Positions 1-64,000 of a DNA stretch of 64,000 nt are shown here, in pieces (within the stretch, counting starts at the first letter, position 1; each line of letters starts with the position of its first letter). Source of the DNA: Devosia sp. ZB163 (lineage in GTDB: Bacteria; Pseudomonadota; Alphaproteobacteria; Rhizobiales; Devosiaceae); contig NZ_JAQRMY010000001.1 in the NCBI RefSeq assembly GCF_028613635.1, positions 291,778-355,777 on the forward strand, read 5' to 3'. The position numbers were made by a program, and so were the translations under genes. Below the pieces are notes generated by a model. That model saw only the letters and a program-made list of their open reading frames with translations. It made no database searches and was not told the DNA's origin.

Positions 1-1
1 C

Positions 2-1195
2 GCCATGTCGATCTTCTCGGTCGGCACCCTGATCTGCGCCGTCTCGCCCGGCCTCGAACTGCTGGTCTTCGGCCGCGTCATCCAGGCGACGGGCACGGCC
101 ATCATGATGCCGCTGCTGATGACCACGGTAATGACGCTGGTGCCGCCCGAGGCCCGCGGCAAGACCATGGGCAACATCTCGATCGTCATGTCGGTGGCGC
201 CCGCCATCGGCCCGACCATCGGCGGCTTTATCCTCACCCATTTCGACTGGCGCTGGATGTTCATCCTCGTCCTGCCGATCGCGATCGGTGCCCTCGCCCT
301 CGGCGCGGCCAAGATGAAGAACATCTCCGAGCCGCGCTCGACCCCGCTCGACATCCTGTCGGTGATTCTGTCGGCGCTCGCCTTCGGCGGCATCGTCTAT
401 GGCCTCTCGGGCTTCGGCGAAGCGGCCGCCGGAGAACACGGCCTGTCGCCGTGGATTCCGCTCGGCATCGGCCTCGTCACCATGGTGCTCTTCGTCTTCC
501 GCCAGCTCACCCTGCAGAAGGAAGATCGCGCGCTCCTCGACCTCAGGACCTTTGCCCACACCAACTACACGCTGTCGGTGATGATGATGGGGATCGCCAT
601 GATGGCGCTGTTCGGCGTCATTATCCTGCTGCCGCTGTTCCTGCAGAACGTCATCAAGCTCGATCCCCTGCAGATCGGCATGATGTTGCTGCCGGGCAGC
701 CTGACCATGGGCCTCCTCGGCCCGATCGTCGGCCGGCTCTATGACAAGTGGGGCACCACGCGCCTCCTGGTCCCCGGCTCGATCCTCGTCAGCGCAGTGC
801 TCTGGGGCCTCACCCTTGTCGACCAGAACACCTCGGTGTGGGTGATCCTTGCCGGCCACGTCACGCTCTGCATCGGGCTGGCGATCATGTTCACACCGCT
901 CTTCACCGCCTCGCTGAGCTCGCTCCCCATGTCACTCTATTCGCATGGCAGCGCCATTCTCGGCTCGGTTCAGCAGGTGGCGGGCGCCGCGGGCGTTGCG
1001 CTGTTCATCGCCCTGATGACCATTCAGAGCACCACGCTCATGGCGAACGGTGTCGATCAGGTGGAGGCGCTTGCAGCCGGCATCCGTACCGGTTTCCTCT
1101 GCGGTGCCATCATCTCGCTGTTCGCCATCGCCGCGGCCTTCTTCGTCAAGAAGCCGCCGGCGAACCCGGAAATGGCGGGCATGGGCGGCCACTAG
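2..1195 (+). CDS. MFS drug exporter, DHA2 type (5' end outside window)
   Basis: This is the C-terminal part of a major facilitator superfamily exporter whose start lies before the window. About 396 residues are visible from the first internal Met. They form roughly ten hydrophobic helices, consistent with the rear two thirds of a 14-helix DHA2 (EmrB/QacA) proton-driven pump of the inner membrane. The segment GRVIQATGTAIMMPL near the visible start resembles the conserved GR-x-x-Q-x-x-G stretch of the family. The C-terminus is a short hydrophilic tail. Substrate cannot be read from sequence. A strong hairpin terminator follows 23 bases after the stop, so the gene ends its transcript. Confidence 0.85.
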   Translation, partial: AMSIFSVGTLICAVSPGLELLVFGRVIQATGTAIMMPLLMTTVMTLVPPEARGKTMGNISIVMSVAPAIGPTIGGFILTHFDWRWMFILVLPIAIGALALGAAKMKNISEPRSTPLDILSVILSALAFGGIVYGLSGFGEAAAGEHGLSPWIPLGIGLVTMVLFVFRQLTLQKEDRALLDLRTFAHTNYTLSVMMMGIAMMALFGVIILLPLFLQNVIKLDPLQIGMMLLPGSLTMGLLGPIVGRLYDKWGTTRLLVPGSILVSAVLWGLTLVDQNTSVWVILAGHVTLCIGLAIMFTPLFTASLSSLPMSLYSHGSAILGSVQQVAGAAGVALFIALMTIQSTTLMANGVDQVEALAAGIRTGFLCGAIISLFAIAAAFFVKKPPANPEMAGMGGH

Positions 1196-1202
1196 TAACC
1201 AA

Positions 1203-1218
1203 CGCTTCACGTGAATCA
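1203..1218. other. parS-like site A (13/16)
   Basis: The sequence CGCTTCACGTGAATCA matches the parS consensus TGTTTCACGTGAAACA at 13 of 16 positions with an intact CACGTG core. It contains GAATC, a GANTC methylation motif, directly after the core. It sits between the MFS stop and its terminator hairpin, far from parB, so it could be a weak outlying ParB site. Confidence 0.4.
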
Positions 1219-1253
1219 TCGGGCGCCGGAAACCCCTCCGGCGCCCGATTCTT
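1219..1253 (+). terminator. intrinsic terminator of the MFS gene
   Basis: A perfect 11-bp stem (TCGGGCGCCGG at 1219-1229 pairing with 1238-1248), an 8-base loop and a T-rich tail (ttctttt) form a classical rho-independent terminator just after the MFS gene. Confidence 0.8.
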
Positions 1254-1395
1254 TTCCGACCGCCTGTCGAAACAGGCCCGATCGCCGCGATAGCAGGACG
1301 CTCTATATGGTCGCCAACGAACGGGCCGGAACGGTAGATGTCACCCGCCCGACCGGGCGCATCTATTAAGCCCGGGTATCGGTTCCCCACGCTGG

Positions 1396-2001
1396 CTATC
1401 CGTGAGCCAGCCGCTCAAACGCACTTGGTCGCGGTGGATCGGTCAGCGCTGCCGCGATCCGCCCGGCGCACTCTTCCGGCGTCATCGCGCTGGTATCGAG
1501 CTCGAGGTCGTAGATGCCGGGCTGGTGCACCGCCTCCTGCCAGCGCGCCACCGGCTCGGGCACGCCTTCACCCGCAGCGTAAAAGCCGCCCTGCGGATTG
1601 GCATTGCGCCGCGCCATGATCACCTCGATCGGGCACCGCACGCCGACGAAGAGCACGTCGAGCCCGCTGAGTCGCTGCGCCGCGGCCTCGAGGATACCGA
1701 GCGGTCGCGAATACCAGTCATGATGGCCGACATCGACGACCACGTCGAATCCGGCTCGCGCCCGGGATGCTATGTCGTCATAGAGTTCGGAGTAGAGCCG
1801 GATCACCTCTGGCTCGAGGTCCGGGCGCTCGCCGCCCGGCCTGAGGCCGATGCCCGGCCGAAGCGCCTCCGGCAACCCGGCCGCCATGGTGTCGACGCCA
1901 AGATTCACCCAGGTCCCGGGAATGTCGGCGACGATTGCGCGGGCAATTGAACTTTTGCCCGCGCGGGGGACGCCGTTGAGGATGACGATGCGACCGTTCA
2001 T
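1396..2001 (-). CDS. chloramphenicol phosphotransferase-like P-loop kinase
   Basis: This 201-residue protein starts with a phosphate-binding loop (GVPRAGKSS, residues 10-18). Its overall pattern fits the CPT family (PF07931), whose founder phosphorylates chloramphenicol in its own producer. Family-like segments are VDTMAAGLP after strand 2, VVVDVGHHDW in the middle and the VRCPIEVIMARRNAN region, which lies where the lid and second nucleotide-contact helix are expected. Most chromosomal CPT-like proteins have unknown substrates, so a resistance role is not implied. It is transcribed alone from the minus strand, behind the ppa terminator. Confidence 0.75.
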   Translation of the reverse strand: MNGRIVILNGVPRAGKSSIARAIVADIPGTWVNLGVDTMAAGLPEALRPGIGLRPGGERPDLEPEVIRLYSELYDDIASRARAGFDVVVDVGHHDWYSRPLGILEAAAQRLSGLDVLFVGVRCPIEVIMARRNANPQGGFYAAGEGVPEPVARWQEAVHQPGIYDLELDTSAMTPEECAGRIAAALTDPPRPSAFERLAHG

Positions 2002-2016
2002 GCGCCACCACTAGCC

Positions 2017-2058
2017 GGAAAAAAGAAAGGCGCTCAACCCTTTCGGGGAGCGCCTTTC
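2017..2058 (-). terminator. intrinsic terminator downstream of ppa
   Basis: On the minus strand an 11-bp perfect stem (2025-2035 with 2048-2058) encloses a 12-base loop and is followed by a run of six T. It lies about 105 bases after the ppa stop codon. Confidence 0.8.
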
Positions 2059-2162
2059 CGTTGGGTCGGGACCTGGCTGCCGGGAGGGAACAGCGCCCGA
2101 TCGACCAACCGTTGATCGCTATATGCGATCGGGTCGGTCGAGTTTCAAGGGCGCCCCGGCGA

Positions 2163-2696
2163 TTACTTCGAGGCCTTGGCCCGCTCGATCGACTCGAGGA
2201 TCACGGTACGAGCCTCGGCGACGTTGCCGATCTTCTCGATCTTGGCCCACTTGCCCGGCTCGAGGTCCTTGTAGTGGGTAAAGAAGTGCTTCACGCGCTC
2301 GAGCTGGATCGGCTGCATGTCGCCGATGTCGTGGATCGCGTCGTACATCTTGGTGAGCTTCGATACCGGCACGGCGAGGATCTTCTCGTCCGTGCCGCCA
2401 TCGTCTTCCATGAACAGCACGCCGAACGGCCGGCAGCGCACGACGGCGCCCGGCACCAGCGGTCGCGAGTTCATCACGAGCACGTCAAGCGGGTCGCCGT
2501 CGCCGCATAGCGTGTGCGGAACGAAGCCGTAGTTCCCGGGGTAGCGCATCGGGGTATAGAGGAAACGGTCGACGAACAGCGCGCCCGAAGCCTTGTCGAT
2601 CTCGTACTTGATCGGCTCGCCGCCCAGGGGCACCTCGATGATTACGTTGAGGTCATCCGGGGGGTTCTTGCCGATTTCGATGGCGTCGATATTCAT
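2163..2696 (-). CDS. ppa: inorganic pyrophosphatase
   Basis: Family I soluble pyrophosphatase, which hydrolyses PPi released by polymerases and ligases in the cytoplasm. The start is the ATG giving MNIDAIEIG and a 177-residue protein, the usual size for bacterial hexameric enzymes; the longer upstream reading is not needed. Family landmarks are visible: the K-Y-E-I-D-K motif (residues about 30-35), the R[16 protein letters not shown] segment, and the [10 protein letters not shown] metal-binding signature around residues 65-74. It is a single-gene unit with its own terminator and faces a divergently transcribed exported protein. Confidence 0.95.
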
Positions 2697-2804
2697 GGAA
2701 GGTGCCTTGAGGGGAGAAGTTCGGGGCGCTTTTGGCCCATCAGGGGCCATGATTGCAAGGCATGGGTACGCGGGGAGCCCATGCAGTATCAGGGAGAATG
2801 TGCC

Positions 2805-3371
2805 GTGATCGATCGGATTTTCGCCAGTGCGCTTAGTGTCGCTCTTGTTCTGCCGGGAGCCGCATCGGCCCAGCAGATCGAGTCGAGCTACACCGATCTC
2901 GATCTCAACACGATGTGCACCGTAGTAGAATCCGACGATTTCGGCACCATGTGGGCGTGCGAGGGGTTGAAGGGATTCCCGGTGATGGTGACCGAGGGCG
3001 ACCTCAGGATGTTCGTCTCCTACGGCCTCCACTCGACCACCGAGAAAGCCGCCGAGCAGACGCTCGGACCGTTCAACCGGCTGGGCGAGAAGATCGAGTG
3101 GCGCGTGTCCAACGCCGAGGGCCATTGGAAGCCCTTCGCCACGATCCTGCGCTTCTTCACCCAGCGTGAGGATAGCGAGAAGGCGGGCCAGGTTCTCGTG
3201 GTCACCAAGGTCGCGACCGGCGCCACCTGCCACATCGCCTATGTCGATGCCCTCGCCAATCCCGACGCCAACGAGCTCGCCCGCAAGGCCGCCGACGAAA
3301 AGGCCAAGGATTTCGACTGCGACAAGGACGAGCCCGAATATGTCGGCAAGTTCGAGGCCTGGGAGCGCTAG
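2805..3371 (+). CDS. exported protein of unknown function
   Basis: I do not recognise the family. The chosen GTG start ([22 protein letters not shown]) gives a clean signal peptide with an Ala-x-Ala cleavage site near residue 22 and is preceded by AGGGAG. An ATG eight codons upstream is possible but would add a charged stretch before the signal. The mature part, about 166 residues, has several cysteines ([24 protein letters not shown]) that could form disulfides in the periplasm. The C-terminus is acidic and lysine-rich. It is divergent from ppa with about 108 bases between the two starts. Confidence 0.7.
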
Positions 3372-3410
3372 GCCCGCACCGGCACCTACTCGGGATGCTG
3401 CTGCCATCGC

Positions 3411-3475
3411 CTCTCTCCCCCTTGAGGGGAGGGATTGAGGGAGGGGGTGGTGCGGTGGTTCGCGGATGGACCCAA
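3411..3475. repeat. extragenic repeat R2, copy 1
   Basis: A purine/pyrimidine-asymmetric palindrome (ctctcccccttgaggggaggg) is followed by a gggtggt...gatggaccc stretch. The same layout recurs at 48707-48803, 49588-49689 and, partly, 58446-58490. It fills the gap between the exported protein and ybjQ and is not coding. Confidence 0.6.
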
Positions 3476-3490
3476 CCGCGTCAGTACGCC

Positions 3491-3811
3491 CTACAGCCTG
3501 ACTGCCGTCCCCGAGACCGACACCATCAGCATCGAGCCACCCTGCCCGACAACCTCGTAGTCGATGTCGACACCCACCACGGCATCGGCGCCAAGGCGCC
3601 TTGCTTCCTCGCGCAGATCTTCGAACGCGGTGTGGCGCGCCTCGCGCAACGCGCTTTCATAGGCTCCGGCCCGGCCGCCCACGATGTCGCGGATGCCGGC
3701 GAACAGATCGCGGAAGATGTTGGCGCCGACGATAACCTCGCCGGTGACGATGCCCAGGTAGTCGCGGATCGGCCGGCCCTCGAGCGTCGGCGTCGTGGAG
3801 ATGACGACCAT
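3491..3811 (-). CDS. YbjQ/UPF0145 family protein
   Basis: A 106-residue protein of the YbjQ (UPF0145, 'heavy-metal-binding domain') family. Typical features are the opening [14 protein letters not shown], the G[18 protein letters not shown] block, the R-x-G-AYE-x-x-L-x-x-AR segment and the final [17 protein letters not shown]. Family members form pentameric rings; biochemical function is not established. The start ATG lies two bases after the stop of the TerB-like gene, so the pair should be co-translated. Confidence 0.85.
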
Positions 3812-3813
3812 CT

Positions 3814-4245
3814 TTATGTCCGCGCCACCTGGGCGCGCAGCACCGTGCGGTCGCGCGACGACACCCCGATCAGTTCGGCGATGCGCCACACCATGTTGTC
3901 CTCGAGCTCGTGGTTCCGATCGTCGGCAAAGACCACCTGCCACATCATGCGGATGATCTCGATCTTCTCGGAACTGTCGAGCGAGGAGAGCGCCGAGGTG
4001 AAACGATAGAAGTCGACCGATTCCTGGTCGCGCTTGGTTGCCTCGACGATCAGCTTTTTCACTTCGGCCTCGTTGAGCCCGTAATAGTCCATGAGCGTAC
4101 CCTCGAGCGCATGGCGCTCGGCCTCCGACACTTGCCCGTCGATGGCGGCAAGGTGGACCAGCAGCGCCGCGACGGCGAGCTTGGGCTCCATGCTGAGCAT
4201 GGTCGCATCGGGCCGCGAGAAGATGGAACGAAGGGCGTCGAACAT
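3814..4245 (-). CDS. TerB-like tellurite-resistance domain protein
   Basis: This 143-residue helical protein matches the TerB/TerB-like fold. A first half has [18 protein letters not shown] (residues about 38-55), and a repeated half has [25 protein letters not shown], both with the acidic turn that marks each TerB repeat. Start chosen at MFDALRSIF because AAGGA sits five bases upstream; an ATG two codons earlier is the alternative. The family is linked to membrane stress and metal binding but no reaction is known. It leads a two-gene unit with ybjQ. Confidence 0.8.
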
Positions 4246-4334
4246 TGGCATCCTTTGCTTTGATCCGGGGAAAGATAAGGGCTGCTGACCCATCGTGAAA
4301 GAGGCAGCAGTTCCGGATGTCCAACACGCTTCCG

Positions 4335-7300
4335 CTAGTGGAAGTTGCGTCCGGAAGGCAGCGCCGCCCGCGCCTGTCGCTCGAGCATCTCACGGCGCCG
4401 CCGTTCGCCCTCGTCGCGATCGGCGGCACCGAGGTCGTGTCCCTGGGCGAGTTGCACGAGCTCCGGGGTGAAATCTGTGAAGCTGCGCGAGACGAGATGA
4501 GTGACAAGGCCTTCGCGCTGCAGCTGGCCGCGCACCGCGAGGAGCCTTGAGCCGAGGACGACGCGGCGGTTCTTGTCGAAGGTCTTGCTCCACACGATGA
4601 TGTTGGCGATCCCTGTCTCGTCCTCGAGCGTCATGAAGATCACGCCGCTCGCCGTCCCCGGCTGCTGCCGCACCAGGACGAGGCCGGCAGTCTCGACGAT
4701 ACGGCCGTTAGGCAGGTCGATGAGGTCGGCACATTTGACCGTGCCGCGCCGGTCGAGCTCGGGCCGCAGGAACCCGAGCGGGTGCCCCTTCAGCGACAGC
4801 GACAGCGTCCGGTAGTCATGCACCACCGATTCGCCCGGCGCCATGACCGGCAGGTCGGTCGCTTTGTCGTCGGGGTGGGAAACGCGTTTGGCCTCGGCAA
4901 AGAGCGGCAACTGCTCGGCCCCGGCGACGCCGTTGAGCCCGCGCACGATCCACAGCGCCTCGCGGCGGCTGAGCCCCATCGATCCGAAGGCGTCGGCCTC
5001 GGCCAGCTTTTCGAGCGTAGCGACCGGTACGCTGGTACGCACCCAGAGGTCGCGGATCGAGGCATAGCCGGTGCCGCGCCGGGCAACGATGCGGTTGGCG
5101 TGGTCCTCCTTGAGCCCGACCACCTGCTTCAACCCAAGGCGGATGGCATTGGTCGAGAGGATATCGCCCTGCATCTCCCTATGCTGCTTGGCGATCCGCT
5201 CATGGGCTGGAGGCCCGGGCTCAAGCAGGTGCGCCAGATCGGAGAGATTTACGTCGGCCGAGCGCACCTCGACCCCGTGCTCGATAGCGTCGCGCACGAT
5301 CTGCGCCGGCGAGTAGAATCCCATCGGCTGGCTGTTGAGCAGTGCGCACGCGAATACATCGGGGTAGTGGCACTTCATCCAGCACGAGGCATAGACCAGC
5401 AGCGCGAACGACGCCGCGTGGCTTTCCGGGAAGCCGTAGTCGCCAAAGCCCTCGATCTGGCGGAAGCAGCGCTCGGCGAATTCCCCAGCATAGCCCTTCC
5501 CGGTCATGCCGGAGATGAACCGCTCCTTCAGCGTGTGAATTGTTCCGTTGCGCCGGAAGGTCGCCATGGCGCGCCTGAGCCTGTCGGCCTCGCCCGGAGT
5601 GAAGCCGGCGGCGACGACCGCGATCTGCATCGCCTGCTCTTGGAACAGCGGGATGCCATAGGTGCGCTTCAGCACCTCATGCAGGTCGTGCGGCATCTCT
5701 TCGACCGGCTCGATGCCGAGCCTTCGCTTCAGGTAGGGATGCACCATGCCGCCCTGGATCGGGCCCGGGCGGACGATCGCCACCTCGATGACGAGATCGT
5801 AGAACTCCCTGGGCTTGAGCCGCGGCAGCATCGACATCTGCGCCCGGCTCTCGATCTGGAACACCCCGATCGTGTCGGCCCGGTGCGTCATTCGGTAGAC
5901 CGGCGCCTTGACCTCGTCGTCCGCCTCCTCTGCCATCAGTTGGTCGAGCGTGACGTCGCGCCCGTAATGCTGGTGCAGCAACTCGAACGAGCGCCTGAGG
6001 CAGGTCAGCATGCCGAGCGCCAGGATATCGACCTTCAGGATGCCCAGAGCGTCGATATCGTCCTTGTCCCATTCGACGATGGTGCGGCTCTCCATCGCCG
6101 TCTTCGAGATCGGCACCAGGCTTTCGAGCGAATCCCGGGTGATGACGAAGCCGCCGACATGCTGGCTCAGGTGCCTCGGGAAGCTCTTCAGCACCGAGAC
6201 GACGTTGAACATCTGCGTGAGCGTCGGATCGTCCGGATCGAGCCCGAGCATCTTCGTACCCTGGGCACCCGCCGCATTGCCCCAGCCCCAGTGCAGCTGG
6301 TTGAGCGCACCGATCGTGTCGTCGGAAATCCCGAACACCTTGGCGGTCTCGCGGATAGCGCTCTTCGAACGATAGGAGATCACCGTCGCGGTCAGCCCGG
6401 TGCGCTTGCCGCCGTACTTCTTGTAGACGTACTGCATCACCTCCTCGCGCCGCTCGTGCTCGAAATCGACGTCGATATCGGGCGGCTCGTCGCGCTCGGT
6501 CGAAAGAAACCGACCGAACACCAGCTGGACCTTGGTGGGATCGACCTCGGTGATTCCCAGGCAATAGCAGACCGCCGAATTGGCCGCCGAACCCCGCCCC
6601 TGGCAGAGAATTTTCAGCTCGTGTCTGGCATAGCGGACAACGTCCTCTACGGTAAGGAAGTAGGACGCGTAACCCTTATAGGCGATTAGGCAGAGTTCAT
6701 TCCAAAGCACCCTCTTAATGCTGTCGGGGACGCCGCGCGGATAACGCCGCGCCGCTCCCACCCAGGTCAGTCGCTCCAGCGTCTCCTGCGCCGTCTCGCC
6801 ATTACCGATGGTCTCGGTCGGATAGTTGTATCGCAACTGGTCGAGCGAGAAGCCGATCCGGTCGAGCAGTACCTGCGTTTCGGCAAGCGCCTGGGGGTGA
6901 TCGGAAAAGAGCCGCGTCATCTCACCCGGCGGCTTCAGATGCCGCTCGCCATTCTGTTCGAGCCGGCGGCCGGCCGTTTCCAGCGTCAGGTGCTCGCGGA
7001 TGCAGGTCACCACGTCCTGCACGATCTTGCGGCTGGGCTCGTGGTAGAGCACGTCGTTCGCCGCCAGCAGCGGCACGCCGTTTCGCGATGCGATGTCGGC
7101 CAACCGGTTGAGCCGCCCGCGGTCGCTGCCCTTGAAGCTACAGGCTGCCGCAAGCCACACATTGCCCGGCGCCATCGTCGCCAGCGTTTCCAGCACCCGC
7201 TCCGATCCTGCCCAATCCGTCTCGTCGGCACTGAGGATCAGCAACTGGCCCTCGGCAAAATCGGCCAGGTCGGCAAAGTGCAGGATGCACTTTCCCTTCT

Positions 7301-7625
7301 CGCTCTCTGCCCTGAGGTTGCCGCGGCTCAGCATGCGGCAAAGCCGTCCATAGGCCTCGCGATCGGAGGGATAGGCGATGATCTCGGGCGTGATGTCGTC
7401 GAACACCAGCCGCACCCCGACCACGTAACGGAAGTCCGGCGCCTTCTCCCTGAGATCGCGCCAGGCGACATAGCCGCGGACGACGCCGGCAAAGCTGTTG
7501 CGGTCGGCAATGCCGATACCGTTCATCCCCAGCGCGATGGCGGCCGAAACCAGCTCCTCCGGGTGCGAGCCCGATCGCAAGAAGGAAAAGTTGCTCGTCG
7601 CCGTCAGCTCGGCATAGGCGCTCAT
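4335..7625 (-). CDS. dnaE2: error-prone DNA polymerase III alpha (DnaE2/ImuC)
   Basis: C-family polymerase of 1096 residues that performs mutagenic translesion synthesis together with ImuA and ImuB. In order: an N-terminal PHP domain ([20 protein letters not shown] onward), the palm with the catalytic [12 protein letters not shown] motif near residue 380, the fingers region with SQHVGGFVI, a helix-hairpin-helix region ([11 protein letters not shown]), and a C-terminal OB fold ([21 protein letters not shown]). Length and lack of extra C-terminal parts fit DnaE2 rather than replicative DnaE1. Its ATG overlaps the imuB stop (ATGA), so translation is coupled. The LexA box before imuA should control all three genes. 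Confidence 0.93.
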
Positions 7626-9328
7626 GCGAAGAACCCGTGCATGAACCAGCGCGGCGCTTCTGTCGTACCGAACAGCCCGAGCCGGAACACCCAGAAGCGC
7701 CGCCCGCCATCGTCCTCGATGACGTAGTAGTCGCGCGTCACTTGCATGGGGTCGAAGGCCGTGAGCTTCGAAACATGCTCGGGCTTCTTGGGCAGCTGTT
7801 TGGCTTTCTTGTCCGCCTTCTCATCGTCCCGCGGGTCGCCGCGCTTCTGCGGCGGCAGGATGGTCGCGAGGTTCTGCCCGCTCCGCCACCACTCGGCATC
7901 GATCCGCTCCGGGCCCGAGGCCTTGGCAACGCGGTAGCCGATGCGCCGCCAGGTCATCCGCATGGGCGGCCCGTCCGGCACCTCGGCGATGACTTCGATC
8001 GCCTCCGGGTTGGGCAGCAGCCGCAGCGGCCGCACCAATGTCTGGTCCGGCGCCGCTTCAGGATCGTCCTCCGTACGCGCCACTACCGGCTCGAGCTTGA
8101 TGGCCCGCTCGGGGATGTGGGTGTTGACGAACTTGCTGCGCATCAGCGCCGCCGCCCCCAGCCGGTTACTCATTCGGTCGTAGAGCCGGTCGAGGTCCCG
8201 CGCACCATCGTCGGTCTCGAACGCGCCGATCTGCGTACTCGCCATCGGCGACAGCGAACTGGCCGCCAGCCGGATCATGTCGATACCGAAGCCGGCATCG
8301 TACTCGCCCACCAGCCGCTCCGAGCGATGCACGAACAGCTGCGCGATGTGCGCCGGGTCGCGCGTCGCCCGCGCCGCGTTGATCGACAGCGTGATGACCT
8401 TGTGGTCGACCCGATAGAGGAAGAGGTGAAAGCTCTGCGCCCCTATCTGCTCGGCCTCGAGCCGGAGAGCAAGGCGCACCGCCAGGTCGCGCGCCATCAT
8501 CAGCACGTCATCGAGATAACCGATCGGTTCGGCAAGGCGTTGCTCGGCAAAATGCTCGGCGAGCGGGATGCGCGGCGTGATCTTTTCCTCGATCTCGCCC
8601 AGCGCCTGGTCGAGCCGGAGTAGCAGCGACAGTCCGAACCGCGCCTGCAGCGCCTTTCGTGGCCGTCCATAGAGCTGGCCGATGCGCTTCAGTCCCATCT
8701 GGTTGAGCCCGGCCACCTGCTCATCGCTGAGCCGCAGCGCCACCACCGGCAGGTCGGCGAGGGCATCACGCTGCTTGTCCGGAGCAATGATCCCCGGCTG
8801 GAAGTGGCTCAGCGCCCATGCCGCCCCCACCGTATCGGCGATCGCACCGGAAACGGTAAAACCCAGCCGGGAGAGGCGCCCGACCAAGTGTTCCAGCATC
8901 TTTTCCTCACCGCCGAACAGGTGCGCCACCCCGGTGATATCGAGCACCAGGTCGCCATAGGCGGCGACGTCGGTGAGCACCGAGACGATCGGGCTCGCAT
9001 TGGAGTGCCAGTCGGCGAAATCGGCGAAGACGTGTTCGAATGCGTTGCGGTCGGCTTCGCGCACCTCGAGATCTGGCACCAGCGCACGTGCGTCGGAGAG
9101 GTTCTGGCCTGGCGCGAGCCCGGCCTTGCTCGCTGCGGCGTCGACCGCCATGAGCTTCATCGCGCCCTTCTGCCTCTCCCACAGCGCCAGCGGACGCCTT
9201 GAGGCAGCGAGGGCGGGATCAGCCCGCTTGAGCGTATCGGTCGCCCAGCGCGGCAACGACAGGACGAGGTGCCGGCGCGGCGTAGCTTTGGCCAGTCCGG
9301 CTTCCGTCTTCAGCAGGAACGAACCCAT
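7622..9328 (-). CDS. imuB: ImuB, Y-family polymerase-like mutasome hub
   Basis: A 568-residue Y-family DNA polymerase homologue of the ImuB type. These are catalytically inactive adaptors that bind the beta clamp and bring ImuA and DnaE2 together. The N-terminal palm-like region starts with HLVLSLPRWATDTLKR and has VLDITGVAHLFGGEEKML and a thumb-like G-L-x-x-IGQLYGRPRKAL segment. The C-terminal 200 residues are the ImuB-specific extension ending in [24 protein letters not shown]. The ATG used overlaps imuA by 110 bases. A later start cannot be excluded, but no good alternative is visible. The gene overlaps dnaE2 by four bases. Confidence 0.9.
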   Translation of the reverse strand: MGSFLLKTEAGLAKATPRRHLVLSLPRWATDTLKRADPALAASRRPLALWERQKGAMKLMAVDAAASKAGLAPGQNLSDARALVPDLEVREADRNAFEHVFADFADWHSNASPIVSVLTDVAAYGDLVLDITGVAHLFGGEEKMLEHLVGRLSRLGFTVSGAIADTVGAAWALSHFQPGIIAPDKQRDALADLPVVALRLSDEQVAGLNQMGLKRIGQLYGRPRKALQARFGLSLLLRLDQALGEIEEKITPRIPLAEHFAEQRLAEPIGYLDDVLMMARDLAVRLALRLEAEQIGAQSFHLFLYRVDHKVITLSINAARATRDPAHIAQLFVHRSERLVGEYDAGFGIDMIRLAASSLSPMASTQIGAFETDDGARDLDRLYDRMSNRLGAAALMRSKFVNTHIPERAIKLEPVVARTEDDPEAAPDQTLVRPLRLLPNPEAIEVIAEVPDGPPMRMTWRRIGYRVAKASGPERIDAEWWRSGQNLATILPPQKRGDPRDDEKADKKAKQLPKKPEHVSKLTAFDPMQVTRDYYVIEDDGGRRFWVFRLGLFGTTEAPRWFMHGFFA

Positions 9329-10070
9329 TTTCAGTCCAGTCCAAAGTAAGGCGCATAGTTTCGGCCCGCGCGGTTTTCCCGGCGAGCCGCCGCTTTTCGA
9401 TCTCGACGAGATAGCGCGGCGGCCCGGGGGCCTGCGGGTCGAACGGCTGGCCGGCGCTCAATTCCGGCTCAATCCGCCAGCGGAGTTTTGCAGCGCTCGC
9501 CTCGCGCTCCCGCCCATAGCGGATGAGGAACACCGAGCTGCCGCCGGCCGAGCTTCTCAGCGACAGCCGCCGCGACGCGGTGAAATCGAGCGCCTTGGGA
9601 TGTCCATGGATGTCGGCGATCACCCCGGCCACCGCCCGGCAGGCAACCGCCTCCTCCATGGCCCAGAGCAGTTCGGTGAGCGAATTGGTGCGGGCGAGGA
9701 TCAGCTTGTCCGGATCGATGCCGAAACGCTGCAACCCCAGCGCATAGGGCACGCCCATCTCCTGGGCCTGTTCGGCCAGTTGCAGGTAGAGAATGGCCTG
9801 CCGCCCGCCGCCGATCAGCCCACGGGCAAGTCCGAGAGCAAACCCCAGTCCCGCCGTGCCGTTGCGCTGCTCGTCGACGAACACCTCGTGCAGCACGCCG
9901 GGTGGAATGGCGAGCAGTTCCTCTACCCGCGGACGCGTATCATTGGCAGCCACCGGTCGGCCTGGCCGCTGCGCGGCAACAGCCGCTCCTTCGGCCAGAA
10001 CAGGCCGCTTTTCCAGCGCGGCGATCTTGCGCCGCAAGGCATCGAGATCTGCAATGGCGAGGCCCCGCAT
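9219..10070 (-). CDS. imuA: ImuA, SOS mutagenesis protein
   Basis: A 283-residue RecA/SulA-like protein of the ImuA family, first gene of the imuA-imuB-dnaE2 cassette. The core has GVLHEVFVDEQRNGTAGLGFALGLARGL, AILYLQLAEQAQEMGVPYALGLQRFGIDP and LILARTNSLTELLWAMEEAVACRAVAGVIADI, the usual ImuA blocks. ImuA modulates RecA and interacts with ImuB during DNA-damage-induced mutagenesis. A GAAC-N7-GAAC LexA box lies 25 bases upstream of the start. The 3' end overlaps the start region of imuB. Confidence 0.9.
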   Translation of the reverse strand: MRGLAIADLDALRRKIAALEKRPVLAEGAAVAAQRPGRPVAANDTRPRVEELLAIPPGVLHEVFVDEQRNGTAGLGFALGLARGLIGGGRQAILYLQLAEQAQEMGVPYALGLQRFGIDPDKLILARTNSLTELLWAMEEAVACRAVAGVIADIHGHPKALDFTASRRLSLRSSAGGSSVFLIRYGREREASAAKLRWRIEPELSAGQPFDPQAPGPPRYLVEIEKRRLAGKTARAETMRLTLDWTENGFVPAEDGSRTGQSYAAPAPRPVVAALGDRYAQAG

Positions 10071-10094
10071 ATCAAGCCTCCTATCTGCTCACGA

Positions 10095-10109
10095 GAACAA
10101 ATAGGGAAC
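10095..10109. promoter_or_regulatory. LexA (SOS) box of imuA-imuB-dnaE2
   Basis: GAACAAATAGGGAAC is a perfect GAAC-N7-GAAC direct repeat (GTTC-N7-GTTC on the transcribed strand), the LexA operator of alphaproteobacteria. It lies 25 bases before the imuA start, where bound LexA would block the promoter. Confidence 0.88.
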
Positions 10110-10150
10110 ACTATTAAACGGGAGAGAGTCAAGCAGAAGAGTCCGGCCAA

Positions 10151-10181
10151 ACAAAAAGGCCGCCCCAGCGGAGCGGCCCTT
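10151..10181 (-). terminator. intrinsic terminator after cheW
   Basis: On the minus strand a GC-rich hairpin (GGCCGC arms, one bulged base) is followed by five T. It lies 24 bases past the cheW stop and separates the chemotaxis transcript from the SOS operon. Confidence 0.7.
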
Positions 10182-10204
10182 TGGAACTTCACGACAGACC
10201 GGCC

Positions 10205-10693
10205 TCAGCCGTCCATCTTGGCGCCCGACACCACCGCGTGCAGGTCGATCAGGCCGACCATGCGGCTGTCATGGGTCACGATGCCGTTGAGCAGCTCGGT
10301 GTCGATCGAGTTGCCCTCGGGTACATGGTGGATGTCTTCCTTGGCCACGGTGAGAATGTCGCTCACCGCGTCGACGAGTATGCCGACCCACTTCTCGCCC
10401 ACCGACATGACGACCACGACGTGATTCTTGGTCGGCGAGGTCTGGCCTTCGCCGAAGCGGGCGCGCAGGTCGAAGATCGGCACGATCGTGCCGCGCAGGT
10501 TGATCACCCCGCGCACGAACTCGCGGGTATTGGGAAGCGGCGTCGCGCCGTTCCAGGCCCGGATCTCGCGCACCGTGGTGATCTCGACGCCGTAGGTCTG
10601 CTCGCCGATCGAGAAGGCGATCAGCTGCAGGCTGTTGGCGGTCTGGGCCGCGGAGCCGCCCGAAATGTCGTCCTTGAATGCCAGGGCTTCCAT
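10205..10693 (-). CDS. cheW: chemotaxis adaptor CheW
   Basis: A 162-residue CheW scaffold that links receptors to the CheA kinase at the inner membrane. The SH3-like CheW fold is visible from QLIAFSIGEQTYGVEITTVREI through LPNTREFVRGVINLRGTIVPIFDLRARFG, which holds the conserved GVINLRG-x-I-x-P-x-x-D motif. The short N-terminal tail and compact size fit a stand-alone CheW. It is the last gene of cheS-cheY-cheA-cheW, separated from cheA by about 55 bases and followed by a terminator. No receptor gene is present in the window. Confidence 0.93.
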   Translation of the reverse strand: MEALAFKDDISGGSAAQTANSLQLIAFSIGEQTYGVEITTVREIRAWNGATPLPNTREFVRGVINLRGTIVPIFDLRARFGEGQTSPTKNHVVVVMSVGEKWVGILVDAVSDILTVAKEDIHHVPEGNSIDTELLNGIVTHDSRMVGLIDLHAVVSGAKMDG

Positions 10694-10748
10694 GGTCTTG
10701 TGCCTTTCCTGCCGGCCTCCTGGCCGGCTTCAGTTTCCCGGCGCGGGC

Positions 10749-13016
10749 CTAGGCCGCGCTCTTGTGATGCGATGTCTGCGATGATTTGAGGCCCTGCACG
10801 TCGACGATCAGCGCCACGTTGCCGTCGCCCAGGATCGTGCCGCCGGCGATGCCCTCGATCGACTGGAAGTTCTCCTCCAGCGATTTGATCACCACCTGCT
10901 GCTGGCCGATGATGTCGTCGACGATCAGCGCCACCTTCACCCCACCCTCGGCCTCGCAGAGAACGACGAACCGGTTGTCGCGCTCCACATCGGTCGTCAT
11001 GGCGAAGCGCGAGGCGAGGTCGACGACCTGCACATACTCGCCGCGCACCTGCAGCACCTGCCCGCCGGTGGGCATGCGCGAGAACTTGGCACGGGCGCAC
11101 TGGATCGTCTCGACGATCGAGCTCAGCGGAATGACGTAGGGGCTGCCGGCAACCTTCACCAGCATCACGTCGAGCACGGCGAGCGTCAGCGGTAGCCGCA
11201 GCGTCATCCGCGTGCCCTTGCCCGGCCAGCTCTTCACATGCACCGAGCCGCCGATCTTCTTGATGTTGGACAGGACCACGTCCATGCCCACGCCGCGGCC
11301 GGAAATGTCGCTGATCGCCTCGGCCGTCGAGAAGCCGGGAGCAAAGATCAGCTGGTCGATCTGGTCGTCGCTCAGCGTCTGTTCGGGGCCGACAACACCA
11401 CGGTCACGCGCCACCTGCAGCACGCGCTCGCGGTTGATGCCGCCGCCATCGTCCTCGACCGCGATCAGGATGTTGCCGCCCGCCTGCTCGGCCGAGAGGC
11501 GGATTGCTCCGCCCTCGGTCTTGCCTGCGGCGAGCCGCTTTTCCGGGCTCTCGATGCCGTGGTCGGCCGAGTTGCGGATCATATGGGTCAGGGGGTCGGA
11601 AAGCTGCTCGATGATCGTCTTGTCGATCTCGGTATTCTCGCCGATCGTCTCGAGCCGGATCTTCTTGCCGGTCTTGGTCGCCAGCTCGCGCACGAGGCGC
11701 GGCATGCGAGAGAACACCGTCTTCACCGGTTGGGCGCGGATCGACATCACCGAGTCCTGCAGGCCCCGGGTGGTCTGCGCCAGCACTTCGAGACCGCGCA
11801 CCAGTTCCTGGTAGCGGGCGCGTAGCGTCTCATCCATCTGCTGGGTGAGCATCGACTGGGTGATCACCAGCTCGCCCACCATGTTGACCACGCGGTCGAT
11901 CTTGTCGAGGTCGACGCGGATCGACTGCACGCCGTTGCGGCGGTCCTCGACGCCCGAGCGCCGGTCGTTCTCGCCCTCGAACTCATGATGCTCGGCCGCG
12001 GCCTGCTTGAGCGGGGTCGGCATCACCGGCGGGGCAGCCTTGAGCACCGGCTTCATGCTGTCGGCAAGCTCGGCAAAGCTCAGCACCGGCGCCAGCTCAA
12101 GTTCTTCTTCCGCGATCGCGGGTTCGGCCGCGAATTCGGCAAAGCTCGGCATGGCCTCGATCTCGGCGTCCAGCGCCTCTTCTTCCACCACCGGGGCGGC
12201 GCCGCGCACGATCTCGAGATCGCAATTGCCCTCGACGAACTCGAACACCTCGGCGATCGCCGCTTCCGACGCCGTCTCGGAGCGGAGCGTGATCTCCCAG
12301 CTGCAATAGACCCCGAACGGCTCGAAATCGTTGAGCGGCGGAACCTCGTCGATGATGGCCCGGACGTTCGTCTCGCCCAGTGTCGCCAGCTCGCGGAAGA
12401 GCAGCAGCGGGTCATTCGCCCGCGCGTAGAGCTCGGAATGGGGCGTGAAGCGGATGGTCCAGGCGCCCATCTCGGGCAGGAGCGGTGGCGCCTCGAAGGC
12501 GTCGTCGATAATCGCGATGTCGAGCGGCTCGGCGAATTCGGACGGATCGTCCTCGGCGCCGGCGATGTTCACCATCACCGGCACGAAGTCGATGTCGAAC
12601 TCCTCCAGCGGCTCGCCGGCCATGTCGGGATCACCCGAGGTCAGCGCGTCGAACTGCTGCTTCTCGTGGTCGCCATAGCCCGCTTCGAGCGCCGTGCCAT
12701 CCTTGGCGGCCGCGACAAAGTCGGCGACGATGTCGTTGGCGCGGATGCAGAGCACGGCCACGGAGTCCGAAAGCTCCACCCGCCCGTCGCGGACGTGGTC
12801 GAGCAGCGTCTCATAGGCATGGGCGAACGCAACCAGCGCCTGGAAGCCGAAAGCGCCGCCACCGCCCTTGATCGAGTGGATGGCGCGGAACACCGCGTTC
12901 AGCCGGTCGCTCGAGCGATCGCCCTCCTCGATGGCCGCGAACTGCTCCTCCAGTTCGAGCAGCAACTCGGAGCATTCGTCGAAATAGGTCGCCTTGAAGT
13001 CGTCGAGGTCGCTCAT
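10749..13016 (-). CDS. cheA: chemotaxis histidine kinase CheA
   Basis: A 755-residue CheA. The P1/Hpt domain has the phosphorylated histidine in FRAIHSIKGGGGAFGF (His47). A long acidic region with the P2 (CheY-binding) part follows. Then come the dimerisation helices (DKIDRVVNMVGELVITQS), the HATPase with N box HMIRNSADHGIE, G1 box EDDGGGINR and G2 region GFSTAEAISDISGRGVGMDVV, and a C-terminal CheW-like regulatory domain. It phosphorylates CheY to control the flagellar motor. It lies downstream of cheS and cheY and upstream of cheW on one transcript. Confidence 0.95.
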   Translation of the reverse strand: MSDLDDFKATYFDECSELLLELEEQFAAIEEGDRSSDRLNAVFRAIHSIKGGGGAFGFQALVAFAHAYETLLDHVRDGRVELSDSVAVLCIRANDIVADFVAAAKDGTALEAGYGDHEKQQFDALTSGDPDMAGEPLEEFDIDFVPVMVNIAGAEDDPSEFAEPLDIAIIDDAFEAPPLLPEMGAWTIRFTPHSELYARANDPLLLFRELATLGETNVRAIIDEVPPLNDFEPFGVYCSWEITLRSETASEAAIAEVFEFVEGNCDLEIVRGAAPVVEEEALDAEIEAMPSFAEFAAEPAIAEEELELAPVLSFAELADSMKPVLKAAPPVMPTPLKQAAAEHHEFEGENDRRSGVEDRRNGVQSIRVDLDKIDRVVNMVGELVITQSMLTQQMDETLRARYQELVRGLEVLAQTTRGLQDSVMSIRAQPVKTVFSRMPRLVRELATKTGKKIRLETIGENTEIDKTIIEQLSDPLTHMIRNSADHGIESPEKRLAAGKTEGGAIRLSAEQAGGNILIAVEDDGGGINRERVLQVARDRGVVGPEQTLSDDQIDQLIFAPGFSTAEAISDISGRGVGMDVVLSNIKKIGGSVHVKSWPGKGTRMTLRLPLTLAVLDVMLVKVAGSPYVIPLSSIVETIQCARAKFSRMPTGGQVLQVRGEYVQVVDLASRFAMTTDVERDNRFVVLCEAEGGVKVALIVDDIIGQQQVVIKSLEENFQSIEGIAGGTILGDGNVALIVDVQGLKSSQTSHHKSAA

Positions 13017-13068
13017 GAGGTAGTCACGAACCCTTCTGGGTTGGTCCTGAAGGCAGTTCTGCCGGTGA

Positions 13069-13428
13069 TCAGTGCACGACGCGGTGGATGACCGAGATCA
13101 GCTTCTCGGGGTCGAACGGCTTGACGATCCAGCCGGTGCCGCCCGCCGCGCGGCCCTGGTCGCGCTTGTCCTGGCTGGTCTCGGTGGTGAGGATCAGGAT
13201 GGGCAGCGCGTTGTGCACGCCCGAGGCCCGCACCTGCTTGATGAACTCGATCCCGTCCATCACCGGCATGTTGATGTCGGTGATCACGACATCGACGCTC
13301 TCGTTCTTGAGCACGTCGAGGCCCTGCTGGCCGTCCTCGGCCTGCAGCACCTCGAAACCGGCATTGCTCAGCGTATGGTGCAGCATCGCGAGGATGGTCC
13401 GCGAGTCGTCCACCGTAAGTACGCGCAT
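13069..13428 (-). CDS. cheY: chemotaxis response regulator CheY
   Basis: A 119-residue single-domain receiver. The acidic pair D7/D8, phospho-acceptor D51 (VVITDINMPVMDG), the T-x-E segment at LTTETS and the invariant lysine in WIVKPFDP are all present, so it should be phosphorylated by CheA. There is no output domain. By position between the STAS gene and cheA it corresponds to CheY1 of rhizobial operons, which often acts as a phosphate sink while a second CheY drives the motor. That role is inference from gene order. Confidence 0.93.
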   Translation of the reverse strand: MRVLTVDDSRTILAMLHHTLSNAGFEVLQAEDGQQGLDVLKNESVDVVITDINMPVMDGIEFIKQVRASGVHNALPILILTTETSQDKRDQGRAAGGTGWIVKPFDPEKLISVIHRVVH

Positions 13429-13430
13429 GA

Positions 13431-13721
13431 TTATCCTTCCATTATCCCTGCGAACCGGCCCCCAAGACCGAGACGCGACACCGCGGCGCGAAAAGCTTCG
13501 CTCGGCGCGGTGACCTTGAAACCGAAATTGTTGCGGCGCGCCGTTTCGGCAGCGCTCAGCAGCAGGAACAGGGCATTGGTCGCGATGCGCTCAGTCCCCG
13601 AGCACGCGACTCTCACTTCGCCCGACTCGACGGCATCGACCAGCTCGTCCCGAATGGGATCGAGCGCGTCGAGATCGACGATTGCCGGCAAGGCAATGGT
13701 TCTGCTGCTTGGCTCTGCCAT
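13431..13721 (-). CDS. STAS-domain chemotaxis protein (CheS-like)
   Basis: A 96-residue STAS-like protein with alternating strands and helices (IVDLDALDPIRDELVDAVESG, TNALFLLLSAAETARRNNFGFKV). The ATG start is preceded by GGGGA; a TTG six codons earlier is possible. Size and position immediately before cheY-cheA resemble the small protein (CheS) that in Sinorhizobium binds CheA and speeds CheY1 dephosphorylation. The cheY start follows the stop by two bases, so the two are translationally coupled. Confidence 0.75.
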   Translation of the reverse strand: MAEPSSRTIALPAIVDLDALDPIRDELVDAVESGEVRVACSGTERIATNALFLLLSAAETARRNNFGFKVTAPSEAFRAAVSRLGLGGRFAGIMEG

Positions 13722-13801
13722 GGACTGGCTGTCCCCCAACCGACTGGTCCGGGCGTGAGCATCCGATGGAACGGTTTAAGAAGTGATAATCCGCGCCCGA
13801 T

Positions 13802-14827
13802 TCAGGCTATTTGGCCGGCTCCGACCACGGCCTGGATCGAGCCGGTGTCGACACCCTCGAGCGTTCGCGGCCGCCACTGTGGTCGCTGGTCCTTGTCGAC
13901 CAGCACGGCCCGCACGCCCTCGGCGAAATCCGGCAGCCGCGACAGGTACTTCGCGAGCCTCAGGTCGAGCGCCAGCACGTCGGTGACATCGGCCATGCGC
14001 CGCGCCGCCTGGTGGCTCTCGAGGATGGCGACCAGACTTGTGGGCGACCGCAACGGCAATTGCGCCAGCTGCGGATCGGCACCGGCCAGCCGGACGATCG
14101 TATCGGCATCGGTCCAGTCGAGCCCAACGTGCCTGTCGGCCGCGGCGCACAGCACCGCCTCGCCCAGCGGCGCCATCTCGACCTGCATGAGCGCTCCCAG
14201 CGCCGCCTCGACACGCGCCGCCCCGGCCGCCGCGATCACTCCCGCTCGCACCGCCTCGATCCGCTCCGGCCGGATCGCGCAGTCGGCAAGCCCGAGCGCA
14301 ATGGCATCGGCGGCACCGGCCGGCAAGCCCGACATGGCGAAGGCCAGGGCCCGGTGCGGCTGGGCCTTGCCCAGGATGTAGTTGACCCCCACGTCGCAGA
14401 CGAACCCGATGGCCGCCTCGGGCATGGCAAAGCGCGCCTCGGTGGTGGTGAAACGGAACGTGCAGTGCCCCGCGATCCCGATCCCGCCGCCCATGATGAT
14501 GCCATGCGTCAGCGCCACCAGCGGTTTGGGATAACGCGCTATGACGCCGTTCATGTAATACTCGGCGGCAAAGAACGCGTCGCCCACTTCGGGCTGGCCG
14601 GCCACCACCGCCTGCCGGATCGCGCGGACGTCGCCGCCCGAGCAGAAGCCGCGCGGGCCGCGGCCCTCGAACAGCACCAGCCGGATATCCGCATCGTCGC
14701 GCCACAGCTCGAGCGCGCGCGTGATCCCGTCGATCATCTCGAGGCTCAGCGCATTGATAGCCTCGGGCCGGTTGAGGGCGATGATCCCCAGGTTCCCCTC
14801 GCGAATCACATCGAGCTGGCCGGTCAT
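13802..14827 (-). CDS. 3-hydroxyisobutyryl-CoA hydrolase (crotonase family)
   Basis: A 341-residue enoyl-CoA hydratase/isomerase-family protein of the ECH_2 type, longer than simple crotonases (about 260). The start IIALNRPEAINALS, the oxyanion-hole segment GRGPRGFCSGGDVRAI, and GIIMGGGIGIAGHCTFRFTTTEARFAMPE are characteristic of 3-hydroxyisobutyryl-CoA hydrolase, which releases 3-hydroxyisobutyrate in valine breakdown. The partner dehydrogenase is not adjacent. It is divergent from the NAD-binding oxidoreductase, with 44 bases between the two start codons. Another acyl-CoA substrate is possible. Confidence 0.8.
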   Translation of the reverse strand: MTGQLDVIREGNLGIIALNRPEAINALSLEMIDGITRALELWRDDADIRLVLFEGRGPRGFCSGGDVRAIRQAVVAGQPEVGDAFFAAEYYMNGVIARYPKPLVALTHGIIMGGGIGIAGHCTFRFTTTEARFAMPEAAIGFVCDVGVNYILGKAQPHRALAFAMSGLPAGAADAIALGLADCAIRPERIEAVRAGVIAAAGAARVEAALGALMQVEMAPLGEAVLCAAADRHVGLDWTDADTIVRLAGADPQLAQLPLRSPTSLVAILESHQAARRMADVTDVLALDLRLAKYLSRLPDFAEGVRAVLVDKDQRPQWRPRTLEGVDTGSIQAVVGAGQIA

Positions 14828-14871
14828 CTCTCAGGTTCCCATGTTGCCGCCCGGGTGGTAGAGCACCGCCC

Positions 14872-16215
14872 ATGAAGGCCATCAACCCCCCGACTCCGCT
14901 CACCAATGTGCATCTCACGGGCATCGCCCGTGATCTCAAGGCGCGTGCCGATGCCGGCAAGCCGATCCGCATAGGCGTCATCGGTTCGGGCGAGATGGGG
15001 ACCGATCTCGTCACCCAGGGTGGCCTGATGCGCGGCATCGAAGTCGCCGCCATCGCAACCCGCCGCCCGCACACCGCCCGCGCCGCCATGGCCATCGCCT
15101 ATGGCGACGACGAGCACGCCGTCGAGGCCGATACCCAGTCCAAGGTTTCCGCCGCCATCGAGGCCGGCAAGATGGCCGTCACCTCCGCCGAGACGCTGGT
15201 CCAGAACCCGCTGATCGACGTCGTCATCGATGCCACCGGCAAGCCCGGCGTCGCCGCCGACTACTGTCTGACCGCGATGGAGCACGGCAAGCACCTCGTG
15301 ATGATGAACGTCGAGGCCGACGTCACCATCGGCCCGTACCTCAAGCAGCAGGCCGACCGCCTCGGCGTCATCTACTCCGTCGGCGCCGGCGACGAACCTT
15401 CCAGCTGCATGGAGCTCATCGAGTTCGCCACCGCGCTCGGCTACCGGATCGTCTCGGCCGGCAAGGGCAAGAACAACCCGCTCAATCACGACGCGGTTCC
15501 CGACGACTATCGCGAGGAAGCCATCCGCCGGAACATGAACCCGCGCATGCTGGTCGAGTTCGTCGATGGGTCCAAGACCATGGTGGAGATGGCCTGCATC
15601 GCCAACGCCACTGGCCTCGTCCCCGATATCCCGGGCATGCACGGCCCCAAGGCCGACCGCGACGACATGGCCAAGGTCCTGATCCCCAAGGCCGATGGCG
15701 GCGTGCTCAACAAGAAGGGCGTCGTCGACTACACCATCGGCAAGGGCGTCGCCCCCGGCGTCTTCGTCATCGTCGAGGCCGAGCATCCGCGCATCATCGA
15801 GCGCATGGACGACCTGCATGTCGGCAAGGGTCCGTACTACGCCCTGTTCCGCCCCTACCACCTGACTTCGCTCGAAGTGCCGCTGACCGCTGCCCGCATC
15901 ATGCTCTACGGCAAGCCCGACATGGTGCCGCTGCCCAACCCGGTCGCCGAAGTCTGCGCTGTCGCCAAGCGTGACCTCGCAGTGGGCGAAACCTTCGATG
16001 CCATCGGCGAGACCTGCTACCGCAGCTTCATCCTGACGGTCGAGGACGCCCGCCGCCAGCAGGCCGTCCCGGTCGGCCTCCTCGAAGGCGGCAAGGTCAC
16101 TGCCCCGGTCAAGAAGGGCGAGCTTCTCACCCGCGCCAACGCCACCCCCGACCAGACCACCCGTCTCTACGCCCTGCGCCAGCGCCAGGACCAGATGTTC
16201 GACCTCAACGCCTGA
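14872..16215 (+). CDS. NAD(P)-binding oxidoreductase with SAF domain
   Basis: A 447-residue homoserine-dehydrogenase-like protein. A Rossmann nucleotide site is seen at IRIGVIGSGEMG (residues about 33-44), followed by VVIDATGKPGVAADYC and the catalytic-type region SAGKGKNNPLNHDAVPDDY. The C-terminal 100 residues resemble a SAF domain (DLAVGETFDAIGETCYRS, VKKGELLTRANA). Members of this family are found in sugar-acid catabolic loci, but the exact substrate is not known to me. It stands alone, divergent from the hydrolase and convergent with the sulfotransferase gene. Confidence 0.75.
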   Translation: MKAINPPTPLTNVHLTGIARDLKARADAGKPIRIGVIGSGEMGTDLVTQGGLMRGIEVAAIATRRPHTARAAMAIAYGDDEHAVEADTQSKVSAAIEAGKMAVTSAETLVQNPLIDVVIDATGKPGVAADYCLTAMEHGKHLVMMNVEADVTIGPYLKQQADRLGVIYSVGAGDEPSSCMELIEFATALGYRIVSAGKGKNNPLNHDAVPDDYREEAIRRNMNPRMLVEFVDGSKTMVEMACIANATGLVPDIPGMHGPKADRDDMAKVLIPKADGGVLNKKGVVDYTIGKGVAPGVFVIVEAEHPRIIERMDDLHVGKGPYYALFRPYHLTSLEVPLTAARIMLYGKPDMVPLPNPVAEVCAVAKRDLAVGETFDAIGETCYRSFILTVEDARRQQAVPVGLLEGGKVTAPVKKGELLTRANATPDQTTRLYALRQRQDQMFDLNA

Positions 16216-16237
16216 GACGGGTTCCGGCCGAGCTTCT

Positions 16238-16936
16238 CTAGGTCCGCGGGTCGCCGTATCCCAGCAGTGCCATTGCGGCGGCGTTGCCGGGGCGCGACCA
16301 GAACAGCTCGTGCAACTCGTCCGGAAGCTCATCACGGTGCGAACCGACGATGCCGCGTCGGAAGAACAGCGCATCCCTCTCCCGCAGCGCGGCGAAATCA
16401 GGCGCTTCTCCACCCTCGATCGGCTGGATTTCCGGCAGCAGCGCAGTCATCGCCTCGGTCACACTGCGGACCGGATCGGCAATCAGATCGTCGTAGCGCA
16501 GCACCATCCGATGACCGGCCGCGGGCCGCATCCAGCTCAGTACATTGGCGCCCCAGCCGCCGGTGCCGGTCGGCGTATCGCGCTCGACTATCTCGCGCAG
16601 CCGCGCTTCGAACTGCGAGGGTTCGTCCTCGCTCATCATCCGCGCCCACGACACCAGGCTGTCCCGCCCGTCCCGCACCAGGCAGATCGCCCTGTCGCCC
16701 TCTTCGACGTCGAGGTCGCGCTGGCGGTGCGTCTTGACGAAGTGCACGGTGCTCGAGGCGCGCGTCGCCGCATAGCTCGCCGATCGCTCTTCGTATCCGA
16801 CAAACCGCTCCCCGAGCCGTCGCGCGACTCCGTCGACATCGTAGACGGTCGAACTGCGCACCCCGTAGAGCCGGCTCAGCAGAATACGCAGGAACGTATT
16901 GCCTGACCGTGGAAACGACGCGAGCCAGACGATCAC
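16238..16936 (-). CDS. sulfotransferase-domain protein
   Basis: A 232-residue PAPS-dependent sulfotransferase-like protein. The 5'-phosphosulfate-binding loop is visible at the N-terminus (ASFPRSGNTFLR, residues 6-17) and the 3'-phosphate-binding segment at VRDGRDSLVSW (near residue 86). It ends with the usual helix around LHELFWSRPGNAAAMALLGYG. Acceptor unknown. The GTG start lies one base after the stop of the upstream oxidoreductase (TGAGGTG), implying translational coupling. Confidence 0.8.
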   Translation of the reverse strand: MIVWLASFPRSGNTFLRILLSRLYGVRSSTVYDVDGVARRLGERFVGYEERSASYAATRASSTVHFVKTHRQRDLDVEEGDRAICLVRDGRDSLVSWARMMSEDEPSQFEARLREIVERDTPTGTGGWGANVLSWMRPAAGHRMVLRYDDLIADPVRSVTEAMTALLPEIQPIEGGEAPDFAALRERDALFFRRGIVGSHRDELPDELHELFWSRPGNAAAMALLGYGDPRT

Positions 16937-16937
16937 C

Positions 16938-17918
16938 TCAGCTCCCCCGCAACGCGATCTTCCCCAGCCGCCCCTTCGTATTGCTGGCCTCGGCCGCTTC
17001 CGCCGCCTGATCCAGTCCGAACACCTCGGCGATCGGCAGCTTCAGTTCGCCCTTCGCCGCCTTCTGCACGAACTCGATCAGGGCCCCGCGGATCTGCTCC
17101 GGCGTGTGGAAGGTCGAGGGCTTCGCCGCCCAGAAGCCTTTGACGATGGCGCGCTTGAACAAGAGGTTGTCGGCACTGATCTGCACCGGCCGCCCGCTCA
17201 GCGCCCCGAACGAGACGAGCCAGCCTTCGTCGGCGACGAGATCCATGAGCTCGTCCGAGGCACGTCCGGCGATCGAATCCAGCGCCCGCCTGATCGGCGC
17301 GCCCCCGGTGATCGCCCGCGCGCGCTCCTGCCAGTCTTCATGCTCGGTCGAAACCGCGTCGCCGATGCCTTCGGCGGCGAGTTCGGCAATCGCCGCCTCG
17401 CGTCGCACCACGTTCAGCACGCGCACGCCACGCTCTTCGGCGAGCTTGGCAATGATCTTGCCCACTGCGCCGTTGGCCGCGTTCTGGACGATCCACTCTC
17501 CCGCCGAGACTTCGAGTTCGCCCAGCAGCCGCCAGGCGCTCAGCGGCATCGAGACCAGCTGGCAGGCCGTCGCATCGTCGACGCTGTCCGGCACCGGCAC
17601 CAGCGAGGCGGCGTTGCCGATATAGTACCCGGCCCAGGTGGCGCTCCCGCCGCCCGTCACGCGTTGGCCGACCGCCAGGTTGGTAACTCCCTCGCCCAGC
17701 TTGTCCACCACGCCCATCGCCTCGGTACCGGGCACATGCGGCAGCGGCGGCTTGTAGCCGTAGTGACCGGTTACGATCATCAGATCGTGGTTATGGATCG
17801 GCGACAGCACCATCTTCACCCGCACATGTCCGGGCCCGGGCTCCGGCAACGGCCGCTCCTCGACATGCAGCACATTTCGCGGGCTGCCAAACTCGTCGAA
17901 CACCACTGCCTTCATCAT
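16938..17918 (-). CDS. zinc-type alcohol dehydrogenase-like (MDR) oxidoreductase
   Basis: A 326-residue medium-chain dehydrogenase/reductase. The GroES-like half has LHVEERPLPEPGPGHVRVKM and HVPGTEAMGVVDKLGEGV, and the nucleotide-binding half contains NAANGAVGKIIAKLAEERGVRVLNVV. Catalytic zinc cysteines are missing, so it is closer to quinone oxidoreductase or enoyl reductase members that use NADPH without zinc. Substrate unknown. Its first ATG overlaps the stop of the LysR remnant just upstream, suggesting that the ancestral neighbour was a co-oriented LysR regulator. It is coupled downstream to the sulfotransferase. Confidence 0.82.
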   Translation of the reverse strand: MMKAVVFDEFGSPRNVLHVEERPLPEPGPGHVRVKMVLSPIHNHDLMIVTGHYGYKPPLPHVPGTEAMGVVDKLGEGVTNLAVGQRVTGGGSATWAGYYIGNAASLVPVPDSVDDATACQLVSMPLSAWRLLGELEVSAGEWIVQNAANGAVGKIIAKLAEERGVRVLNVVRREAAIAELAAEGIGDAVSTEHEDWQERARAITGGAPIRRALDSIAGRASDELMDLVADEGWLVSFGALSGRPVQISADNLLFKRAIVKGFWAAKPSTFHTPEQIRGALIEFVQKAAKGELKLPIAEVFGLDQAAEAAEASNTKGRLGKIALRGS

Positions 17919-18042
17919 TCACGCTCCATGAAACCGGGCTCGCCTTCGAACCGCTTCGCCAGCACGCTGACGACCCCCGGGACCTTGGGGTGATGTCGCG
18001 GTTGGAGGGATAGACCGCGTTGATGCCGACTGACTGTATCCT
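17915..18042 (-). pseudogene. remnant of a LysR-family regulator (C-terminus only)
   Basis: Read on the minus strand, the DNA upstream of the MDR gene encodes SVGINAVYPSNRDIT, then after one missing base in a C run (plus-strand G tract 17987-17990) TPKVPGVVSVLAKRFEGEP, ending in a TGA that overlaps the MDR start. The pattern A-V-Y-P-S-N-R-x-x-x-P-K-V-x-x-x-x-x-x-L-x-x-R-F is the typical end of the LysR effector domain. Everything upstream, including the helix-turn-helix, is absent. The remnant is too short to function. Confidence 0.65.
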
Positions 18043-18115
18043 TCATTCGGGCAAAACCCTGACCAAACGGGACCTTCTATACTCGCCCTTCTGGAGTGAT
18101 GGCCCCGACCGACCG

Positions 18116-19105
18116 CTAGCGCGCCACCGCGTAGCTCCAGGCCAACGGGTTCGGCGACACCTTGCCGGGCTCGCGGCCGAGCACGTCGCGGATCAGATCG
18201 TCCAGCACGCGCTGCCCCGCAAAGGCGCTGGCGTTGAACCAGTACTCGCCGGCGAGGAAATGCAGCTCCCTGGCGTGCAGCTCGGCAAAGCGCGCCCCGA
18301 TCGGCGTCTCGAGCAGCATCTGGCGCGCATCCGACCCGGTCATGGCATAGACGAAGATATGGTCGGCCTCGATCTGGTCGATCTGCTCCAGCGACACCGG
18401 ATAGGCGAACGGCCCGCCCTGCGCGACCTTTGCCGCCGCCTCGGGCGCCAGCACCTGCGGCGCGAACCGCAAACCCGCCTCCAGCGCCAGCTCCGCCCCG
18501 AAGGTCTTGCTGGTGAACAGCCACAGCTGGGTCGGCGATTCCACCTGGACGAAGGTGAAGGTCGCAGGCGCATCACCCAGTGCCGCCCGGAATGCCACAA
18601 GGCGGGCATCGAGCGCCGCGTCCAGCGCCTGCTGTTCGGCCTGCTTGCCGAACAGTTCCGCCACCAGCGCCGGCACCTCGCGCCACGAGGTCGCCTTGTC
18701 GGGATCGATCGCCACCGTCGGCGCCAGCGCGCGGGCAAATCCGTTGGCCGCGTCCCAGTAGATCGAGGTGACGACGAGGTCCGGATCAGCGAGCAGCAGC
18801 AGCTCCCCGTTCATCTCCCAGGTGTTGCCGACTTCGGTCGCCTTGGGGTCGAGCCGCCCAGCAACGCCCGGGAAATCCTGCACCATGACGCTCGAATAGT
18901 AGCTCGTCGTCACCGACGGAATGTCGAGCGCCACCGCGAAGGCGATATTGCTGTCGATGAAGGCCACGCGTTGCGGATCGTCCGGCACGCACACGGGCTC
19001 CGCCAGCAGCCGGTGGGCGAACTGGTGGGTCCCCGGCCCGCACTCGGCCGCGCTCGCCTGCCCTCCGAGGAGGAGCACCGCCACCAATCCGGCCAGCATT
19101 CGCAT
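18116..19105 (-). CDS. periplasmic iron/siderophore-type binding protein
   Basis: A 329-residue ABC-transporter substrate-binding protein of the FecB/FhuD/BtuF class. It begins with a signal peptide (MRMLAGLVAVLLLGGQASA). The core has VAFIDSNIAFAVALDIPSVTT and LLLADPDLVVTSIYWDA in the first lobe, and YPVSLEQIDQIEADHIFVYAM in the second, the usual two-lobe pattern. The ligand is probably a ferric complex. No permease or ATPase of the matching importer type is beside it; the genes upstream encode an exporter. It begins 48 bases after the exporter permease stop and may be read through from it. Confidence 0.8.
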   Translation of the reverse strand: MRMLAGLVAVLLLGGQASAAECGPGTHQFAHRLLAEPVCVPDDPQRVAFIDSNIAFAVALDIPSVTTSYYSSVMVQDFPGVAGRLDPKATEVGNTWEMNGELLLLADPDLVVTSIYWDAANGFARALAPTVAIDPDKATSWREVPALVAELFGKQAEQQALDAALDARLVAFRAALGDAPATFTFVQVESPTQLWLFTSKTFGAELALEAGLRFAPQVLAPEAAAKVAQGGPFAYPVSLEQIDQIEADHIFVYAMTGSDARQMLLETPIGARFAELHARELHFLAGEYWFNASAFAGQRVLDDLIRDVLGREPGKVSPNPLAWSYAVAR

Positions 19106-19153
19106 CGGTGCCTCCGTCGAAACCCGGCGAGAGCTATGTCCTCCGGCGGCCCG

Positions 19154-20287
19154 CTAGTCCAGCGTCTGCCGGTAGCGCAGCATGGCGACGCCCGAGATGA
19201 CGAGCAGGATCGCCGCCAGCGCCCAGAGTTCACGCGTGACGTCGGCGACATCGCCCCCCTTCAGCATCACCATGCGCACGACGCGCAGGAAATGCGTCGC
19301 CGGCACCGCCTGCCCAAGCGTCTGGGCCCAGCCCGGCATGCCGGCGAATGGAAACATGAAGCCTGAGAGCAGGATCGACGGCAGGATGGTGAAAAAGCTC
19401 AGCTGCATGGCCTGCATCTGGCTCTTGGCCGCCGTCGAGATCAGGAAGCCGAGGGAGAGGTTCACGAGGACGAAGAGGTTGAACCCCAGGTAGAAGGCCC
19501 AGAAGCTGCCCTCGAAGGGCACCCCGAACACCAGCTGCGCCGCGATGAGGAAGACGATCGTCTGCACATAGCCGACGAACACATAGGGCAGGATCTTGCC
19601 CAGCATCACCTCGAGCGGCCGCACCGGCGTCGCGATCAGCATCTCCATCGTGCCCCGCTCCGTCTCCTTGACGATGGCGATGGCGGTGATCATCACCATG
19701 GTCATCGAGAGGATGATGGCGAGCAGGCCCGGCACGATATTGGTCGAGGTCTTGCCCTCCGGGTTGTACTCGCGGTGGACGATCATCGAGAAGGCGGGCG
19801 CTGCCGCCTGCTGCGCCAGCGGCCCGGTGAGCGTCTCGGCGATCGCCACATTGACGATGCCGTTCAGCGCCGACACCGCCCCGCCCGTCGCCGAGGGGTC
19901 GGAGGCATCGGCGGCAACGAGGATTTCCGGGCTTCGCCCGCGGATCACGTCGCGCTCGAAATCGCGCGGGATGACGACGACGAAATTGGCCTCGCCCCGC
20001 CGCAGCGCCTCCTCGCCGGCCCCCACCCCGGCCACGCCGCCCTTGAAGTCGAAATAGGTCGAGTTCTGCATCCCCGCGATGACGGCGCGGGTCAGCGGCC
20101 CGTTGTCGCCGACCTCGACCAGCGTCGGCAGGTGGCGCGGGTCCGAGTTGATGGCAAAACCGAAGAGGAACAGCTGGACGATCGGCAGCCCGATCATCAT
20201 CCCGAAGGTGATGCGGTCGCGCCGCATCTGGATGAACTCCTTGTAGAGCACGGCGCCGAAGCGCTGGATCGAGAAGAAGCCGCTCAT
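19154..20287 (-). CDS. ABC-2 type exporter permease
   Basis: A 377-residue ABC-2 permease. One N-terminal helix (ITFGMMIGLPIVQLFLFGFAI) is followed by a periplasmic domain of about 150 residues and then a block of five hydrophobic helices containing KETERGTMEMLIATPVRPLEVMLGKILPY, the hallmark cytoplasmic loop of this family. Only one permease gene is present, so it probably works as a homodimer. The start overlaps the ATPase stop by four bases. It forms a tripartite exporter with the ATPase and the HlyD-like adaptor. Confidence 0.88.
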   Translation of the reverse strand: MSGFFSIQRFGAVLYKEFIQMRRDRITFGMMIGLPIVQLFLFGFAINSDPRHLPTLVEVGDNGPLTRAVIAGMQNSTYFDFKGGVAGVGAGEEALRRGEANFVVVIPRDFERDVIRGRSPEILVAADASDPSATGGAVSALNGIVNVAIAETLTGPLAQQAAAPAFSMIVHREYNPEGKTSTNIVPGLLAIILSMTMVMITAIAIVKETERGTMEMLIATPVRPLEVMLGKILPYVFVGYVQTIVFLIAAQLVFGVPFEGSFWAFYLGFNLFVLVNLSLGFLISTAAKSQMQAMQLSFFTILPSILLSGFMFPFAGMPGWAQTLGQAVPATHFLRVVRMVMLKGGDVADVTRELWALAAILLVISGVAMLRYRQTLD

Positions 20288-21234
20288 GCCACCTTCTTCC
20301 CGCCATCGCCGGCGAAATTGTCCCGCGCCCCCGCCATCAGGTAGATGAAGGCCTCCTCGAGCCCCGCGACCTGCAGGCTCCAGTCGTGCGTCCCTTCCGC
20401 CTTCAGCCGCTCGACCGTGGCACGCAGTGCCTCCCGGTCCGTCCCCGAGACATGCAGCACCGTACCGAAGCGGGCAACCTGCTCGACGCCGGGCTCCGCC
20501 AGCAGCCGATCCTCGAGTCCCATCAGGTTGGGCCCGGACACACGCCAGGTCTCGAGCCCCACCATTTCAGGAATGAGCGCCGAGGGCCCGTCGATCAGCT
20601 TCTTGCCGTAGGCGATGTAGGTGATGAAGTCGCACTGCACCGCCTCGTCCATGTAGTGGGTCGAGACCAGCACCGTGACGCCCTGCGCCGAGAGCCGCCG
20701 GATCTCGTCCCAGAAGTCGCGCCGCGCCTTGGGGTCGACGCCCGCCGTCGGCTCATCGAGCAGCAGCAGCTTGGGATCGTGCAGCAGGCACGCGGCCAGC
20801 GCGAGGCGCTGCTTCCAGCCGCCCGACAGCGAGCCCGCGAGCTGCTTCTGCCGATCGGCCAGCCCCAGGTGCTCCAGCGCCTCGTCCACCCGCTGCCTGC
20901 GTCGGTCGAGCCGGTACATGCGCGCCACGAAGTCGAGGTTCTCGCGGATCGACAGGTCCTCGTAATACGAGAACTTCTGCGTCATGTAGCCGACCTGCTC
21001 CTTGATCTGGTCGGCTTGCTTCCGCACGTCGAAGCCGAGGCAGGTCCCCTCGCCCTCGTCCGGCGTCAGCAGCCCGCAGAGCATGCGGATGGTGGTGGTC
21101 TTGCCCGAGCCGTTCGGCCCGAGGAAGCCGTAGATCGCCCCCTTGGGCACCTGGATATCGAAATGGTCGACCACGCGCTTGGGCCCGAAACTCTTGGTCA
21201 GGCCTTTGACGTCGATGACCAGCTCGGTGCTCAC
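20284..21234 (-). CDS. ABC exporter ATP-binding protein
   Basis: A 316-residue ATPase of the ABC-2/DrrA type. It has Walker A (GPNGSGKTTTIR, residues about 38-49), the ABC signature LSGGWKQRLALA, Walker B LLLLDEPTAGVD and a C-terminal extension of about 80 residues typical of ABC-2 exporters. The GTG start used here shares four bases (GTGA) with the adaptor stop; reading further upstream only adds out-of-family sequence. It drives the permease encoded next, with which it overlaps by ATGA. Confidence 0.92.
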   Translation of the reverse strand: MSTELVIDVKGLTKSFGPKRVVDHFDIQVPKGAIYGFLGPNGSGKTTTIRMLCGLLTPDEGEGTCLGFDVRKQADQIKEQVGYMTQKFSYYEDLSIRENLDFVARMYRLDRRRQRVDEALEHLGLADRQKQLAGSLSGGWKQRLALAACLLHDPKLLLLDEPTAGVDPKARRDFWDEIRRLSAQGVTVLVSTHYMDEAVQCDFITYIAYGKKLIDGPSALIPEMVGLETWRVSGPNLMGLEDRLLAEPGVEQVARFGTVLHVSGTDREALRATVERLKAEGTHDWSLQVAGLEEAFIYLMAGARDNFAGDGGKKVA

Positions 21235-22178
21235 TTGAGCCGCTCCACCGTCACCGGCTGGCCCGGCGGTAATGCCGCGCCGGTGAGCGTCGCCTCGGCG
21301 AGGAAGGTGAGCCGCTCCCGCTCGTCGCGCGAATAGATCACCGGCGGGGTGAACTGCGGGTCCGAGGCGAAAAAGCTCATCGTCGCCGTCAGCCCGTCGG
21401 GGCAACCGTCGCAATTGACCCCTACCGTGTCGCCCATGGCGAAGGCCGCCCGCTCCGCTTCGGGCAGGTAGAACTTCACCTTGAGCGCCCCCTTGGGCAG
21501 GATCGACATCACCGGCGTTCCCGCCTGGACGATCTCGCCGGGATCGAAGAACACCTTTTCGATCCGGCCCGCCACCGGCGCCGTGATGGTGCGGTCGGCA
21601 AGGTCCCATCTGGCCTTCTCGGCATCGGCACGCGCCGCCGCCAGATTGGCCTCGGCCTGCTGCTGCTGGGCATCGCGTGCCGGCAGCTCGGTCACCTTCA
21701 GCTGGGCCGAAAGCTGATTCACCAGCGCCTCGGCGCTCTTCTGGGTGGCGATGTCCTGGTCGAGCTGCGAGCGCGGCACCAGTCCCTGGTCGAACAGTTT
21801 CTGCGTGCGCGCGGCGCTCTCGCGGGCGAGGTCAAGGTCGGCCTCCGCCTTCTGGAGGCTCGCCCGCGCCACATCGAGCTCATCCTCGCGGCCGCCCGTC
21901 GTGAGGTTCGCATAGGCTGCCTCGGCCGCCGTGACGCGGGCTTCGGCCGCCTGCAGCAGCGAGATCTGCTGGTCCTGCTTGAGCCGGAACAGGAGGTCGC
22001 CCGCGAGCACCTCGTCGCCCTCCTTGACCGAGATGGTCTCGATCTGGCCGGCGCTGACTGGCGACGCATAGACGTAGCGCGCCTCGATATAGCCATTGAA
22101 TGTCGACTCGGTCGTCGCCCCGAAGCCGGGGATGACAATCGCGATGAGGCCGGTGAGCCAGGCAAGGAACGTTTCCAC
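21231..22178 (-). CDS. HlyD-family periplasmic adaptor of the ABC exporter
   Basis: A 315-residue membrane-fusion protein. A single N-terminal anchor (FLAWLTGLIAIVIPGFGA) is followed by a lipoyl half (YASPVSAGQIETISVKEGDEVLAGDLLFRL), an alpha-helical hairpin rich in Q/A/E (residues about 75-180) and the second lipoyl half (ITAPVAGRIEKVFFDPGEIVQAG). It would bridge the inner-membrane ABC exporter to an outer-membrane channel encoded elsewhere. It follows tetR by 10 bases and overlaps the ATPase gene, so the four genes form one operon. Confidence 0.88.
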   Translation of the reverse strand: METFLAWLTGLIAIVIPGFGATTESTFNGYIEARYVYASPVSAGQIETISVKEGDEVLAGDLLFRLKQDQQISLLQAAEARVTAAEAAYANLTTGGREDELDVARASLQKAEADLDLARESAARTQKLFDQGLVPRSQLDQDIATQKSAEALVNQLSAQLKVTELPARDAQQQQAEANLAAARADAEKARWDLADRTITAPVAGRIEKVFFDPGEIVQAGTPVMSILPKGALKVKFYLPEAERAAFAMGDTVGVNCDGCPDGLTATMSFFASDPQFTPPVIYSRDERERLTFLAEATLTGAALPPGQPVTVERLK

Positions 22179-22188
22179 TTCCCTCTCT

Positions 22189-22854
22189 CTAGCTCGCCGA
22201 CCAGGTCTTGGCGCTCGGCGGCGCGCTCAACCCGTCGAACAGGATGCTGAGGTGGTTGTCGACCAGCTTGTCGAGGTGCAGCCCGCCCTCGGGCATGATC
22301 CCGAAGAGCTCGGCCATGGCGACATGGAGCAGCAATGGACCGATGATCGACCGGATGGTCAGGCTGGGGTCGACCTGACGCAGGTAACCCTGATCGATGC
22401 CGCGCCGGATCAGCCCTTCCACCGCGGGGATGACCCGGTCGATCACCTCGCGCCGGTACATCTGGGCCAGCTCCGGAAAGCCCAGCACCTCGCGGAAGAT
22501 CAGCTTGGGCATGGCGAGGATCCTGGGATCGCTCAGTCGGGCGGCCAGCATGTTGAGCACCAGCCCGATGACGATCCGCGGGTCCCCCTCGTAGTCGTGC
22601 AGCGTCTGCAACGCCGAATCGGCGATCGGGACGATCGCCCGCCGCACCAGCGCCTCGAGCACCGCCTCCTTGGAGGGAAAGTAGAGATAGACGGCGCCCT
22701 TGCTGAGCCCGGCGCGCTTGGCGATGTCCTCGACCCGCGTCGCGGCGAAGCCCTTCTCGATGAACAGCGCCAGCGCCGCGTCCAGCACCTCGTCCGGCCG
22801 GGCCTCCGCCCGCCGCCGGAATTTCGGCCCCCGATCTTTCTCGATTTCGTTCAC
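22189..22854 (-). CDS. TetR-family repressor of the exporter operon
   Basis: A 221-residue TetR/AcrR regulator. The N-terminal helix-turn-helix is clear (EVLDAALALFIEKGFAATRVEDIAKRAGLSKGAVYLYFPSKEAVLEAL, residues about 21-68); the remaining helices form the ligand pocket and dimer face. It is the first gene of the HlyD-ABC-ABC operon. Two operator-like palindromes lie 17-58 bases upstream of its start, so it probably represses itself and the exporter and is released by the exported compound. Confidence 0.9.
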   Translation of the reverse strand: MNEIEKDRGPKFRRRAEARPDEVLDAALALFIEKGFAATRVEDIAKRAGLSKGAVYLYFPSKEAVLEALVRRAIVPIADSALQTLHDYEGDPRIVIGLVLNMLAARLSDPRILAMPKLIFREVLGFPELAQMYRREVIDRVIPAVEGLIRRGIDQGYLRQVDPSLTIRSIIGPLLLHVAMAELFGIMPEGGLHLDKLVDNHLSILFDGLSAPPSAKTWSAS

Positions 22855-22870
22855 TGCCGCTTAACCGTAA

Positions 22871-22912
22871 CTGACTGCGTGGTCAGTAAGGTAATAACTG
22901 ACCGGACGGTCA
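22871..22912. promoter_or_regulatory. paired TetR operator palindromes
   Basis: Two similar inverted repeats stand 28 bases apart start to start. The distal one is perfect, TGACCG-GA-CGGTCA (22899-22912). The proximal one is CTGACTGCGTGGTCAG (22871-22886), with one mismatch between arms. Both carry TGAC...GGTCA half-sites, a common TetR-family operator form, directly upstream of tetR. Confidence 0.7.
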
Positions 22913-23151
22913 TTTGCAAGTTGCGGGCTGGCGAGCACGCGACTTTCGGCCAACTGTGTACGCTAACGCCCGCATCACGCACACCGAACGGAGCCCAGGA
23001 TAACGTTGTCCTTGTCCCCTTGCGGCGGACGCCCCCAAGCGCGGCCGGCAGTCGAAACCTCCTTGACTGTCCGGCCGCAGCTCTGTCCTGGGGGTGCTTT
23101 CCGGAAATTGCGGCTGTTGCTGCGGGCTTCGAGTTGGAGCCGCGCCATCGC

Positions 23152-23296
23152 ATGGGTCCCCGGGTCAAGCCCGGGGATGACGGTAGATGGTGGGGCGTGG
23201 GCGGTGCGACACCCTCGATGTCATCCCTGCGCAAGCAGGGACCCATCTCACCGCCGGCGCCGGCTGATGGTTGGGTCCCTGCTTGCGCAGGGATGA
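23152..23296. repeat. cluster of three R1 hairpin repeats
   Basis: Three copies of a short repeat of the form ggtccc-hairpin-gggatgac lie here. Copy 1 (23152-23181) has CCCCGGG/CCCGGGG arms. Copies 2 (23221-23245) and 3 (23272-23296) are exact 25-bp reverse complements of each other, each with its own CCCTGC/GCAGGG hairpin. Further copies occur at 42413-42440 and 43985-44012. Apparent reading frames over these repeats are spurious. The stretch from 22913 to 24066 has no recognisable gene. Confidence 0.75.
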
Positions 23297-23364
23297 CAGC
23301 CGGTGGGGTGGTGGACATACCGATGCATCCGACAGCCACGCGGCTTCGGAGTTCTCAAAGAGCG

Positions 23365-23673
23365 CATCTCTCGCGAAGAGAGATGAAGCGGGGCCGGCGA
23401 GGCGATTGCCCCTCGCGGGTAGTCCGCAGTGTTTGTGAGGCTCGCGCCTCGCCGGCCGGCCGGGGTTTTGGGCTTTGCCGGAGCGGATCCCGGGACCGTG
23501 GTCCCAACACCGTCTCGCCCGAGCCGTGGAAGCTGTCCTGCTGGTCCAGATCCTCGGGGGTCACAGGTGACCCCCGGACGTTTCCAGGCAGGCAGTCCGC
23601 TCTCCCCACGGAGAGCTGGTCGTTGGAGCAGAGCTGCCTCTGCCCCGGCGATATGACAGTGCGCCCGAGGGCG
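23365..23673. repeat. hairpin-dense element of unknown function
   Basis: About 310 bases contain seven perfect inverted repeats: CATCTCTC/GAGAGATG (23365-23385), GCCGGCGAGGCG with its complement 40 bases later (23393-23404, 23445-23456), GGGACC/GGTCCC (23492-23505), GGGGGTCAC/GTGACCCCC (23556-23575), GCTCTCC/GGAGAGC (23599-23616), GCAGAG/CTCTGC (23628-23643) and CGCCC/GGGCG (23662-23673). This could be a structured RNA or a composite interspersed repeat; strand is undetermined. No coding signal is convincing. Confidence 0.5.
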
Positions 23674-23968
23674 AACCGGCTCAGACTTGGGCCTGGATGA
23701 TGCGACCACCACCCACCCGGTCTCCGCTGCACCAACCACTCGTCATGATCTCGCTTCGGTGCGGCGGACGGGGGGAGAGTCGCATGGGGCGGAGGTGAGG
23801 GGGATAAGTGGTGCGCTTGGCGCGGCTCTGGCGGGGCTGGAGCGAGGGGCGCACCCCCTCCCGGCCTCCTCCGTCTAGGGGGAGGTGAAGAGGGTGGCTG
23901 GTGTTGGTTGAGAGATGGGTCGGTAGCGCGGCACTATCGGGACCCACCGCACCGCCCCCATCCCCCGG
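23674..23968. other. rest of the gene-free gap before ftsK
   Basis: This part is purine/pyrimidine-skewed intergenic DNA with a gcaccccctcccgg...ctagggggaggtgaagagggtggc stretch reminiscent of the extragenic repeats elsewhere in the window. I see no credible gene. Confidence 0.4.
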
Positions 23969-23983
23969 TTAGCAACGGATTAA
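23969..23983. promoter_or_regulatory. CtrA-box-like site upstream of ftsK
   Basis: TTAGCAACGGATTAA fits TTAA-N7-TTAA with one mismatch (TTAG), about 84 bases before the ftsK start. CtrA controls cell-division genes in alphaproteobacteria, so this is a plausible but unproven regulatory site. Confidence 0.45.
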
Positions 23984-24066
23984 CCCTAACCGCCTAGCAT
24001 CGGGTCTTGGATCGGCGTGCCGTCTGCGCGCCGGGTCAGCGTTCCAGTTCAGAGTGTACCCAGACG

Positions 24067-26727
24067 ATGCCTGCACAGCACCTCATCGAAGACGCCCGTC
24101 GGGCCTCCGGCCCTGCCATCGCGATTCGCATTCCGGCGCGCGTCATGGGCGCCATCGCGCTGGGGCTGGTGGCGATCGTCATGCTGGCCCTCGCCACCTG
24201 GTCGGTCGATGATCCCAGCTTCTCCTATGCCTCGGGCGAGCCGGCGCGGAACTGGCTCGGCTTTCCGGGCGCGGTGATCGCCGACATCTCGTTCCAGGTC
24301 TTCGGCCTCGGCATTCTCGTGCTGCTCGTGCCGCCAGCGCTCTGGGGCTGGGCCATGGTTCGCCAGCGTATTCCTTCGCGCATGGCGCTGCGCGTGCCGG
24401 CCTGGGTCGGCTCGAGCATCCTCGTCTGCGGCGTCTTCGGCTTTATCGCTGCCCCCGAGTCGTGGCCGCTGCCCACCGGGCTCGGCGGTCTCATCGGCCA
24501 GAGCTTCACCAATCTTGCGACCCTCGCCACCGGTGAGGCCCCGCAGCCGGTGACGGCCGTGCTCTTTGCCATCATCATCGCCGCCCCGACCCTGGCGCTG
24601 TTCTGGATCGCCATGGGCCTGGGCAAGGTCACCCTGCCCGATCTGCCCAAGGCGACGAAGGGCAAGGCCCGCACCGCCTCCGCCAAGGCCGCTCCCGTCG
24701 TCGACGATCGCGATGATGGGCCTGACCGCGATTCGGTCTTCGACGTGATCCTCGGCGCCGCCGTTCATCTGGGCTTTTCGGCCCGCGCCGCCGTGAAGCG
24801 CGCGTCGGCCCACATCGCCGAGCGCCGCGCCGCCGAACGCGAAGCCGACGCCTGGCGCGGCGAAGCGGTCGAGCCGAGCCTCCACAATCACGCCCCGTCC
24901 GTCCCCGTGGTGCAGCCCGAGGCGCCCTTCGTCGAGCACCGCTCGATCGTCGGCGCCCACGAGGAGCCGCCCTTCGACGACTATCCCGAGGAACCCGAGG
25001 AGGATGGTCTGGGCGCAGCGCGCTGGGAGATGCAGACCCCGCTGCGCGGCCCCATGGCCAACCGCAGCCCCGGCCCCATCCCCCATGCTCCTGCTGCCCA
25101 TCCCAGCGCTGCAACCGCTTCTCCGCGCGTTGCCGCACCGGCGCCGCGCGTCCAGCAGGGCACCCGCGCCGCCCGCGAGGCCCAGGGCTCGCTGCTCGAC
25201 GAGCAGCAGGGCTTCGAGCTGCCGGCGCTGAGCCTGCTCACCCCGCCCAAGCACAAGGGAGCGAGCCCCGAGCATGCGCCCGAGCGGCTGGAAGCCATGG
25301 CCCGCAAGCTCGAGTCCGTGCTCGCCGATTTCGGCGTCAAGGGCGACATCATCAACGTCCGCCCCGGCCCCGTCGTCACCCTCTACGAGCTCGAGCCCGC
25401 TCCCGGCATCAAATCGAGCCGCGTCATTTCGCTCGCCGACGACATCGCCCGCTCGATGAGCGCCATCTCGGTGCGTGTCGCCGTCGTTCCCGGCCGCAAC
25501 GCCATCGGTATCGAGCTGCCCAACGAGGTGCGCGAGACCGTCTACCTGCGCGAGATGCTGGCCTCGTCCGACTTCGAGAAGATGAAGGGCAAGCTCCCCA
25601 TCTGCCTCGGCAAGACCATCGGTGGCGAGCCGATCATCGCCGACCTCGCCCGCATGCCCCACCTGCTCATCGCCGGCACCACCGGCTCGGGCAAGTCGGT
25701 GGGCATCAACACCTTCATCCTCAGCCTGCTCTACCAGATGACCCCCGAGCAGTGCCGCCTGATCATGATCGACCCCAAGATGCTGGAACTGTCGATCTAT
25801 GACGGCATCCCGCATCTGCTGACGCCGGTGGTCACCGATCCCTCCAAGGCCGTGGTTGCCCTCAAGTGGGCCGTCCGCGAGATGGAGGACCGCTACCGCA
25901 AGATGTCGAAGATCGGTGTGCGCAACATCGACGGCTTCAACCAGCGCGTCGGCGAGTCGAAGGCCAAGGGCGAGGTGATCACCCGCACCGTGCAGACCGG
26001 CTTCGACCGCGAAACCGGCGAGGCGATCTTCGAGAGCGAGGAGTTCAACCTCGAGCCGCTGCCCTTCATCGTCATCATCATCGACGAGATGGCCGACCTG
26101 ATGATGGTCGCCGGCAAGGAGATCGAAGGTTCGGTCCAGCGCCTGGCACAGATGGCCCGTGCTGCCGGCATCCACGTCATCACCGCGACGCAGCGCCCGT
26201 CGGTCGACGTCATCACCGGCACCATCAAGGCCAACTTCCCCACCCGCATCTCGTTCATGGTGACCTCGAAGATCGACAGCCGCACCATCCTCGGCGAGCA
26301 GGGGGCAGAACAGCTGCTCGGCAACGGCGACATGCTCTACATGGCCGGCGGCGGCCGCATCCGGCGCCTGCACGGCCCGTTCGTCGCCGATAGCGAAGTC
26401 GAAAGCGTCGTCAATCACCTCAAGTCGCAGGGCGCGCCGGACTATCTCGAATCGATCACCGCCGACGAGGATGAACTCGACGAAGACGGCATGGTCGGTG
26501 GCGGCGACGACTACGGCGGGTCGGGCGACGAGCTCTACGACAAGGCCGTCAACGTCGTCCTCCAGGACAAGAAGGTCTCGACCTCTTACATCCAGCGCCG
26601 CCTCGCCATCGGCTACAACAAGGCCGCGACTCTCATCGAGCGCATGGAGCGGGAAGGCGTCATCTCGGCCGCCAACCATGCCGGCAAGCGCGAGATCCTC
26701 GTCGGCAACAACGCCGACGGCTACTGA
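24067..26727 (+). CDS. ftsK: DNA translocase FtsK
   Basis: An 886-residue FtsK that anchors at the division septum and pumps chromosome ends apart. Four hydrophobic segments occupy residues about 30-185, followed by a Pro/Ala-rich linker. The motor has the Walker [15 protein letters not shown] near residue 537, [19 protein letters not shown], and [14 protein letters not shown] (Walker B). The C-terminal gamma winged helix ([24 protein letters not shown]) reads KOPS and contacts XerD. The ATG used has no strong ribosome site; a TTG 20 codons upstream is the alternative. It is monocistronic, behind a CtrA-like box. Confidence 0.95.
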
Positions 26728-26834
26728 CGCATTCCCGACTTGTCCTCCCCCGGTACGAACCGGGGTAGGATCTCATTGGGGGATCGCGCTCCCGTCTCTT
26801 CAGTTGGAACAGCAGACCTTTCGGCTGGACTCTC

Positions 26835-26870
26835 TATAAGGTCGATCTTATATAAGCGTCGACTGATATA
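26835..26870. promoter_or_regulatory. overlapping ArsR-type operators
   Basis: A perfect inverted repeat TATAAG-GTCGAT-CTTATA (26835-26852) shares two bases with a second, imperfect one, TATAAG...CTGATATA (26851-26870). The pair ends just before the ribosome site of the SRPBCC gene. Position and form suit autoregulation by the ArsR-family protein encoded second in the operon. Confidence 0.6.
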
Positions 26871-26883
26871 GAGGAGTATGACA

Positions 26884-27531
26884 ATGCCATTCGATCTCGC
26901 CGCCCATCTGGGTGCCATGTCCCGCACCGTCGAGAACCTCGAGCGCGACGGCAAGCCGGCCAAGGCCGTCATTGCCGCCCGCACTTTCGAGACCGACGCC
27001 GCCGACCTGTGGGACGCGTTGACCAACCAGCAGCGTCTGCCTCGCTGGTTCGCCAGGATTGACGGCGACCTCAGGCTGGGCGGCCGCTTTCACGTCGAGA
27101 ACAATGCATCCGGTACCATCACGGCTTGCGAGCCGAACCGCCACATCGCGGGAACCTGGGAGTTCGCGGGCGGGATGAGCTGGATCGAGATCCGCCTCTC
27201 GCCGGAAGGCAGCGGCACTCGCCTCGAACTCACCCATATCGCCCCCGTTGATCCCCATTGGGACAAGTTCGGCCCGGGTGCCGTGGGCGTCGGCTGGGAC
27301 CTCGGCTTCATGGGCCTCGCCCGTCATCTTGCCGAGCCGCAGGCCGAAGTGGCGATGGAGGCCGTCCAGGGCTGGTTCGGGTCCGACGAGGCCAGGCAGA
27401 TGATCCGCTCGGCCAGCGACGGCTGGGGTTCCGCCGCCATCAAGGCAGGTGAGAATGACGACCATGCCCTTGCCGCCGCCGAGGCAACGCGGCAGTTCTT
27501 CACGGGCGAGGCCCCTCCTCCGGAAATGTGA
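26884..27531 (+). CDS. SRPBCC (AHSA1-like) domain protein
   Basis: A 215-residue START/Bet v1-fold protein of the activator-of-Hsp90-ATPase-like group. Family features are VIAARTFETDAADLWDALTNQQRLPRWFARIDGDLRLGGRF and later GTRLELTHIAP; the C-terminal 70 residues contain GPGAVGVGWDLGFMGL. It likely binds a small hydrophobic ligand, and the reaction is unknown. Start chosen at the second ATG, seven bases after AGGAG; the first ATG is too close to the site. Such proteins commonly pair with an ArsR regulator, and here the regulator's start overlaps this stop. Confidence 0.8.
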   Translation: MPFDLAAHLGAMSRTVENLERDGKPAKAVIAARTFETDAADLWDALTNQQRLPRWFARIDGDLRLGGRFHVENNASGTITACEPNRHIAGTWEFAGGMSWIEIRLSPEGSGTRLELTHIAPVDPHWDKFGPGAVGVGWDLGFMGLARHLAEPQAEVAMEAVQGWFGSDEARQMIRSASDGWGSAAIKAGENDDHALAAAEATRQFFTGEAPPPEM

Positions 27532-27872
27532 TGCACGCCTTCGACGTCCTCGGCGACCCCGTCCGCCGCCGCATCCTCGAATTGCTCGCCGAGCGCGAAC
27601 ACGCGTCCGGCGAGGTGGTGGATGTGATCGCACGCGAGTTCGGCATCACCCAGGCGGCTGTCAGCCAGCATCTGAAGGTATTGCGGGACTCGGGGTTCGC
27701 CCACGTTCGGCCCGAAGGAACGCGCCGTGTCTACCAGCTCGATCCCACGCCCATGCGCGACATCGACGACTGGCTCGAGCGCTTCCGCGGGTTCTGGTCC
27801 CACAAGCTCGAGGCGCTCGCCACCGAGGTCGCGCGAGGGAAACGACGTCCGAACGGCGGCGAGGAACCGTGA
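27531..27872 (+). CDS. ArsR-family transcriptional regulator
   Basis: A 113-residue winged-helix protein. The DNA-binding region is FDVLGDPVRRRILELLAEREHASGEVVDVIAREFGITQAAVSQHLKVLRDSGFAHVRPEGTRRVYQL, covering most of the chain. No cysteine pair of metal-sensing type is present, so the inducer is probably organic. The ATG overlaps the SRPBCC stop by one base (TGATG). Overlapping palindromes upstream of the operon are the likely binding site. Confidence 0.88.
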   Translation: MHAFDVLGDPVRRRILELLAEREHASGEVVDVIAREFGITQAAVSQHLKVLRDSGFAHVRPEGTRRVYQLDPTPMRDIDDWLERFRGFWSHKLEALATEVARGKRRPNGGEEP

Positions 27873-27951
27873 AGGAACCTTCCCGCTGTTGCCGCAATTG
27901 CTATCTAGAGGCATGCTCACGTTTCCGGAGCCTCAAGGAAAAGACGCCCAG

Positions 27952-28596
27952 ATGATCCGCCGCAGCTTCCTCGTCCTCGCCGCCCTGTTCACCGCCTTCC
28001 CGGCACTTGCACAGGCGCAGGGCGCCGCCGAACCGCGCCCCCTTACCGACGCCGAGCGGCAGCTGATCACCGAGATCAACCAGCACAACTCGGCCATCAA
28101 GACCATGGTCGGCCGGTTCCTCCAGATCGATACCCAGGGCAGCCGTATCGAGGGCACGTTCTTCCTTGAACGTCCCGGCAAGATCCTGTTCCGCTACAAT
28201 CCGCCCTCCTCCGAGCAGATCGTCTCGGTCGGCCGTGGCTTCTACGTCGTCGATCGCAAGGAGCAGACGCAGTACGCCTACCCGCAGGACAAGGTACCGC
28301 TGCGCCAGTTCCTCGATGCCGAGATCAACCTGTTCAAGGCCAACATCGTCGCAGTCGCGCAGTCGGACGACTACTTCTCGCTGACGCTCCAGGACGACAC
28401 GCCGGCCGGGGTCGTCCGTGTCGCGCTGGTGTTCGACACCGAGAGCAAGGATCTCAAGCAGTGGACGCTGACGGAGCCGTCGGGGTCCGAGCTGACCTTC
28501 TCGCTCTATGACGTCGACAAGAACGTCGAGATTCCCCGGTCCTACTTCTATATCGACCCGACCTTCCGCTCCGTTTCGGCGCCCAAGGAAGGCTGA
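27952..28596 (+). CDS. LolA-like outer-membrane lipoprotein carrier
   Basis: A 214-residue exported protein with signal peptide MIRRSFLVLAALFTAFPALAQA. The mature part follows the LolA pattern: IKTMVGRFLQIDTQGSRIEGTFFLERPGKILFRYNPPSSEQIVSVGRGFYVVDRKEQTQYAYP, in which the R-P-G-K-x-R-F-x-Y motif is recognisable. LolA carries lipoproteins across the periplasm from LolCDE to the outer membrane. The start is the ATG before the signal peptide, with AAGGA about 12 bases upstream. A terminator hairpin follows 49 bases after the stop. Confidence 0.85.
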   Translation: MIRRSFLVLAALFTAFPALAQAQGAAEPRPLTDAERQLITEINQHNSAIKTMVGRFLQIDTQGSRIEGTFFLERPGKILFRYNPPSSEQIVSVGRGFYVVDRKEQTQYAYPQDKVPLRQFLDAEINLFKANIVAVAQSDDYFSLTLQDDTPAGVVRVALVFDTESKDLKQWTLTEPSGSELTFSLYDVDKNVEIPRSYFYIDPTFRSVSAPKEG

Positions 28597-28645
28597 CGCG
28601 GTCGGCGCGAACCGGCTTTACGCCCCTCCTCCCGGTCTGCATAAG

Positions 28646-28674
28646 AGGCGCTCCGTTCCCACCGAGCGCCTTTT
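28646..28674 (+). terminator. intrinsic terminator between lolA-like gene and xth
   Basis: AGGCGCTC (28646-28653) pairs with GAGCGCCT (28664-28671) around a 10-base loop, followed by TTTT. It ends two bases before the xth start codon. Confidence 0.8.
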
Positions 28675-28676
28675 CC

Positions 28677-29483
28677 ATGCCCACATCCCTAGCCACCTGG
28701 AACATCAACTCGGTGCGCCTGCGCCTGCCGCTGGTGCTCGATTTCCTGCGCCAGTATCAGCCCGATGTCCTCTGCCTGCAGGAGATCAAGTGCCTGAACG
28801 ACCAGTTCCCGCGCAAGGAACTGACTGCCGCCGGCTACCCCTACCAGGCCGTGCACGGCCAGAAGGGCTATCACGGCGTCGCCATCGTCTCGAAGTTCCC
28901 GCTCACCGACATCTCCTCGCGCGTCTTCTGCGAGATCGAGGAAAGCCGGCACGTTTCGGCGATCGTCGATCTCGGCAAGGGTCCGCTGACGGTTCACAAC
29001 TTCTACATCCCCGCCGGTGGCGATGAACCCGACCCCGAGATCAACCCCAAGTTCAAGCACAAGCTCGGCTTCCTGAGCGAACTCAAGGCCTGGTTCGGCG
29101 AGGATCATTTCCGGGAGCGCCAGCTGATCTGCGGCGACTTCAACATCGCCCCGCTCGAACACGATGTCTGGAGCCACAAGCAACTGCTCAAGGTGGTGAG
29201 CCACACGCCCGTCGAGACCGAGGCGCTGAACGAACTGCTCTCCGGCGGCCATGGCTGGGTCGACGTCGTGCGCAAGCACTTCCCGGCCGACCAGAAACTC
29301 TACTCCTGGTGGAGCTACCGCGCCCGCGACTGGGATGCAGCCGACAAGGGCCGCCGCCTGGACCACATCTGGGCCACGGCCGATATCGCCGAACACACCG
29401 TCGGCGCCGAGATTGTCCGGCCGGCCCGAGGCTGGAGCAACCAGCCGTCGGACCACGTTCCGGTGATCACGCGCTTCATCTGA
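28677..29483 (+). CDS. xth: exodeoxyribonuclease III (AP endonuclease)
   Basis: A 268-residue XthA-type enzyme that cleaves abasic sites and degrades DNA 3' ends in base-excision repair. Conserved parts: SLATWNINSVRLRLPLVLDFL, the metal-binding Glu in DVLCLQEIKC (about residue 34), GDFNIAPLEHDVW, and the C-terminal QPSDHVPVI with the catalytic Asp-His. The start codon directly abuts a terminator stem-loop, leaving no room for a normal ribosome site. No later in-frame start keeps the ATWNINS motif, so the start is firm. Confidence 0.93.
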   Translation: MPTSLATWNINSVRLRLPLVLDFLRQYQPDVLCLQEIKCLNDQFPRKELTAAGYPYQAVHGQKGYHGVAIVSKFPLTDISSRVFCEIEESRHVSAIVDLGKGPLTVHNFYIPAGGDEPDPEINPKFKHKLGFLSELKAWFGEDHFRERQLICGDFNIAPLEHDVWSHKQLLKVVSHTPVETEALNELLSGGHGWVDVVRKHFPADQKLYSWWSYRARDWDAADKGRRLDHIWATADIAEHTVGAEIVRPARGWSNQPSDHVPVITRFI

Positions 29484-29491
29484 GGATAGAC

Positions 29492-29878
29492 ATGCGCCAA
29501 CTCGTCAGTTCCGGCTCCTACCTCGAGCCCGTCATCGGCTTCTCGCGGGCCGTCCGTGTCGGCAACATCGTTGTCGTCGGGGGCACCGCGCCGATCAAGG
29601 CGGGCGGCGGGACAGCGGCGGTCGGTGATGCCTACGGGCAGACGAAACGCTGTCTCGAGATCGTCTCCAAGGCGCTGGCGGATGCCGGCGCCCGGATCGA
29701 GGACGTGACCCGTACCCGCATCATCCTGACCGACATCGCCTTGTGGCAGGAGGCCGCCCGTGCCCATGCCGAGGTCTTCGGCGTCATCCGCCCGGTGACG
29801 ACGCTGATGCAGGTGACGGCCTTCGTCGATCCCGACTGGCTGGTCGAGATCGAGGCCGAGGCCGTCGTCGCCGAGTGA
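29492..29878 (+). CDS. RidA/YjgF family protein
   Basis: A 128-residue RidA-superfamily protein. It contains GFSRAVRVGNIVVVGGTAPI, the DAYGQTKRCLEIVSKALADAGARIEDVTRTRIILTDIALW core and the final PVTTLMQVTAFVDPDWLVEIEAEAV. The family's archetype hydrolyses reactive enamine/imine intermediates from PLP enzymes. An arginine in the VTRTRIIL segment sits where the usual catalytic arginine region is. It starts eight bases after the xth stop, with GAGGA before the ATG, and should be co-transcribed with xth. Its stop codon lies inside parS-like site B. Confidence 0.88.
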   Translation: MRQLVSSGSYLEPVIGFSRAVRVGNIVVVGGTAPIKAGGGTAAVGDAYGQTKRCLEIVSKALADAGARIEDVTRTRIILTDIALWQEAARAHAEVFGVIRPVTTLMQVTAFVDPDWLVEIEAEAVVAE

Positions 29879-29891
29879 TTCACGTGGAACG
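29876..29891. other. parS-like site B (13/16)
   Basis: TGATTCACGTGGAACG matches parS at 13 of 16 positions. GATTC, a GANTC motif, overlaps the core. The TGA is the stop codon of the RidA gene. Confidence 0.4.
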
Positions 29892-29896
29892 TTGAG

Positions 29897-30349
29897 CTAC
29901 TTGCGGAAACGCCCGCGGGCGCTCTCGATCGCGCCGAGGTAGGTCGAGAGCTCGCGCCGGATGCGGTCAGCCGCGCGCGCCGCGAGGTCAGGATACTGGT
30001 TGGCGAGCTTCATGAAGGCGGTGCGCGGCACGAACAGCGTCTCGACCGCGTCCACCGCCTTGATCGTCACCGGCCTGGCCTTTGCCACCACCAGCGCCAT
30101 GGCGCCCAGAACCGAGCCCGTATCGTGGATCAGGAACGGATTGTCTTCCGCCCCCTCCTGCGTGCTCGACACCGTGCCTGAAACGAGGACATGCGCCCCT
30201 TCGGGAACATCGCCGGCTGCATAGATGACGCTTCCCGGCCGGAATTTCTTGCGCTCGGAAGCGAACGCAAGCAGCCGCCGCTGCTCGGCGTCGCAGATTT
30301 CGAAGAAATCCGCACGTCCCAGAATGGTCGCCGCGTCGTCGAGTTGCAT
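29897..30349 (-). CDS. cyclic nucleotide-binding domain protein
   Basis: A 150-residue protein consisting almost only of a Crp-type cNMP-binding domain: FFEICDAEQRRLLAFASERKKFRPGSVIYAAGDVPEGAHVLVSGTVS, then GSVLGAMALVVAKARPVTIKAVDAVETLFVPRTAFMKL. No helix-turn-helix follows, so it is a stand-alone sensor or regulator subunit rather than a transcription factor. The phosphate-binding GE-x-x-L-x-x-x-x-x-R-x-A signature is degenerate, so nucleotide binding is uncertain. It is convergent with the xth-ridA unit. Confidence 0.8.
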   Translation of the reverse strand: MQLDDAATILGRADFFEICDAEQRRLLAFASERKKFRPGSVIYAAGDVPEGAHVLVSGTVSSTQEGAEDNPFLIHDTGSVLGAMALVVAKARPVTIKAVDAVETLFVPRTAFMKLANQYPDLAARAADRIRRELSTYLGAIESARGRFRK

Positions 30350-30508
30350 ACCGCCCTAGTTCCCGCGTCGCGTTCCGCAGGCGCGACTGGCGCCCGGCGA
30401 CTTCGCCGCGACCCCCGATATAGAGCATTTCTTCCCGATGTCAGGAATCGAATTCACCCCGATCGATACAAAGCACACGGGGTTATGCACCGACAGAGAA
30501 ATCCGGCT

Positions 30509-30539
30509 GGGACGCGGGGAGGGAGTAGGCCCGCGTCCC
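30509..30539 (-). terminator. hairpin after the CenR-like gene
   Basis: GGGACGCGGG (30509-30518) pairs perfectly with CCCGCGTCCC (30530-30539), 18 bases past the regulator's stop. There is no clear T run, so termination strength is uncertain. Confidence 0.5.
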
Positions 30540-30556
30540 GGCCAGGTGGCCGTACT

Positions 30557-31240
30557 CTATGGTACCAGCCGATACCCACCCTCTTCCGTGACGAGGAGTC
30601 GGGCGTTCGAGGGATCGCGCTCGATCTTCTGGCGCAACCGGTAGATGTGCGTCTCCAGCGTGTGCGTGGTGACTCGGTTGTTGTAGCCCCACACTTCCTT
30701 GAGCAGGATCTCGCGGGTGATGGTCTTGGGACCCTGGCGGTAGAGATACTTGAGGATCGACGTTTCCTTGTCGGTCAGCCGCACCTTCGCCCCATCAGGC
30801 GACTCGAGGAGCTTGGCCGCGGGCTGGAAGCTGTACGGTCCGATGGTGAAGACCACGTCCTCGCTCTGGTCGTGCTGGCGCAGCGACGCCCGGATGCGGG
30901 CGAGCAGCACCGAGAAGCGGAAGGGTTTGGTCACATAGTCATTGGCGCCCGACTCGAGGCCGAGGATCTCGTCGGCGTCGCTGTCCTGCGCGGTCAGCAT
31001 GATGATCGGGCTCTTGAAGCCCTCGCGACGCAGGATCTTCACCGCCTCGCGCCCGTCCATGTCGGGCAGCCCGACATCGAGCAGCATCAGGTCGACATGC
31101 GCGCCGCGCACCTTGCCCAGCGCGTCTGCCGCTGTTTCCGCCTCGAGAAGATCGAACTCGCGGTACTGGTTGAGCTGCTCAATCAGTGTCCTGCGAAGGT
31201 CCGCGTCATCGTCGACGATCAGAATGCGCCGTCTATTCAT
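30557..31240 (-). CDS. cenR: OmpR-family response regulator, CenR-like
   Basis: A 227-residue response regulator. The receiver has the acidic triplet D10-D12, phospho-acceptor D55 (LLDVGLPDMDG), and LTAQDSDADE and DYVTKPF. The OmpR-type winged helix follows (VRLTDKETSILKYLYRQG, THTLETHIYRLRQKIERDPSNARLLVTEEGGYRLVP). Sequence style and the stand-alone position match CenR, an alphaproteobacterial regulator of cell-envelope integrity that is essential in Caulobacter. The symbol rests on recalled resemblance. The ATG giving MNRRRILIVDDD is chosen because it fits the receiver start. No histidine kinase is adjacent. Confidence 0.8.
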   Translation of the reverse strand: MNRRRILIVDDDADLRRTLIEQLNQYREFDLLEAETAADALGKVRGAHVDLMLLDVGLPDMDGREAVKILRREGFKSPIIMLTAQDSDADEILGLESGANDYVTKPFRFSVLLARIRASLRQHDQSEDVVFTIGPYSFQPAAKLLESPDGAKVRLTDKETSILKYLYRQGPKTITREILLKEVWGYNNRVTTHTLETHIYRLRQKIERDPSNARLLVTEEGGYRLVP

Positions 31241-31581
31241 GGTGTTACCCCACCCCATCGGCCAGTAATCCTGAGTTAGGCCGGGCCCATCGGCCCCGCC
31301 AATCAAAACGTCGTTACACCGTCACACGGGGTAGGAACGTGATTTGACATGGGAAGTTTCAAGCTCCCTTCCTTGCCCTATCTAGACCCAGCTGACGGGA
31401 CGCTGACAGCCGGGACGTTGTGTGTGTGCGGAACGGTACCGTTTGCGAACCCTTCCGCGCCGTTCTGCCCGGAAGCGCGTGCACAGAACAATGCTATGGC
31501 GTCATATTGACGCCCGGCCCGACGGCTTGCTCGTCCAGGCGACGAAGCGTCATGCCTCGACGAGCTCGAGCATCCGGTAGC
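31241..31581. promoter_or_regulatory. gap upstream of cenR with two perfect palindromes
   Basis: This 341-base gap has no gene. It holds AACGGTACCGTT (31432-31443), a perfect 12-base palindrome, and GGCGTCA-TAT-TGACGCC (31498-31514), a perfect 7-bp-arm inverted repeat. Both could be operators or, for the second, a terminator stem for yggS. Identity of any binding protein is unknown. Confidence 0.45.
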
Positions 31582-32259
31582 TTATCCGCGGGTCCCGAAC
31601 AGGGCAGACCCCACACGCACATCCGTTGCACCCATGGCGATGGCGGTCTCGAAGTCGCTGCTCATCCCCATCGAGAGCCTGGCTACGCCGGCGTCGCGGG
31701 CCAACGATGCGAGATGCGCGAAGTAGGGCCCCGGCGGATCGCCCTCGGGCGGGATGCACATGAGGCCCACGACATCGAGTCCGTGCTCGGCGCGGCAGCG
31801 GGCGACGAACGCCGGCGTCTCCGCCGGCGCGATGCCCGCCTTCTGTTCCTCGAGCCCGATATTGACCTGGACGAAGACCGGCAGCTGCCGCCCTGCCCGG
31901 TCCATCTCAACCTTCAGCACGCCCGCCAGCTTGTCGCGGTCGACCGTCTCGATGACATCGAACAGCGCCACCGCCTCGCGCGCCTTGTTGGTCTGCAGCG
32001 GGCCGATCAGGTGCAACTGTATGCCGTCATAGGAAGCCCGCAGCTCGGGCCACTTTTCCTTGGCCTCCTGCACCCGGTTTTCCCCGAACACGCGCTGCCC
32101 GGCGTCCAGAAACGGCCGGATTGCTTCGGCATCGAACGTCTTCGAGACGGCCACCAGTTCGACGTTGTCGGGCGGCGCTCCGAAACGGCGACGGGCCCGT
32201 TCGATGCGATTGCGAATGATCTCAAGGCGCCCAGCGGCGTTCTCTCGGGCGTTCTGCAT
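31582..32259 (-). CDS. YggS-family PLP homeostasis protein
   Basis: A 225-residue single-domain alanine-racemase-fold protein that binds pyridoxal phosphate and balances PLP and amino-acid pools. The PLP lysine lies in VELVAVSKTF (about residue 40). Other family blocks are FGENRVQEAKEKWPEL, LHLIGPLQTNKAREAVALFDVIETVD, VQVNIGLEEQKAG, GLMCIPP and LSMGMSSDFETAIAMGATDVRVGSALFG. It is divergent from leuS with about 100 bases between the starts. Confidence 0.93.
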   Translation of the reverse strand: MQNARENAAGRLEIIRNRIERARRRFGAPPDNVELVAVSKTFDAEAIRPFLDAGQRVFGENRVQEAKEKWPELRASYDGIQLHLIGPLQTNKAREAVALFDVIETVDRDKLAGVLKVEMDRAGRQLPVFVQVNIGLEEQKAGIAPAETPAFVARCRAEHGLDVVGLMCIPPEGDPPGPYFAHLASLARDAGVARLSMGMSSDFETAIAMGATDVRVGSALFGTRG

Positions 32260-32360
32260 GGCGCTCTCTGTTGACCGGCCAATAGAATTCTGATGAAGGT
32301 CCGGTAGCCAAAAACCCCCGCCGACGCAACGTAATCGGTGGCTTTAAGGACTGTTCCGAA

Positions 32361-34979
32361 GTGACTGGTAGAGTAACCGAGCGCTACAATCCGCGTGTCG
32401 AAGAACCGCGTTGGCAGAAGGCCTGGGACGAGGCCAAGACTTTCGTCGTCAGGAACGACGACCAGCGCGAGCCCTACTACGTCCTTGAGATGTTCCCCTA
32501 TCCATCGGGGCGCATTCACATGGGCCACGTCCGCAACTACACCATGGGCGACGTTCTCGCGCGCTATATGCGCGCCAAGGGCCGCAACGTGCTGCACCCC
32601 ATGGGCTGGGACGCTTTCGGCCTGCCGGCCGAGAACGCGGCCATGCAGAACAAGGTCCACCCCAAGAGCTGGACCTACGCCAATATCGAGGCGATGCGGA
32701 AGCAGCTGAAGTCCATCGGGCTCGGCATCGACTGGACGCGCGAGTTCGCCACCTGCGACGTCGAGTATTACTCCCAGCAGCAGAAGCTGTTCATCGACAT
32801 GCTGCGCGAGGGCCTCGTCACCCGCCGCAAGTCGAAGGTGAACTGGGACCCCGTCGACATGACCGTGCTCGCCAACGAGCAGGTCGTCGATGGCCGTGGC
32901 TGGCGCTCTGGCGCCATCGTCGAGCAGCGCGAGCTGAACCAGTGGGCCTTCAAGGTCTCCGAGTTCGCCGAGGAACTGCTCGAAGCGCTCGATACGCTCG
33001 ACCAGTGGCCCGAGAAGGTGCGCACCATGCAGCGCAACTGGATCGGCAAGTCCGAAGGCCTGCGCCTGCTGTTCGAGCTCAGCGCCCCATACAAGGACTT
33101 CACCTCGATCGAGGTCTTCACGACCCGGCCCGACACCATTTTCGGCGCGAGCTTCATCGCTATTTCGGCTGACCATCCGCTCGCCAAGGCTCTGTCGGAC
33201 CAGCCGGCCGTTGCCGCCTTCATCGCTGAGACGCACCGCCAGGGTACGGCCACCGAGACGATCGACAAGGCCGAGAAGCTGGGCGTCTTCACCGGCCTGC
33301 ACGTCAACCATCCGGTGAAACCCGGCGCCACGCTGCCGGTCTACGTCGCCAATTTCGTGCTGATGGACTACGGCACGGGCGCCATCTTCGGCTGCCCGGC
33401 CCATGACCAGCGCGACCTCGACTTTGCCCGCCGCTACGGCCTGCCGGTTATCCCGGTGGTGCTGCCCGAGGGCGCCGATCCCGAGGAGTTCGAGGTGGAG
33501 GCCGAGGCCTACACCGGCCCGGGCCGCGCCTATCACTCCGAGTTCCTCGATGGGCTCGACGTCGACGCCGCCAAGAAGAAGATCGCCGAGTATTTCGCCC
33601 AGCGATCGGTCGACAACCGCCCGCAGGGCGTGGTCGAGACCAACTATCGCCTGCGCGACTGGGGCGTTTCGCGCCAGCGCTACTGGGGCTGCCCGATCCC
33701 GGTCATCCACTGCGAGAACTGCGGCACCGTGCCGGTTCCCGACAAGGACCTGCCGGTCGTCCTGCCCGAGGACGTGACCTTCGATCGCCCCGGCAATCCG
33801 CTCGACCATCATCCGACCTGGAAGCACGTCGCCTGCCCCAAATGCGCCGGTCCCGCGATGCGCGAAACCGACACGATGGACACGTTCGTCGACAGCTCCT
33901 GGTACTTCGCACGCTTCACCGCGCCGCACGCCGACACGCCTACCATCCCGGGGGTCGCCAACAACTGGCTGCCGGTCGACCAGTACATCGGCGGCGTCGA
34001 GCACGCGATCCTGCACCTGCTCTACTCGCGCTTCTTCACCCGCGCGATGAAGAAATCGGGCCACCTGAACATCGACGAACCCTTCAAGGGCCTGTTCACC
34101 CAGGGCATGGTCGTCCACGAGACCTACAAGGACCAGGCCGGCGAGTGGCTCTCCCCCGCCGACATCTTGATCTCCGGCGGTGACAACCGCACTGCGGTTC
34201 ACGCCAAGACCGGCGCTGCGGTGGAGATCGGCTCCATCGAGAAGATGTCGAAGTCCAAGAAGAACGTGGTCGATCCCGACGAGATCGTCCGCACCTACGG
34301 CGCCGACACCGCCCGCTGGTTCATGCTGTCGGACTCCCCGCCGGAGCGCGACGTGCAGTGGACCGAAGCCGGCATCGAGGGCGCTTCGCGCTTCCTGCAG
34401 CGCGTCTGGAAGCTGGTCGGCGACGCCGCCGAACTGCTGGCCCAGCCGGCTGGCGAGCCGGACATGTCCGACGCCGAGACGGCAGCGATCCGCCGCCTTG
34501 CCCACCGCACCGTGGCCAATGTCGGCACCGACCTCGAAGGCCTGCGCTTCAACCGCGCCGTGGCCCAGATCTACGAGCTGGCCAACGGGCTTACCAAGTT
34601 CACCGCAACGACCGTTGCGGCGAGCACGCCGGGCCGGGTCGGCGCCCTCGACGAAGGTGTGTCGCGCCTGATCCAGCTGGTCGCGCCGATGATGCCGCAC
34701 CTGGCGGAGACCTGCTGGGCGGCGCTCGGCAAATCCGGCCTCGTCGTCGATGCTCCCTGGCCCGCCGTCGATCCGGCGCTCCTCATGGATTCGAGCGTCG
34801 TCATCCCGGTACAGGTCAACGGCAAGCGTCGCGGCGAGATCACCGTGCCCAAGGGCTCGGCCAACGATCTGGTCGAGAAAGAGGCCTTGTCTCTCGAGGC
34901 CGTAGCCCGCATGCTGGAAGGCAAATCACCCAAGAAGGTCGTGATTGTCCCGGACCGGATCGTCAATGTGGTCGTTTAG
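32361..34979 (+). CDS. leuS: leucyl-tRNA synthetase
   Basis: An 872-residue class I synthetase. The HIGH motif is HMGH (about residue 53), the editing (CP1) domain spans roughly residues 220-410, with the Thr-rich [13 protein letters not shown], and KMSKSKKN lies near residue 629. The C-terminal tRNA-binding part ends [11 protein letters not shown]. The start is GTG with AAGGA ten bases upstream. lptE begins inside the last codons, 14 bases before the leuS stop, and holA follows, the usual alphaproteobacterial arrangement. Confidence 0.97.
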
Positions 34980-35478
34980 GCGACTGCTTCGCACTGCCCT
35001 GATCGCGCTGGGACTTCTCGGCGCGACGACGCTTGCCGGCTGCTCCGGCCTGACGCCGGTCTATGGCGAGCGCGGCCTCGGCGCTGAGCGCCACGCCTTC
35101 CGCTACGCCGACCCCGGTAACCGGCTCGAGCAGATCATCTACCAGGAACTGGTGCTGCGCATCGGCCGCACCGAGGACCCGATGAGCCCGACGGTCCGAA
35201 TCGCGACCTCGAGCTACTCGCGCGACCTGACCCGATCGAACGTCGCCGGCCCCAACGAACAATCGGAAGCCGTCGTCGTGGCGACCATCCAGGTGCTCGA
35301 CGCCACCGGCAAGGTCACGTTGCAGGCCACGCGCTCCGCCGCGACGGTCTACACCACCGACAACCAGGCTCTGGCCTCGTCCGAAGCGGAACGCCAGGCC
35401 TATGAGCAGTCGGCGCGCGAGCTGGCCGAGACGGTACGGCTCACCCTGCTGGGCGCCCTCAGCCAGCCGGCCGCCTGA
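34966..35478 (+). CDS. lptE: LPS-assembly lipoprotein LptE
   Basis: A 170-residue outer-membrane lipoprotein that plugs the LptD barrel for lipopolysaccharide export. The signal ends in a lipobox, TTLAGC, with the acylated Cys at residue 26. The mature region ([51 protein letters not shown]) follows the LptE/RlpB layout. The ATG lies within leuS, out of frame, and the stop overlaps the holA start (TGATG), so all three genes are translationally linked. Confidence 0.9.
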
Positions 35479-36497
35479 TGGTTGCGCTCAAGGCGCACGA
35501 AGTCGGCCGCTTCGTCGATCGCCCTGACCTCGAGGCCGGCATCATCCTCGCCTACGGCCCGGACGCCGGTCTGGTTCGCGAAACCGGGCAGCGGCTTGCC
35601 CGCCGCTTCGCCGGCAACGACGCCGACAGCATGAATCTCGTGGTGCTGGACGGTGGCGAGCTCGATTCCGACCCGTCGCGCCTCGCGGTCGAGGCCAAGA
35701 CGACCTCGCTGTTCGGCGATCGCCGGGTGATCCGTGTCCGCAGCGCCGGCAAGTCGCTGGTCATGCCGCTGACCGAACTGCGCGACGATCCGGGCGCGAT
35801 GATCATCCTCGAGGCCGGCAACCTGACGCCGAAGGACCCGCTGCGGGCGCTGGTCGAGGCCGCAAAGCTCGGCCGCGCCCTGCCCTGTTATCCCGATACC
35901 GACGAATCGCTGACCCGCCTGATTGCCGAGACATTCAACAAGGCTGGCATCCGGGCCGACCAGGACGCCGTCGCGGCGCTTCGAGATTCGCTCGGCAACG
36001 ATCGCGAGATCACGCGCCGCGAGCTTGAAAAGCTCCTGCTCTATGCGGCCGAAACGAAGGTGCTGACGCGCGACGACGTCCTGACGCTCTGCGCCGACAA
36101 TGCCGCGCTCGTCCTCGACCAGGTGATCGACGCCACGGCCAGCGGACATGCCGTCCAGCTCGACACGGCGCTCGAACGCGCTATCGCCCAGAGCGTGAAT
36201 GCCCAGCAGATTCTCGCCTCGGCGTTGAACCACTTCGCGACCCTGCGCCGCTGGCGCGCGGAAGCCGATTCCGGCCGGTCCGCGTCCGCCGTGCTCGACA
36301 ATGCCCGGCCCAAGCCGCACTTCTCGCGGCGCGCCTCGCTCGAGCGGCAGTTGCGGCTCTGGACGGACGATGCGCTGTCGGCCGCACTGGAGCGGCTGCA
36401 GCTGGCCGTGGGCGACAGTCGCAAGCGCTACGGCCTGCAGGACGTCGTCAGCCGACGGGCGCTGCTGGCTATTTGTGCAATGGCTGCAGAGCGTTAG
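35478..36497 (+). CDS. holA: DNA polymerase III delta subunit
   Basis: A 339-residue HolA, the clamp-loader subunit that opens the beta ring. It shows the degenerate AAA+ start (AGIILAYGPDAGLVRETGQRLARRF), VVLDGGELDSDPSRLAVEAKTTSLFGDRRVIRVR, EREITRREL-type (NDREITRRELEKLLLY) and the C-terminal collar helices with LNHFATLRRWR. Delta subunits lack a working Walker A, as here. It is the last gene of leuS-lptE-holA and converges on parB. Confidence 0.92.
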   Translation: MVALKAHEVGRFVDRPDLEAGIILAYGPDAGLVRETGQRLARRFAGNDADSMNLVVLDGGELDSDPSRLAVEAKTTSLFGDRRVIRVRSAGKSLVMPLTELRDDPGAMIILEAGNLTPKDPLRALVEAAKLGRALPCYPDTDESLTRLIAETFNKAGIRADQDAVAALRDSLGNDREITRRELEKLLLYAAETKVLTRDDVLTLCADNAALVLDQVIDATASGHAVQLDTALERAIAQSVNAQQILASALNHFATLRRWRAEADSGRSASAVLDNARPKPHFSRRASLERQLRLWTDDALSAALERLQLAVGDSRKRYGLQDVVSRRALLAICAMAAER

Positions 36498-36502
36498 CCG
36501 GA

Positions 36503-36518
36503 TGTTTCACGTGGATCA
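36503..36518. other. parS-like site C (14/16)
   Basis: TGTTTCACGTGGATCA, five bases after the holA stop in the holA/parB gap, matches parS at 14 of 16 positions. It has no GANTC motif. Confidence 0.65.
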
Positions 36519-36660
36519 GGCCGCCGTGGGGCGGCTGGATCGGCCTGGAACCTGGGGTATTCGGTCGGTAGTGGTCCAGAGAAGTTCCATTGCTTGAGCA
36601 TGAACTTCCGGCAACAGGCCGCCGCGGCGCTGGCTCCGTCGACGCGATCGCTGCTTTCCA

Positions 36661-36687
36661 AACGAAAATCCCCGCTGTCGCGGGGAT
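36661..36687 (-). terminator. intrinsic terminator of parB
   Basis: ATCCCCGC (36668-36675) pairs with GCGGGGAT (36680-36687) around a 4-base loop. On the minus strand a TTTTCGTTT tract follows, 67 bases after the parB stop. Confidence 0.75.
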
Positions 36688-36716
36688 CAGGTCGACTAGG
36701 CGAGAGCGAGGCCGCC

Positions 36717-36732
36717 AGTTGCACGTGAAACA
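36717..36732. other. parS-like site D (14/16)
   Basis: AGTTGCACGTGAAACA lies 22 bases after the parB stop codon and keeps a perfect right half of parS (14 of 16 overall). There is no GANTC motif. Confidence 0.6.
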
Positions 36733-36753
36733 ACCGGCCGGCGTGTCGTCATC

Positions 36754-37617
36754 TCAGCCGGTCAGCTTCATGCAGATGCCGTCGAGCTGCTCGAGCGTGC
36801 GGTAGCGGATCTCGAGGCGGCCGCCCTGGTCCTTGTGGTCGATGGCGACGTGGAGACCCAGGACGTCCGACAGGCGCTTCTCGAGCGCGGCCGTATCGGC
36901 ATCCTTCTCGACCGGCACCGGCTTCTTCTTGGGCGCGTTGAGCTCGCGCTGCGTCATGGCCTCGGCCTCTCGGACCGAAAGCCCGCCGCCGACGATGCGC
37001 TTGGCCAAGGCGGCCGGATCGTCGGCCGTGATCAGCGTGCGGGCATGGCCGGCAGTGAGCTCGCCGCGGCTGACCATGCTGCGCACGTCATCCGGGAGCT
37101 TGAGCAGGCGCAGCGTGTTGGCGACGTGCGAGCGGCTCTTGCCGATCACCTGGGCGAGATCGTTCTGCGTGTAATCGAACTGCTCGATCAGCTGGCCGTA
37201 ACCCATTGCTTCTTCCAGAGGATTGAGGTCGACGCGCTGGACGTTCTCGATGATGGCGAGTTCGAGCGCTTCCTTGTCGTCGACTTCGCGGATCAGCACC
37301 GGCACGTCATTGAGGCCGGCGCGCTGCGATGCCCGCCAGCGGCGCTCGCCGGCGATGATCTCGAACTGGTTGGGATCGTTGGTCGGGCGCACCAGCAGGG
37401 GCTGCATGACGCCCTTCTCGCGCACCGAGTTCGTCAGTTCCTCGAGCTGCTCGGGATCGAACTCGCGCCGGGGGTTGGCGCGGTTGGCAATGAGGAACGC
37501 GACGGGCAGGCGGCGCGTGGTGCCGTTCTCGGCCAGCCGAGCCGCGCCTTCCATGGTAGCCATGTCGCCGATAAGCGCCGCGAGACCGCGACCGAGCCGG
37601 GAGGGTTTGTCGTTCAT
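36754..37617 (-). CDS. parB: chromosome-partitioning protein ParB
   Basis: A 287-residue ParB CTPase clamp. In order: a short N-terminal ParA-binding tail (RLGRGLAALIGD), the CTP-binding domain with NPRREFDPEQLEELTNSVREKGVMQPLLVRP and the GERRWRAS motif (about residue 92), the parS-reading helix-turn-helix (YTQNDLAQVIGKSRSHVANTLRLLKLP, LTAGHARTLI) and a C-terminal dimerisation domain. It loads at parS and recruits ParA and SMC. The gene follows parA by 10 bases. Multiple parS-like sites surround it. Confidence 0.97.
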   Translation of the reverse strand: MNDKPSRLGRGLAALIGDMATMEGAARLAENGTTRRLPVAFLIANRANPRREFDPEQLEELTNSVREKGVMQPLLVRPTNDPNQFEIIAGERRWRASQRAGLNDVPVLIREVDDKEALELAIIENVQRVDLNPLEEAMGYGQLIEQFDYTQNDLAQVIGKSRSHVANTLRLLKLPDDVRSMVSRGELTAGHARTLITADDPAALAKRIVGGGLSVREAEAMTQRELNAPKKKPVPVEKDADTAALEKRLSDVLGLHVAIDHKDQGGRLEIRYRTLEQLDGICMKLTG

Positions 37618-37627
37618 TCGAAAGTCC

Positions 37628-38428
37628 TCATGCGGCCGCGAGCTGACGCTCGCGCCGGATCACCTCGGTAGCCAGGCGGAGATAGGCCTGGCTGCCGGCG
37701 CACTTGAGATCGTAGAGCAGGGCCGGCTTGCCGTAGGACGGCGCCTCGGATAGCCGGACATTGCGCGGTATCACCGTGTCGTAGACGAGATTGCCCATCT
37801 CGGAGCGAACGTCGGCCAGCACCTGCTCGCTGAGATTGTTGCGCCGATCGAACATGGTCATCACCACGCCCTGGATCGACAGGCGCGGGTTGAGCGTCGT
37901 GCGGATCTGCTCGATGGTCTGAAGCAGCTGGCTCATGCCTTCGAGCGCGAAGAACTCGCACTGCAGCGGCACCAGCACCGCATCGGCGGCCACAAGCGCG
38001 TTGATCGTCAACAGGTTGAGCGAGGGCGGGCAATCGATCAGGATATAACTGACCGGCTGGCCGTTAATCGAGAGCTCGCTGATCTGCTTGAACGCGTCAC
38101 GCAGCCGGAAGGCGCGATCGGCCTGCTGCGCGATGCTCAGCTCGACGCCGAGCAGGTCGAGCGTCGAGGGGACGACCGCCACGTTGGGCACGCTAGTCAT
38201 GACCGCAGCTTCGGCGACGCGCGCGTCGCCCATGAGGAGATCATAACTCGATACGTCACGACCGATGCGGGAGATGCCCAGCCCGGTTGAGGCATTACCC
38301 TGGGGATCGAGGTCCACAATCAGCACGCGCTCACCGATGGCGGCCAGCGCAGTTGCCAGATTGATGGCGGTAGTGGTCTTGCCGACCCCACCCTTCTGGT
38401 TTGCCAGGGTCAGGATTCGAGGAGCCAA
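37628..38428 (-). CDS. parA: chromosome-partitioning ATPase ParA
   Basis: A 266-residue deviant Walker ATPase. The P loop is NQKGGVGKTTTAINLATALA (residues about 9-28), with LIVDLDPQGNASTGLG (Walker A') and YILIDCPPSLNLLTINAL (Walker B). It forms a nucleoid-bound gradient that pulls ParB-parS complexes apart. The short N-terminus, without an HTH, marks the chromosomal (type Ib-like) form. It lies between rsmG and parB in the universal rsmG-parA-parB order. Confidence 0.97.
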   Translation of the reverse strand: MAPRILTLANQKGGVGKTTTAINLATALAAIGERVLIVDLDPQGNASTGLGISRIGRDVSSYDLLMGDARVAEAAVMTSVPNVAVVPSTLDLLGVELSIAQQADRAFRLRDAFKQISELSINGQPVSYILIDCPPSLNLLTINALVAADAVLVPLQCEFFALEGMSQLLQTIEQIRTTLNPRLSIQGVVMTMFDRRNNLSEQVLADVRSEMGNLVYDTVIPRNVRLSEAPSYGKPALLYDLKCAGSQAYLRLATEVIRRERQLAAA

Positions 38429-38456
38429 GGGACGGCCTCCAGGCGTTTTCCGCCAA

Positions 38457-39110
38457 CTAACTGTTTTTTCGTCGTAAATTGCTGACCTGCAGCAATGCGC
38501 CGGCCGCTTCGGTGGCGCTACGATTTATTAACACGTCGAAGTCCCAGGCCAAACGGCTTTCTTCGACTTCCCGGGCGTAATCCCGGCCCTTGTGCAGAAT
38601 GGCCCGCGTTTCCGGGCCAAAGAAGGGGTGGATAAGTCCGAACAGGCCGGGAAGCGCGGCGAGAGCGCGGGAAGTGATGACGTCGAACCCGGCGCGAGTG
38701 CCGTCCGGCGCTGTTTCACGTGAGTCAAACGAGTCGCTGCGCCCACCATGTACGGCCGCATTGAGGCCGAGCTCACGGATCGCCTGGCGCAGGAAGGCGA
38801 CCTTCTTGCTGATCGGCTCAACCAGCTGGTAGTGCGCGGGCCCGCCCTTCAGGGCGATCGCCAGCGGCAGGGCCGGCAGGCCGCCTCCCGATCCGACGTC
38901 GAGGAAGCGCGTATCCCCGGGTCGAAGGAGCGGCAGGACCTGCAGGGAATCGAGGATGTGCCGATCCCACAGATTCGCTTCTGTTTCACGTGAAACAAGA
39001 TTCTGTACCGCGTTCCACTTCCTCAGCAGAACGGAAAACGATTCTAGGTCGCGGCGTACATCGCCGATGGGACGGGCGAAATACCCGGCATACGGGAGAA
39101 GGTCGTCCAT
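38457..39110 (-). CDS. rsmG: 16S rRNA (guanine-N7) methyltransferase RsmG
   Basis: A 217-residue RsmG (GidB) that methylates G527 of 16S rRNA. The SAM-binding motif FLDVGSGGGLPALPLAIAL lies near residue 72. The N-terminal WNAVQNLVSRETEANLWDRHILDS segment contains VSRET, whose codons spell the perfect parS site at 38982-38997. A second parS-like site encodes DSRET. The ATG overlaps the mnmG stop (TGATG); a TTG one codon earlier is possible. The gene precedes parA by 28 bases. Confidence 0.95.
   Translation of the reverse strand: MDDLLPYAGYFARPIGDVRRDLESFSVLLRKWNAVQNLVSRETEANLWDRHILDSLQVLPLLRPGDTRFLDVGSGGGLPALPLAIALKGGPAHYQLVEPISKKVAFLRQAIRELGLNAAVHGGRSDSFDSRETAPDGTRAGFDVITSRALAALPGLFGLIHPFFGPETRAILHKGRDYAREVEESRLAWDFDVLINRSATEAAGALLQVSNLRRKNS
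38712..38727. other. parS-like site E (14/16), within rsmG
   Basis: TGTTTCACGTGAGTCA lies in rsmG and encodes DSRETA on the minus strand. It matches parS at 14 of 16 positions. GAGTC, a GANTC motif, is fused to the core. Confidence 0.65.
38982..38997. other. perfect parS site (F), within rsmG
   Basis: TGTTTCACGTGAAACA is an exact 16-of-16 parS palindrome inside rsmG, reading V-S-R-E-T on the coding strand. It is the strongest ParB-loading site seen here and lies about 1.4 kb from parB. Confidence 0.95.
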
Positions 39111-40972
39111 CAACCTGCCCGGCGCAGGCTGCCGCGGCGGATCACCGACAGAATAAGAGTGATGGCGGCTGGTGTTACGCCGTCGATGGCCTGAGCCTGG
39201 GCGATGGTTGCAGGCTTCCTATCAGCCAGCTTCTGCCTGATCTCCATCGAGAGCCCGGGCATGGCGGCATAATCGAGCCACTCCGGAATGTCGCGGCCCT
39301 CGTCGCGCTTCATGGCGGCGATATCGGCCTGCTGGCGCTGCAGATAGACGGCGTACTGGGCGTCCACCGAAAGCTGCTCCATGACGGAGGCTGGGATCTC
39401 GGCCAGCTCCGGCCAGAGCGGCAGGACCTGCTCCACGGTCATGTCCGGGTAGGAGAGGAGATCGAATGCGCTGCGCTGCTGGCCATCGGCATTCACCTGT
39501 AGCCCGGCCTTGCGCGCTGTCGTTGGCGAAACCGTCAACGATGTCAGCAGCTTGCGGCCGGCGGTCAGTGCGGCGCTCTTCTGCGCGAAGCGCTCGCGTC
39601 GCTCCTCCCCGACCAGTCCAACCGCAACTGCCTGCGGCGTGAGCCGCTGATCGGCATTGTCGCTGCGCAGGTGCAGGCGGAACTCGGCGCGCGAAGTGAA
39701 CATCCGATAGGGCTCTGAGACGCCACGCGTGACGAGATCATCGACCATGACGCCGAGATAGCTCTCGGTGCGCGACAGGCGCAGCGCCTCGGCGCCCTTG
39801 ACGGCGAGGCCCGCATTGGCGCCGGCATAGATCCCCTGAGCGCCGGCTTCTTCATAACCGGTAGTGCCGTTGATCTGGCCGGCGAGGTAAAGGCCGGGCA
39901 GGCGGCGGAGCTCCAGCGTTGGCTTCAGCTCGCGCGGATCGACATAGTCGTACTCGATGGCGTAGCCCGGCCGGATGATGCGGACGTTCTCGAGCCCCGG
40001 CATCGACTTCAGGAACTGCTCCTGGACGTCGGCGGGCAGCGAAGTGGAGAGCCCGTTGGGATAGATCGTCGGATCGTCGAGGCCCTCGGGCTCGAGGAAG
40101 ATCTGGTGGCTGTCGCGGTCGGCGAAGCGGACGATCTTGTCCTCGATCGACGGGCAGTAGCGCGGCCCGCGGCTCTTGATGCGGCCCGAATACATGGCCG
40201 AGCGATGGATGTTCTCCGCGATGATGCGGTGCGTGTCGACCGTCGTGCGGGTGATGAAGCAGCTGACCTGCGGGGTGGTGATGGCGGCGGTCAGCGCCGA
40301 GAAGGGCTCGGGCGGATCGTCGCCAAGCTGCTCCTCGAGGCCGGAGAAGTCGATGGAGGTGGCGTCCAGGCGGGCCGGGGTGCCGGTCTTCAGCCGCCCG
40401 AGGGTCAGGCCCAGGGCCTCGAGGCGGGTGGAAAGGCCGAGCACGGGCTTCTCGCCCACGCGGCCGGCCGGGACTGTCTCTTCACCGCGATGGATCAGGC
40501 CGCGGAGAAACGTGCCGGTGGTGAGGACCACGGCATTGGCGCCGAACCGGCGGCCATCGAGCAGCACGGCGCCGGCGATACGCCCGTTCTCGACGACCAG
40601 ATCATCGACCTCCCCTTCGATGACGGTAAGGTTGGGTTGCGACGTGATCGCCGCCTGCATCGCCGCCTTGTAGAGCTTGCGGTCGGCCTGGGCGCGGGGG
40701 CCGCGGACGGCTGGGCCCTTTCGGCGGTTGAGGACGCGGAACTGAATGCCGGCGGCGTCGGCGACACGGCCCATCAGGCCATCCATGGCGTCGATCTCGC
40801 GCACGAGATGACCCTTGCCGAGCCCGCCGATAGCCGGGTTGCAGCTCATTTCGCCGATGGTCGCGAACTTGTGGGTGATCAGCGCGGTGGGAACGCCAAG
40901 GCGCGCCGAAGCAGCCGCAGCCTCGCAGCCGGCGTGTCCGCCACCTACAACAATGACGCCGAAGTCGGTCAT
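39110..40972 (-). CDS. mnmG: tRNA uridine-5-carboxymethylaminomethyl modification enzyme MnmG
   Basis: A 620-residue FAD protein (GidA) that with MnmE modifies wobble U34 of certain tRNAs. The dinucleotide fold is [23 protein letters not shown] at residues about 4-26. Other conserved parts are [37 protein letters not shown] with the catalytic-type Cys, [14 protein letters not shown] and [18 protein letters not shown]. The start is the ATG giving MTDFGVIVV, preceded by AAGGA. It overlaps rsmG by one base and lies 84 bases after mnmE, in a gap with two parS-like sites. Confidence 0.96.
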
Positions 40973-41006
40973 GGCATGTTCCTTGTAGAGCGGCGGTCTA
41001 CGGCAA

Positions 41007-41022
41007 TGTTCCACGTGAATCA
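41007..41022. other. parS-like site G (14/16)
   Basis: TGTTCCACGTGAATCA in the mnmE-mnmG gap matches parS at 14 of 16 positions. GAATC adjoins the core. Confidence 0.65.
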
Positions 41023-41043
41023 ACCTTGCAGCCGCGGCCACCC

Positions 41044-41059
41044 GGTTTCACGTGAATCA
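41044..41059. other. parS-like site H (14/16)
   Basis: GGTTTCACGTGAATCA overlaps the mnmE stop codon and is only 37 bases from site G. It matches parS at 14 of 16 positions and carries GAATC. Confidence 0.65.
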
Positions 41060-42382
41060 CTTCCCGATGCAGAAGGCGCTGAACAGCCGGTCTAGAACCG
41101 ATTCGGCATCCATCCGGCCCAGCAGCCGCTCAAGCGCGGCAGACGCGTGGCGGAGGTCCTCGGCTGCCAGCTCCGGGTCTTCGAGGTGCTCGGTCACCTC
41201 GGCCAGGGCCGCGACGGCGGACTGAAGCGCGACACGGTCCCGCTCATGGCTGACGAGGAGGTCGGAGGCACGGACTGTGCCGGCACCAGACACCTCGTAG
41301 AGCCGCTGCAGCAAGGCCTCGATGCCGGCACCGGTGCTGACGGAGACAGACAGGTCCGCTCCCGGCATATCACCAAGGTCGCTCTTCGTGCCAACGATCG
41401 CGACCGGCGGCTGCCGCCAGGGTTCTGCCGCCAGTTCGGGGAAGGCTGGCGGTGGTGCCGTCGTGACATCCGGCGCCTGCAGCCATAGCACATGGTCTGC
41501 GCCGAGCATGGCCTCGCGGGCGCGTTCGACGCCGATCGCCTCGGCCTTCGACGTCGTGTCGCGGAGGCCGGCGCTGTCGATCAGGATGATGAGCTGGCCT
41601 TTGACGTCGAGCGGGATCTCCTTGAGGTCCCGGGTAGTGCCGGGTTCGTCGGAGACGATAGCGGCTTCTGACCGGGACAGGGCGTTGAGGAGGCTCGATT
41701 TGCCGGCATTTGGGGGGCCTGCCAGCACGACACGGAAACCGCTGCGGAGGATGCGGCCCTGTCCTCGGGTGGCGAGAACGTCTGCTATGTCGCTGCCAAG
41801 AGCTGTGACCTCGCTCGCGAACGAGTCTGGCAACGCGCCGACATCGCCTTCATCGGAGAAGTCGAGCTGGGCTTCGATCTCGGCGCGGAGGTCGAGCAGT
41901 CGCTCGCGCCAGCCCTCGACCTGCCGGGTGAGGCCTCCCTCGAGCCGCGCATAGGCGAGGGCACGCTGGTTCTCGGTTTCGGCCTCGATGAGATCGCCGA
42001 GACCCTGGGCTTCGACCAGATCGAGCTTGCCATTCTCGAAGGCGCGTCGGGTGAACTCGCCGGCTTCGGCGAGGCGGATCCCTGGGCGGGCAGAGAGCCT
42101 CCGCAACAGGGCGCGGACGACGGCCGGGGAACCGTGGACCTGCAGTTCGGCGCAGTCTTCGCCCGTGAAACTCGCCGGCCCCGGCATCCACGCGACGAGG
42201 CCGCGGTCGATGCGGTCGCCATCGAGGGTGATATCGCTGAGGGTGAGCTTGCGGGGGGTCGGGAGCTGGCCGAGGAGTTCCGCGACGATCATGCCGGCTG
42301 CCGGGCCGGACAGCCGAATGATGGCGACGCCGGAGGGAACGGCCCCTGACGACAGGGCGACGATCGTGTCGGTGTCAGGCAT
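41057..42382 (-). CDS. mnmE: tRNA modification GTPase MnmE
   Basis: A 441-residue MnmE (TrmE), partner of MnmG. The N-terminal folate-binding domain opens with TIVALSSGAVPSGVAIIRLSG. The helical domain contains FTRRAFENGKLDLVEAQGLGDLI. The G domain has G1 GPPNAGKSSLLNAL, the G2/G3 region DEPGTTRD and IDSAGLRDT, and G4 GTKSD. The chain ends in the invariant FCIGK with the functional Cys. The ATG giving MPDTDTIVAL is chosen because it starts the conserved domain; longer readings run into intergenic repeat DNA. Confidence 0.96.
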   Translation of the reverse strand: MPDTDTIVALSSGAVPSGVAIIRLSGPAAGMIVAELLGQLPTPRKLTLSDITLDGDRIDRGLVAWMPGPASFTGEDCAELQVHGSPAVVRALLRRLSARPGIRLAEAGEFTRRAFENGKLDLVEAQGLGDLIEAETENQRALAYARLEGGLTRQVEGWRERLLDLRAEIEAQLDFSDEGDVGALPDSFASEVTALGSDIADVLATRGQGRILRSGFRVVLAGPPNAGKSSLLNALSRSEAAIVSDEPGTTRDLKEIPLDVKGQLIILIDSAGLRDTTSKAEAIGVERAREAMLGADHVLWLQAPDVTTAPPPAFPELAAEPWRQPPVAIVGTKSDLGDMPGADLSVSVSTGAGIEALLQRLYEVSGAGTVRASDLLVSHERDRVALQSAVAALAEVTEHLEDPELAAEDLRHASAALERLLGRMDAESVLDRLFSAFCIGK

Positions 42383-42412
42383 GGCATACCGCCCACGATG
42401 TGGGGGAGGCAG

Positions 42413-42440
42413 GATGGATCCCGGCTTGCACCGGGATGAC
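42413..42440. repeat. R1 hairpin repeat, copy 4
   Basis: A ggatcccgg-cttgca-ccgggatgac unit between mnmE and rho matches the R1 family seen at 23.2 kb and 44.0 kb. The arms are CCCGG and CCGGG. Confidence 0.65.
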
Positions 42441-42487
42441 ATCGAGGGTGGTCGAACCGGTGGTGGGCATTTTCACGCCCGGCCGGA

Positions 42488-43753
42488 TCAGGTGTTCATC
42501 GAGTCGAAGAAGTCGGAATTCGTCTTGGTCTGACGGATCTTGTCCATCAGGAACTCCATGGCGTCGACCGTGCCCATCGGGTTGAGGATACGGCGGAGGA
42601 CATACATCTTGCGCAGGATGTCGGGCTCGACCAGCAGCTCTTCCTTGCGGGTGCCGGACTTGGTGACGTCCATGGCCGGGAAGATGCGCTTGTCGGAGAC
42701 CTTGCGGTCGAGGACGATTTCCGAGTTACCGGTGCCCTTGAACTCTTCGAAGATCACTTCGTCCATGCGCGAGCCGGTATCGATCAGCGCGGTCGAGATG
42801 ATGGTGAGCGAACCGCCATCCTCGATATTGCGCGCGGCGCCGAAGAAGCGCTTGGGGCGCTGCAGGGCGTTCGCGTCGACACCACCGGTCAGCACCTTGC
42901 CCGAGCTCGGCACCACCGTGTTGTAGGCGCGGCCGAGGCGGGTGATCGAATCGAGGAGGATCACCACGTCGCGCTTGTGCTCGACGAGGCGCTTGGCCTT
43001 CTCGATCACCATTTCGGCGACCTGGACGTGGCGCGAGGCCGGCTCGTCGAAGGTCGAGGAGATCACCTCGCCCTTCACTGAGCGCTGCATGTCGGTGACT
43101 TCCTCGGGCCGCTCGTCGATGAGCAGCACGATGAGGTAGCACTCGGGGTGATTGACCGCGATCGACTGTGCAATATTCTGCAACAGTACGGTTTTACCGG
43201 TACGCGGCGGCGCAACGATCAGCGCGCGCTGACCCTTGCCGAGAGGCGCCACCAGGTCCATGACCCGGGCGCTCTTGTCCTTGACCGTGGGGTCGGGCAA
43301 CTCGAGACGCAGGCGCTCATCGGGATAGAGCGGCGTCAGGTTGTCGAAGTTGACCTTGTGGCGGACCTTCTCGGGGTCCTCGAAATTGATGGTGTTGACC
43401 TTGAGGAGGGCGAAGTAGCGCTCGCCTTCCTTGGGAGAACGGATCTGGCCTTCGATCGTATCGCCGGTGCGAAGCGAGAAGCGGCGGATCTGGCTGGGGG
43501 AGACGTAGATGTCGTCGGGGCCGGGCAGGTAGTTCGCGTCCGGGGAGCGGAGGAACCCGAAGCCGTCGGGCAGGACTTCCACCACGCCTTCGCCGGTGAT
43601 GTCCACTTCGCGCGCCGCCAGTTCCTTGAGGATGGCGAACATCAGTTCCTGCTTGCGCAGCGTCGAGGCGCTCTCGACGTCATAGGTCTCGGCGAACTCG
43701 AGCAGTTCGGCAGGCGTCTTGGCCTTGAGTTCGCTGAGCTTGATACTTTCCAT
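42488..43753 (-). CDS. rho: transcription termination factor Rho
   Basis: A 421-residue hexameric RNA helicase, the standard length. The N-terminal RNA-binding domain has [32 protein letters not shown]. The motor has P loop [28 protein letters not shown] (Walker B), the Q-loop region [15 protein letters not shown] and the R-loop region [21 protein letters not shown]. The ATG giving [12 protein letters not shown] fits the conserved start. A gap of about 300 bases with a parS-like site and an R1 repeat lies upstream. Confidence 0.97.
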
Positions 43754-43895
43754 TGCGCGTACGGACCCTTGGGGATGCGAAGTGACAGAGATGTCAGGAA
43801 GGGGAAGAGGGTGCCCGGAAAGCGCCGGGGAGGCGCCCATCGATCAGGCGGTGCCATGAGATAGCTAAAACTACGGTTACATTCAAGAGCGGAAC

Positions 43896-43911
43896 GGATT
43901 CACGTGGAACA
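43896..43911. other. parS-like site I (13/16)
   Basis: GGATTCACGTGGAACA matches parS at 13 of 16 positions and carries GATTC. The identical 16-mer recurs at 57161-57176. Confidence 0.5.
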
Positions 43912-43984
43912 GTTCGGTCGTGGCGGGGTGAAAACCGGCACCCGCGGATGCAGGTATCGAAGGCACCGCCAGTGCTGGCGGCGA

Positions 43985-44012
43985 GATGGTCCCCTGCTTT
44001 CGCAGGGGTGAC
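43985..44012. repeat. R1 hairpin repeat, copy 5
   Basis: A ggtcccctgctttcgcagggg unit followed by tgac, with perfect 7-bp arms CCCCTGC/GCAGGGG (43991-44008), matches the R1 family. Confidence 0.65.
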
Positions 44013-44057
44013 ACCGAGCAGGAGGGAAGGCCCGCCAACGGGCCCACCTCATTGGTC

Positions 44058-44483
44058 TCAGAACGGCTTCACCACCACCGAGATCACGATGATGATGGCG
44101 ACGACGAACGGGATCTCGTTGATCGCCCGGAAGAACTTCGAGCTCCTGGTGTTCCGGTCGTTGGCGAAATCCCTGAGGATCCGGCCGTACCAGCCGTGGA
44201 TGCCGCTGAGGACGATGACCATCAGCGCCTTCACCCACATCCAGCCCTGGCTGAAATCGACGATGCCGAAGCCGAAGGCGAGCCACAGGCCGAAGATCCA
44301 GCTCGCGATCATCGCCGGCGTCGTGATGCCGCGATAGAGCCGGCGCTCCATGACCTTGAACGTCTCGGACTGCACCGAGCCCTTCTCGGCATCGGCGTGG
44401 TAGACGAAGAGGCGCGGCAGGTAGAGCATCCCCGCCATCCAGGCGATGATGCTCAGGATGTGCAGCGCCTTGACCCATTCCAT
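44058..44483 (-). CDS. hemJ: protoporphyrinogen oxidase HemJ
   Basis: A 141-residue four-helix membrane protein of the HemJ family, which oxidises protoporphyrinogen IX in bacteria lacking HemG and HemY. Conserved parts are the start WVKALHILSIIAWMAGMLYLPRLFVYH, with the functional His, and MERRLYRGITTPAMIASWIFG, followed by WMWVKALMVIVLSGIHGWYGR and a C-terminal helix. The ATG lies two bases after the hemE stop, so the two heme-pathway genes are coupled. Confidence 0.93.
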   Translation of the reverse strand: MEWVKALHILSIIAWMAGMLYLPRLFVYHADAEKGSVQSETFKVMERRLYRGITTPAMIASWIFGLWLAFGFGIVDFSQGWMWVKALMVIVLSGIHGWYGRILRDFANDRNTRSSKFFRAINEIPFVVAIIIVISVVVKPF

Positions 44484-44485
44484 TT

Positions 44486-45523
44486 TCAGTAAGCTCCCCG
44501 CGCCACCGCGATCAGCCGCTCGACATGCGCGATCGGCGTTTCGGGCACGATGCCGTGCCCGAGGTTGAAGATATGGGGCCGGTCCCGGAATGCGGCAACG
44601 ATCTCGCGGACCCGGACGTCCATCTGCTCGCCGCCAGCGAGGAGCCGTAGCGGATCGAGATTGCCCTGGACGCCGAGGCCGGCCGGCAGCTCACGGGCAA
44701 AGCCGAGCGGCGTCCCGTAGTCGAGGCCGAGGAGGTTCACGCCCGTCTGCCGCGCATAGGCCGGCAGGTTCCCGGCGGCACCACGCGGGAAACCGATCAC
44801 CGGGGCGTCCGGGATTTCTCTCCGCAGCCCTTCGACGATCCGGCGGTTGGGTTCGATCACCCAGTCGCGGAACGCCACTTCGTCGAGATTGAGGGCCCAG
44901 CTCTCGAACAGCTGCACCACATCGGCGCCAGCCCGGAACTGCGCGGCGAGATAATCAATGCTCGCCTCGATGAGAATGTCGATGAGACGCGCGAATGCCT
45001 CGGGCTGCGTCAGGGCGAACACCCGCGCCGCTGCCTGGTCGGAGGAGCCGCGCCCGCCGATCATGTAGGTGGCAACCGTCCAGGGCGAACCGCAAAACCC
45101 GATCAGGGTCTTTTCCGAACTGAGACCCGCACGAACCCGGCGAACGGTCTCGATGACCGGGCTGAGCTTCTCCAAAGCCCTCTTCGGATCGAGCCGCCCG
45201 ATGCTATCGGGGGTCACGGGCTCGAGTCGGGGACCTTCACCCACCTCGAAGCGCACGGATTGTCCGAGCGCATCGGGAATGACCAGGATGTCCGAAAACA
45301 GGATCGCAGCATCGAGATCGAAGCGCCGGAGCGGCTGGAGGGTCACCTCCGAAGCCAGTTCCGGATTGTAGCAGAGATCGAGGAAGCTTCCCGCCCTGGC
45401 GCGAAGCTCGCGATACTCGGGCAGGTAGCGACCGGCCTGGCGCATGATCCAGATCGGCAGCCGCTCCTGGCGCCGACCGAGCACTGTCTCGAGCAGGGGT
45501 TTGGTCACCGGCGTAGCGGTCAT
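44486..45523 (-). CDS. hemE: uroporphyrinogen decarboxylase
   Basis: A 345-residue HemE that converts uroporphyrinogen III to coproporphyrinogen III. Signature segments are PIWIMRQAGRYLPEYRELR (active-site loop), DAAILFSDILVIPDALG with the catalytic Asp, GFCGSPWTVATYMIGG and FNLGHGIVPETP. The ATG giving MTATPVTKP is used; a TTG four codons upstream is the alternative. The gene points away from the candidate origin, the same neighbourhood as Caulobacter Cori, which lies beside hemE. Confidence 0.96.
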   Translation of the reverse strand: MTATPVTKPLLETVLGRRQERLPIWIMRQAGRYLPEYRELRARAGSFLDLCYNPELASEVTLQPLRRFDLDAAILFSDILVIPDALGQSVRFEVGEGPRLEPVTPDSIGRLDPKRALEKLSPVIETVRRVRAGLSSEKTLIGFCGSPWTVATYMIGGRGSSDQAAARVFALTQPEAFARLIDILIEASIDYLAAQFRAGADVVQLFESWALNLDEVAFRDWVIEPNRRIVEGLRREIPDAPVIGFPRGAAGNLPAYARQTGVNLLGLDYGTPLGFARELPAGLGVQGNLDPLRLLAGGEQMDVRVREIVAAFRDRPHIFNLGHGIVPETPIAHVERLIAVARGAY

Positions 45524-45706
45524 GCCCCCACCCAATCCAAGAAAGATTCTAGATTCTTCATCTTTATTATCATGGCGGTGTTTTGCAGGAATTCACGACT
45601 GCCCACAACGCAATAGGCGGCGACAGAAGCGCACGGGCCGTGGTGTCCCGGAGGCTGTGAATCCGCGACGGGTGGAAGGCCGGGACGACAGCCGGAGTCG
45701 GCTGGA

Positions 45707-45721
45707 TTAACGGGGCGTTAA
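45707..45721. promoter_or_regulatory. CtrA box 1 (perfect)
   Basis: TTAACGGGGCGTTAA is an exact TTAA-N7-TTAA; its right half reads TTAACCAT into the flank. Confidence 0.75.
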
Positions 45722-45735
45722 CCATGCCACATTCG

Positions 45736-45750
45736 TTGACGTTTCGTTAA
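45736..45750. promoter_or_regulatory. CtrA box 2 (one mismatch)
   Basis: TTGACGTTTCGTTAA fits TTAA-N7-TTAA except for one base in the left half-site, and stands 29 bases after box 1. Confidence 0.6.
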
Positions 45751-45756
45751 TGGAGG

Positions 45757-45940
45757 TGTGGATGACCCACCCGTTCGCGCAATGGGTTATCCCCACAACT
45801 CACCTTAATCGTTTGTTAACCCGTGGGCCGCCTCGGCCTGTTGATGGATCGGGACCGAGCGGGGAGAACTCGGCCTCACCGGCTCGGCAGACGGTTTTCC
45901 ACGGCCCGGGAACTTGAGTGAACAAGGACAGTGTGGAAAA
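45757..45940. promoter_or_regulatory. four DnaA-box-like nonamers
   Basis: Compared with TTATCCACA: TCATCCACA on the minus strand (45757-45765, 8/9), TTATCCCCA (45787-45795, 8/9), TTTTCCACG (45895-45903, 7/9) and TTTTCCACA on the minus strand (45932-45940, 8/9). Confidence 0.6.
45805..45819. promoter_or_regulatory. CtrA box 3 (perfect)
   Basis: TTAATCGTTTGTTAA is an exact TTAA-N7-TTAA between two DnaA-box-like sites. Confidence 0.75.
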
Positions 45941-45949
45941 CGAAGGTCC

Positions 45950-46546
45950 ATGCTGATCCTTGCCTCCCAGAGCCAGGCGCGAAAGGCCCTGCTTGCGGGC
46001 ACCGGGCTCCGATTCGAAACGAGTCCAGCGCAAATCGACGAGCGTAGGCTCGAAGCCGAAGTGCTGGGGAAAGGCGGCGATGCCGCCGCGGTAGCCATGC
46101 GGCTGGCGGAAGCCAAAGCCTTGACCGTCGCGCAGAATCGGCCGGGCGATGTCGTCATCGGCGCCGACCAGGTCCTCGCCTCGGAGGGTGAGTTGTTCCA
46201 CAAGCCCGGAACGATCGCGGAGGCGGCCGAACAGCTCGACCGGCTGCGTGGACGAACCCACGCCCTCCATTCCGGGCTCGCGCTGGCCCGGGGCGAGGTG
46301 ATCCTGTGGTCGGGGACGGTGACGGCCCGGCTGACCATGCGGGCGTTCGAGCCGACCGAGCGCGACGCCGTCCTGGCGCTCGAGGGTGAGGACGTGCTGG
46401 GATCGGTCGGCGGATACCGGCTCGAGGGGCCGGCGATCCGGCTGTTCGAAGCCATCTAGGGCGACTATTTCACCATCCTCGGCCTGCCGCTCTTGCCTTT
46501 GCTGGCCGCGTTGCGGCTCCATGCCCCCGACGTTTTCGAGAAATGA
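45950..46546 (+). pseudogene. maf: maf nucleotide pyrophosphatase interrupted by in-frame TAG
   Basis: Maf/YhdE-type house-cleaning pyrophosphatase. The start LILASQSQARKALL, DVVIGADQVLASEG and the KPGTIAEAAEQLDRLRGRTHALHSGLAL block are normal. At 46457-46459 a TAG follows SVGGYRLEGPAIRLFEAI. Beyond it the same frame continues GDYFTILGLPLLPLL and 13 more residues to a TGA that overlaps the aroE ATG, exactly as an intact gene would. The missing residue would be Glu (GAG to TAG) in the conserved E-G-D-Y-F motif. The 169-residue product lacks the last 29 positions. Sequencing error, real nonsense mutation or readthrough remain open. Confidence 0.85.
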
Positions 46547-47376
46547 TTCACGTGAAAAAAGCCTTCGTCATCGGCCACCCGATCAAGCACTCGCGCTCTC
46601 CGCTCATCCACGGCACCTGGCTGGCGGCGCACGGCATTGCCGGCAGCTATGAGGCGATCGACGTGGCGCCGGCGGAGCTGACGCAGTTCGTCGAGCGCAT
46701 CCGCGCGGGCGAGTTCGCCGGCGGCAACGTGACGATCCCCCACAAGGAGGCCGTGTTCGGTCTCGCCGACAGCGTCGATCCGCTGGCGCGGACCATCGGG
46801 GCGGTGAACACCCTGGTCCGTGAGGGCGACGGCCGCATCCACGGCTTCAATACCGACTACATGGGCTTTCTCGGCAATCTCGACCAGAACGCACCGGGCT
46901 GGAGCAATGGGCTGGAGCGCGCCATCGTGCTCGGGGCCGGCGGCGCTTCGCGCGCTATCCTCGTCGCGTTGCGCGAGAGGGGGATCAAGGAGGTCGTCCT
47001 TCTCAACCGCACCGTCGACAAGGCCGGGGCACTGGCCCGGGAGATCGCCGGACCGTTCATTCCGGGCCCACTCGCCGACTACGCCCGCTACGCGCCGACG
47101 GCCGGCCTCGTCGTCAACACCACCTCGATCGGCATGCACGACAGCCGCTTCGAGGATCTCGATCTGTCGCTGCTGCCCCGGACGGCGCTCGTCACCGACA
47201 TCGTCTATGTGCCGCTGGTCACTCCGCTCCTCGCCGATGCGCGGGCGCTTGGCTTGAAGACGGTCGACGGGCTGGGCATGCTGCTCCATCAGGCCGTGCC
47301 CGGTTTCGAAGCCTGGTTCGGCGTCAGGCCGGCAGTGACGCCCGAGCTCAGGGCGAAGGTAGAGGCGACGTTGTGA
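46543..47376 (+). CDS. aroE: shikimate dehydrogenase
   Basis: A 277-residue NADPH-dependent enzyme of the shikimate pathway. The substrate lobe has VIGHPIKHSRSPLIHGTWLAAHGI and GGNVTIPHKEAVF with the catalytic Lys; NTDYMGFL follows with the catalytic Asp. The NADP lobe has IVLGAGGASRAILVAL and LNRTVDKA, then VVNTTSIGM. The first codons M-I-H-V-K-K lie inside parS-like site J. The ATG overlaps the ancestral maf stop, so its translation was probably coupled to maf. The stop overlaps the coaE GTG (GTGA). Confidence 0.95.
   Translation: MIHVKKAFVIGHPIKHSRSPLIHGTWLAAHGIAGSYEAIDVAPAELTQFVERIRAGEFAGGNVTIPHKEAVFGLADSVDPLARTIGAVNTLVREGDGRIHGFNTDYMGFLGNLDQNAPGWSNGLERAIVLGAGGASRAILVALRERGIKEVVLLNRTVDKAGALAREIAGPFIPGPLADYARYAPTAGLVVNTTSIGMHDSRFEDLDLSLLPRTALVTDIVYVPLVTPLLADARALGLKTVDGLGMLLHQAVPGFEAWFGVRPAVTPELRAKVEATL
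46544..46559. other. parS-like site J (14/16)
   Basis: TGATTCACGTGAAAAA spans the ancestral maf stop and the first codons of aroE. It carries GATTC and is about 0.6-1 kb from the candidate origin. Confidence 0.6.
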
Positions 47377-47975
47377 CGATAAAGCTCGGACTGACCGGCT
47401 CGATCGCGACAGGCAAATCCAGTGCCCTGCGCGCCTTTGCCGATCTGGGCATCCCGACCTTTTCCTCCGACGACTACGTGCACGAACTCTACCGCGGCGA
47501 GGCGGTGGCGCCGGTCGAGGCGGCTTTCCCCGGCGTGACCGTCGAGGGCGTCATCGATCGCGAAAGGCTCAGCCGGCATGTGGTCGGCGACCCCGTGCGG
47601 ATCCGGCAGCTCGAAGCGATCGTCCATCCGTTGGTGCGGGCGGGGATCAGGCGCTTCCTCGCCGGGGCCGAGGCGAGCGGGGAGGCAATCGCCGTCGTCG
47701 ACATTCCGCTCCTGTTCGAGAACGGCGTCGACTGGGGGCTCGACGGGGTGGTTGTCACCACGGTCGACGAGGCCGAGCAGCGCCGCCGTGCCCTGGCGCG
47801 ACCCGGCATGACGGTGGAAAAGCTGGACGCCATCCTTGCCCGGCAGATGCCGCAGGCTGAAAAGGTGAAGCGCGCCACATACATCCTCGACACCTCCGGC
47901 CCCATTGCAGCGACGCGAAACGACGTTGCCGCACTGGTGGCAAAGCTCAGGGCAGAAGCCGAATCCCGCCGATGA
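47373..47975 (+). CDS. coaE: dephospho-CoA kinase
   Basis: A 200-residue kinase for the last step of coenzyme A synthesis. The P loop is [16 protein letters not shown] (residues about 6-21), the CoA-binding D-D-Y-V-H segment is [13 protein letters not shown], and [16 protein letters not shown] and [11 protein letters not shown] are conserved. The lid contains [26 protein letters not shown]. The GTG start shares four bases with the aroE stop; the stop overlaps dnaQ by ATGA. aroE-coaE-dnaQ is the standard alphaproteobacterial order. Confidence 0.95.
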
Positions 47976-48682
47976 ACCGTGAAATCGTCCTCGATACCGA
48001 AACCACCGGCCTGTCGCCGGTGACGGGCGACCGCATCGTCGAGATCGGCTGTGTCGAGCTGCTCAACCACATCCCGACCGGCCGGCACTTCCACGTCTAC
48101 CTCAACCCCGAGCGGGACGTTCCGGACGAGGCCTTCCGGGTGCACGGGCTGTCGACCGAGTTCCTGCGCGACAAGCCGCTGTTCTCCGCCGAGGCCGACG
48201 CTTTCCTCGAATTCATCGGCGATGGCACGCTGGTCATCCACAACGCGCCGTTCGACATGGGCTTTCTCAACTTCGAGCTCGAAAGGCTTGGCAAGCCCAG
48301 GCTCACCAACAAGGTGATCGACACCGTGATGGTGGCGCGCGAGCGGCATCCGGGCGCGCGCGTCAGCCTCGATGCGCTGTGCAAGCACTACGGCATCGAC
48401 AATAGTAAGCGCGTGCTGCACGGCGCGCTGCTCGACAGCGAGATCCTCGCCGACGTCTACCTGGAGCTGATCGGCGGCCGCCAGGTGGCGCTGGCGCTGG
48501 TCGCCGACATCCACGCCGAGGCCCGCTCCGCCGTGGCCTTCGCGCCGGCCCGGCAGCGCCCGGTCCCGCTCGCGCCGCGGCTGAGCGATGCCGAACTCAA
48601 GGCGCACGCGGTCATGGTCGGCACGCTCGGCGCCGACGCGATCTGGGTGAAATACTCGGAAGTGTCGGTGGCGGCCGAGTAG
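47972..48682 (+). CDS. dnaQ: DNA polymerase III epsilon (proofreading) subunit
   Basis: A 236-residue 3'-5' exonuclease of the DEDDh type. Exo I is [12 protein letters not shown] (Asp and Glu), Exo II is [17 protein letters not shown], and Exo III is [17 protein letters not shown] with the HD pair. The C-terminal tail of about 60 residues would bind the alpha subunit. It lacks the extra domains of DinG- or Cas-type exonucleases. It is the last gene of the maf-aroE-coaE-dnaQ unit and is followed by an R2 repeat that may help end transcription. Confidence 0.94.
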
Positions 48683-48706
48683 GGCTCCACGGTTGCGCGT
48701 CCTGCG

Positions 48707-48803
48707 TCTCTCTTCCCCCGAGGGAGAGATCGAGGGAGAGGGTGGTCCGGTGATCACCGATGGACCCCCACCCCCAGCCCCTCCCCGCAAGGGGGGAGGG
48801 GAG
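48707..48803. repeat. extragenic repeat R2, copy 2
   Basis: The unit reads ctcttcccccgagggagag, then gggtggtccggtgatcacc, gatggacccccacccccagc and a ctcccc...ggggag stem. It is similar over its whole length to the copy at 49588-49689 and in the same orientation, so the two flank the AraC pseudogene as direct repeats. Confidence 0.65.
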
Positions 48804-48921
48804 CCGACCGGGGACTTGGTGCCGGCTTCAGTTCCACTCCCGCTTCAAGAATCGCAAGATCGGTCGAGCACGGTGCCGTTCCTGGCGGCTAGATCGCGTT
48901 GCCACGGAGAACGAGGGAACG

Positions 48922-49578
48922 GTGACGACGGCGCGGCAGAAGCATGATGACCGGATGCGGAGGGTGCTGGACCATATCGACCGGCACCTCGACGACGATC
49001 TGGCCTCGAGGCGTTGAGCCGGATCGCCGCCTTCTCGAAATACCACTTCCACCGGCAGTTCACGGCGACCTTCGGGCTGTCCGTCTATCGCTATGTCCAG
49101 CTGGCCCGCATGAAGCGGGCGTCACACCAGCTGGCCGCCGCTGCCGGTGGCGATCCTCGAGCATCGGGGCGAGCGGACGCTGATCGCGGAGACACGGGGG
49201 CGGTTGATGGCCTGGAGCAAGGCTGCGGGCCTCGCCGCCGGGAGCAGCCCGACCTACATGGTCTTCCGGTCGGAGAGACAGCCGGCGAACCCGGCCGACT
49301 ACAGCATGGATCTGTGCGTGGAGACGGACCTGCCTATCGCGGCCAATGACCAGCCGGTGCAGGCCGGCGTGATCCCCGGCGGACGCTGCGCGGTGCTGCG
49401 CTATCCCGGCAACACCAACAATCTCGAACCGGCAGCGCTCTATCTTTATCGCGACTGGCTTCCGGCCAGCGGCGAGGAGGCTCGGGACTTTCCGATCTAT
49501 TGCCGGCGGCAGTTGGCGCGCATCCCCCAGGTCGAGGCGCACGAAGTCGTCGTGGAGCTGTTCCTGCCGCTGAAGTAG
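48922..49578 (+). pseudogene. broken AraC/GyrI-type regulator
   Basis: Three pieces of one ancestral AraC-family activator with a GyrI-like C-terminal domain lie in order. Frame 1 gives RMRRVLDHIDRHLDDDL; one base is missing near 49003-49005; frame 3 continues LEALSRIAAFSKYHFHRQF and VQLARMKRASHQLA. Near 49140 the rest of the second helix-turn-helix is gone and the frame returns to 1 with VAILEHRGERTLIAETRGRL through to VVVELFLPLK. Normal members are nearly 300 residues. It cannot make a working regulator, although the GyrI-like part remains open as about 144 codons. Confidence 0.82.
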
Positions 49579-49587
49579 CGCCTGGCG

Positions 49588-49689
49588 CTTCCCTCCCCCT
49601 CTGAGGGGAGGGATAGAGGGTGGGGATGGTTCAGTGGTCCGCTGATGGACCCCCACCCCCTGCCCCTCCCCTCAGGGGGGAGGGGAGCC
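49588..49689. repeat. extragenic repeat R2, copy 3
   Basis: Same layout and orientation as copy 2: cctccccctctgaggggaggg, gggtggggatggttcagtgg, gatggacccccaccccctgc, then a cctcccctcaggggggaggg stem. It separates the pseudogene from secB. Confidence 0.65.
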
Positions 49690-49709
49690 CGTCGGGGCTC
49701 GTCTTAGTC

Positions 49710-50207
49710 TCAGTTCGGCTGCGGAGCCGTGCCGCCCTGCTGGGCCTGCATGCTCTTCATGTTCTGGACGTATAGCGCCATGAAGTCGACCGGCTCCATC
49801 ATCAGCGGCGGGAAGCCGCCGAGCTGGACGACGGTCGCCAGCACGTGGCGGGCGAACGGGAAGATCATGCGCGGGCACTCGACCATCAGCAGCAGCGGCA
49901 GCTGCGCCTCGGGCACGTTCTTGACGCGGAACACGCCGCCATAGACGAGCTCGACGTTGAACAGGACGTTCGTCTCGCGCTGGGCCTTGGCGTTGAGGCT
50001 GAGCTCGACCGCATAGAGGTCGTCGGCCTGCTTCTTCACACCGACATTGATGCCGACGTTGAAATTGGGGTTCGGGCCACCGAGCAGCACCGAGGCCGGC
50101 GCGCCGGGGTTCTCGAAGCTCAGGTCGCGCGTGTACTGGCCCACCAGGCTGTAGCTGGGCTGGGCGGCAGCAGTCGGGGCCACACCGGCCGGGGTCTCGT
50201 CAGCCAT
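49710..50207 (-). CDS. secB: protein-export chaperone SecB
   Basis: A 165-residue tetrameric chaperone that keeps preproteins unfolded and hands them to SecA. Conserved parts: YTRDLSFENPGAP, NFNVGINVGVKK, YAVELSLNAKAQRETNVLFNVELVYGGVFRVKNVPE, and the C-terminal half with ECPRMIFPFARHVLATVVQLGGFPPLMMEPVDFMALY. The tail is Gln/Pro-rich. It is convergent with the pseudogene and follows fxsA by about 75 bases on the same strand. Confidence 0.95.
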   Translation of the reverse strand: MADETPAGVAPTAAAQPSYSLVGQYTRDLSFENPGAPASVLLGGPNPNFNVGINVGVKKQADDLYAVELSLNAKAQRETNVLFNVELVYGGVFRVKNVPEAQLPLLLMVECPRMIFPFARHVLATVVQLGGFPPLMMEPVDFMALYVQNMKSMQAQQGGTAPQPN

Positions 50208-50281
50208 AATCGAAATTCCTCGAGCTTTCGGTCGGCGCGCTGGCTAGCACCTTTGGCCCCTTGCCACAAGCTCGGGCATGC

Positions 50282-50734
50282 TCAGCGCGGCCGCCACTCG
50301 TCCGAATCGAGGTCGATCGTGCCATCTTCGACGCGGCGCGGGCCGGAGGTGAACCCGCTGGCGCCGGTCGCCGTCGCCACGACCTTCACCCGCGAGCGCA
50401 GGTACGCGTAGATTGCGCTCCGCACCGGCGGGATGAGGAGGAGCAGGCCGAGCAGGTCGGTGAAGTAGCCCGGCGTCAGCAGCAGGATGCCGGCGAGGCC
50501 GATCATCATCGCATCGGCGAGCGCCCGGGCGGGCAGCTGGCCGTGGCCGACGCTCGAGCGGATCTCGTTGATGATCGACAGGCCCTGCCAGCGCAGGATC
50601 AGCGAGCCGGCCACCGCCATGATGAGGACGCCCGCAAGGGTCGGCCACAATCCGATGGCCCCGCCGATCACCACGAAGAAGGCGATCTCGATCAGTGGAA
50701 CAAGGAGGAACAGCAGAAACAAAAACCGGCCCAA
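50282..50734 (-). CDS. fxsA: FxsA-family membrane protein
   Basis: A 150-residue inner-membrane protein. Hydrophobic helices are FLFLLFLLVPLIEIAFFVVIG, LWPTLAGVLIMAVAGSLIL and MIGLAGILLLTPGYFTDLLGLLLLIPPVR, the FxsA core. FxsA overproduction relieves phage T7 exclusion in E. coli; the native role is unclear. The start is a TTG preceded by AAAGGG eight bases upstream. The hydrophilic C-terminus is variable in the family. Divergent from tim44. Confidence 0.88.
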   Translation of the reverse strand: MGRFLFLLFLLVPLIEIAFFVVIGGAIGLWPTLAGVLIMAVAGSLILRWQGLSIINEIRSSVGHGQLPARALADAMMIGLAGILLLTPGYFTDLLGLLLLIPPVRSAIYAYLRSRVKVVATATGASGFTSGPRRVEDGTIDLDSDEWRPR

Positions 50735-50822
50735 CGGCGTAACCCTTTCGAAAGCGCTGCGTCATAAAGGCCCGTGCAGCGTGCCTCAGCCAAACGTGAA
50801 CTGGTTTCTGGCTGAGCGTTTC

Positions 50823-50834
50823 CCTATATATAGG
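50823..50834. promoter_or_regulatory. AT-rich palindrome in the fxsA/tim44 promoter gap
   Basis: CCTATATATAGG is a perfect 12-base palindrome and by far the most AT-rich spot in the gap. It could be a -10 element or operator. Confidence 0.35.
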
Positions 50835-50905
50835 ACACGATCGTCGGCTTCCCAGCGATCCGACCCGACCCGGACCCCATTTCTTCCTCGCGAGACCCCT
50901 GCCTG

Positions 50906-51622
50906 ATGGACGAATTCCTCGACATTCCCACGCTCATCGTGATCGGTCTCGCGATCGTGGTGCTGTTCCGCCTGCGCCAGGTGCTGGGCACCCGGACCGG
51001 TCGCGAGCGCACGCCGCTCGAGCGCCAGCGCGAGGCTGCAGCGGCCAAGGGCGCAGAGGAGAACGTCGTGCAGATGCGCCCACGTCCGGTGAACCCGAGC
51101 AACGAGGACCAGGAGCGCCTGCAGCGCAGGCTCGAGACCGAGATCACCCAGCTCTCGAACGGCGATGCGAATATCGCCGAGGGCCTGAAGGCCATCGCCG
51201 AGGCCGATCCGAGCTTCTCGCCCAAGACCTTCATGGAAGGCGCCAAGGCCGCCTACGAGATGATCGTCACCGCCTTTGCCTCCGGCGATCGCCAGACGCT
51301 GAAGAACCTGCTCGAAAAGGACGTCTATGACGGCTTCGAGCGCGTCATCCGCGAGCGCGAGGCGGCCGGCCGCACGGTCGACTTCACCTTTGTGGGCCTG
51401 CCCAAGGTCGATATCTCGGAAGCCGAGCTCGACAAGCGCAATGCGCTCGTCACCATCCGCTTCCATGCCGAGGTGGTGTCGGCCACCCGCGACAAGGACG
51501 GCACCCTCATCGAGGGCAATGCCGACCAGGTGACCAACATCGCCGACGAATGGACCTTCGCGCGCAGCACCAAGTCGCGCGACCCCAACTGGAAGCTCGT
51601 CGCCACCAGCCAACTCGAATAG
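50906..51622 (+). CDS. Tim44-domain inner-membrane protein
   Basis: A 238-residue protein with one N-terminal membrane helix (LIVIGLAIVVLFRLRQVL), a charged linker and a Tim44-like domain (residues about 90-238) with FSPKTFMEGAKAAYEMIVTAFASGDRQTLKNLLEKDVYDGFERVIRERE and a final WTFARSTKSRDPNWKLVATSQ. Bacterial members (TimA) are the relatives of the mitochondrial import motor subunit Tim44; their own role may be membrane-protein quality control. The gene sits opposite fxsA-secB, its typical place in Rhizobiales. Confidence 0.9.
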   Translation: MDEFLDIPTLIVIGLAIVVLFRLRQVLGTRTGRERTPLERQREAAAAKGAEENVVQMRPRPVNPSNEDQERLQRRLETEITQLSNGDANIAEGLKAIAEADPSFSPKTFMEGAKAAYEMIVTAFASGDRQTLKNLLEKDVYDGFERVIREREAAGRTVDFTFVGLPKVDISEAELDKRNALVTIRFHAEVVSATRDKDGTLIEGNADQVTNIADEWTFARSTKSRDPNWKLVATSQLE

Positions 51623-51643
51623 GGCCGGGTCGGGGGCGATGTC

Positions 51644-52231
51644 ATGGCCAAGCGCCGTTCGGACGGGAAGGGCCAGCTCCCTGACTGGCACCTTTGGCAC
51701 GCGGTCAAAGAGACCGTCTCGCCCCTCCACCCGCCCAAGCGGCCGCTCGTGAACCTCGAGAGCGAGCCGCTGCCGATCCCCGCCGCCCCCGTGGTGAAGC
51801 CGCACCGGCTGTTTCCGGCGATGCCGGCCTACCAGTCCAGCGGCCGGCCGCAGCAGCAGAAGGCGCCGCGTCCGGGGATCGAACCCAATCTCAAGCAGCG
51901 CCTGCAACGCGGCCGCGTCGAGATCGACGGCACGATCGACCTGCATGGCATGCGCCAGGTCGAGGCCCATGCCGCGCTCATTCGTTTCATCTATGCCCGT
52001 GCCGCCCGCGGCGACCGCACGCTCCTCGTCATCACCGGCAAGGGGCTGAAAAAGGTCGGCGACGATGCCGCGGTGATCATCGAGCGCGGCGTGCTGCGCG
52101 CCATGCTGCCGATCTGGCTCACCGAACCGGATCTCGCCCCGCTGGTCGCCGGCTGGGACACCGCCGCCCAGGGCCATGGCGGCGATGGCGCCTTCTATGT
52201 CCGCCTGCGCCGGGAGCGCGACTATCGATGA
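51644..52231 (+). CDS. Smr-domain protein
   Basis: A 195-residue protein with a disordered Pro-rich N-terminus and a C-terminal Smr (MutS2-like nuclease) domain. The domain is marked by IDGTIDLHGMRQVEAHAALIRFI, TLLVITGKGLKK and the closing HGGDGAFYVRLRR. Smr domains nick branched DNA or cleave RNA. It starts 21 bases after tim44 and overlaps the next regulator by ATGA. In related genomes an mltA gene usually lies between tim44 and smr; it is absent here. Confidence 0.88.
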   Translation: MAKRRSDGKGQLPDWHLWHAVKETVSPLHPPKRPLVNLESEPLPIPAAPVVKPHRLFPAMPAYQSSGRPQQQKAPRPGIEPNLKQRLQRGRVEIDGTIDLHGMRQVEAHAALIRFIYARAARGDRTLLVITGKGLKKVGDDAAVIIERGVLRAMLPIWLTEPDLAPLVAGWDTAAQGHGGDGAFYVRLRRERDYR

Positions 52232-52587
52232 CGCCGCTGGGGATGAAGCTGCGCGCCATGCGCGATGAACGCGGCATTACGTTGAAGCAGATGGCGCGGG
52301 CCCTAGACGTGTCGAGCGCCTATCTCAGCGCGCTGGAGCATGGCCGGCGGGGCAAGCCGACCTTTGCGCTGCTCCAGAAGATCATCCAGTATTTCAACGT
52401 CATCTGGGACGATGCCGAGGAGCTGCAGCGCCTCGCCGAGATGAGTGATCCGCGCATCACCATCGACACCGCCGGCATGCCGCCCGAAGCGACCGAGCTC
52501 GCCAACCGCCTCGCCCGCGATATCGGCAAGCTCGAGCCCGAGGATCTCGTCTTCCTCCGCACCGAGATGATGCGCCGGCTGAAGTAA
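52228..52587 (+). CDS. XRE-family helix-turn-helix regulator
   Basis: A 119-residue DNA-binding protein. The Cro/C1-type helix-turn-helix is LRAMRDERGITLKQMARALDVSSAYLSALEHGRRGKPTFALLQKI (residues about 7-51), followed by a short helical tail. The ATG overlaps the smr stop (ATGA), so the two are co-translated. The same smr-XRE pairing is typical in Rhizobiales. Target genes are unknown. Confidence 0.87.
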   Translation: MTPLGMKLRAMRDERGITLKQMARALDVSSAYLSALEHGRRGKPTFALLQKIIQYFNVIWDDAEELQRLAEMSDPRITIDTAGMPPEATELANRLARDIGKLEPEDLVFLRTEMMRRLK

Positions 52588-52716
52588 GCCGCGGCTCCGC
52601 CGCCAATTTGGCTAAAACAGCAGGCCGGGCCTGAAGGGGAGCGCAACCGGGCGGCGCGAAAGTGCCGGTGGCCTCACTCCGGTGGCGCGTCACGGCGCCC
52701 AGCTTCGAGTGCCGCC

Positions 52717-54081
52717 ATGTCCCCGCGTCCGCCCAACATCCTCTACTTCCTCGTCGACAATCTCGGCTATGGCGAGCTTGGCTGCTATGGCGGCGGTGTG
52801 CTGCGCGGCGCCGACACGCGGCGGATCGACGCCTTTGCCGCCGAAGGAACGAAGCTCCTCAATTTCGCGCCCGAGGCGCAATGCTCGCCCTCGCGCGCCG
52901 CGCTGATGACCGGCCGCTACGCTATGCGCTCGGGGAACCACACCGTCGCCCTGCCGGGCGATGAAGGCGGGCTCGTCGCCTGGGAGAGGACGCTCGGCGA
53001 TATCCTCTCGGAAGCGGGCTATGCGACGGCCTGTTACGGCAAGTGGCACATCGGGGCCTCCGAAGGGCGCTGGCCCACGGACCATGGCTTTGACGAGTGG
53101 TATGGCCCGCCGCGCACCTGGGACGAGAGCTTCTGGCCCGAGGACCCCTGGTACGTTCCCGACCGCGACGGCGTGACCAACATGCTCGAGGCGCGCCGGG
53201 GCGAAGTCCCCGCGGCGGTGCGGCAGCTCGATCTCGAGACCCGGCGCGAGGTGGACGCCGAGTTCCTCGCTCGCGCCGAGGCTTTCATCCGGAGGAGCGC
53301 CACAGCGGGCCAGCCCTTCTTCGTCTATTTCAACCACTCGCTCATGCATATGCCGACCATCCCCCGGGCCGCGTTTCACGGGCGGTCTGGCGCCGGGGAC
53401 TGGGCTGACTGCCTGCTCGAGCTCGACGCCGATTTCGGTACCCTGCTCGACCTCCTGGGCGAACTCGGCATCGCCGACGACACCATCGTCGTCTTTTCCG
53501 GCGATAACGGTCCCGAACAGGCCGAGCCGTGGCGCGGCACGCCCGGGTTCTTCGATGGCTCCTACTTCACCGCCATGGAGGGCTCGCTCCGCACGCCCTG
53601 CCTCGTGCGCTACCCCGGCGAAGTCCGGGCGGGACGGCAGAGCAACGAGATCGTCCACATCACCGACATGTTCACGACGCTCCTCGGCTGGGCCGGAGTG
53701 CCGCCTCCCGCCGACCGCGAGATCGATGGGCTCGACCAGCGCCGGTTCCTCTCGGGCGCGAGCGAGGCGTCGGCGCGAGACGGCTTCCCGTTCTGGATGG
53801 GCTCGACGCTGCACGGCGTGAAGTGGCGGAACTTCAAGCTGAAGCTCTACCTGCAGCAGAACTCGTTTGCGCCAGCGCTGCCGCTCGCAACCCCGCACAT
53901 CATCAACCTGATCACCGACCCCAAGGAGCAGAACGCCATCGACCTGCCTTACATGCACTCGTGGACGGCCGCTCACTTCGGCCGCATCCTCAAGGACTAT
54001 GCCGAGAGCATCCGGCGCGAGCCTCTGGTCCCCGCCGGCGCTCCGCTTGATTTCGTACCGAAGCGTACAAATAACGCTTAA
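52717..54081 (+). CDS. sulfatase (arylsulfatase A-like)
   Basis: A 454-residue type I sulfatase. The formylglycine signature is CSPSRAALMTGRY with Cys56 in C-x-P-S-R form. Metal ligands are suggested by NILYFLVDNLGYGE, where the second usual Asp is Asn, and by VVFSGDNGPEQ. YGKWHIG carries the active-site Lys-His. There is no signal peptide, so it is predicted cytoplasmic. Its activation needs a formylglycine-generating enzyme not encoded in this window. Substrate, an organic sulfate ester, is unknown. Confidence 0.88.
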   Translation: MSPRPPNILYFLVDNLGYGELGCYGGGVLRGADTRRIDAFAAEGTKLLNFAPEAQCSPSRAALMTGRYAMRSGNHTVALPGDEGGLVAWERTLGDILSEAGYATACYGKWHIGASEGRWPTDHGFDEWYGPPRTWDESFWPEDPWYVPDRDGVTNMLEARRGEVPAAVRQLDLETRREVDAEFLARAEAFIRRSATAGQPFFVYFNHSLMHMPTIPRAAFHGRSGAGDWADCLLELDADFGTLLDLLGELGIADDTIVVFSGDNGPEQAEPWRGTPGFFDGSYFTAMEGSLRTPCLVRYPGEVRAGRQSNEIVHITDMFTTLLGWAGVPPPADREIDGLDQRRFLSGASEASARDGFPFWMGSTLHGVKWRNFKLKLYLQQNSFAPALPLATPHIINLITDPKEQNAIDLPYMHSWTAAHFGRILKDYAESIRREPLVPAGAPLDFVPKRTNNA

Positions 54082-54240
54082 GTCATCTGCGAAGTACGAT
54101 TGCGTACAGACTGATCGTGTATTCAGCGTTGCTGCAATAGGAGGCATGCACGAAAGCAACTAGCCGAATCAGATCCGAGTAATGACACTGACTGCGGCCG
54201 GTGTGGTCTTGGCAAGCGGTTCCTTGCGGGGGAGGACAGA

Positions 54241-55167
54241 GTGCGCATGAAGTTTCTCGCCATCTGGCTGGCCCTTGCGGGGGTCTCCGGCCCTGCGCTC
54301 GGCGCCGAGGCGGGATTCAGCGTCTATGCGCTGGGCGGGTCCGGCTTCAACGCCGGCATCACCCCGCCGGCAGGCACCTATGTCACCCCGCTCGTCGGCT
54401 ATTATGCCGGCTCCATCGATGGCACCGTCACGCTGGGCGACGTCGACCTCGCGGCGGGCGCCGATGTCGGCTTCTTCCAGTCCGGCATCAACTTTCTCTA
54501 TGTGCCCGAGTTCGAGGTGCTGGGCGGCACGCTCGGCCTCAGCATCACGCCGATGATCGGCCATATCGACCTCGAGGCCAACGTCTCGGTCGGCGGTGGG
54601 CCGGGCATCAACCGCGAGGTTGCCGGCTGGGGCCTCGGCGATACCTGGATAAAGGCCCAGGTCGGCTGGTCCGAGGGCACATTCTTCTACACAGGCTACG
54701 TGCAGGGCCTGTTGCCGACCGGGACGTACGAGACGGGCTTTTTTCCAAGCACCGGCCTCAATCGCCCGGCTATTGACGTCGGCGGGGCGTTCACCTGGAT
54801 CGAGGCGACCTCCAAGATTCAGCTGAACGCCCAGGCCGGCTTCACCTTCAACTTCGAGAACCCCGCCACCGACTACCAGTCGGGCGCCGAGTTCCACCTC
54901 GATTGGGCCTTCGGCAAGGATTTCGGCAATGGCCTGACGGCGGGCATCGTCGGCTACAACTACCGCCAGCTCACCCCCGATACCGGCGACGGCGCCGTGC
55001 TGGGCGATTTCATGGGCCGCGTCGATGCCGTCGGCGTCGGTGGGCAGTACAGCACCAAGCTGGGCGAGACGCCGAGCACCTTCGCGCTGCGCTACTACCA
55101 CGAGTTCAACGCCGAGAAGCGCTGGGAAGGCAGCACTACGCTCGCCACGGCGACGTTCGCCTTCTAG
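54241..55167 (+). CDS. outer-membrane transporter-like protein (MetA-pathway phenol degradation family)
   Basis: A 308-residue exported beta-barrel protein. The signal peptide is MKFLAIWLALAGVSGPALGA. Amphipathic strands alternate throughout (YVTPLVGYYAGSIDG, LNAQAGFTFNFENPATDYQSGAEFHLDWAFG) and the chain ends in Phe (ATFAF), the usual signal for outer-membrane insertion. It resembles the Phenol_MetA_deg (PF13557) group, thought to pass hydrophobic substrates. The start is a GTG preceded by GGGGAGGA, with the ATG two codons later as alternative. Neighbours give no clue to substrate. Confidence 0.78.
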   Translation: MRMKFLAIWLALAGVSGPALGAEAGFSVYALGGSGFNAGITPPAGTYVTPLVGYYAGSIDGTVTLGDVDLAAGADVGFFQSGINFLYVPEFEVLGGTLGLSITPMIGHIDLEANVSVGGGPGINREVAGWGLGDTWIKAQVGWSEGTFFYTGYVQGLLPTGTYETGFFPSTGLNRPAIDVGGAFTWIEATSKIQLNAQAGFTFNFENPATDYQSGAEFHLDWAFGKDFGNGLTAGIVGYNYRQLTPDTGDGAVLGDFMGRVDAVGVGGQYSTKLGETPSTFALRYYHEFNAEKRWEGSTTLATATFAF

Positions 55168-55189
55168 GACGCGAACCGCAAGACAGGGC

Positions 55190-55215
55190 GAGGGGCGCCA
55201 CAGCGGGCACCCCTC
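55190..55215. terminator. shared hairpin between convergent genes
   Basis: GAGGGG (55190-55195) pairs with CCCCTC (55210-55215), with an inner GCC/GGC extension, between the outer-membrane protein gene and the BA14K gene. T runs are weak on both sides. Confidence 0.4.
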
Positions 55216-55224
55216 ATCTTCGTC

Positions 55225-55623
55225 CTAGAGGTTGCACCGGTGGTACTGACCATCATAGCCGAGGAACATGTCGGTCTGGGCATTGTAGGACCGATACTTG
55301 GCTTCGCAGGCCGCCACATGGTTGTCGTCGATCACGACCATGTTGTTGTTGTAGTAGCGGTCATTCGCGATGGCGGCGCCCACACCGAGCCCGACCGCGC
55401 CGGCCCCTATCCCCCAGCCGTAGGGACGGTAGCCCCAGCGGTTCATGTATCGGTTGCCGTTCCAGTAGTTGTTGTATCGCCGGTTGTTCCAGCCTCCATC
55501 CCAACGATTGCCCATCCCGGGACTGTAACCGTACCCGAGGCGTCCTTGCGCCTGGGCCGGCATCGAGGTTGCCATCAGTCCCAAAACTGCGGCCGCGACG
55601 GCTGCAAGAGCGAGCTTTCGCAT
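55225..55623 (-). CDS. BA14K-family exported protein
   Basis: A 132-residue exported protein. The signal peptide is MRKLALAAVAAAVLGLMATSMPAQA. The middle is rich in Gly, Tyr, Asn, Arg and Trp (NRWDGGWNNRRYNNYWNGNR) and a glycine-rich helix follows (GIGAGAVGLGVGAAIA). The C-terminus, HVAACEAKYRSYNAQTDMFLG plus the final YDGQYHRCNL, is the BA14K domain (PF07886), found mainly in Rhizobiales, where the Brucella 14-kDa protein is immunoreactive and has lectin-like properties. The start ATG is preceded by GGGAGAAGG. Confidence 0.88.
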   Translation of the reverse strand: MRKLALAAVAAAVLGLMATSMPAQAQGRLGYGYSPGMGNRWDGGWNNRRYNNYWNGNRYMNRWGYRPYGWGIGAGAVGLGVGAAIANDRYYNNNMVVIDDNHVAACEAKYRSYNAQTDMFLGYDGQYHRCNL

Positions 55624-56096
55624 CGCCTTCTCCCTTCCAAGTGAAGTGAGGCACAACGGAAATCCTCCACCCGCGTCATGGTTGCGCGCAGCACACCTGC
55701 GGGCACCGTCGCAGTCGAGGATATCCCTCGAACATGCGGGGCTCGGCCGCCAGCCACGACAGTTAACTCCCGCGGCGCATTCTCATCAAACTGGATGCGT
55801 ACAGGACCGAGCTGGAAGAGGGGGGGAGTGCGTGGGCTATCTGCTTGATAGCCTTGGGATCGGTCCGCGAGTTTCCTGGAATGTCACGGGAGGAATCTCT
55901 CACGGGCGACCCTGCAGAGTTGACGTGAATAGACCGATCGAGGGTCCGGATTTGTTAAATGTCGGGACCGATTGCCTGTGTACCGCCCCGGGACATCAGC
56001 CGTAGCTTGGTTCGACCTGGCGGCGTTTTGGCGACGCAGGCTGGGCCGTTTCCAGGAGCCGGAGGCAAGACGTTCAACCTTATCCAGGAGGACAGA
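55624..56096. other. divergent gap between BA14K and DUF2092 genes
   Basis: A 473-base region without a convincing gene. It contains a perfect stem GGCTATC-tgctt-GATAGCC (55835-55853). Both flanking genes start from it, so it must hold two promoters; I could not place them with confidence. Confidence 0.5.
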
Positions 56097-56900
56097 TTGT
56101 CAGCAAAGTTCACGTTGAAAGTGACCTCCAGAACGGTCGCCATTGCCGGAATTGCCGCGTTGGCCGGACTGGCCGGCGCCATACCGTCGCAAGCCGACGA
56201 GGCTGATGCCAAGACGCTGCTCAAGCAGATGTCGGACTACCTGGCGGCCCAGAAGGCATTCTCGTTTGACTACGACAGCGACCTGGAGGTCGTGACCAAG
56301 GATCAGCAGAAGCTTGCGTTGGCGAGCTCGGGCAACATGGCCGTCGAGCGGCCGGACAAGCTGCGGGCCGAACGCGTTGGCGGCTTCACCGATGTCGAAG
56401 TCGTCTATGACGGGAAAACGCTCTCGATCCTGGGCGACCAGAAGAGCGCCTACAGCCAGGCGGAACTGCCCGGGACCCTCGACCAGCTATTCGACACCCT
56501 GCGCGACAAGTACGGCCGCCCGATCTCTGGAGCCGATCTGCTCTTGTCCGACGTCTACGATGCGCTGATGCCGGAGGTGAAGGATGTGAAGGACCTGGGG
56601 AGCGGCGTCATCGGCGGTGTCGAGTGCAATCATCTCGCGTTTCGAACGGACGAGGTCGATTGGCAGATCTGGATAGCCACCGGAGCCGATCCCTATCCAT
56701 GCCGCTATGTCGTCACCAGCAAGGAGGTGCCGGGCTCTCCGGAGTACCGGGTCGACCTGAGAAACTGGAAGGCGGGCGACAAGGTGGCGCAGGCCGATTT
56801 CGGGTTCCAGCCGCCTGCCAACGCCAAGAAGGTCGAAATGTCCGATCTCCCGGAGACGGATGAGCTACCGAAATCGTTCGCGGTCGGAGGCACGAAATGA
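56097..56900 (+). CDS. DUF2092 exported protein
   Basis: A 267-residue predicted periplasmic protein of the DUF2092 family. The TTG start is chosen because a perfect AGGAGG lies five bases upstream; it gives a signal region VAIAGIAALAGLAGAIPSQADEADA. The mature part, with MSDYLAAQKAFSFDYDSDLEVV, KLALASSGNMAVERPDKLRAER, VVYDGKTLSILGDQKSAYSQAE and CNHLAFRTDEVDWQIWIATG, has the half-barrel pattern shared with LolA/LolB-like lipid binders, so it may handle lipids. Its stop overlaps the next gene's ATG. Confidence 0.8.
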   Translation: MSAKFTLKVTSRTVAIAGIAALAGLAGAIPSQADEADAKTLLKQMSDYLAAQKAFSFDYDSDLEVVTKDQQKLALASSGNMAVERPDKLRAERVGGFTDVEVVYDGKTLSILGDQKSAYSQAELPGTLDQLFDTLRDKYGRPISGADLLLSDVYDALMPEVKDVKDLGSGVIGGVECNHLAFRTDEVDWQIWIATGADPYPCRYVVTSKEVPGSPEYRVDLRNWKAGDKVAQADFGFQPPANAKKVEMSDLPETDELPKSFAVGGTK

Positions 56901-57109
56901 CACTCAGTCGAAAGCTCGGAATAGCAGTACTGGCCACGGTGATTGGCATTTGCGGCCTCGAGATCGGAGTGAGCATTGGTGTACCGGGCGTGCCCGGGGT
57001 CGTGTCGGAGGCCTATGCCAAGGTGGGGCGGCCGCTGACACCGGTCAGCGCTGCCGGGGCGGCCCGGCGTACGGCCCGTCGGTGCGCGACAGGCGTCTAC
57101 GCCTGCTAG
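56897..57109 (+). CDS. small exported Arg-rich protein coupled to DUF2092
   Basis: A 70-residue protein. The N-terminal 40 residues form a signal peptide or anchor (LGIAVLATVIGICGLEIGVSIGV... SEAYAKVG). The short mature tail is basic, GAARRTARRCATGVYAC, with two cysteines. It starts by ATGA overlap with the DUF2092 gene, strongly suggesting a functional pair. I know of no characterised function. Confidence 0.7.
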   Translation: MTLSRKLGIAVLATVIGICGLEIGVSIGVPGVPGVVSEAYAKVGRPLTPVSAAGAARRTARRCATGVYAC

Positions 57110-57160
57110 CCCTCATCGCTCCCTGAACCCCGTACCTCCGGCGGCCTGTTGCTGTCTCAA

Positions 57161-57176
57161 GGATTCACGTGGAACA
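57161..57176. other. parS-like site K (13/16)
   Basis: GGATTCACGTGGAACA, identical to site I, lies in the convergent gap before the aminotransferase. It carries GATTC. Confidence 0.45.
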
Positions 57177-57178
57177 TC

Positions 57179-58360
57179 TCACGCGAGGAAGGTGCGCAAC
57201 CGCCTTGTGCCTTCGCGCAGCTTCTCCGCGCTGACGGCATGGCACCAGCGCAGCCAGCCGTCGCCCTCGGGGCCGAAGGCGCCGCCGGGGGCGAGGCCGA
57301 GGCCGGCTTCTTCGACGAGGCGCCTGGCGAGTTCGAGCGTATCGTCCTGGCCTTCGATGCGGAAGAAGACATACATCGCGCCGCCGGCATCGGGCACGAC
57401 CACGCCCGGCATGGCGGCGAGTTCATCGACGAGGAGGCGGCGCGTCGTGGTCAGCTGCTGCCTGAGGCGGGCGACTTCGGCTTCGCCCTGATCGAGCGCC
57501 ACCGTCGCGGCGCGCTGGATGGGCTCGAGGATGCAGGACGTGTTGAACTCGATGATCTTGCCCAGGTCCGTCGCCAGCGCCTCGGGGGTCACGATCCAGC
57601 CGACGCGCCAGCCCGTCATCGACCAGGCCTTCGAGAAGCTGTTGACCGAGAGGATCCGGTCGCCCGGCTCGTAGCGGCGGAGGAAGGACGGCGCCGATGG
57701 CCGGGCGGGGTCGTGCACCAGCCGCTCGTAGACATCGTCGCTGAGGACCCAGATGCCGTGCTTGCGGCAGTGGGAGAGGATGGCGTCGACCTCGTCTTCC
57801 TCGATGGTCCAGCCGGTCGGGTTGTTGGGCGAGTTGATGATGACGAGGCGGGTGTCGGGCGTCAGCGCCGCAAGCAGCCGGTCGAGGTCGAGCCCCCAGC
57901 GGCCGTCCGTCACCGCCAGCGGCACGCGCGTCACTTCGGCCCCGAGGATGCGCGGGATCTCGACGATGTTGGGCCAGAGCGGGGTGACGGCGACGACCTT
58001 GTCGCCGGCCGAGACGATGAGCTGCATGGCGAGCATCAGGCCCGAGACGCCCGAGCCGACCGCGGCGATCCGCTCCGGCCCGACCGGGCGGCCATGGAGG
58101 CCGGAGAGGTAGCGCGCGATCGCTTCGCGGAGGTACGGCCGCCCCAGGTTCTGCGAATAGAAGGTCTCGCCCGAGCCGAGCGATGCGATCGCCGCCTCGC
58201 GGATGAACTGCGGCGTCGGCTGGTCGGATACGCCGAACCAGAAGGCCAGCACGTCGTCCCGTCCCATTGCCGCATTGGCAACGTCGCGGATCAGCGAACT
58301 CTTGAGATCGCGTACCGCGTCGCGCGCGGCAATGGGGAAGGGGAGGGTGGAGAGGTCCAT
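57179..58360 (-). CDS. PLP-dependent aminotransferase (class I)
   Basis: A 393-residue fold-type I aminotransferase. The N-terminal region has FWFGVSDQPTPQFIREAA and YSQNLGRPYLREAIARYL, the cofactor region INSPNNPTGW, LSDDVYERLVHD, and the PLP lysine motif SVNSFSKAWSMTGWRVGW (near residue 245). These features fit aspartate/aromatic aminotransferase-like enzymes; the substrate cannot be assigned. It is transcribed alone from the minus strand, behind an R2 repeat. Confidence 0.88.
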   Translation of the reverse strand: MDLSTLPFPIAARDAVRDLKSSLIRDVANAAMGRDDVLAFWFGVSDQPTPQFIREAAIASLGSGETFYSQNLGRPYLREAIARYLSGLHGRPVGPERIAAVGSGVSGLMLAMQLIVSAGDKVVAVTPLWPNIVEIPRILGAEVTRVPLAVTDGRWGLDLDRLLAALTPDTRLVIINSPNNPTGWTIEEDEVDAILSHCRKHGIWVLSDDVYERLVHDPARPSAPSFLRRYEPGDRILSVNSFSKAWSMTGWRVGWIVTPEALATDLGKIIEFNTSCILEPIQRAATVALDQGEAEVARLRQQLTTTRRLLVDELAAMPGVVVPDAGGAMYVFFRIEGQDDTLELARRLVEEAGLGLAPGGAFGPEGDGWLRWCHAVSAEKLREGTRRLRTFLA

Positions 58361-58445
58361 GGCGGGCTCGGCGTTCGGGATAACCGTTCGTAGAGCATTG
58401 GTGGCCGTTGAGCCAGCTGGGGACGGGCTCCCGGTTCCCGAGCCG

Positions 58446-58490
58446 CACCACCCCCACCCACGGTCCGTCCCCTCAGGGGGGAGGGAGGCG
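58446..58490. repeat. extragenic repeat R2, partial copy 4
   Basis: A caccacccccaccca...ggtccgtcccctcaggggggagggaggc stretch resembles part of the R2 repeats, in the gap between the aminotransferase and the lipid kinase. Confidence 0.45.
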
Positions 58491-58503
58491 ATAGGGGATG
58501 GCC

Positions 58504-59385
58504 CTACGGCGCGAACACTTCGATCGCGGCCGGGCGGATCAGGAAGTGCGCCGGGGTGTAGGTGACGATGTCGCCGTCGGTGTTCACCGGCATCGGCTCC
58601 CTGGTGCGGATGTCGAACTCGACCGATTTGTCGGTGCGGACCTCTTCCCAGGCCCCGTGCGTGCCGCGCCGGAAGTGGCCGAAGAGCAGCAGGAGCTTGA
58701 ACACATTGTCCTGCTCGAGGCTGTAGAGGTCGAGGTGCCCGTCGTCGATCGCGGCATTCTCCTCGATCACCGTGCCGCCGCCATAGTGCCGGCCATTGCC
58801 GACCGCGATCTGCAGCGTCTTCACCTTCTCCTCGCCGCGCGCCGAAATGATCGTCGCCCTGAACGGCCGCGCCCGCGCCAGCACCTTGAGGGCTGCCAGC
58901 GCATAGCCGAGCTTGCCCCAGCGGCGCTTGGCCTCGCGGGTGAGCCCGTTTGCGAGGTCGGCGCTGAGCCCGATGCTTGCGACGTTGAAGAACGGGTGCC
59001 TGTTGACCTCGCCCAGGTCCACCCGCCGCGTCCTGCCGGCGATGATCACGTCGGCGGCGCTGAGCAGGTTGTCCGAGATCTCGAGGGTGCGGGCGAGATC
59101 GTTGGCCGTCCCCATGGGGAGGATGCCCATCGGCAGGCCCGTCGCCAGCACGCCCCTGGCCGCCGAGTTGAGCGTGCCGTCGCCGCCGCAGACGATGACG
59201 AGGTCGAAATCGTCGCCGCGCCGGATGATGTCGCTGCTCACTTCGTCAGCCGAGTTGAAGCGCTCGACCGAGACGCTGATTCCGCCTGCCTGCAGGCGTT
59301 CGATCACCGGCTCGAGCGCCGCCGTGCCGCGGCGCGCATTGGGATTGACCAGCATCAGGGCGCGTCTGGTGCGAGGTTCGATCAT
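58504..59385 (-). CDS. diacylglycerol/lipid kinase (YegS-like)
   Basis: A 293-residue DAG-kinase-catalytic-domain protein that phosphorylates lipids at the membrane face. The glycine-rich ATP site is VIVCGGDGTLNSAARGVL (residues about 62-79), followed by MGILPMGTANDLARTL, both diagnostic. The N-terminal ALMLVNPNARRG and the C-terminal all-beta lobe with GGGTVIEENAAIDDGHLDLYSL are normal. Actual lipid substrate unknown. It is divergent from the FIST gene across a gap with a strong palindrome. Confidence 0.9.
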   Translation of the reverse strand: MIEPRTRRALMLVNPNARRGTAALEPVIERLQAGGISVSVERFNSADEVSSDIIRRGDDFDLVIVCGGDGTLNSAARGVLATGLPMGILPMGTANDLARTLEISDNLLSAADVIIAGRTRRVDLGEVNRHPFFNVASIGLSADLANGLTREAKRRWGKLGYALAALKVLARARPFRATIISARGEEKVKTLQIAVGNGRHYGGGTVIEENAAIDDGHLDLYSLEQDNVFKLLLLFGHFRRGTHGAWEEVRTDKSVEFDIRTREPMPVNTDGDIVTYTPAHFLIRPAAIEVFAP

Positions 59386-59474
59386 CGGCGGTCGGTATCC
59401 CCAAACTGGGCATCACATGGGGCAGAACGCAGCCGGGCGCAACAGCGACCGCGTTAACTCTTGGCGAGGTTCGT

Positions 59475-59552
59475 GACGTGGGCCGTCGCGGCCGAGATTT
59501 GCGCCAAAAGGCACAAATCTCGGCGGAGAAGCGGGAAGACGTGGCCCGTCGC
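59475..59552. promoter_or_regulatory. palindrome framed by direct repeats, lipid kinase/FIST gap
   Basis: CCGAGATTTG (59492-59501) pairs perfectly with CAAATCTCGG (59514-59523). On both sides stands a 15-base direct repeat, GACGTGGGCCGTCGC (59475-59489) and GACGTGGCCCGTCGC (59538-59552), one mismatch apart. The arrangement lies between divergent genes and may be an operator. Confidence 0.5.
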
Positions 59553-59654
59553 CTAAGTCTGGCTTGCAAGCAAACGCATAGGCCTGTCTCGGCAGAAAGT
59601 TAAGATTTACTGCTCACAATGAGTAGATGAGCTGGAGCGTGGAGAAAAAGTTTC

Positions 59655-60806
59655 GTGCGTGCCTCGCGACTGTTCTGGGATGAGACTTCGCACTGGTCGA
59701 TGGAGGGGGCCCAACTCGACGACGCAGGACTGGTGCTTTACTTCGGCACGCGCCGGATGCTCGCTGGTGGCCAGCTCTACGAGGCATTGCAGGAGCGCTT
59801 CCCCGAGGCGCATGTACTCGGGTGCTCGACCGGCGGTCAGCTGTCGGGCCTCGATGTCAGCGATGACCGGCTCAGCGCCGTCGCCATCGCCTTCGACGAT
59901 ACGCACCTGCGCGCCGCCACGGCCCCGATCGAGGGCGCCGCAGGCTCGCGCGCCGCGGGCGCCGCCATCGGTGAGGCCCTCAAGGCCAGGAACCTCGCGG
60001 GCGTGTTCGTCCTGTCGGACGGCATCAACGTCAACGGCAGCGCCCTCGTCGAGGGTATCGCCGGCGAGGTCGGCAGCCATGTGCCGGTGAGCGGTGGCCT
60101 CGCCGGGGACGGAGAGGCCTTCGTCGCGACGCTGGTCGGCTGCAATGGTCCGCCGGTATCCGGCCAGGTCGCAGCCATCGGCTTTTATGGCGGCGCGATC
60201 CGCCTGGGCTACGGCAGTGCCGGCGGCTGGGACGTGTTCGGCCCCACCCGGCGCATCACCCGCTCGGTCGGCAACGTCCTCTTCGAGGTCGACGGCAAGC
60301 CGGCGCTGGACCTCTACAAGCTCTATCTCGGCCCCGAGGACAGCCAGAACCTGCCCGGGTCGGCACTGCTGTTTCCGCTCCGCATCTTCAATTCGCGCCG
60401 CCCCGAAGAGGGGGTAGTCCGCACCATCGTCGCCGTCGATCACAAGGCGGCCTCGATGACCTTTGCCGGCGATATGCCGGAGGGCTGGTCGGCGCAGCTG
60501 ATGCGCGGCAGCTTCGATCGCCTGAGCGCCGGCGCCGCCAAGGCGACGCATCTCGCGGTCACCGGGGCACGGCTGCAGCAGGATACGCCCAGCGTCGCCA
60601 TCTTCGTTTCCAGCGTCGGTCGCCGCCTGCTGATGGGGCAGCGGATCGCCGATGAGATCGAAGCGGCCAATTCCGAGCTCACGCCGAACTGCCTGTCGGT
60701 GGGCTTCTACTCCTACGGCGAGTTCTCGCCCAACGAGGTTTCGGGCTTTGCCCAGCTGCACAACCAGACCATGACCGTCACGGTCCTCGCCGAAGAGGTG
60801 GTGTGA
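59655..60806 (+). CDS. FIST-domain sensory protein
   Basis: A 383-residue protein made of FIST N and FIST C domains, presumed small-molecule (amino-acid-like) sensor modules. The FIST N part has LVLYFGTRRMLAGGQLYEALQERFPEAHVLGCSTGGQLSG and VPVSGGLAGDGEAFV. FIST C has GNVLFEVDGKPALDLYKLYLG and the closing LSVGFYSYGEFSPNEVSGFAQLHNQTMTVTVL. It is cytoplasmic, without its own output domain. The start is GTG. Its stop overlaps the GTG of the GGDEF-EAL gene, so the sensor is probably the input for that enzyme. Confidence 0.9.
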   Translation: MRASRLFWDETSHWSMEGAQLDDAGLVLYFGTRRMLAGGQLYEALQERFPEAHVLGCSTGGQLSGLDVSDDRLSAVAIAFDDTHLRAATAPIEGAAGSRAAGAAIGEALKARNLAGVFVLSDGINVNGSALVEGIAGEVGSHVPVSGGLAGDGEAFVATLVGCNGPPVSGQVAAIGFYGGAIRLGYGSAGGWDVFGPTRRITRSVGNVLFEVDGKPALDLYKLYLGPEDSQNLPGSALLFPLRIFNSRRPEEGVVRTIVAVDHKAASMTFAGDMPEGWSAQLMRGSFDRLSAGAAKATHLAVTGARLQQDTPSVAIFVSSVGRRLLMGQRIADEIEAANSELTPNCLSVGFYSYGEFSPNEVSGFAQLHNQTMTVTVLAEEVV

Positions 60807-62725
60807 CCGTGCGCAGACTGTTCGAGAGGCAGCTCAGAAAGGCGACCGATGACGATGGCAACATCGACATCGAGGCCCTGGGTCGCCTCGTCAGTGCTGC
60901 CTATGAAGAAGCCGAGCACGACCGGACGCGAACGGATCGCTCGATCGAGCTGATGGTCGAGGAACTCACCGCCTTCCAGGCCGGCCTCGAGGAGGAGATC
61001 GGCAAGCGCACGGCCCAGCTGCGGCTCAGCCAGCAGAAGCTGCGGACGCAGAATACCCGCTTCTTCACGGCGCTCGAGAACATGTCGCAGGGCCTTGCCA
61101 TGTTCGACCGCAACCAGCGCCTGCTGATCTGCAACCAGCAATACCTCAACATGTACGACCTGCCGCGTCGCTACGGCCGGCGGGGCACCACCCTGACGGC
61201 CATCATCAAGGCCCGGATTGCGGCGGGGACCGCACCCGATATCGATCCCGGCGCCTATATCGAGGAGCGTCTCTCGACCGCCGCCGAAGGCCTCGATTCG
61301 AGTATCACCCACCATTTGAGGAACGGTCGCGTGATTTCGGTCAGTCATCGCGCCATGCCCGATGGCGGCTGGGTCACCATGCACATGGACATCACCGAGC
61401 TGCACCGCATGCAGGCCGAGCTGGCCTACCAGGCCTATCATGACGTACTGACCGGCCTGCCCAATCGCAACAAGCTCCACCAGGAGCTCGAAACCGCCTT
61501 CGAGAGCCTCGACACCGACGACTGCTTCGCCGTGCTCTGCCTCGACCTCGACAGCTTCAAGGCGATCAATGATACGATGGGGCACGCGGCCGGCGACGAA
61601 CTGTTGCGGCAGGTCGCCAACCGGCTGCGCCGTAGCGTCGGGGACCGGGGGATCGTCGCCCGCATGGGGGGCGACGAGTTCGCCATCATGCTGCGCGATG
61701 CCGGCGAAGAGCAAGCGGCAGGGCTGGCGACGACCGTGCTCGACGCCATCCGCCAGCCGCTCGACATCGAGGGGCACTCCGTGCTCGTCGGCGCCAGCGT
61801 CGGCGTGGCGGTTGCGCCGCGCGACGGCAATACCCCGGACCGGCTGCTCAACAATGCCGACCTGGCGCTCTATTCGATCAAGCGCGGGCGGCGCGGCGGC
61901 TATCGCCTCTACGAGCCCGGCCTCGCCGGCTCGACCCGCGGGCGCGTCCAGCTCGAGAACGACCTGAGGCGGGCGCTTCCCAATGGCCAGCTCGAGCTCT
62001 GGTACCAGCCGATCCTCGATCTCGAATCGGGCGCGCTGAGCGGCTTCGAGGCGTTGCTGCGCTGGCAGCACCCGACGGAAGGCACGATCCTCCCCTCGCT
62101 CTTCATACCGCTCGCCGAGGAGACGGGACTGATCGGGCCGATCGGCGAATGGGTGATCCGCGAGGCCTTCGCCGAAGCCGCCAGCTGGCCGCATCCCCTC
62201 GGCATCGCCGTCAACGTGTCCTCGAGCCAGTTCGATCGCGGCAACCTTGTCGGCATCGTTGCCAACGCCCTGGGGGCGAGCGGCCTGGCGCCCGGTCGGG
62301 TCGAGATCGAGATCACCGAGACGATCTTCCTCGAGAACAACTCGGCCAACCTGAGCGTCCTCCACCAGCTGCGCGAACTCGGCCTCAAGATCGCGCTCGA
62401 CGATTTCGGCGTCGGCTACTCGGCCCTGAGCTACCTGTTGGCGTTCCCGTTCGACAAGCTCAAGATCGACGGCTCGTTCGTCCGCGCGCTGGACCACAAT
62501 CCGGGGGCGGAGGCCATCCTCAAGGCGGTCGCCGATGTCGCCGCTCGCATGGGCATCGTCGCGACGGCCGAGGGCATCGAGACCGACGCGCAGTTCAGCA
62601 AGGTACGCGAGCTCGGCTACGGCGAAGGCCAGGGATTCCTGATCTCGCGACCCCTCAACCGCAAGGGGGTGTACGAGCTTCTGCACTCGGACGCGGCCCC
62701 CGACCTGCGCAAGGCGGGGCCATAG
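60803..62725 (+). CDS. PAS-GGDEF-EAL cyclic-di-GMP enzyme
   Basis: A 640-residue cytoplasmic protein. A coiled coil (residues about 30-85) leads into a PAS domain (FFTALENMSQGLAMFDRNQRLLICNQQYLNMY). The GGDEF domain has an intact MGGDEFAIML (near residue 290) and the EAL domain an intact GFEALLRW (near 415), with DDFGVGYSALSYL and KIDGSFV further on. Both c-di-GMP synthesis and breakdown are therefore possible; no clear RxxD inhibitory site precedes GGDEF. Translation is coupled to the FIST gene by GTGA, which implies joint function. Confidence 0.93.
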   Translation: MTVRRLFERQLRKATDDDGNIDIEALGRLVSAAYEEAEHDRTRTDRSIELMVEELTAFQAGLEEEIGKRTAQLRLSQQKLRTQNTRFFTALENMSQGLAMFDRNQRLLICNQQYLNMYDLPRRYGRRGTTLTAIIKARIAAGTAPDIDPGAYIEERLSTAAEGLDSSITHHLRNGRVISVSHRAMPDGGWVTMHMDITELHRMQAELAYQAYHDVLTGLPNRNKLHQELETAFESLDTDDCFAVLCLDLDSFKAINDTMGHAAGDELLRQVANRLRRSVGDRGIVARMGGDEFAIMLRDAGEEQAAGLATTVLDAIRQPLDIEGHSVLVGASVGVAVAPRDGNTPDRLLNNADLALYSIKRGRRGGYRLYEPGLAGSTRGRVQLENDLRRALPNGQLELWYQPILDLESGALSGFEALLRWQHPTEGTILPSLFIPLAEETGLIGPIGEWVIREAFAEAASWPHPLGIAVNVSSSQFDRGNLVGIVANALGASGLAPGRVEIEITETIFLENNSANLSVLHQLRELGLKIALDDFGVGYSALSYLLAFPFDKLKIDGSFVRALDHNPGAEAILKAVADVAARMGIVATAEGIETDAQFSKVRELGYGEGQGFLISRPLNRKGVYELLHSDAAPDLRKAGP

Positions 62726-62728
62726 GCA

Positions 62729-62754
62729 AAGGGCCGGGATCGCTCCCGGCCCTT
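62729..62754. terminator. bidirectional hairpin between GGDEF-EAL gene and hslU
   Basis: AAGGGCCGGGA (62729-62739) pairs perfectly with TCCCGGCCCTT (62744-62754) around a TCGC loop, between two convergent genes. T runs are short on both sides. Confidence 0.7.
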
Positions 62755-62760
62755 CAAGCT

Positions 62761-64000
62761 TCAGAGCACGAAGCGGCTGAGGTCGGTGTCCGCCGCCATC
62801 TTGCCGATGCGGTCATCCACATAGGCTTTGTCGATGGTGATCGTCTGGCCTGACCGGTCGGGCGCATCGAACGAGATGTCCTCGACCAGCCGCTCGAGGA
62901 TCGTGGCGAGGCGCCGCGCGCCGATATTCTCGATCGTGGCGTTCACATGCACCGCCGCATCGGCGATGGCCTCGATCGAGTCGGGGGTGAAATCGAGCGT
63001 CAGCCCCTCGGTCTTCATCAGCGCCACATACTGCTTGATGAGGCTCGCGTCGGTATCGTTGAGGATGCCGATGAGGTCCTCGCGCGTCAGCGCCTTGAGC
63101 TCGACGCGGATCGGCAGGCGCCCCTGCAGCTCGGGGAGGAGATCGGAGGGCTTGGCCACGTGGAAGGCGCCCGACGCGATGAACAGGATATGGTCGGTCT
63201 TGACCGGCCCGTACTTGGTCGAGACGGTCGTGCCTTCGATGAGCGGCAGGAGGTCACGCTGCACGCCCTCGCGCGAGACGCCGCCGCCATAGCCGCCTTC
63301 GCGGTTCACGATCTTGTCGATCTCGTCGATGAAGGCGATGCCGTGGTTCTCGACGAGGTCGACCGCTTCCTTGGCGAGCGCATCCTGGTCGACCAGCTTG
63401 TCGGCCTCCTCGGCCATCAGCGGGGCGTGCGCGTCCTTGACCTTGACCTTGCGCTTGACCCCGCGCCCGCCAAAGGCCTTGCCCAGCATGTCCTGGATGT
63501 TGATGACGCCGATATTGGCGCCCGGCATGCCGGGGATCTCGAAGCCGCCCGGATTGCCCGCCGGCTGCATCTCGATCTCGATCTCCCGGTCGTCCAGCTC
63601 GTTGGTCCTGAGCTTGGTCCGGAAGCTGTCGCGGGTCGAGGGCGAGGCGGACGAGCCGACCAGCGCGTCGAGCACGCGCTCCTCGGCATTGTGGTGGGCC
63701 TGCGCCTGCACCTCGGCGCGCTTCTTGTCGCGCAGCAGCGAAATGCCGGCTTCCACCAGGTCGCGCACGATCTGCTCGACGTCGCGGCCGACATAGCCGA
63801 CCTCGGTGAACTTGGTGGCCTCGACCTTGACGAACGGCGCCTGGGCCAGCTTGGCGAGACGCCGGCTGATCTCGGTCTTGCCGACACCCGTCGGCCCGAT
63901 CATCAGGATATTCTTGGGCGTCACCTCGGCGCGCAGGTCGTCCGAAAGCTGCTGCCGCCGCCAGCGGTTCCTCAGCGCCACGGCCACCGCGCGCTTGGCG
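62761..64000 (-). CDS. hslU: HslU, ATPase of the HslUV protease (5' end outside window)
   Basis: AAA+ unfoldase that feeds substrates to the HslV peptidase. About 413 codons are visible and the N-terminus lies beyond the window. The first visible part is [16 protein letters not shown], followed by Walker [18 protein letters not shown]. The I domain is the insertion around [24 protein letters not shown]. Walker B is [12 protein letters not shown] and the sensor part is [31 protein letters not shown]. The chain ends in DLSRFVL, the tail that docks into HslV. hslV is expected just upstream, outside the window. Confidence 0.95.

Follow-up and report, generated by a model that had tools for sequence, protein, structure and literature searches.

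Genes and parS-like sites of the window

The window, the whole stretch of 64,000 nucleotides analysed here, corresponds to the ParABS region of a CcrM-encoding, Devosia-like alphaproteobacterium. On its minus strand lie parB (36754..37617, 287 aa; TIGR00180 at 190 bits, cut-off 58), whose product is the chromosomal ParB presumed to recognise the sites described below, and an adjoining gene for a ParA-like partition ATPase (37628..38428, 266 aa), matched by ParA/MinD-type models of which those listed fell below their cut-offs. The same strand carries gidB/rsmG (38457..39113; PF02527), the gidA/mnmG ORF (39110..41041; PF01134 from residue 29, the real start probably lying downstream of the listed GTG), trmE/mnmE (41057..42442; PF12631 and PF10396), rho (42488..43840; PF07497 and PF07498), an ORF with no match in Pfam or NCBIfam (43900-44478) and hemE (44486..45535; PF01208), and aroE lies on the plus strand (46543..47376; PF08501).

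Eleven parS-like sites, all listed on the plus strand, were found with 0–3 mismatches to TGTTTCACGTGAAACA, the 16-bp consensus of chromosomal ParABS parS. The original prediction of eleven sites with 13–16 matches was thus reproduced at every start, and shuffled sequences yielded a mean of 0.06 sites, none of 100 reaching eleven. Across the 4.59-Mb genome, 14 positions lie within three mismatches of TGTTTCACGTGAAACA, but the CACGTG core is present only in the window's 11, all of them inside 56 kb around parAB. Together the eleven sites are predicted to form the chromosomal centromere, a parS cluster, of this Devosia-like bacterium.

GANTC arises when the consensus half GTGAAAC becomes GTGAATC by a single substitution; a half with this A-to-T change is termed a T-half, and the parS form carrying it is TGATTCACGTGAAACA. 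Exactly one half has the T at 9/11 sites of the window. GANTC occupies the right half of CGCTTCACGTGAATCA (1203..1218), situated between the ends of an MFS transporter-like gene (+) and a weakly CPT-like ORF (-), of TGTTCCACGTGAATCA (41007..41022), in the trmE–gidA gap, and of GGTTTCACGTGAATCA (41044..41059), the final three bases of which are the trmE stop codon. It occupies the left half of TGATTCACGTGGAACG (29876..29891), of TGATTCACGTGAAAAA (46544..46559), which overlaps the aroE start codon, and of GGATTCACGTGGAACA, present both at the end of the unmatched ORF (43896..43911) and between the ends of a weakly LolA-like ORF (+) and an aminotransferase gene (-) (57161..57176). Two sites lie inside gidB, namely TGTTTCACGTGAGTCA (38712..38727; codons D-S-R-E-T), containing GANTC with G as its N, and a perfect palindromic parS (38982..38997; codons V-S-R-E-T), with no embedded GANTC and with GATTC nearby on both sides. 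The T-half of TGTTTCACGTGGATCA (36503..36518), just past the end of a holA-like ORF (35478-36497) and before the parB end, reads GGATC and is not GANTC, and AGTTGCACGTGAAACA (36717..36732), between the holA-like ORF and parB, has no T-half.

The composite CACGTGANTC occurs eight times in the window, always at parS-like sites (shuffle mean 0.45; 0/100 reach eight), in line with the predicted GANTC at 8 of 11 sites, and the window holds eight of the nine copies in the 4.59-Mb genome. By comparison, CACGTG occurs 14 times in the window, and its three copies outside parS-like sites have no adjoining GANTC. The background rate assumed earlier, one random GANTC per about 300 bases, proved too high, as the window (66% GC) has 97, or about one per 660 bp. 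Random GANTC was in any case ruled out as a null, being unfair because one substitution in the consensus half already makes GANTC.

From synteny with Caulobacter, the origin presumably lies beside hemE; its position was fixed neither by the GC-skew minimum (36341) nor by the single DnaA-box match (45932). Six of the eight GANTC sites have the T-half toward this assumed origin between hemE and aroE, and those at 29876 and 43896 do not.

T-halves in related genomes

In site counts that take in related genomes, T was present in exactly one half at 121/177 parS-like sites of the Devosiaceae-like set (31 parB loci), at 39/153 in the rest of the order and at 4/167 in the rest of the class, where near-perfect palindromes prevail; sites with T in both halves numbered 0 in the Devosiaceae-like set and 0 in the rest of the order. 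Enrichment near the origin in relatives, chosen beforehand as the test that could refute the original prediction, was indeed observed, the composite being conserved in Devosiaceae-like genomes and recurring in the order.

The double-T form GATTCACGTGAATC was found in 0/120 whole genomes of the order; the class set yielded one double-T hit under the loose rule, TGATGCACGTGCATGA, which is not credible as parS. Outside the family, independent halves would give an expected 5.3 double-T sites across the 21 loci that use T, and none was seen (P = 0.0007); over all order loci together, the absence of double-T does not reach significance (P = 0.066). T-halves were better conserved than their partner halves in the Devosiaceae-like set (116/121 vs 95/121), but not in the rest of the order (36/39 vs 38/39).

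This pattern might be due to coding and inheritance, the T being maintained because it overlaps codons, including those for start and stop, and because a few ancestral sites were passed on. Consistent with this, the site at 38712 falls in Asp-Ser codons, those at 41044 and 46544 lie over the trmE stop and the aroE start, a GAGTC at locus L217 is in the N-terminal gidB frame, and many Devosiaceae parS sites are orthologous; codon constraint could account in part for the gidB sites. Against it, the GAGTC sites of loci L218 and L061 lie past the trmE stop in non-coding DNA, the T of trmE–gidA sites in the order is in the left half eight times and in the right half nine times, and T-usage is scattered on the ParB tree (17 changes; shuffled mean about 20.6). 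Coding constraint is insufficient as a general cause, since intergenic sites share the pattern, and we regard this explanation as very unlikely.

CcrM and the DNA-contact residues of ParB

The genome itself encodes a RAMA domain above cut-off and a 376-aa CcrM-like protein, which scored 629 bits with the NCBIfam CcrM model, under its cut-off of 830. CcrM was detected in 47/47 order genomes tested (own genome included; one a partial match). Outside the order, embedded GANTC was equally rare with CcrM (3/128 sites) and without it (1/39), and T-halves were present in two CcrM-less genomes, G068 and G421. CcrM alone is not a sufficient explanation: of the CcrM-bearing genomes sampled from other orders, the majority have the plain palindrome.

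That T-usage tracks the order and not CcrM suits the main rival explanation, in which the order's ParB would tolerate either A or T as the second base (position 2) of one half-site, with GANTC arising as a by-product. This tolerance may stem from a backbone contact reinforced by a lysine or arginine where Caulobacter ParB has residue 184; two T-halves would bind too weakly, hence none would be seen. In the window ParB (P0001), R162 and G190 are invariant or nearly so and correspond by numbering offset to R173 and G201 of Caulobacter ParB, which contact parS according to the available part of that study (PMC7383237). K173 was equated with Caulobacter 184 solely by offset from the numbering in the same partial text. 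K/R at this position was found in 30/31 Devosiaceae-like ParBs (the remaining one a gap), 45/57 elsewhere in the order and 3/90 in the rest of the class, and the equivalent Noc lysines are described, in the part available, as touching the phosphates of guanine -5 and thymine 2 and as permissive for new specificity (PMC7383237). Within the order, however, the residue does not correlate with T-usage (T sites at 16/41 loci with K and 3/6 with N), by which the lysine was rejected as sole cause. Nor does ParB tolerance predict the stronger conservation of T-halves over partner halves in the family. We consider it a serious possibility, though rather less than an even one.

Base variation and GANTC beside parS

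Variation inside the T-halves bears on the same question. Base 1 was kept as A in 157/160 T-halves vs 457/500 other halves, being changed in 3/160 vs 43/500 (P = 0.002), and base 2, the N of GANTC, was changed in 5/160 vs 1/500 (P = 0.004); such freedom at base 2 is not expected from ParB tolerance. Opposite a consensus half, 397 order genomes contained 23 GAGTC vs 6 GAGAC. Counted by family, GAGTC occurred in six families and GAGAC in five, giving P = 0.005 against a T-half share of comparable halves of 17% (rest of the order) and P = 0.12 against one of 33% (pooled with the family). This recount of 6 vs 5 weakens the N-base argument and slightly lowers the odds of the methylation reading, and a pattern weak by family agrees with ParB tolerance. 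So does the restriction of N in embedded GANTC to A or G, never C or T, in the 397 genomes, from which it follows that ParB or another reader constrains N too. Part of the variation points to GANTC and not to a free T.

Flanking DNA up to 22 bp outside parS was compared for eight patterns of equal base content, GANTC among them, with a matched expectation. GANTC was enriched in the rest of the order (51 vs 18.7; P = 6e-10) and in CcrM-bearing genomes of the class (23 vs 11.1; P = 0.001), and in both sets it alone among the equal-content patterns was clearly enriched; GANTC was equalled in enrichment by CTNAG and TGNCA in the Devosiaceae set. The CcrM-less control gave 5 vs 4.5, a set so small that a twofold enrichment would be compatible with it (P = 0.10). 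Enrichment outside the 16-mer is again not predicted by ParB tolerance. Taken with the variation at base 1 and at the N base, it favours GANTC itself as the likely selected unit.

Flanking GANTC was densest in the trmE–gidA gap (33 vs 5.7) and weaker elsewhere (17 vs 7.6), so promoter GANTCs may contribute, and paired GANTC-N4-GANTC motifs stood beside parS in three loci of different families. These observations fit a promoter role, in which the GANTCs serve promoters under GcrA/CcrM control, among them those of gidA-gidB-parA-parB and aroE, with which parS overlaps; the association would then stem from cell-cycle transcription and not from ParB. Yet within the same gaps GANTC was denser near parS (33 in 2795 bp) than farther away (38 in 9791 bp; P = 5e-8), and the sites at 1203 and 57161 appear between convergent gene ends. 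The extended motif YGAKTCK, with G or T as its last base, is reported at GcrA-activated Caulobacter genes, a preference not seen in Brevundimonas, according to the available parts of both sources (PMC8725594, PMC7987155). Embedded GATTC or GACTC is always followed by the core A, which rules this motif out at the embedded sites. Promoter coupling is judged very unlikely.

A possible link between methylation and the centromere

The reading we prefer, with nearly an even chance of being correct, is that selection maintains a single CcrM site in each such parS and that methylation of that half would couple the centromere to replication. Many parS sites of the order have one half changed from GTGAAAC to GTGAATC, sometimes GTGAGTC, so that a CcrM site covers one of the two ParB half-sites and the partner half remains consensus-like. 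On passage of the fork, parS would become hemimethylated and stay so until CcrM acts, and the methylation state of the T-half might alter ParB loading, or ParB might shield the site from CcrM; either would link the centromere to replication. Methylation-tuned ParB binding is a plausible hypothesis; alternatively, another factor might read the composite motif. A more specific version, that a CcrM-methylatable half evolved repeatedly across the Rhizobiales-type order and that hemimethylation after fork passage alters ParB loading on the sister centromeres until CcrM is produced late in the cycle, is put forward tentatively and may well not hold.

If the preferred reading is true, CcrM methylation and ParABS segregation would be joined at the DNA level in alphaproteobacteria, which may partly explain the importance of CcrM in the order. 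Should ParB tolerance instead be the cause, the existence of parS sites with a single non-consensus half, and of none with two in the loci examined, would still inform how the symmetric dimer of ParB recognises centromeric DNA.

Comparison with known systems

GANTC near an alphaproteobacterial centromere has been reported before. In the Paracoccus repABC plasmid pAMI4, a group of five GANTCs is found some 500 bp away from the parS of a RepB system, and the authors suggest regulation, according to the part of the article available (PMC9040568); here GANTC lies within chromosomal parS. In the A. tumefaciens repABC-Ch2 replicon, a GANTC (M2) close to the predicted parS at ori2 has a suggested partitioning role (PMC11514494); this is a secondary replicon with RepB, and the available text does not describe GANTC as part of parS. 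GANTC methylation at the chromosomal parS locus of C. crescentus, measured as a control, was unchanged by CcrM stabilisation or foreign methylases, and an embedded half-site GANTC is not described in the accessible portion of that paper (PMC5172544). GANTC inside parS was likewise not described in the main-text parts available of these three papers or of PMC3973325 and PMC6090056, and the strings GATTCACGTGAAAC, GTTTCACGTGAATC and GTTCCACGTGAATC had no occurrence in the literature texts searched.

The sites share with parS of chromosomal ParABS systems the CACGTG core, a consensus half and the clustering around parAB and gidAB, but differ in that Devosiaceae-like sites mostly have one GTGAATC half under a CcrM site. 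Replication-timed hemimethylation is read near the origin in E. coli, where SeqA recognises hemimethylated GATC at oriC. The arrangement proposed here might work in a similar way, as an analogy of function, with a different methylase, reader and target.

parS-like sites in the Devosia sp. ZB163 genome

The genome comprises 4.59 Mb in 10 contigs, and the window (C1:291778-355777) harbored parB, a parA-like gene, gidB, gidA, trmE, rho, hemE, and aroE at 36.7-47.4 kb. By ParB, the closest named relatives belong to Devosia, with Pelagibacterium and Arsenicitalea more distant (26 loci, 66-91% identity). A sequence search of the window confirmed the 11 parS-like sites of the original prediction, and genome-wide just these 11 had a CACGTG core with no more than three mismatches to parS. 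The proposed fusion of GANTC, the CcrM methylation site, to the core in 8 of the 11 was also borne out, with CACGTGANTC present in eight sites and only one further copy elsewhere in the whole genome. With half-sites written as GTG plus bases 1-5 (consensus AAACA), base 3 was T in exactly one half of 9 of the 11 sites (hereafter the T-half), and eight of these nine formed GANTC, the exception being 36503 (GGATC). The window contained 97 GANTC, about one per 660 bp at 66% GC, rather than the predicted one per 300 bases; what matters for the null is that one particular substitution, A to T at base 3, is seen much more often than the others.

Two of the sites lie within gidB and share one reading frame (38712-38727, DSRET; 38982-38997, VSRET); at 38712-38727, the GANTC form is made by an Asp codon and the TCA after it. 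At 1203-1260, a parS-like site is immediately followed by a GC-rich inverted repeat and then GATTCTTTT, a terminator-like arrangement. An MFS efflux-type transporter (5-1195) adjoins a minus-strand ORF (1396-2001) that is similar to chloramphenicol phosphotransferase; its NF033114 score of 76.7 bits falls short of the 250 cut-off.

Distribution across the family, order, and class

Three sets were searched: 31 Devosiaceae-like loci (the window, 26 ParB-matched loci whose membership rests on ParB identity, and four same-family loci), 57 from the rest of the Rhizobiales-type order (genome G058 plus 56 of 60 fetched regions, about one per family, selected among the 117 order genomes (of 120) that contained a ParB match; the other four regions are the same-family loci), and 90 from other families of Alphaproteobacteria (96 genomes, minus ZB163 and G058, which belong to the other sets, three without a match, and one with a weak match). 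With base 3 free as A or T and no more than three other mismatches, single-T, no-T, and double-T sites numbered 121, 56, and 0 in the family, 39, 114, and 0 in the rest of the order, and 4, 162, and 1 in the rest of the class. The lone class double-T match, TGATGCACGTGCATGA, was rejected as not a credible parS. T-halves formed GANTC in 118/121 family and 39/39 order cases, and the enrichment of the composite motif anticipated for related genomes was found (single-T in 121/177 family and 39/153 rest-of-order sites). Under a slightly different site rule, all 31 family loci had sites, and 2/57 order and 15/90 class loci had none. The pattern was the same in 299 genomes drawn from the phylum, a sample that a few families dominate: in its 41 order genomes (ZB163 included), TGVTTCACGTGAAACA had T in 23 matches and TGC in one, and outside the order T in one and TGC in two. 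In a class draw of 337 genomes, the exact T form was found in seven, one of these in the order. The feature is real and conserved, and the most fitting description is a parS variant specific to this lineage, in which a CcrM site overlies one half.

Possible ParB tolerance and conservation of the T-half

The main rival explanation is that ParB tolerance accounts for the T-half. K or R occupied the ParB position matching Caulobacter 184 (by numbering offset) in 30/31 family, 45/57 order, and 3/90 class loci, an order-level trait fitting the clade restriction of the T-half. According to one study (PMC7383237), the Noc lysines equivalent to this residue touch the DNA backbone at phosphates, that of thymine 2 among them, and are permissive for specificity change. 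In the window ParB (gene 36754-37617), the equivalent position is residue 173. However, K/R did not track T-usage inside the order, and tolerance leaves part of the finer T-half and GANTC patterns unfitted.

GANTC in a T-half needs A at base 1, while base 2 may vary. In the pooled family and order, 152 T-halves were unchanged, 3 changed at base 1, and 5 at base 2, compared with 444 unchanged other halves, 43 changed at base 1, 1 at base 2, and 12 at base 4 (base 1 vs base 2 changes, P = 1e-4). Across 397 order genomes, TGTTTCACGTGABWC gave 29 matches, 23 GAGTC (18 genomes) and 6 GAGAC (6 genomes), exceeding the T share among comparable halves in the rest of the order (17%, P = 2e-13), the pooled set (33%, P = 4e-7), and the family (57%, P = 0.011). 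These matches are not independent, and counted by family they were 6 vs 5 (P = 0.005 against 17%, 0.12 against 33%). None of the 29 had C or T at N, so a factor other than CcrM constrains this base. In the genomes with a known parB position, which include GAGTC but not GAGAC genomes, all seven GAGTC sites lay within 20 kb of parB (ZB163, G157, G158, G179, G190, and two in G195). In the fetched loci, L222 aside, GAGTC sites fell in gidB codons (window, L217) or behind the trmE stop (L218, L061). Family T-halves were better conserved than their partners (116/121 vs 95/121, P = 7e-5); those in the rest of the order were not (36/39 vs 38/39).

The 31 family and 57 rest-of-order loci contained no double-T site, and GATTCACGTGAATC was absent from all 120 whole order genomes. 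Independent halves would yield 20.5 in the family, ignoring kinship. The 21 T-using rest-of-order loci (71 sites), a subset picked for having T, gave 0 against 5.3 expected (P = 0.0007); across all order loci the deficit was not significant (P = 0.066). On a ParB tree of 66 rows (61 order loci, 5 class; T-usage in 26), T-usage took 17 changes vs a shuffled mean of about 20.6 (36-43 of 500 shuffles equally low); the tree was built quickly and few of its branches are well supported, those branches by themselves requiring just 3 changes. At trmE-gidA sites in the order, T fell in the left half eight times and the right nine. Given this scatter and left-right balance, the T-half looks like a product of recurrent origin, not single inheritance.

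GANTC flanking parS

Flanks covered the 22 bp outside each parS; GANTC within another parS was excluded, and the background was matched for coding and intergenic DNA. Among eight patterns compared, in counts where zones between adjacent sites enter twice, GANTC in the rest of the order reached 51 vs 18.7 expected (P = 6e-10), with AGNCT the runner-up (24 vs 16.2). With zones merged, the enrichment peaked in the trmE-gidA gap (33 vs 5.7) and persisted outside it (17 vs 7.6, P = 0.002); inside these gaps, 33 GANTC occurred in 2795 bp near parS vs 38 in 9791 bp farther away. In L181, L188, and L200, GANTC-N4-GANTC pairs in this gap stop two bases before parS, possibly marking a CcrM/GcrA-controlled promoter of the gidAB-parAB genes. 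The family set says little, since CTNAG (28 vs 13.4) and TGNCA (46 vs 24.9) were as enriched as GANTC (31 vs 17.8). CcrM status was assigned from matches at E <= 1e-50 (67/74 and 53/68 genomes), weak matches in G009 and G094 counting as negative. Class flanks held 23 GANTC vs 11.1 expected with CcrM (67 loci, 128 sites) and 5 vs 4.5 without it (23 loci, 39 sites), a contrast that is no more than suggestive, the latter set being small (twofold enrichment would yield five or fewer with P = 0.10).

Possible coupling of parS to methylation

In GTGAATC, the adenine that CcrM would methylate is the second base of GANTC, i.e., half-site base 1, on one strand, and on the other strand it would be the adenine pairing with the new T. 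The ParB recognition helix reads the major groove where these bases lie, making an effect on ParB physically plausible. One methylatable half beside one fixed half could give a graded response. ParB could equally well act in the opposite direction and shield the site from CcrM: a study of Caulobacter (PMC5172544) reports that methylation of the GANTCs at its parS locus is unchanged with extra methylase. Of the readings considered, coupling of parS to methylation has the best support by a narrow margin, though it is unproven.
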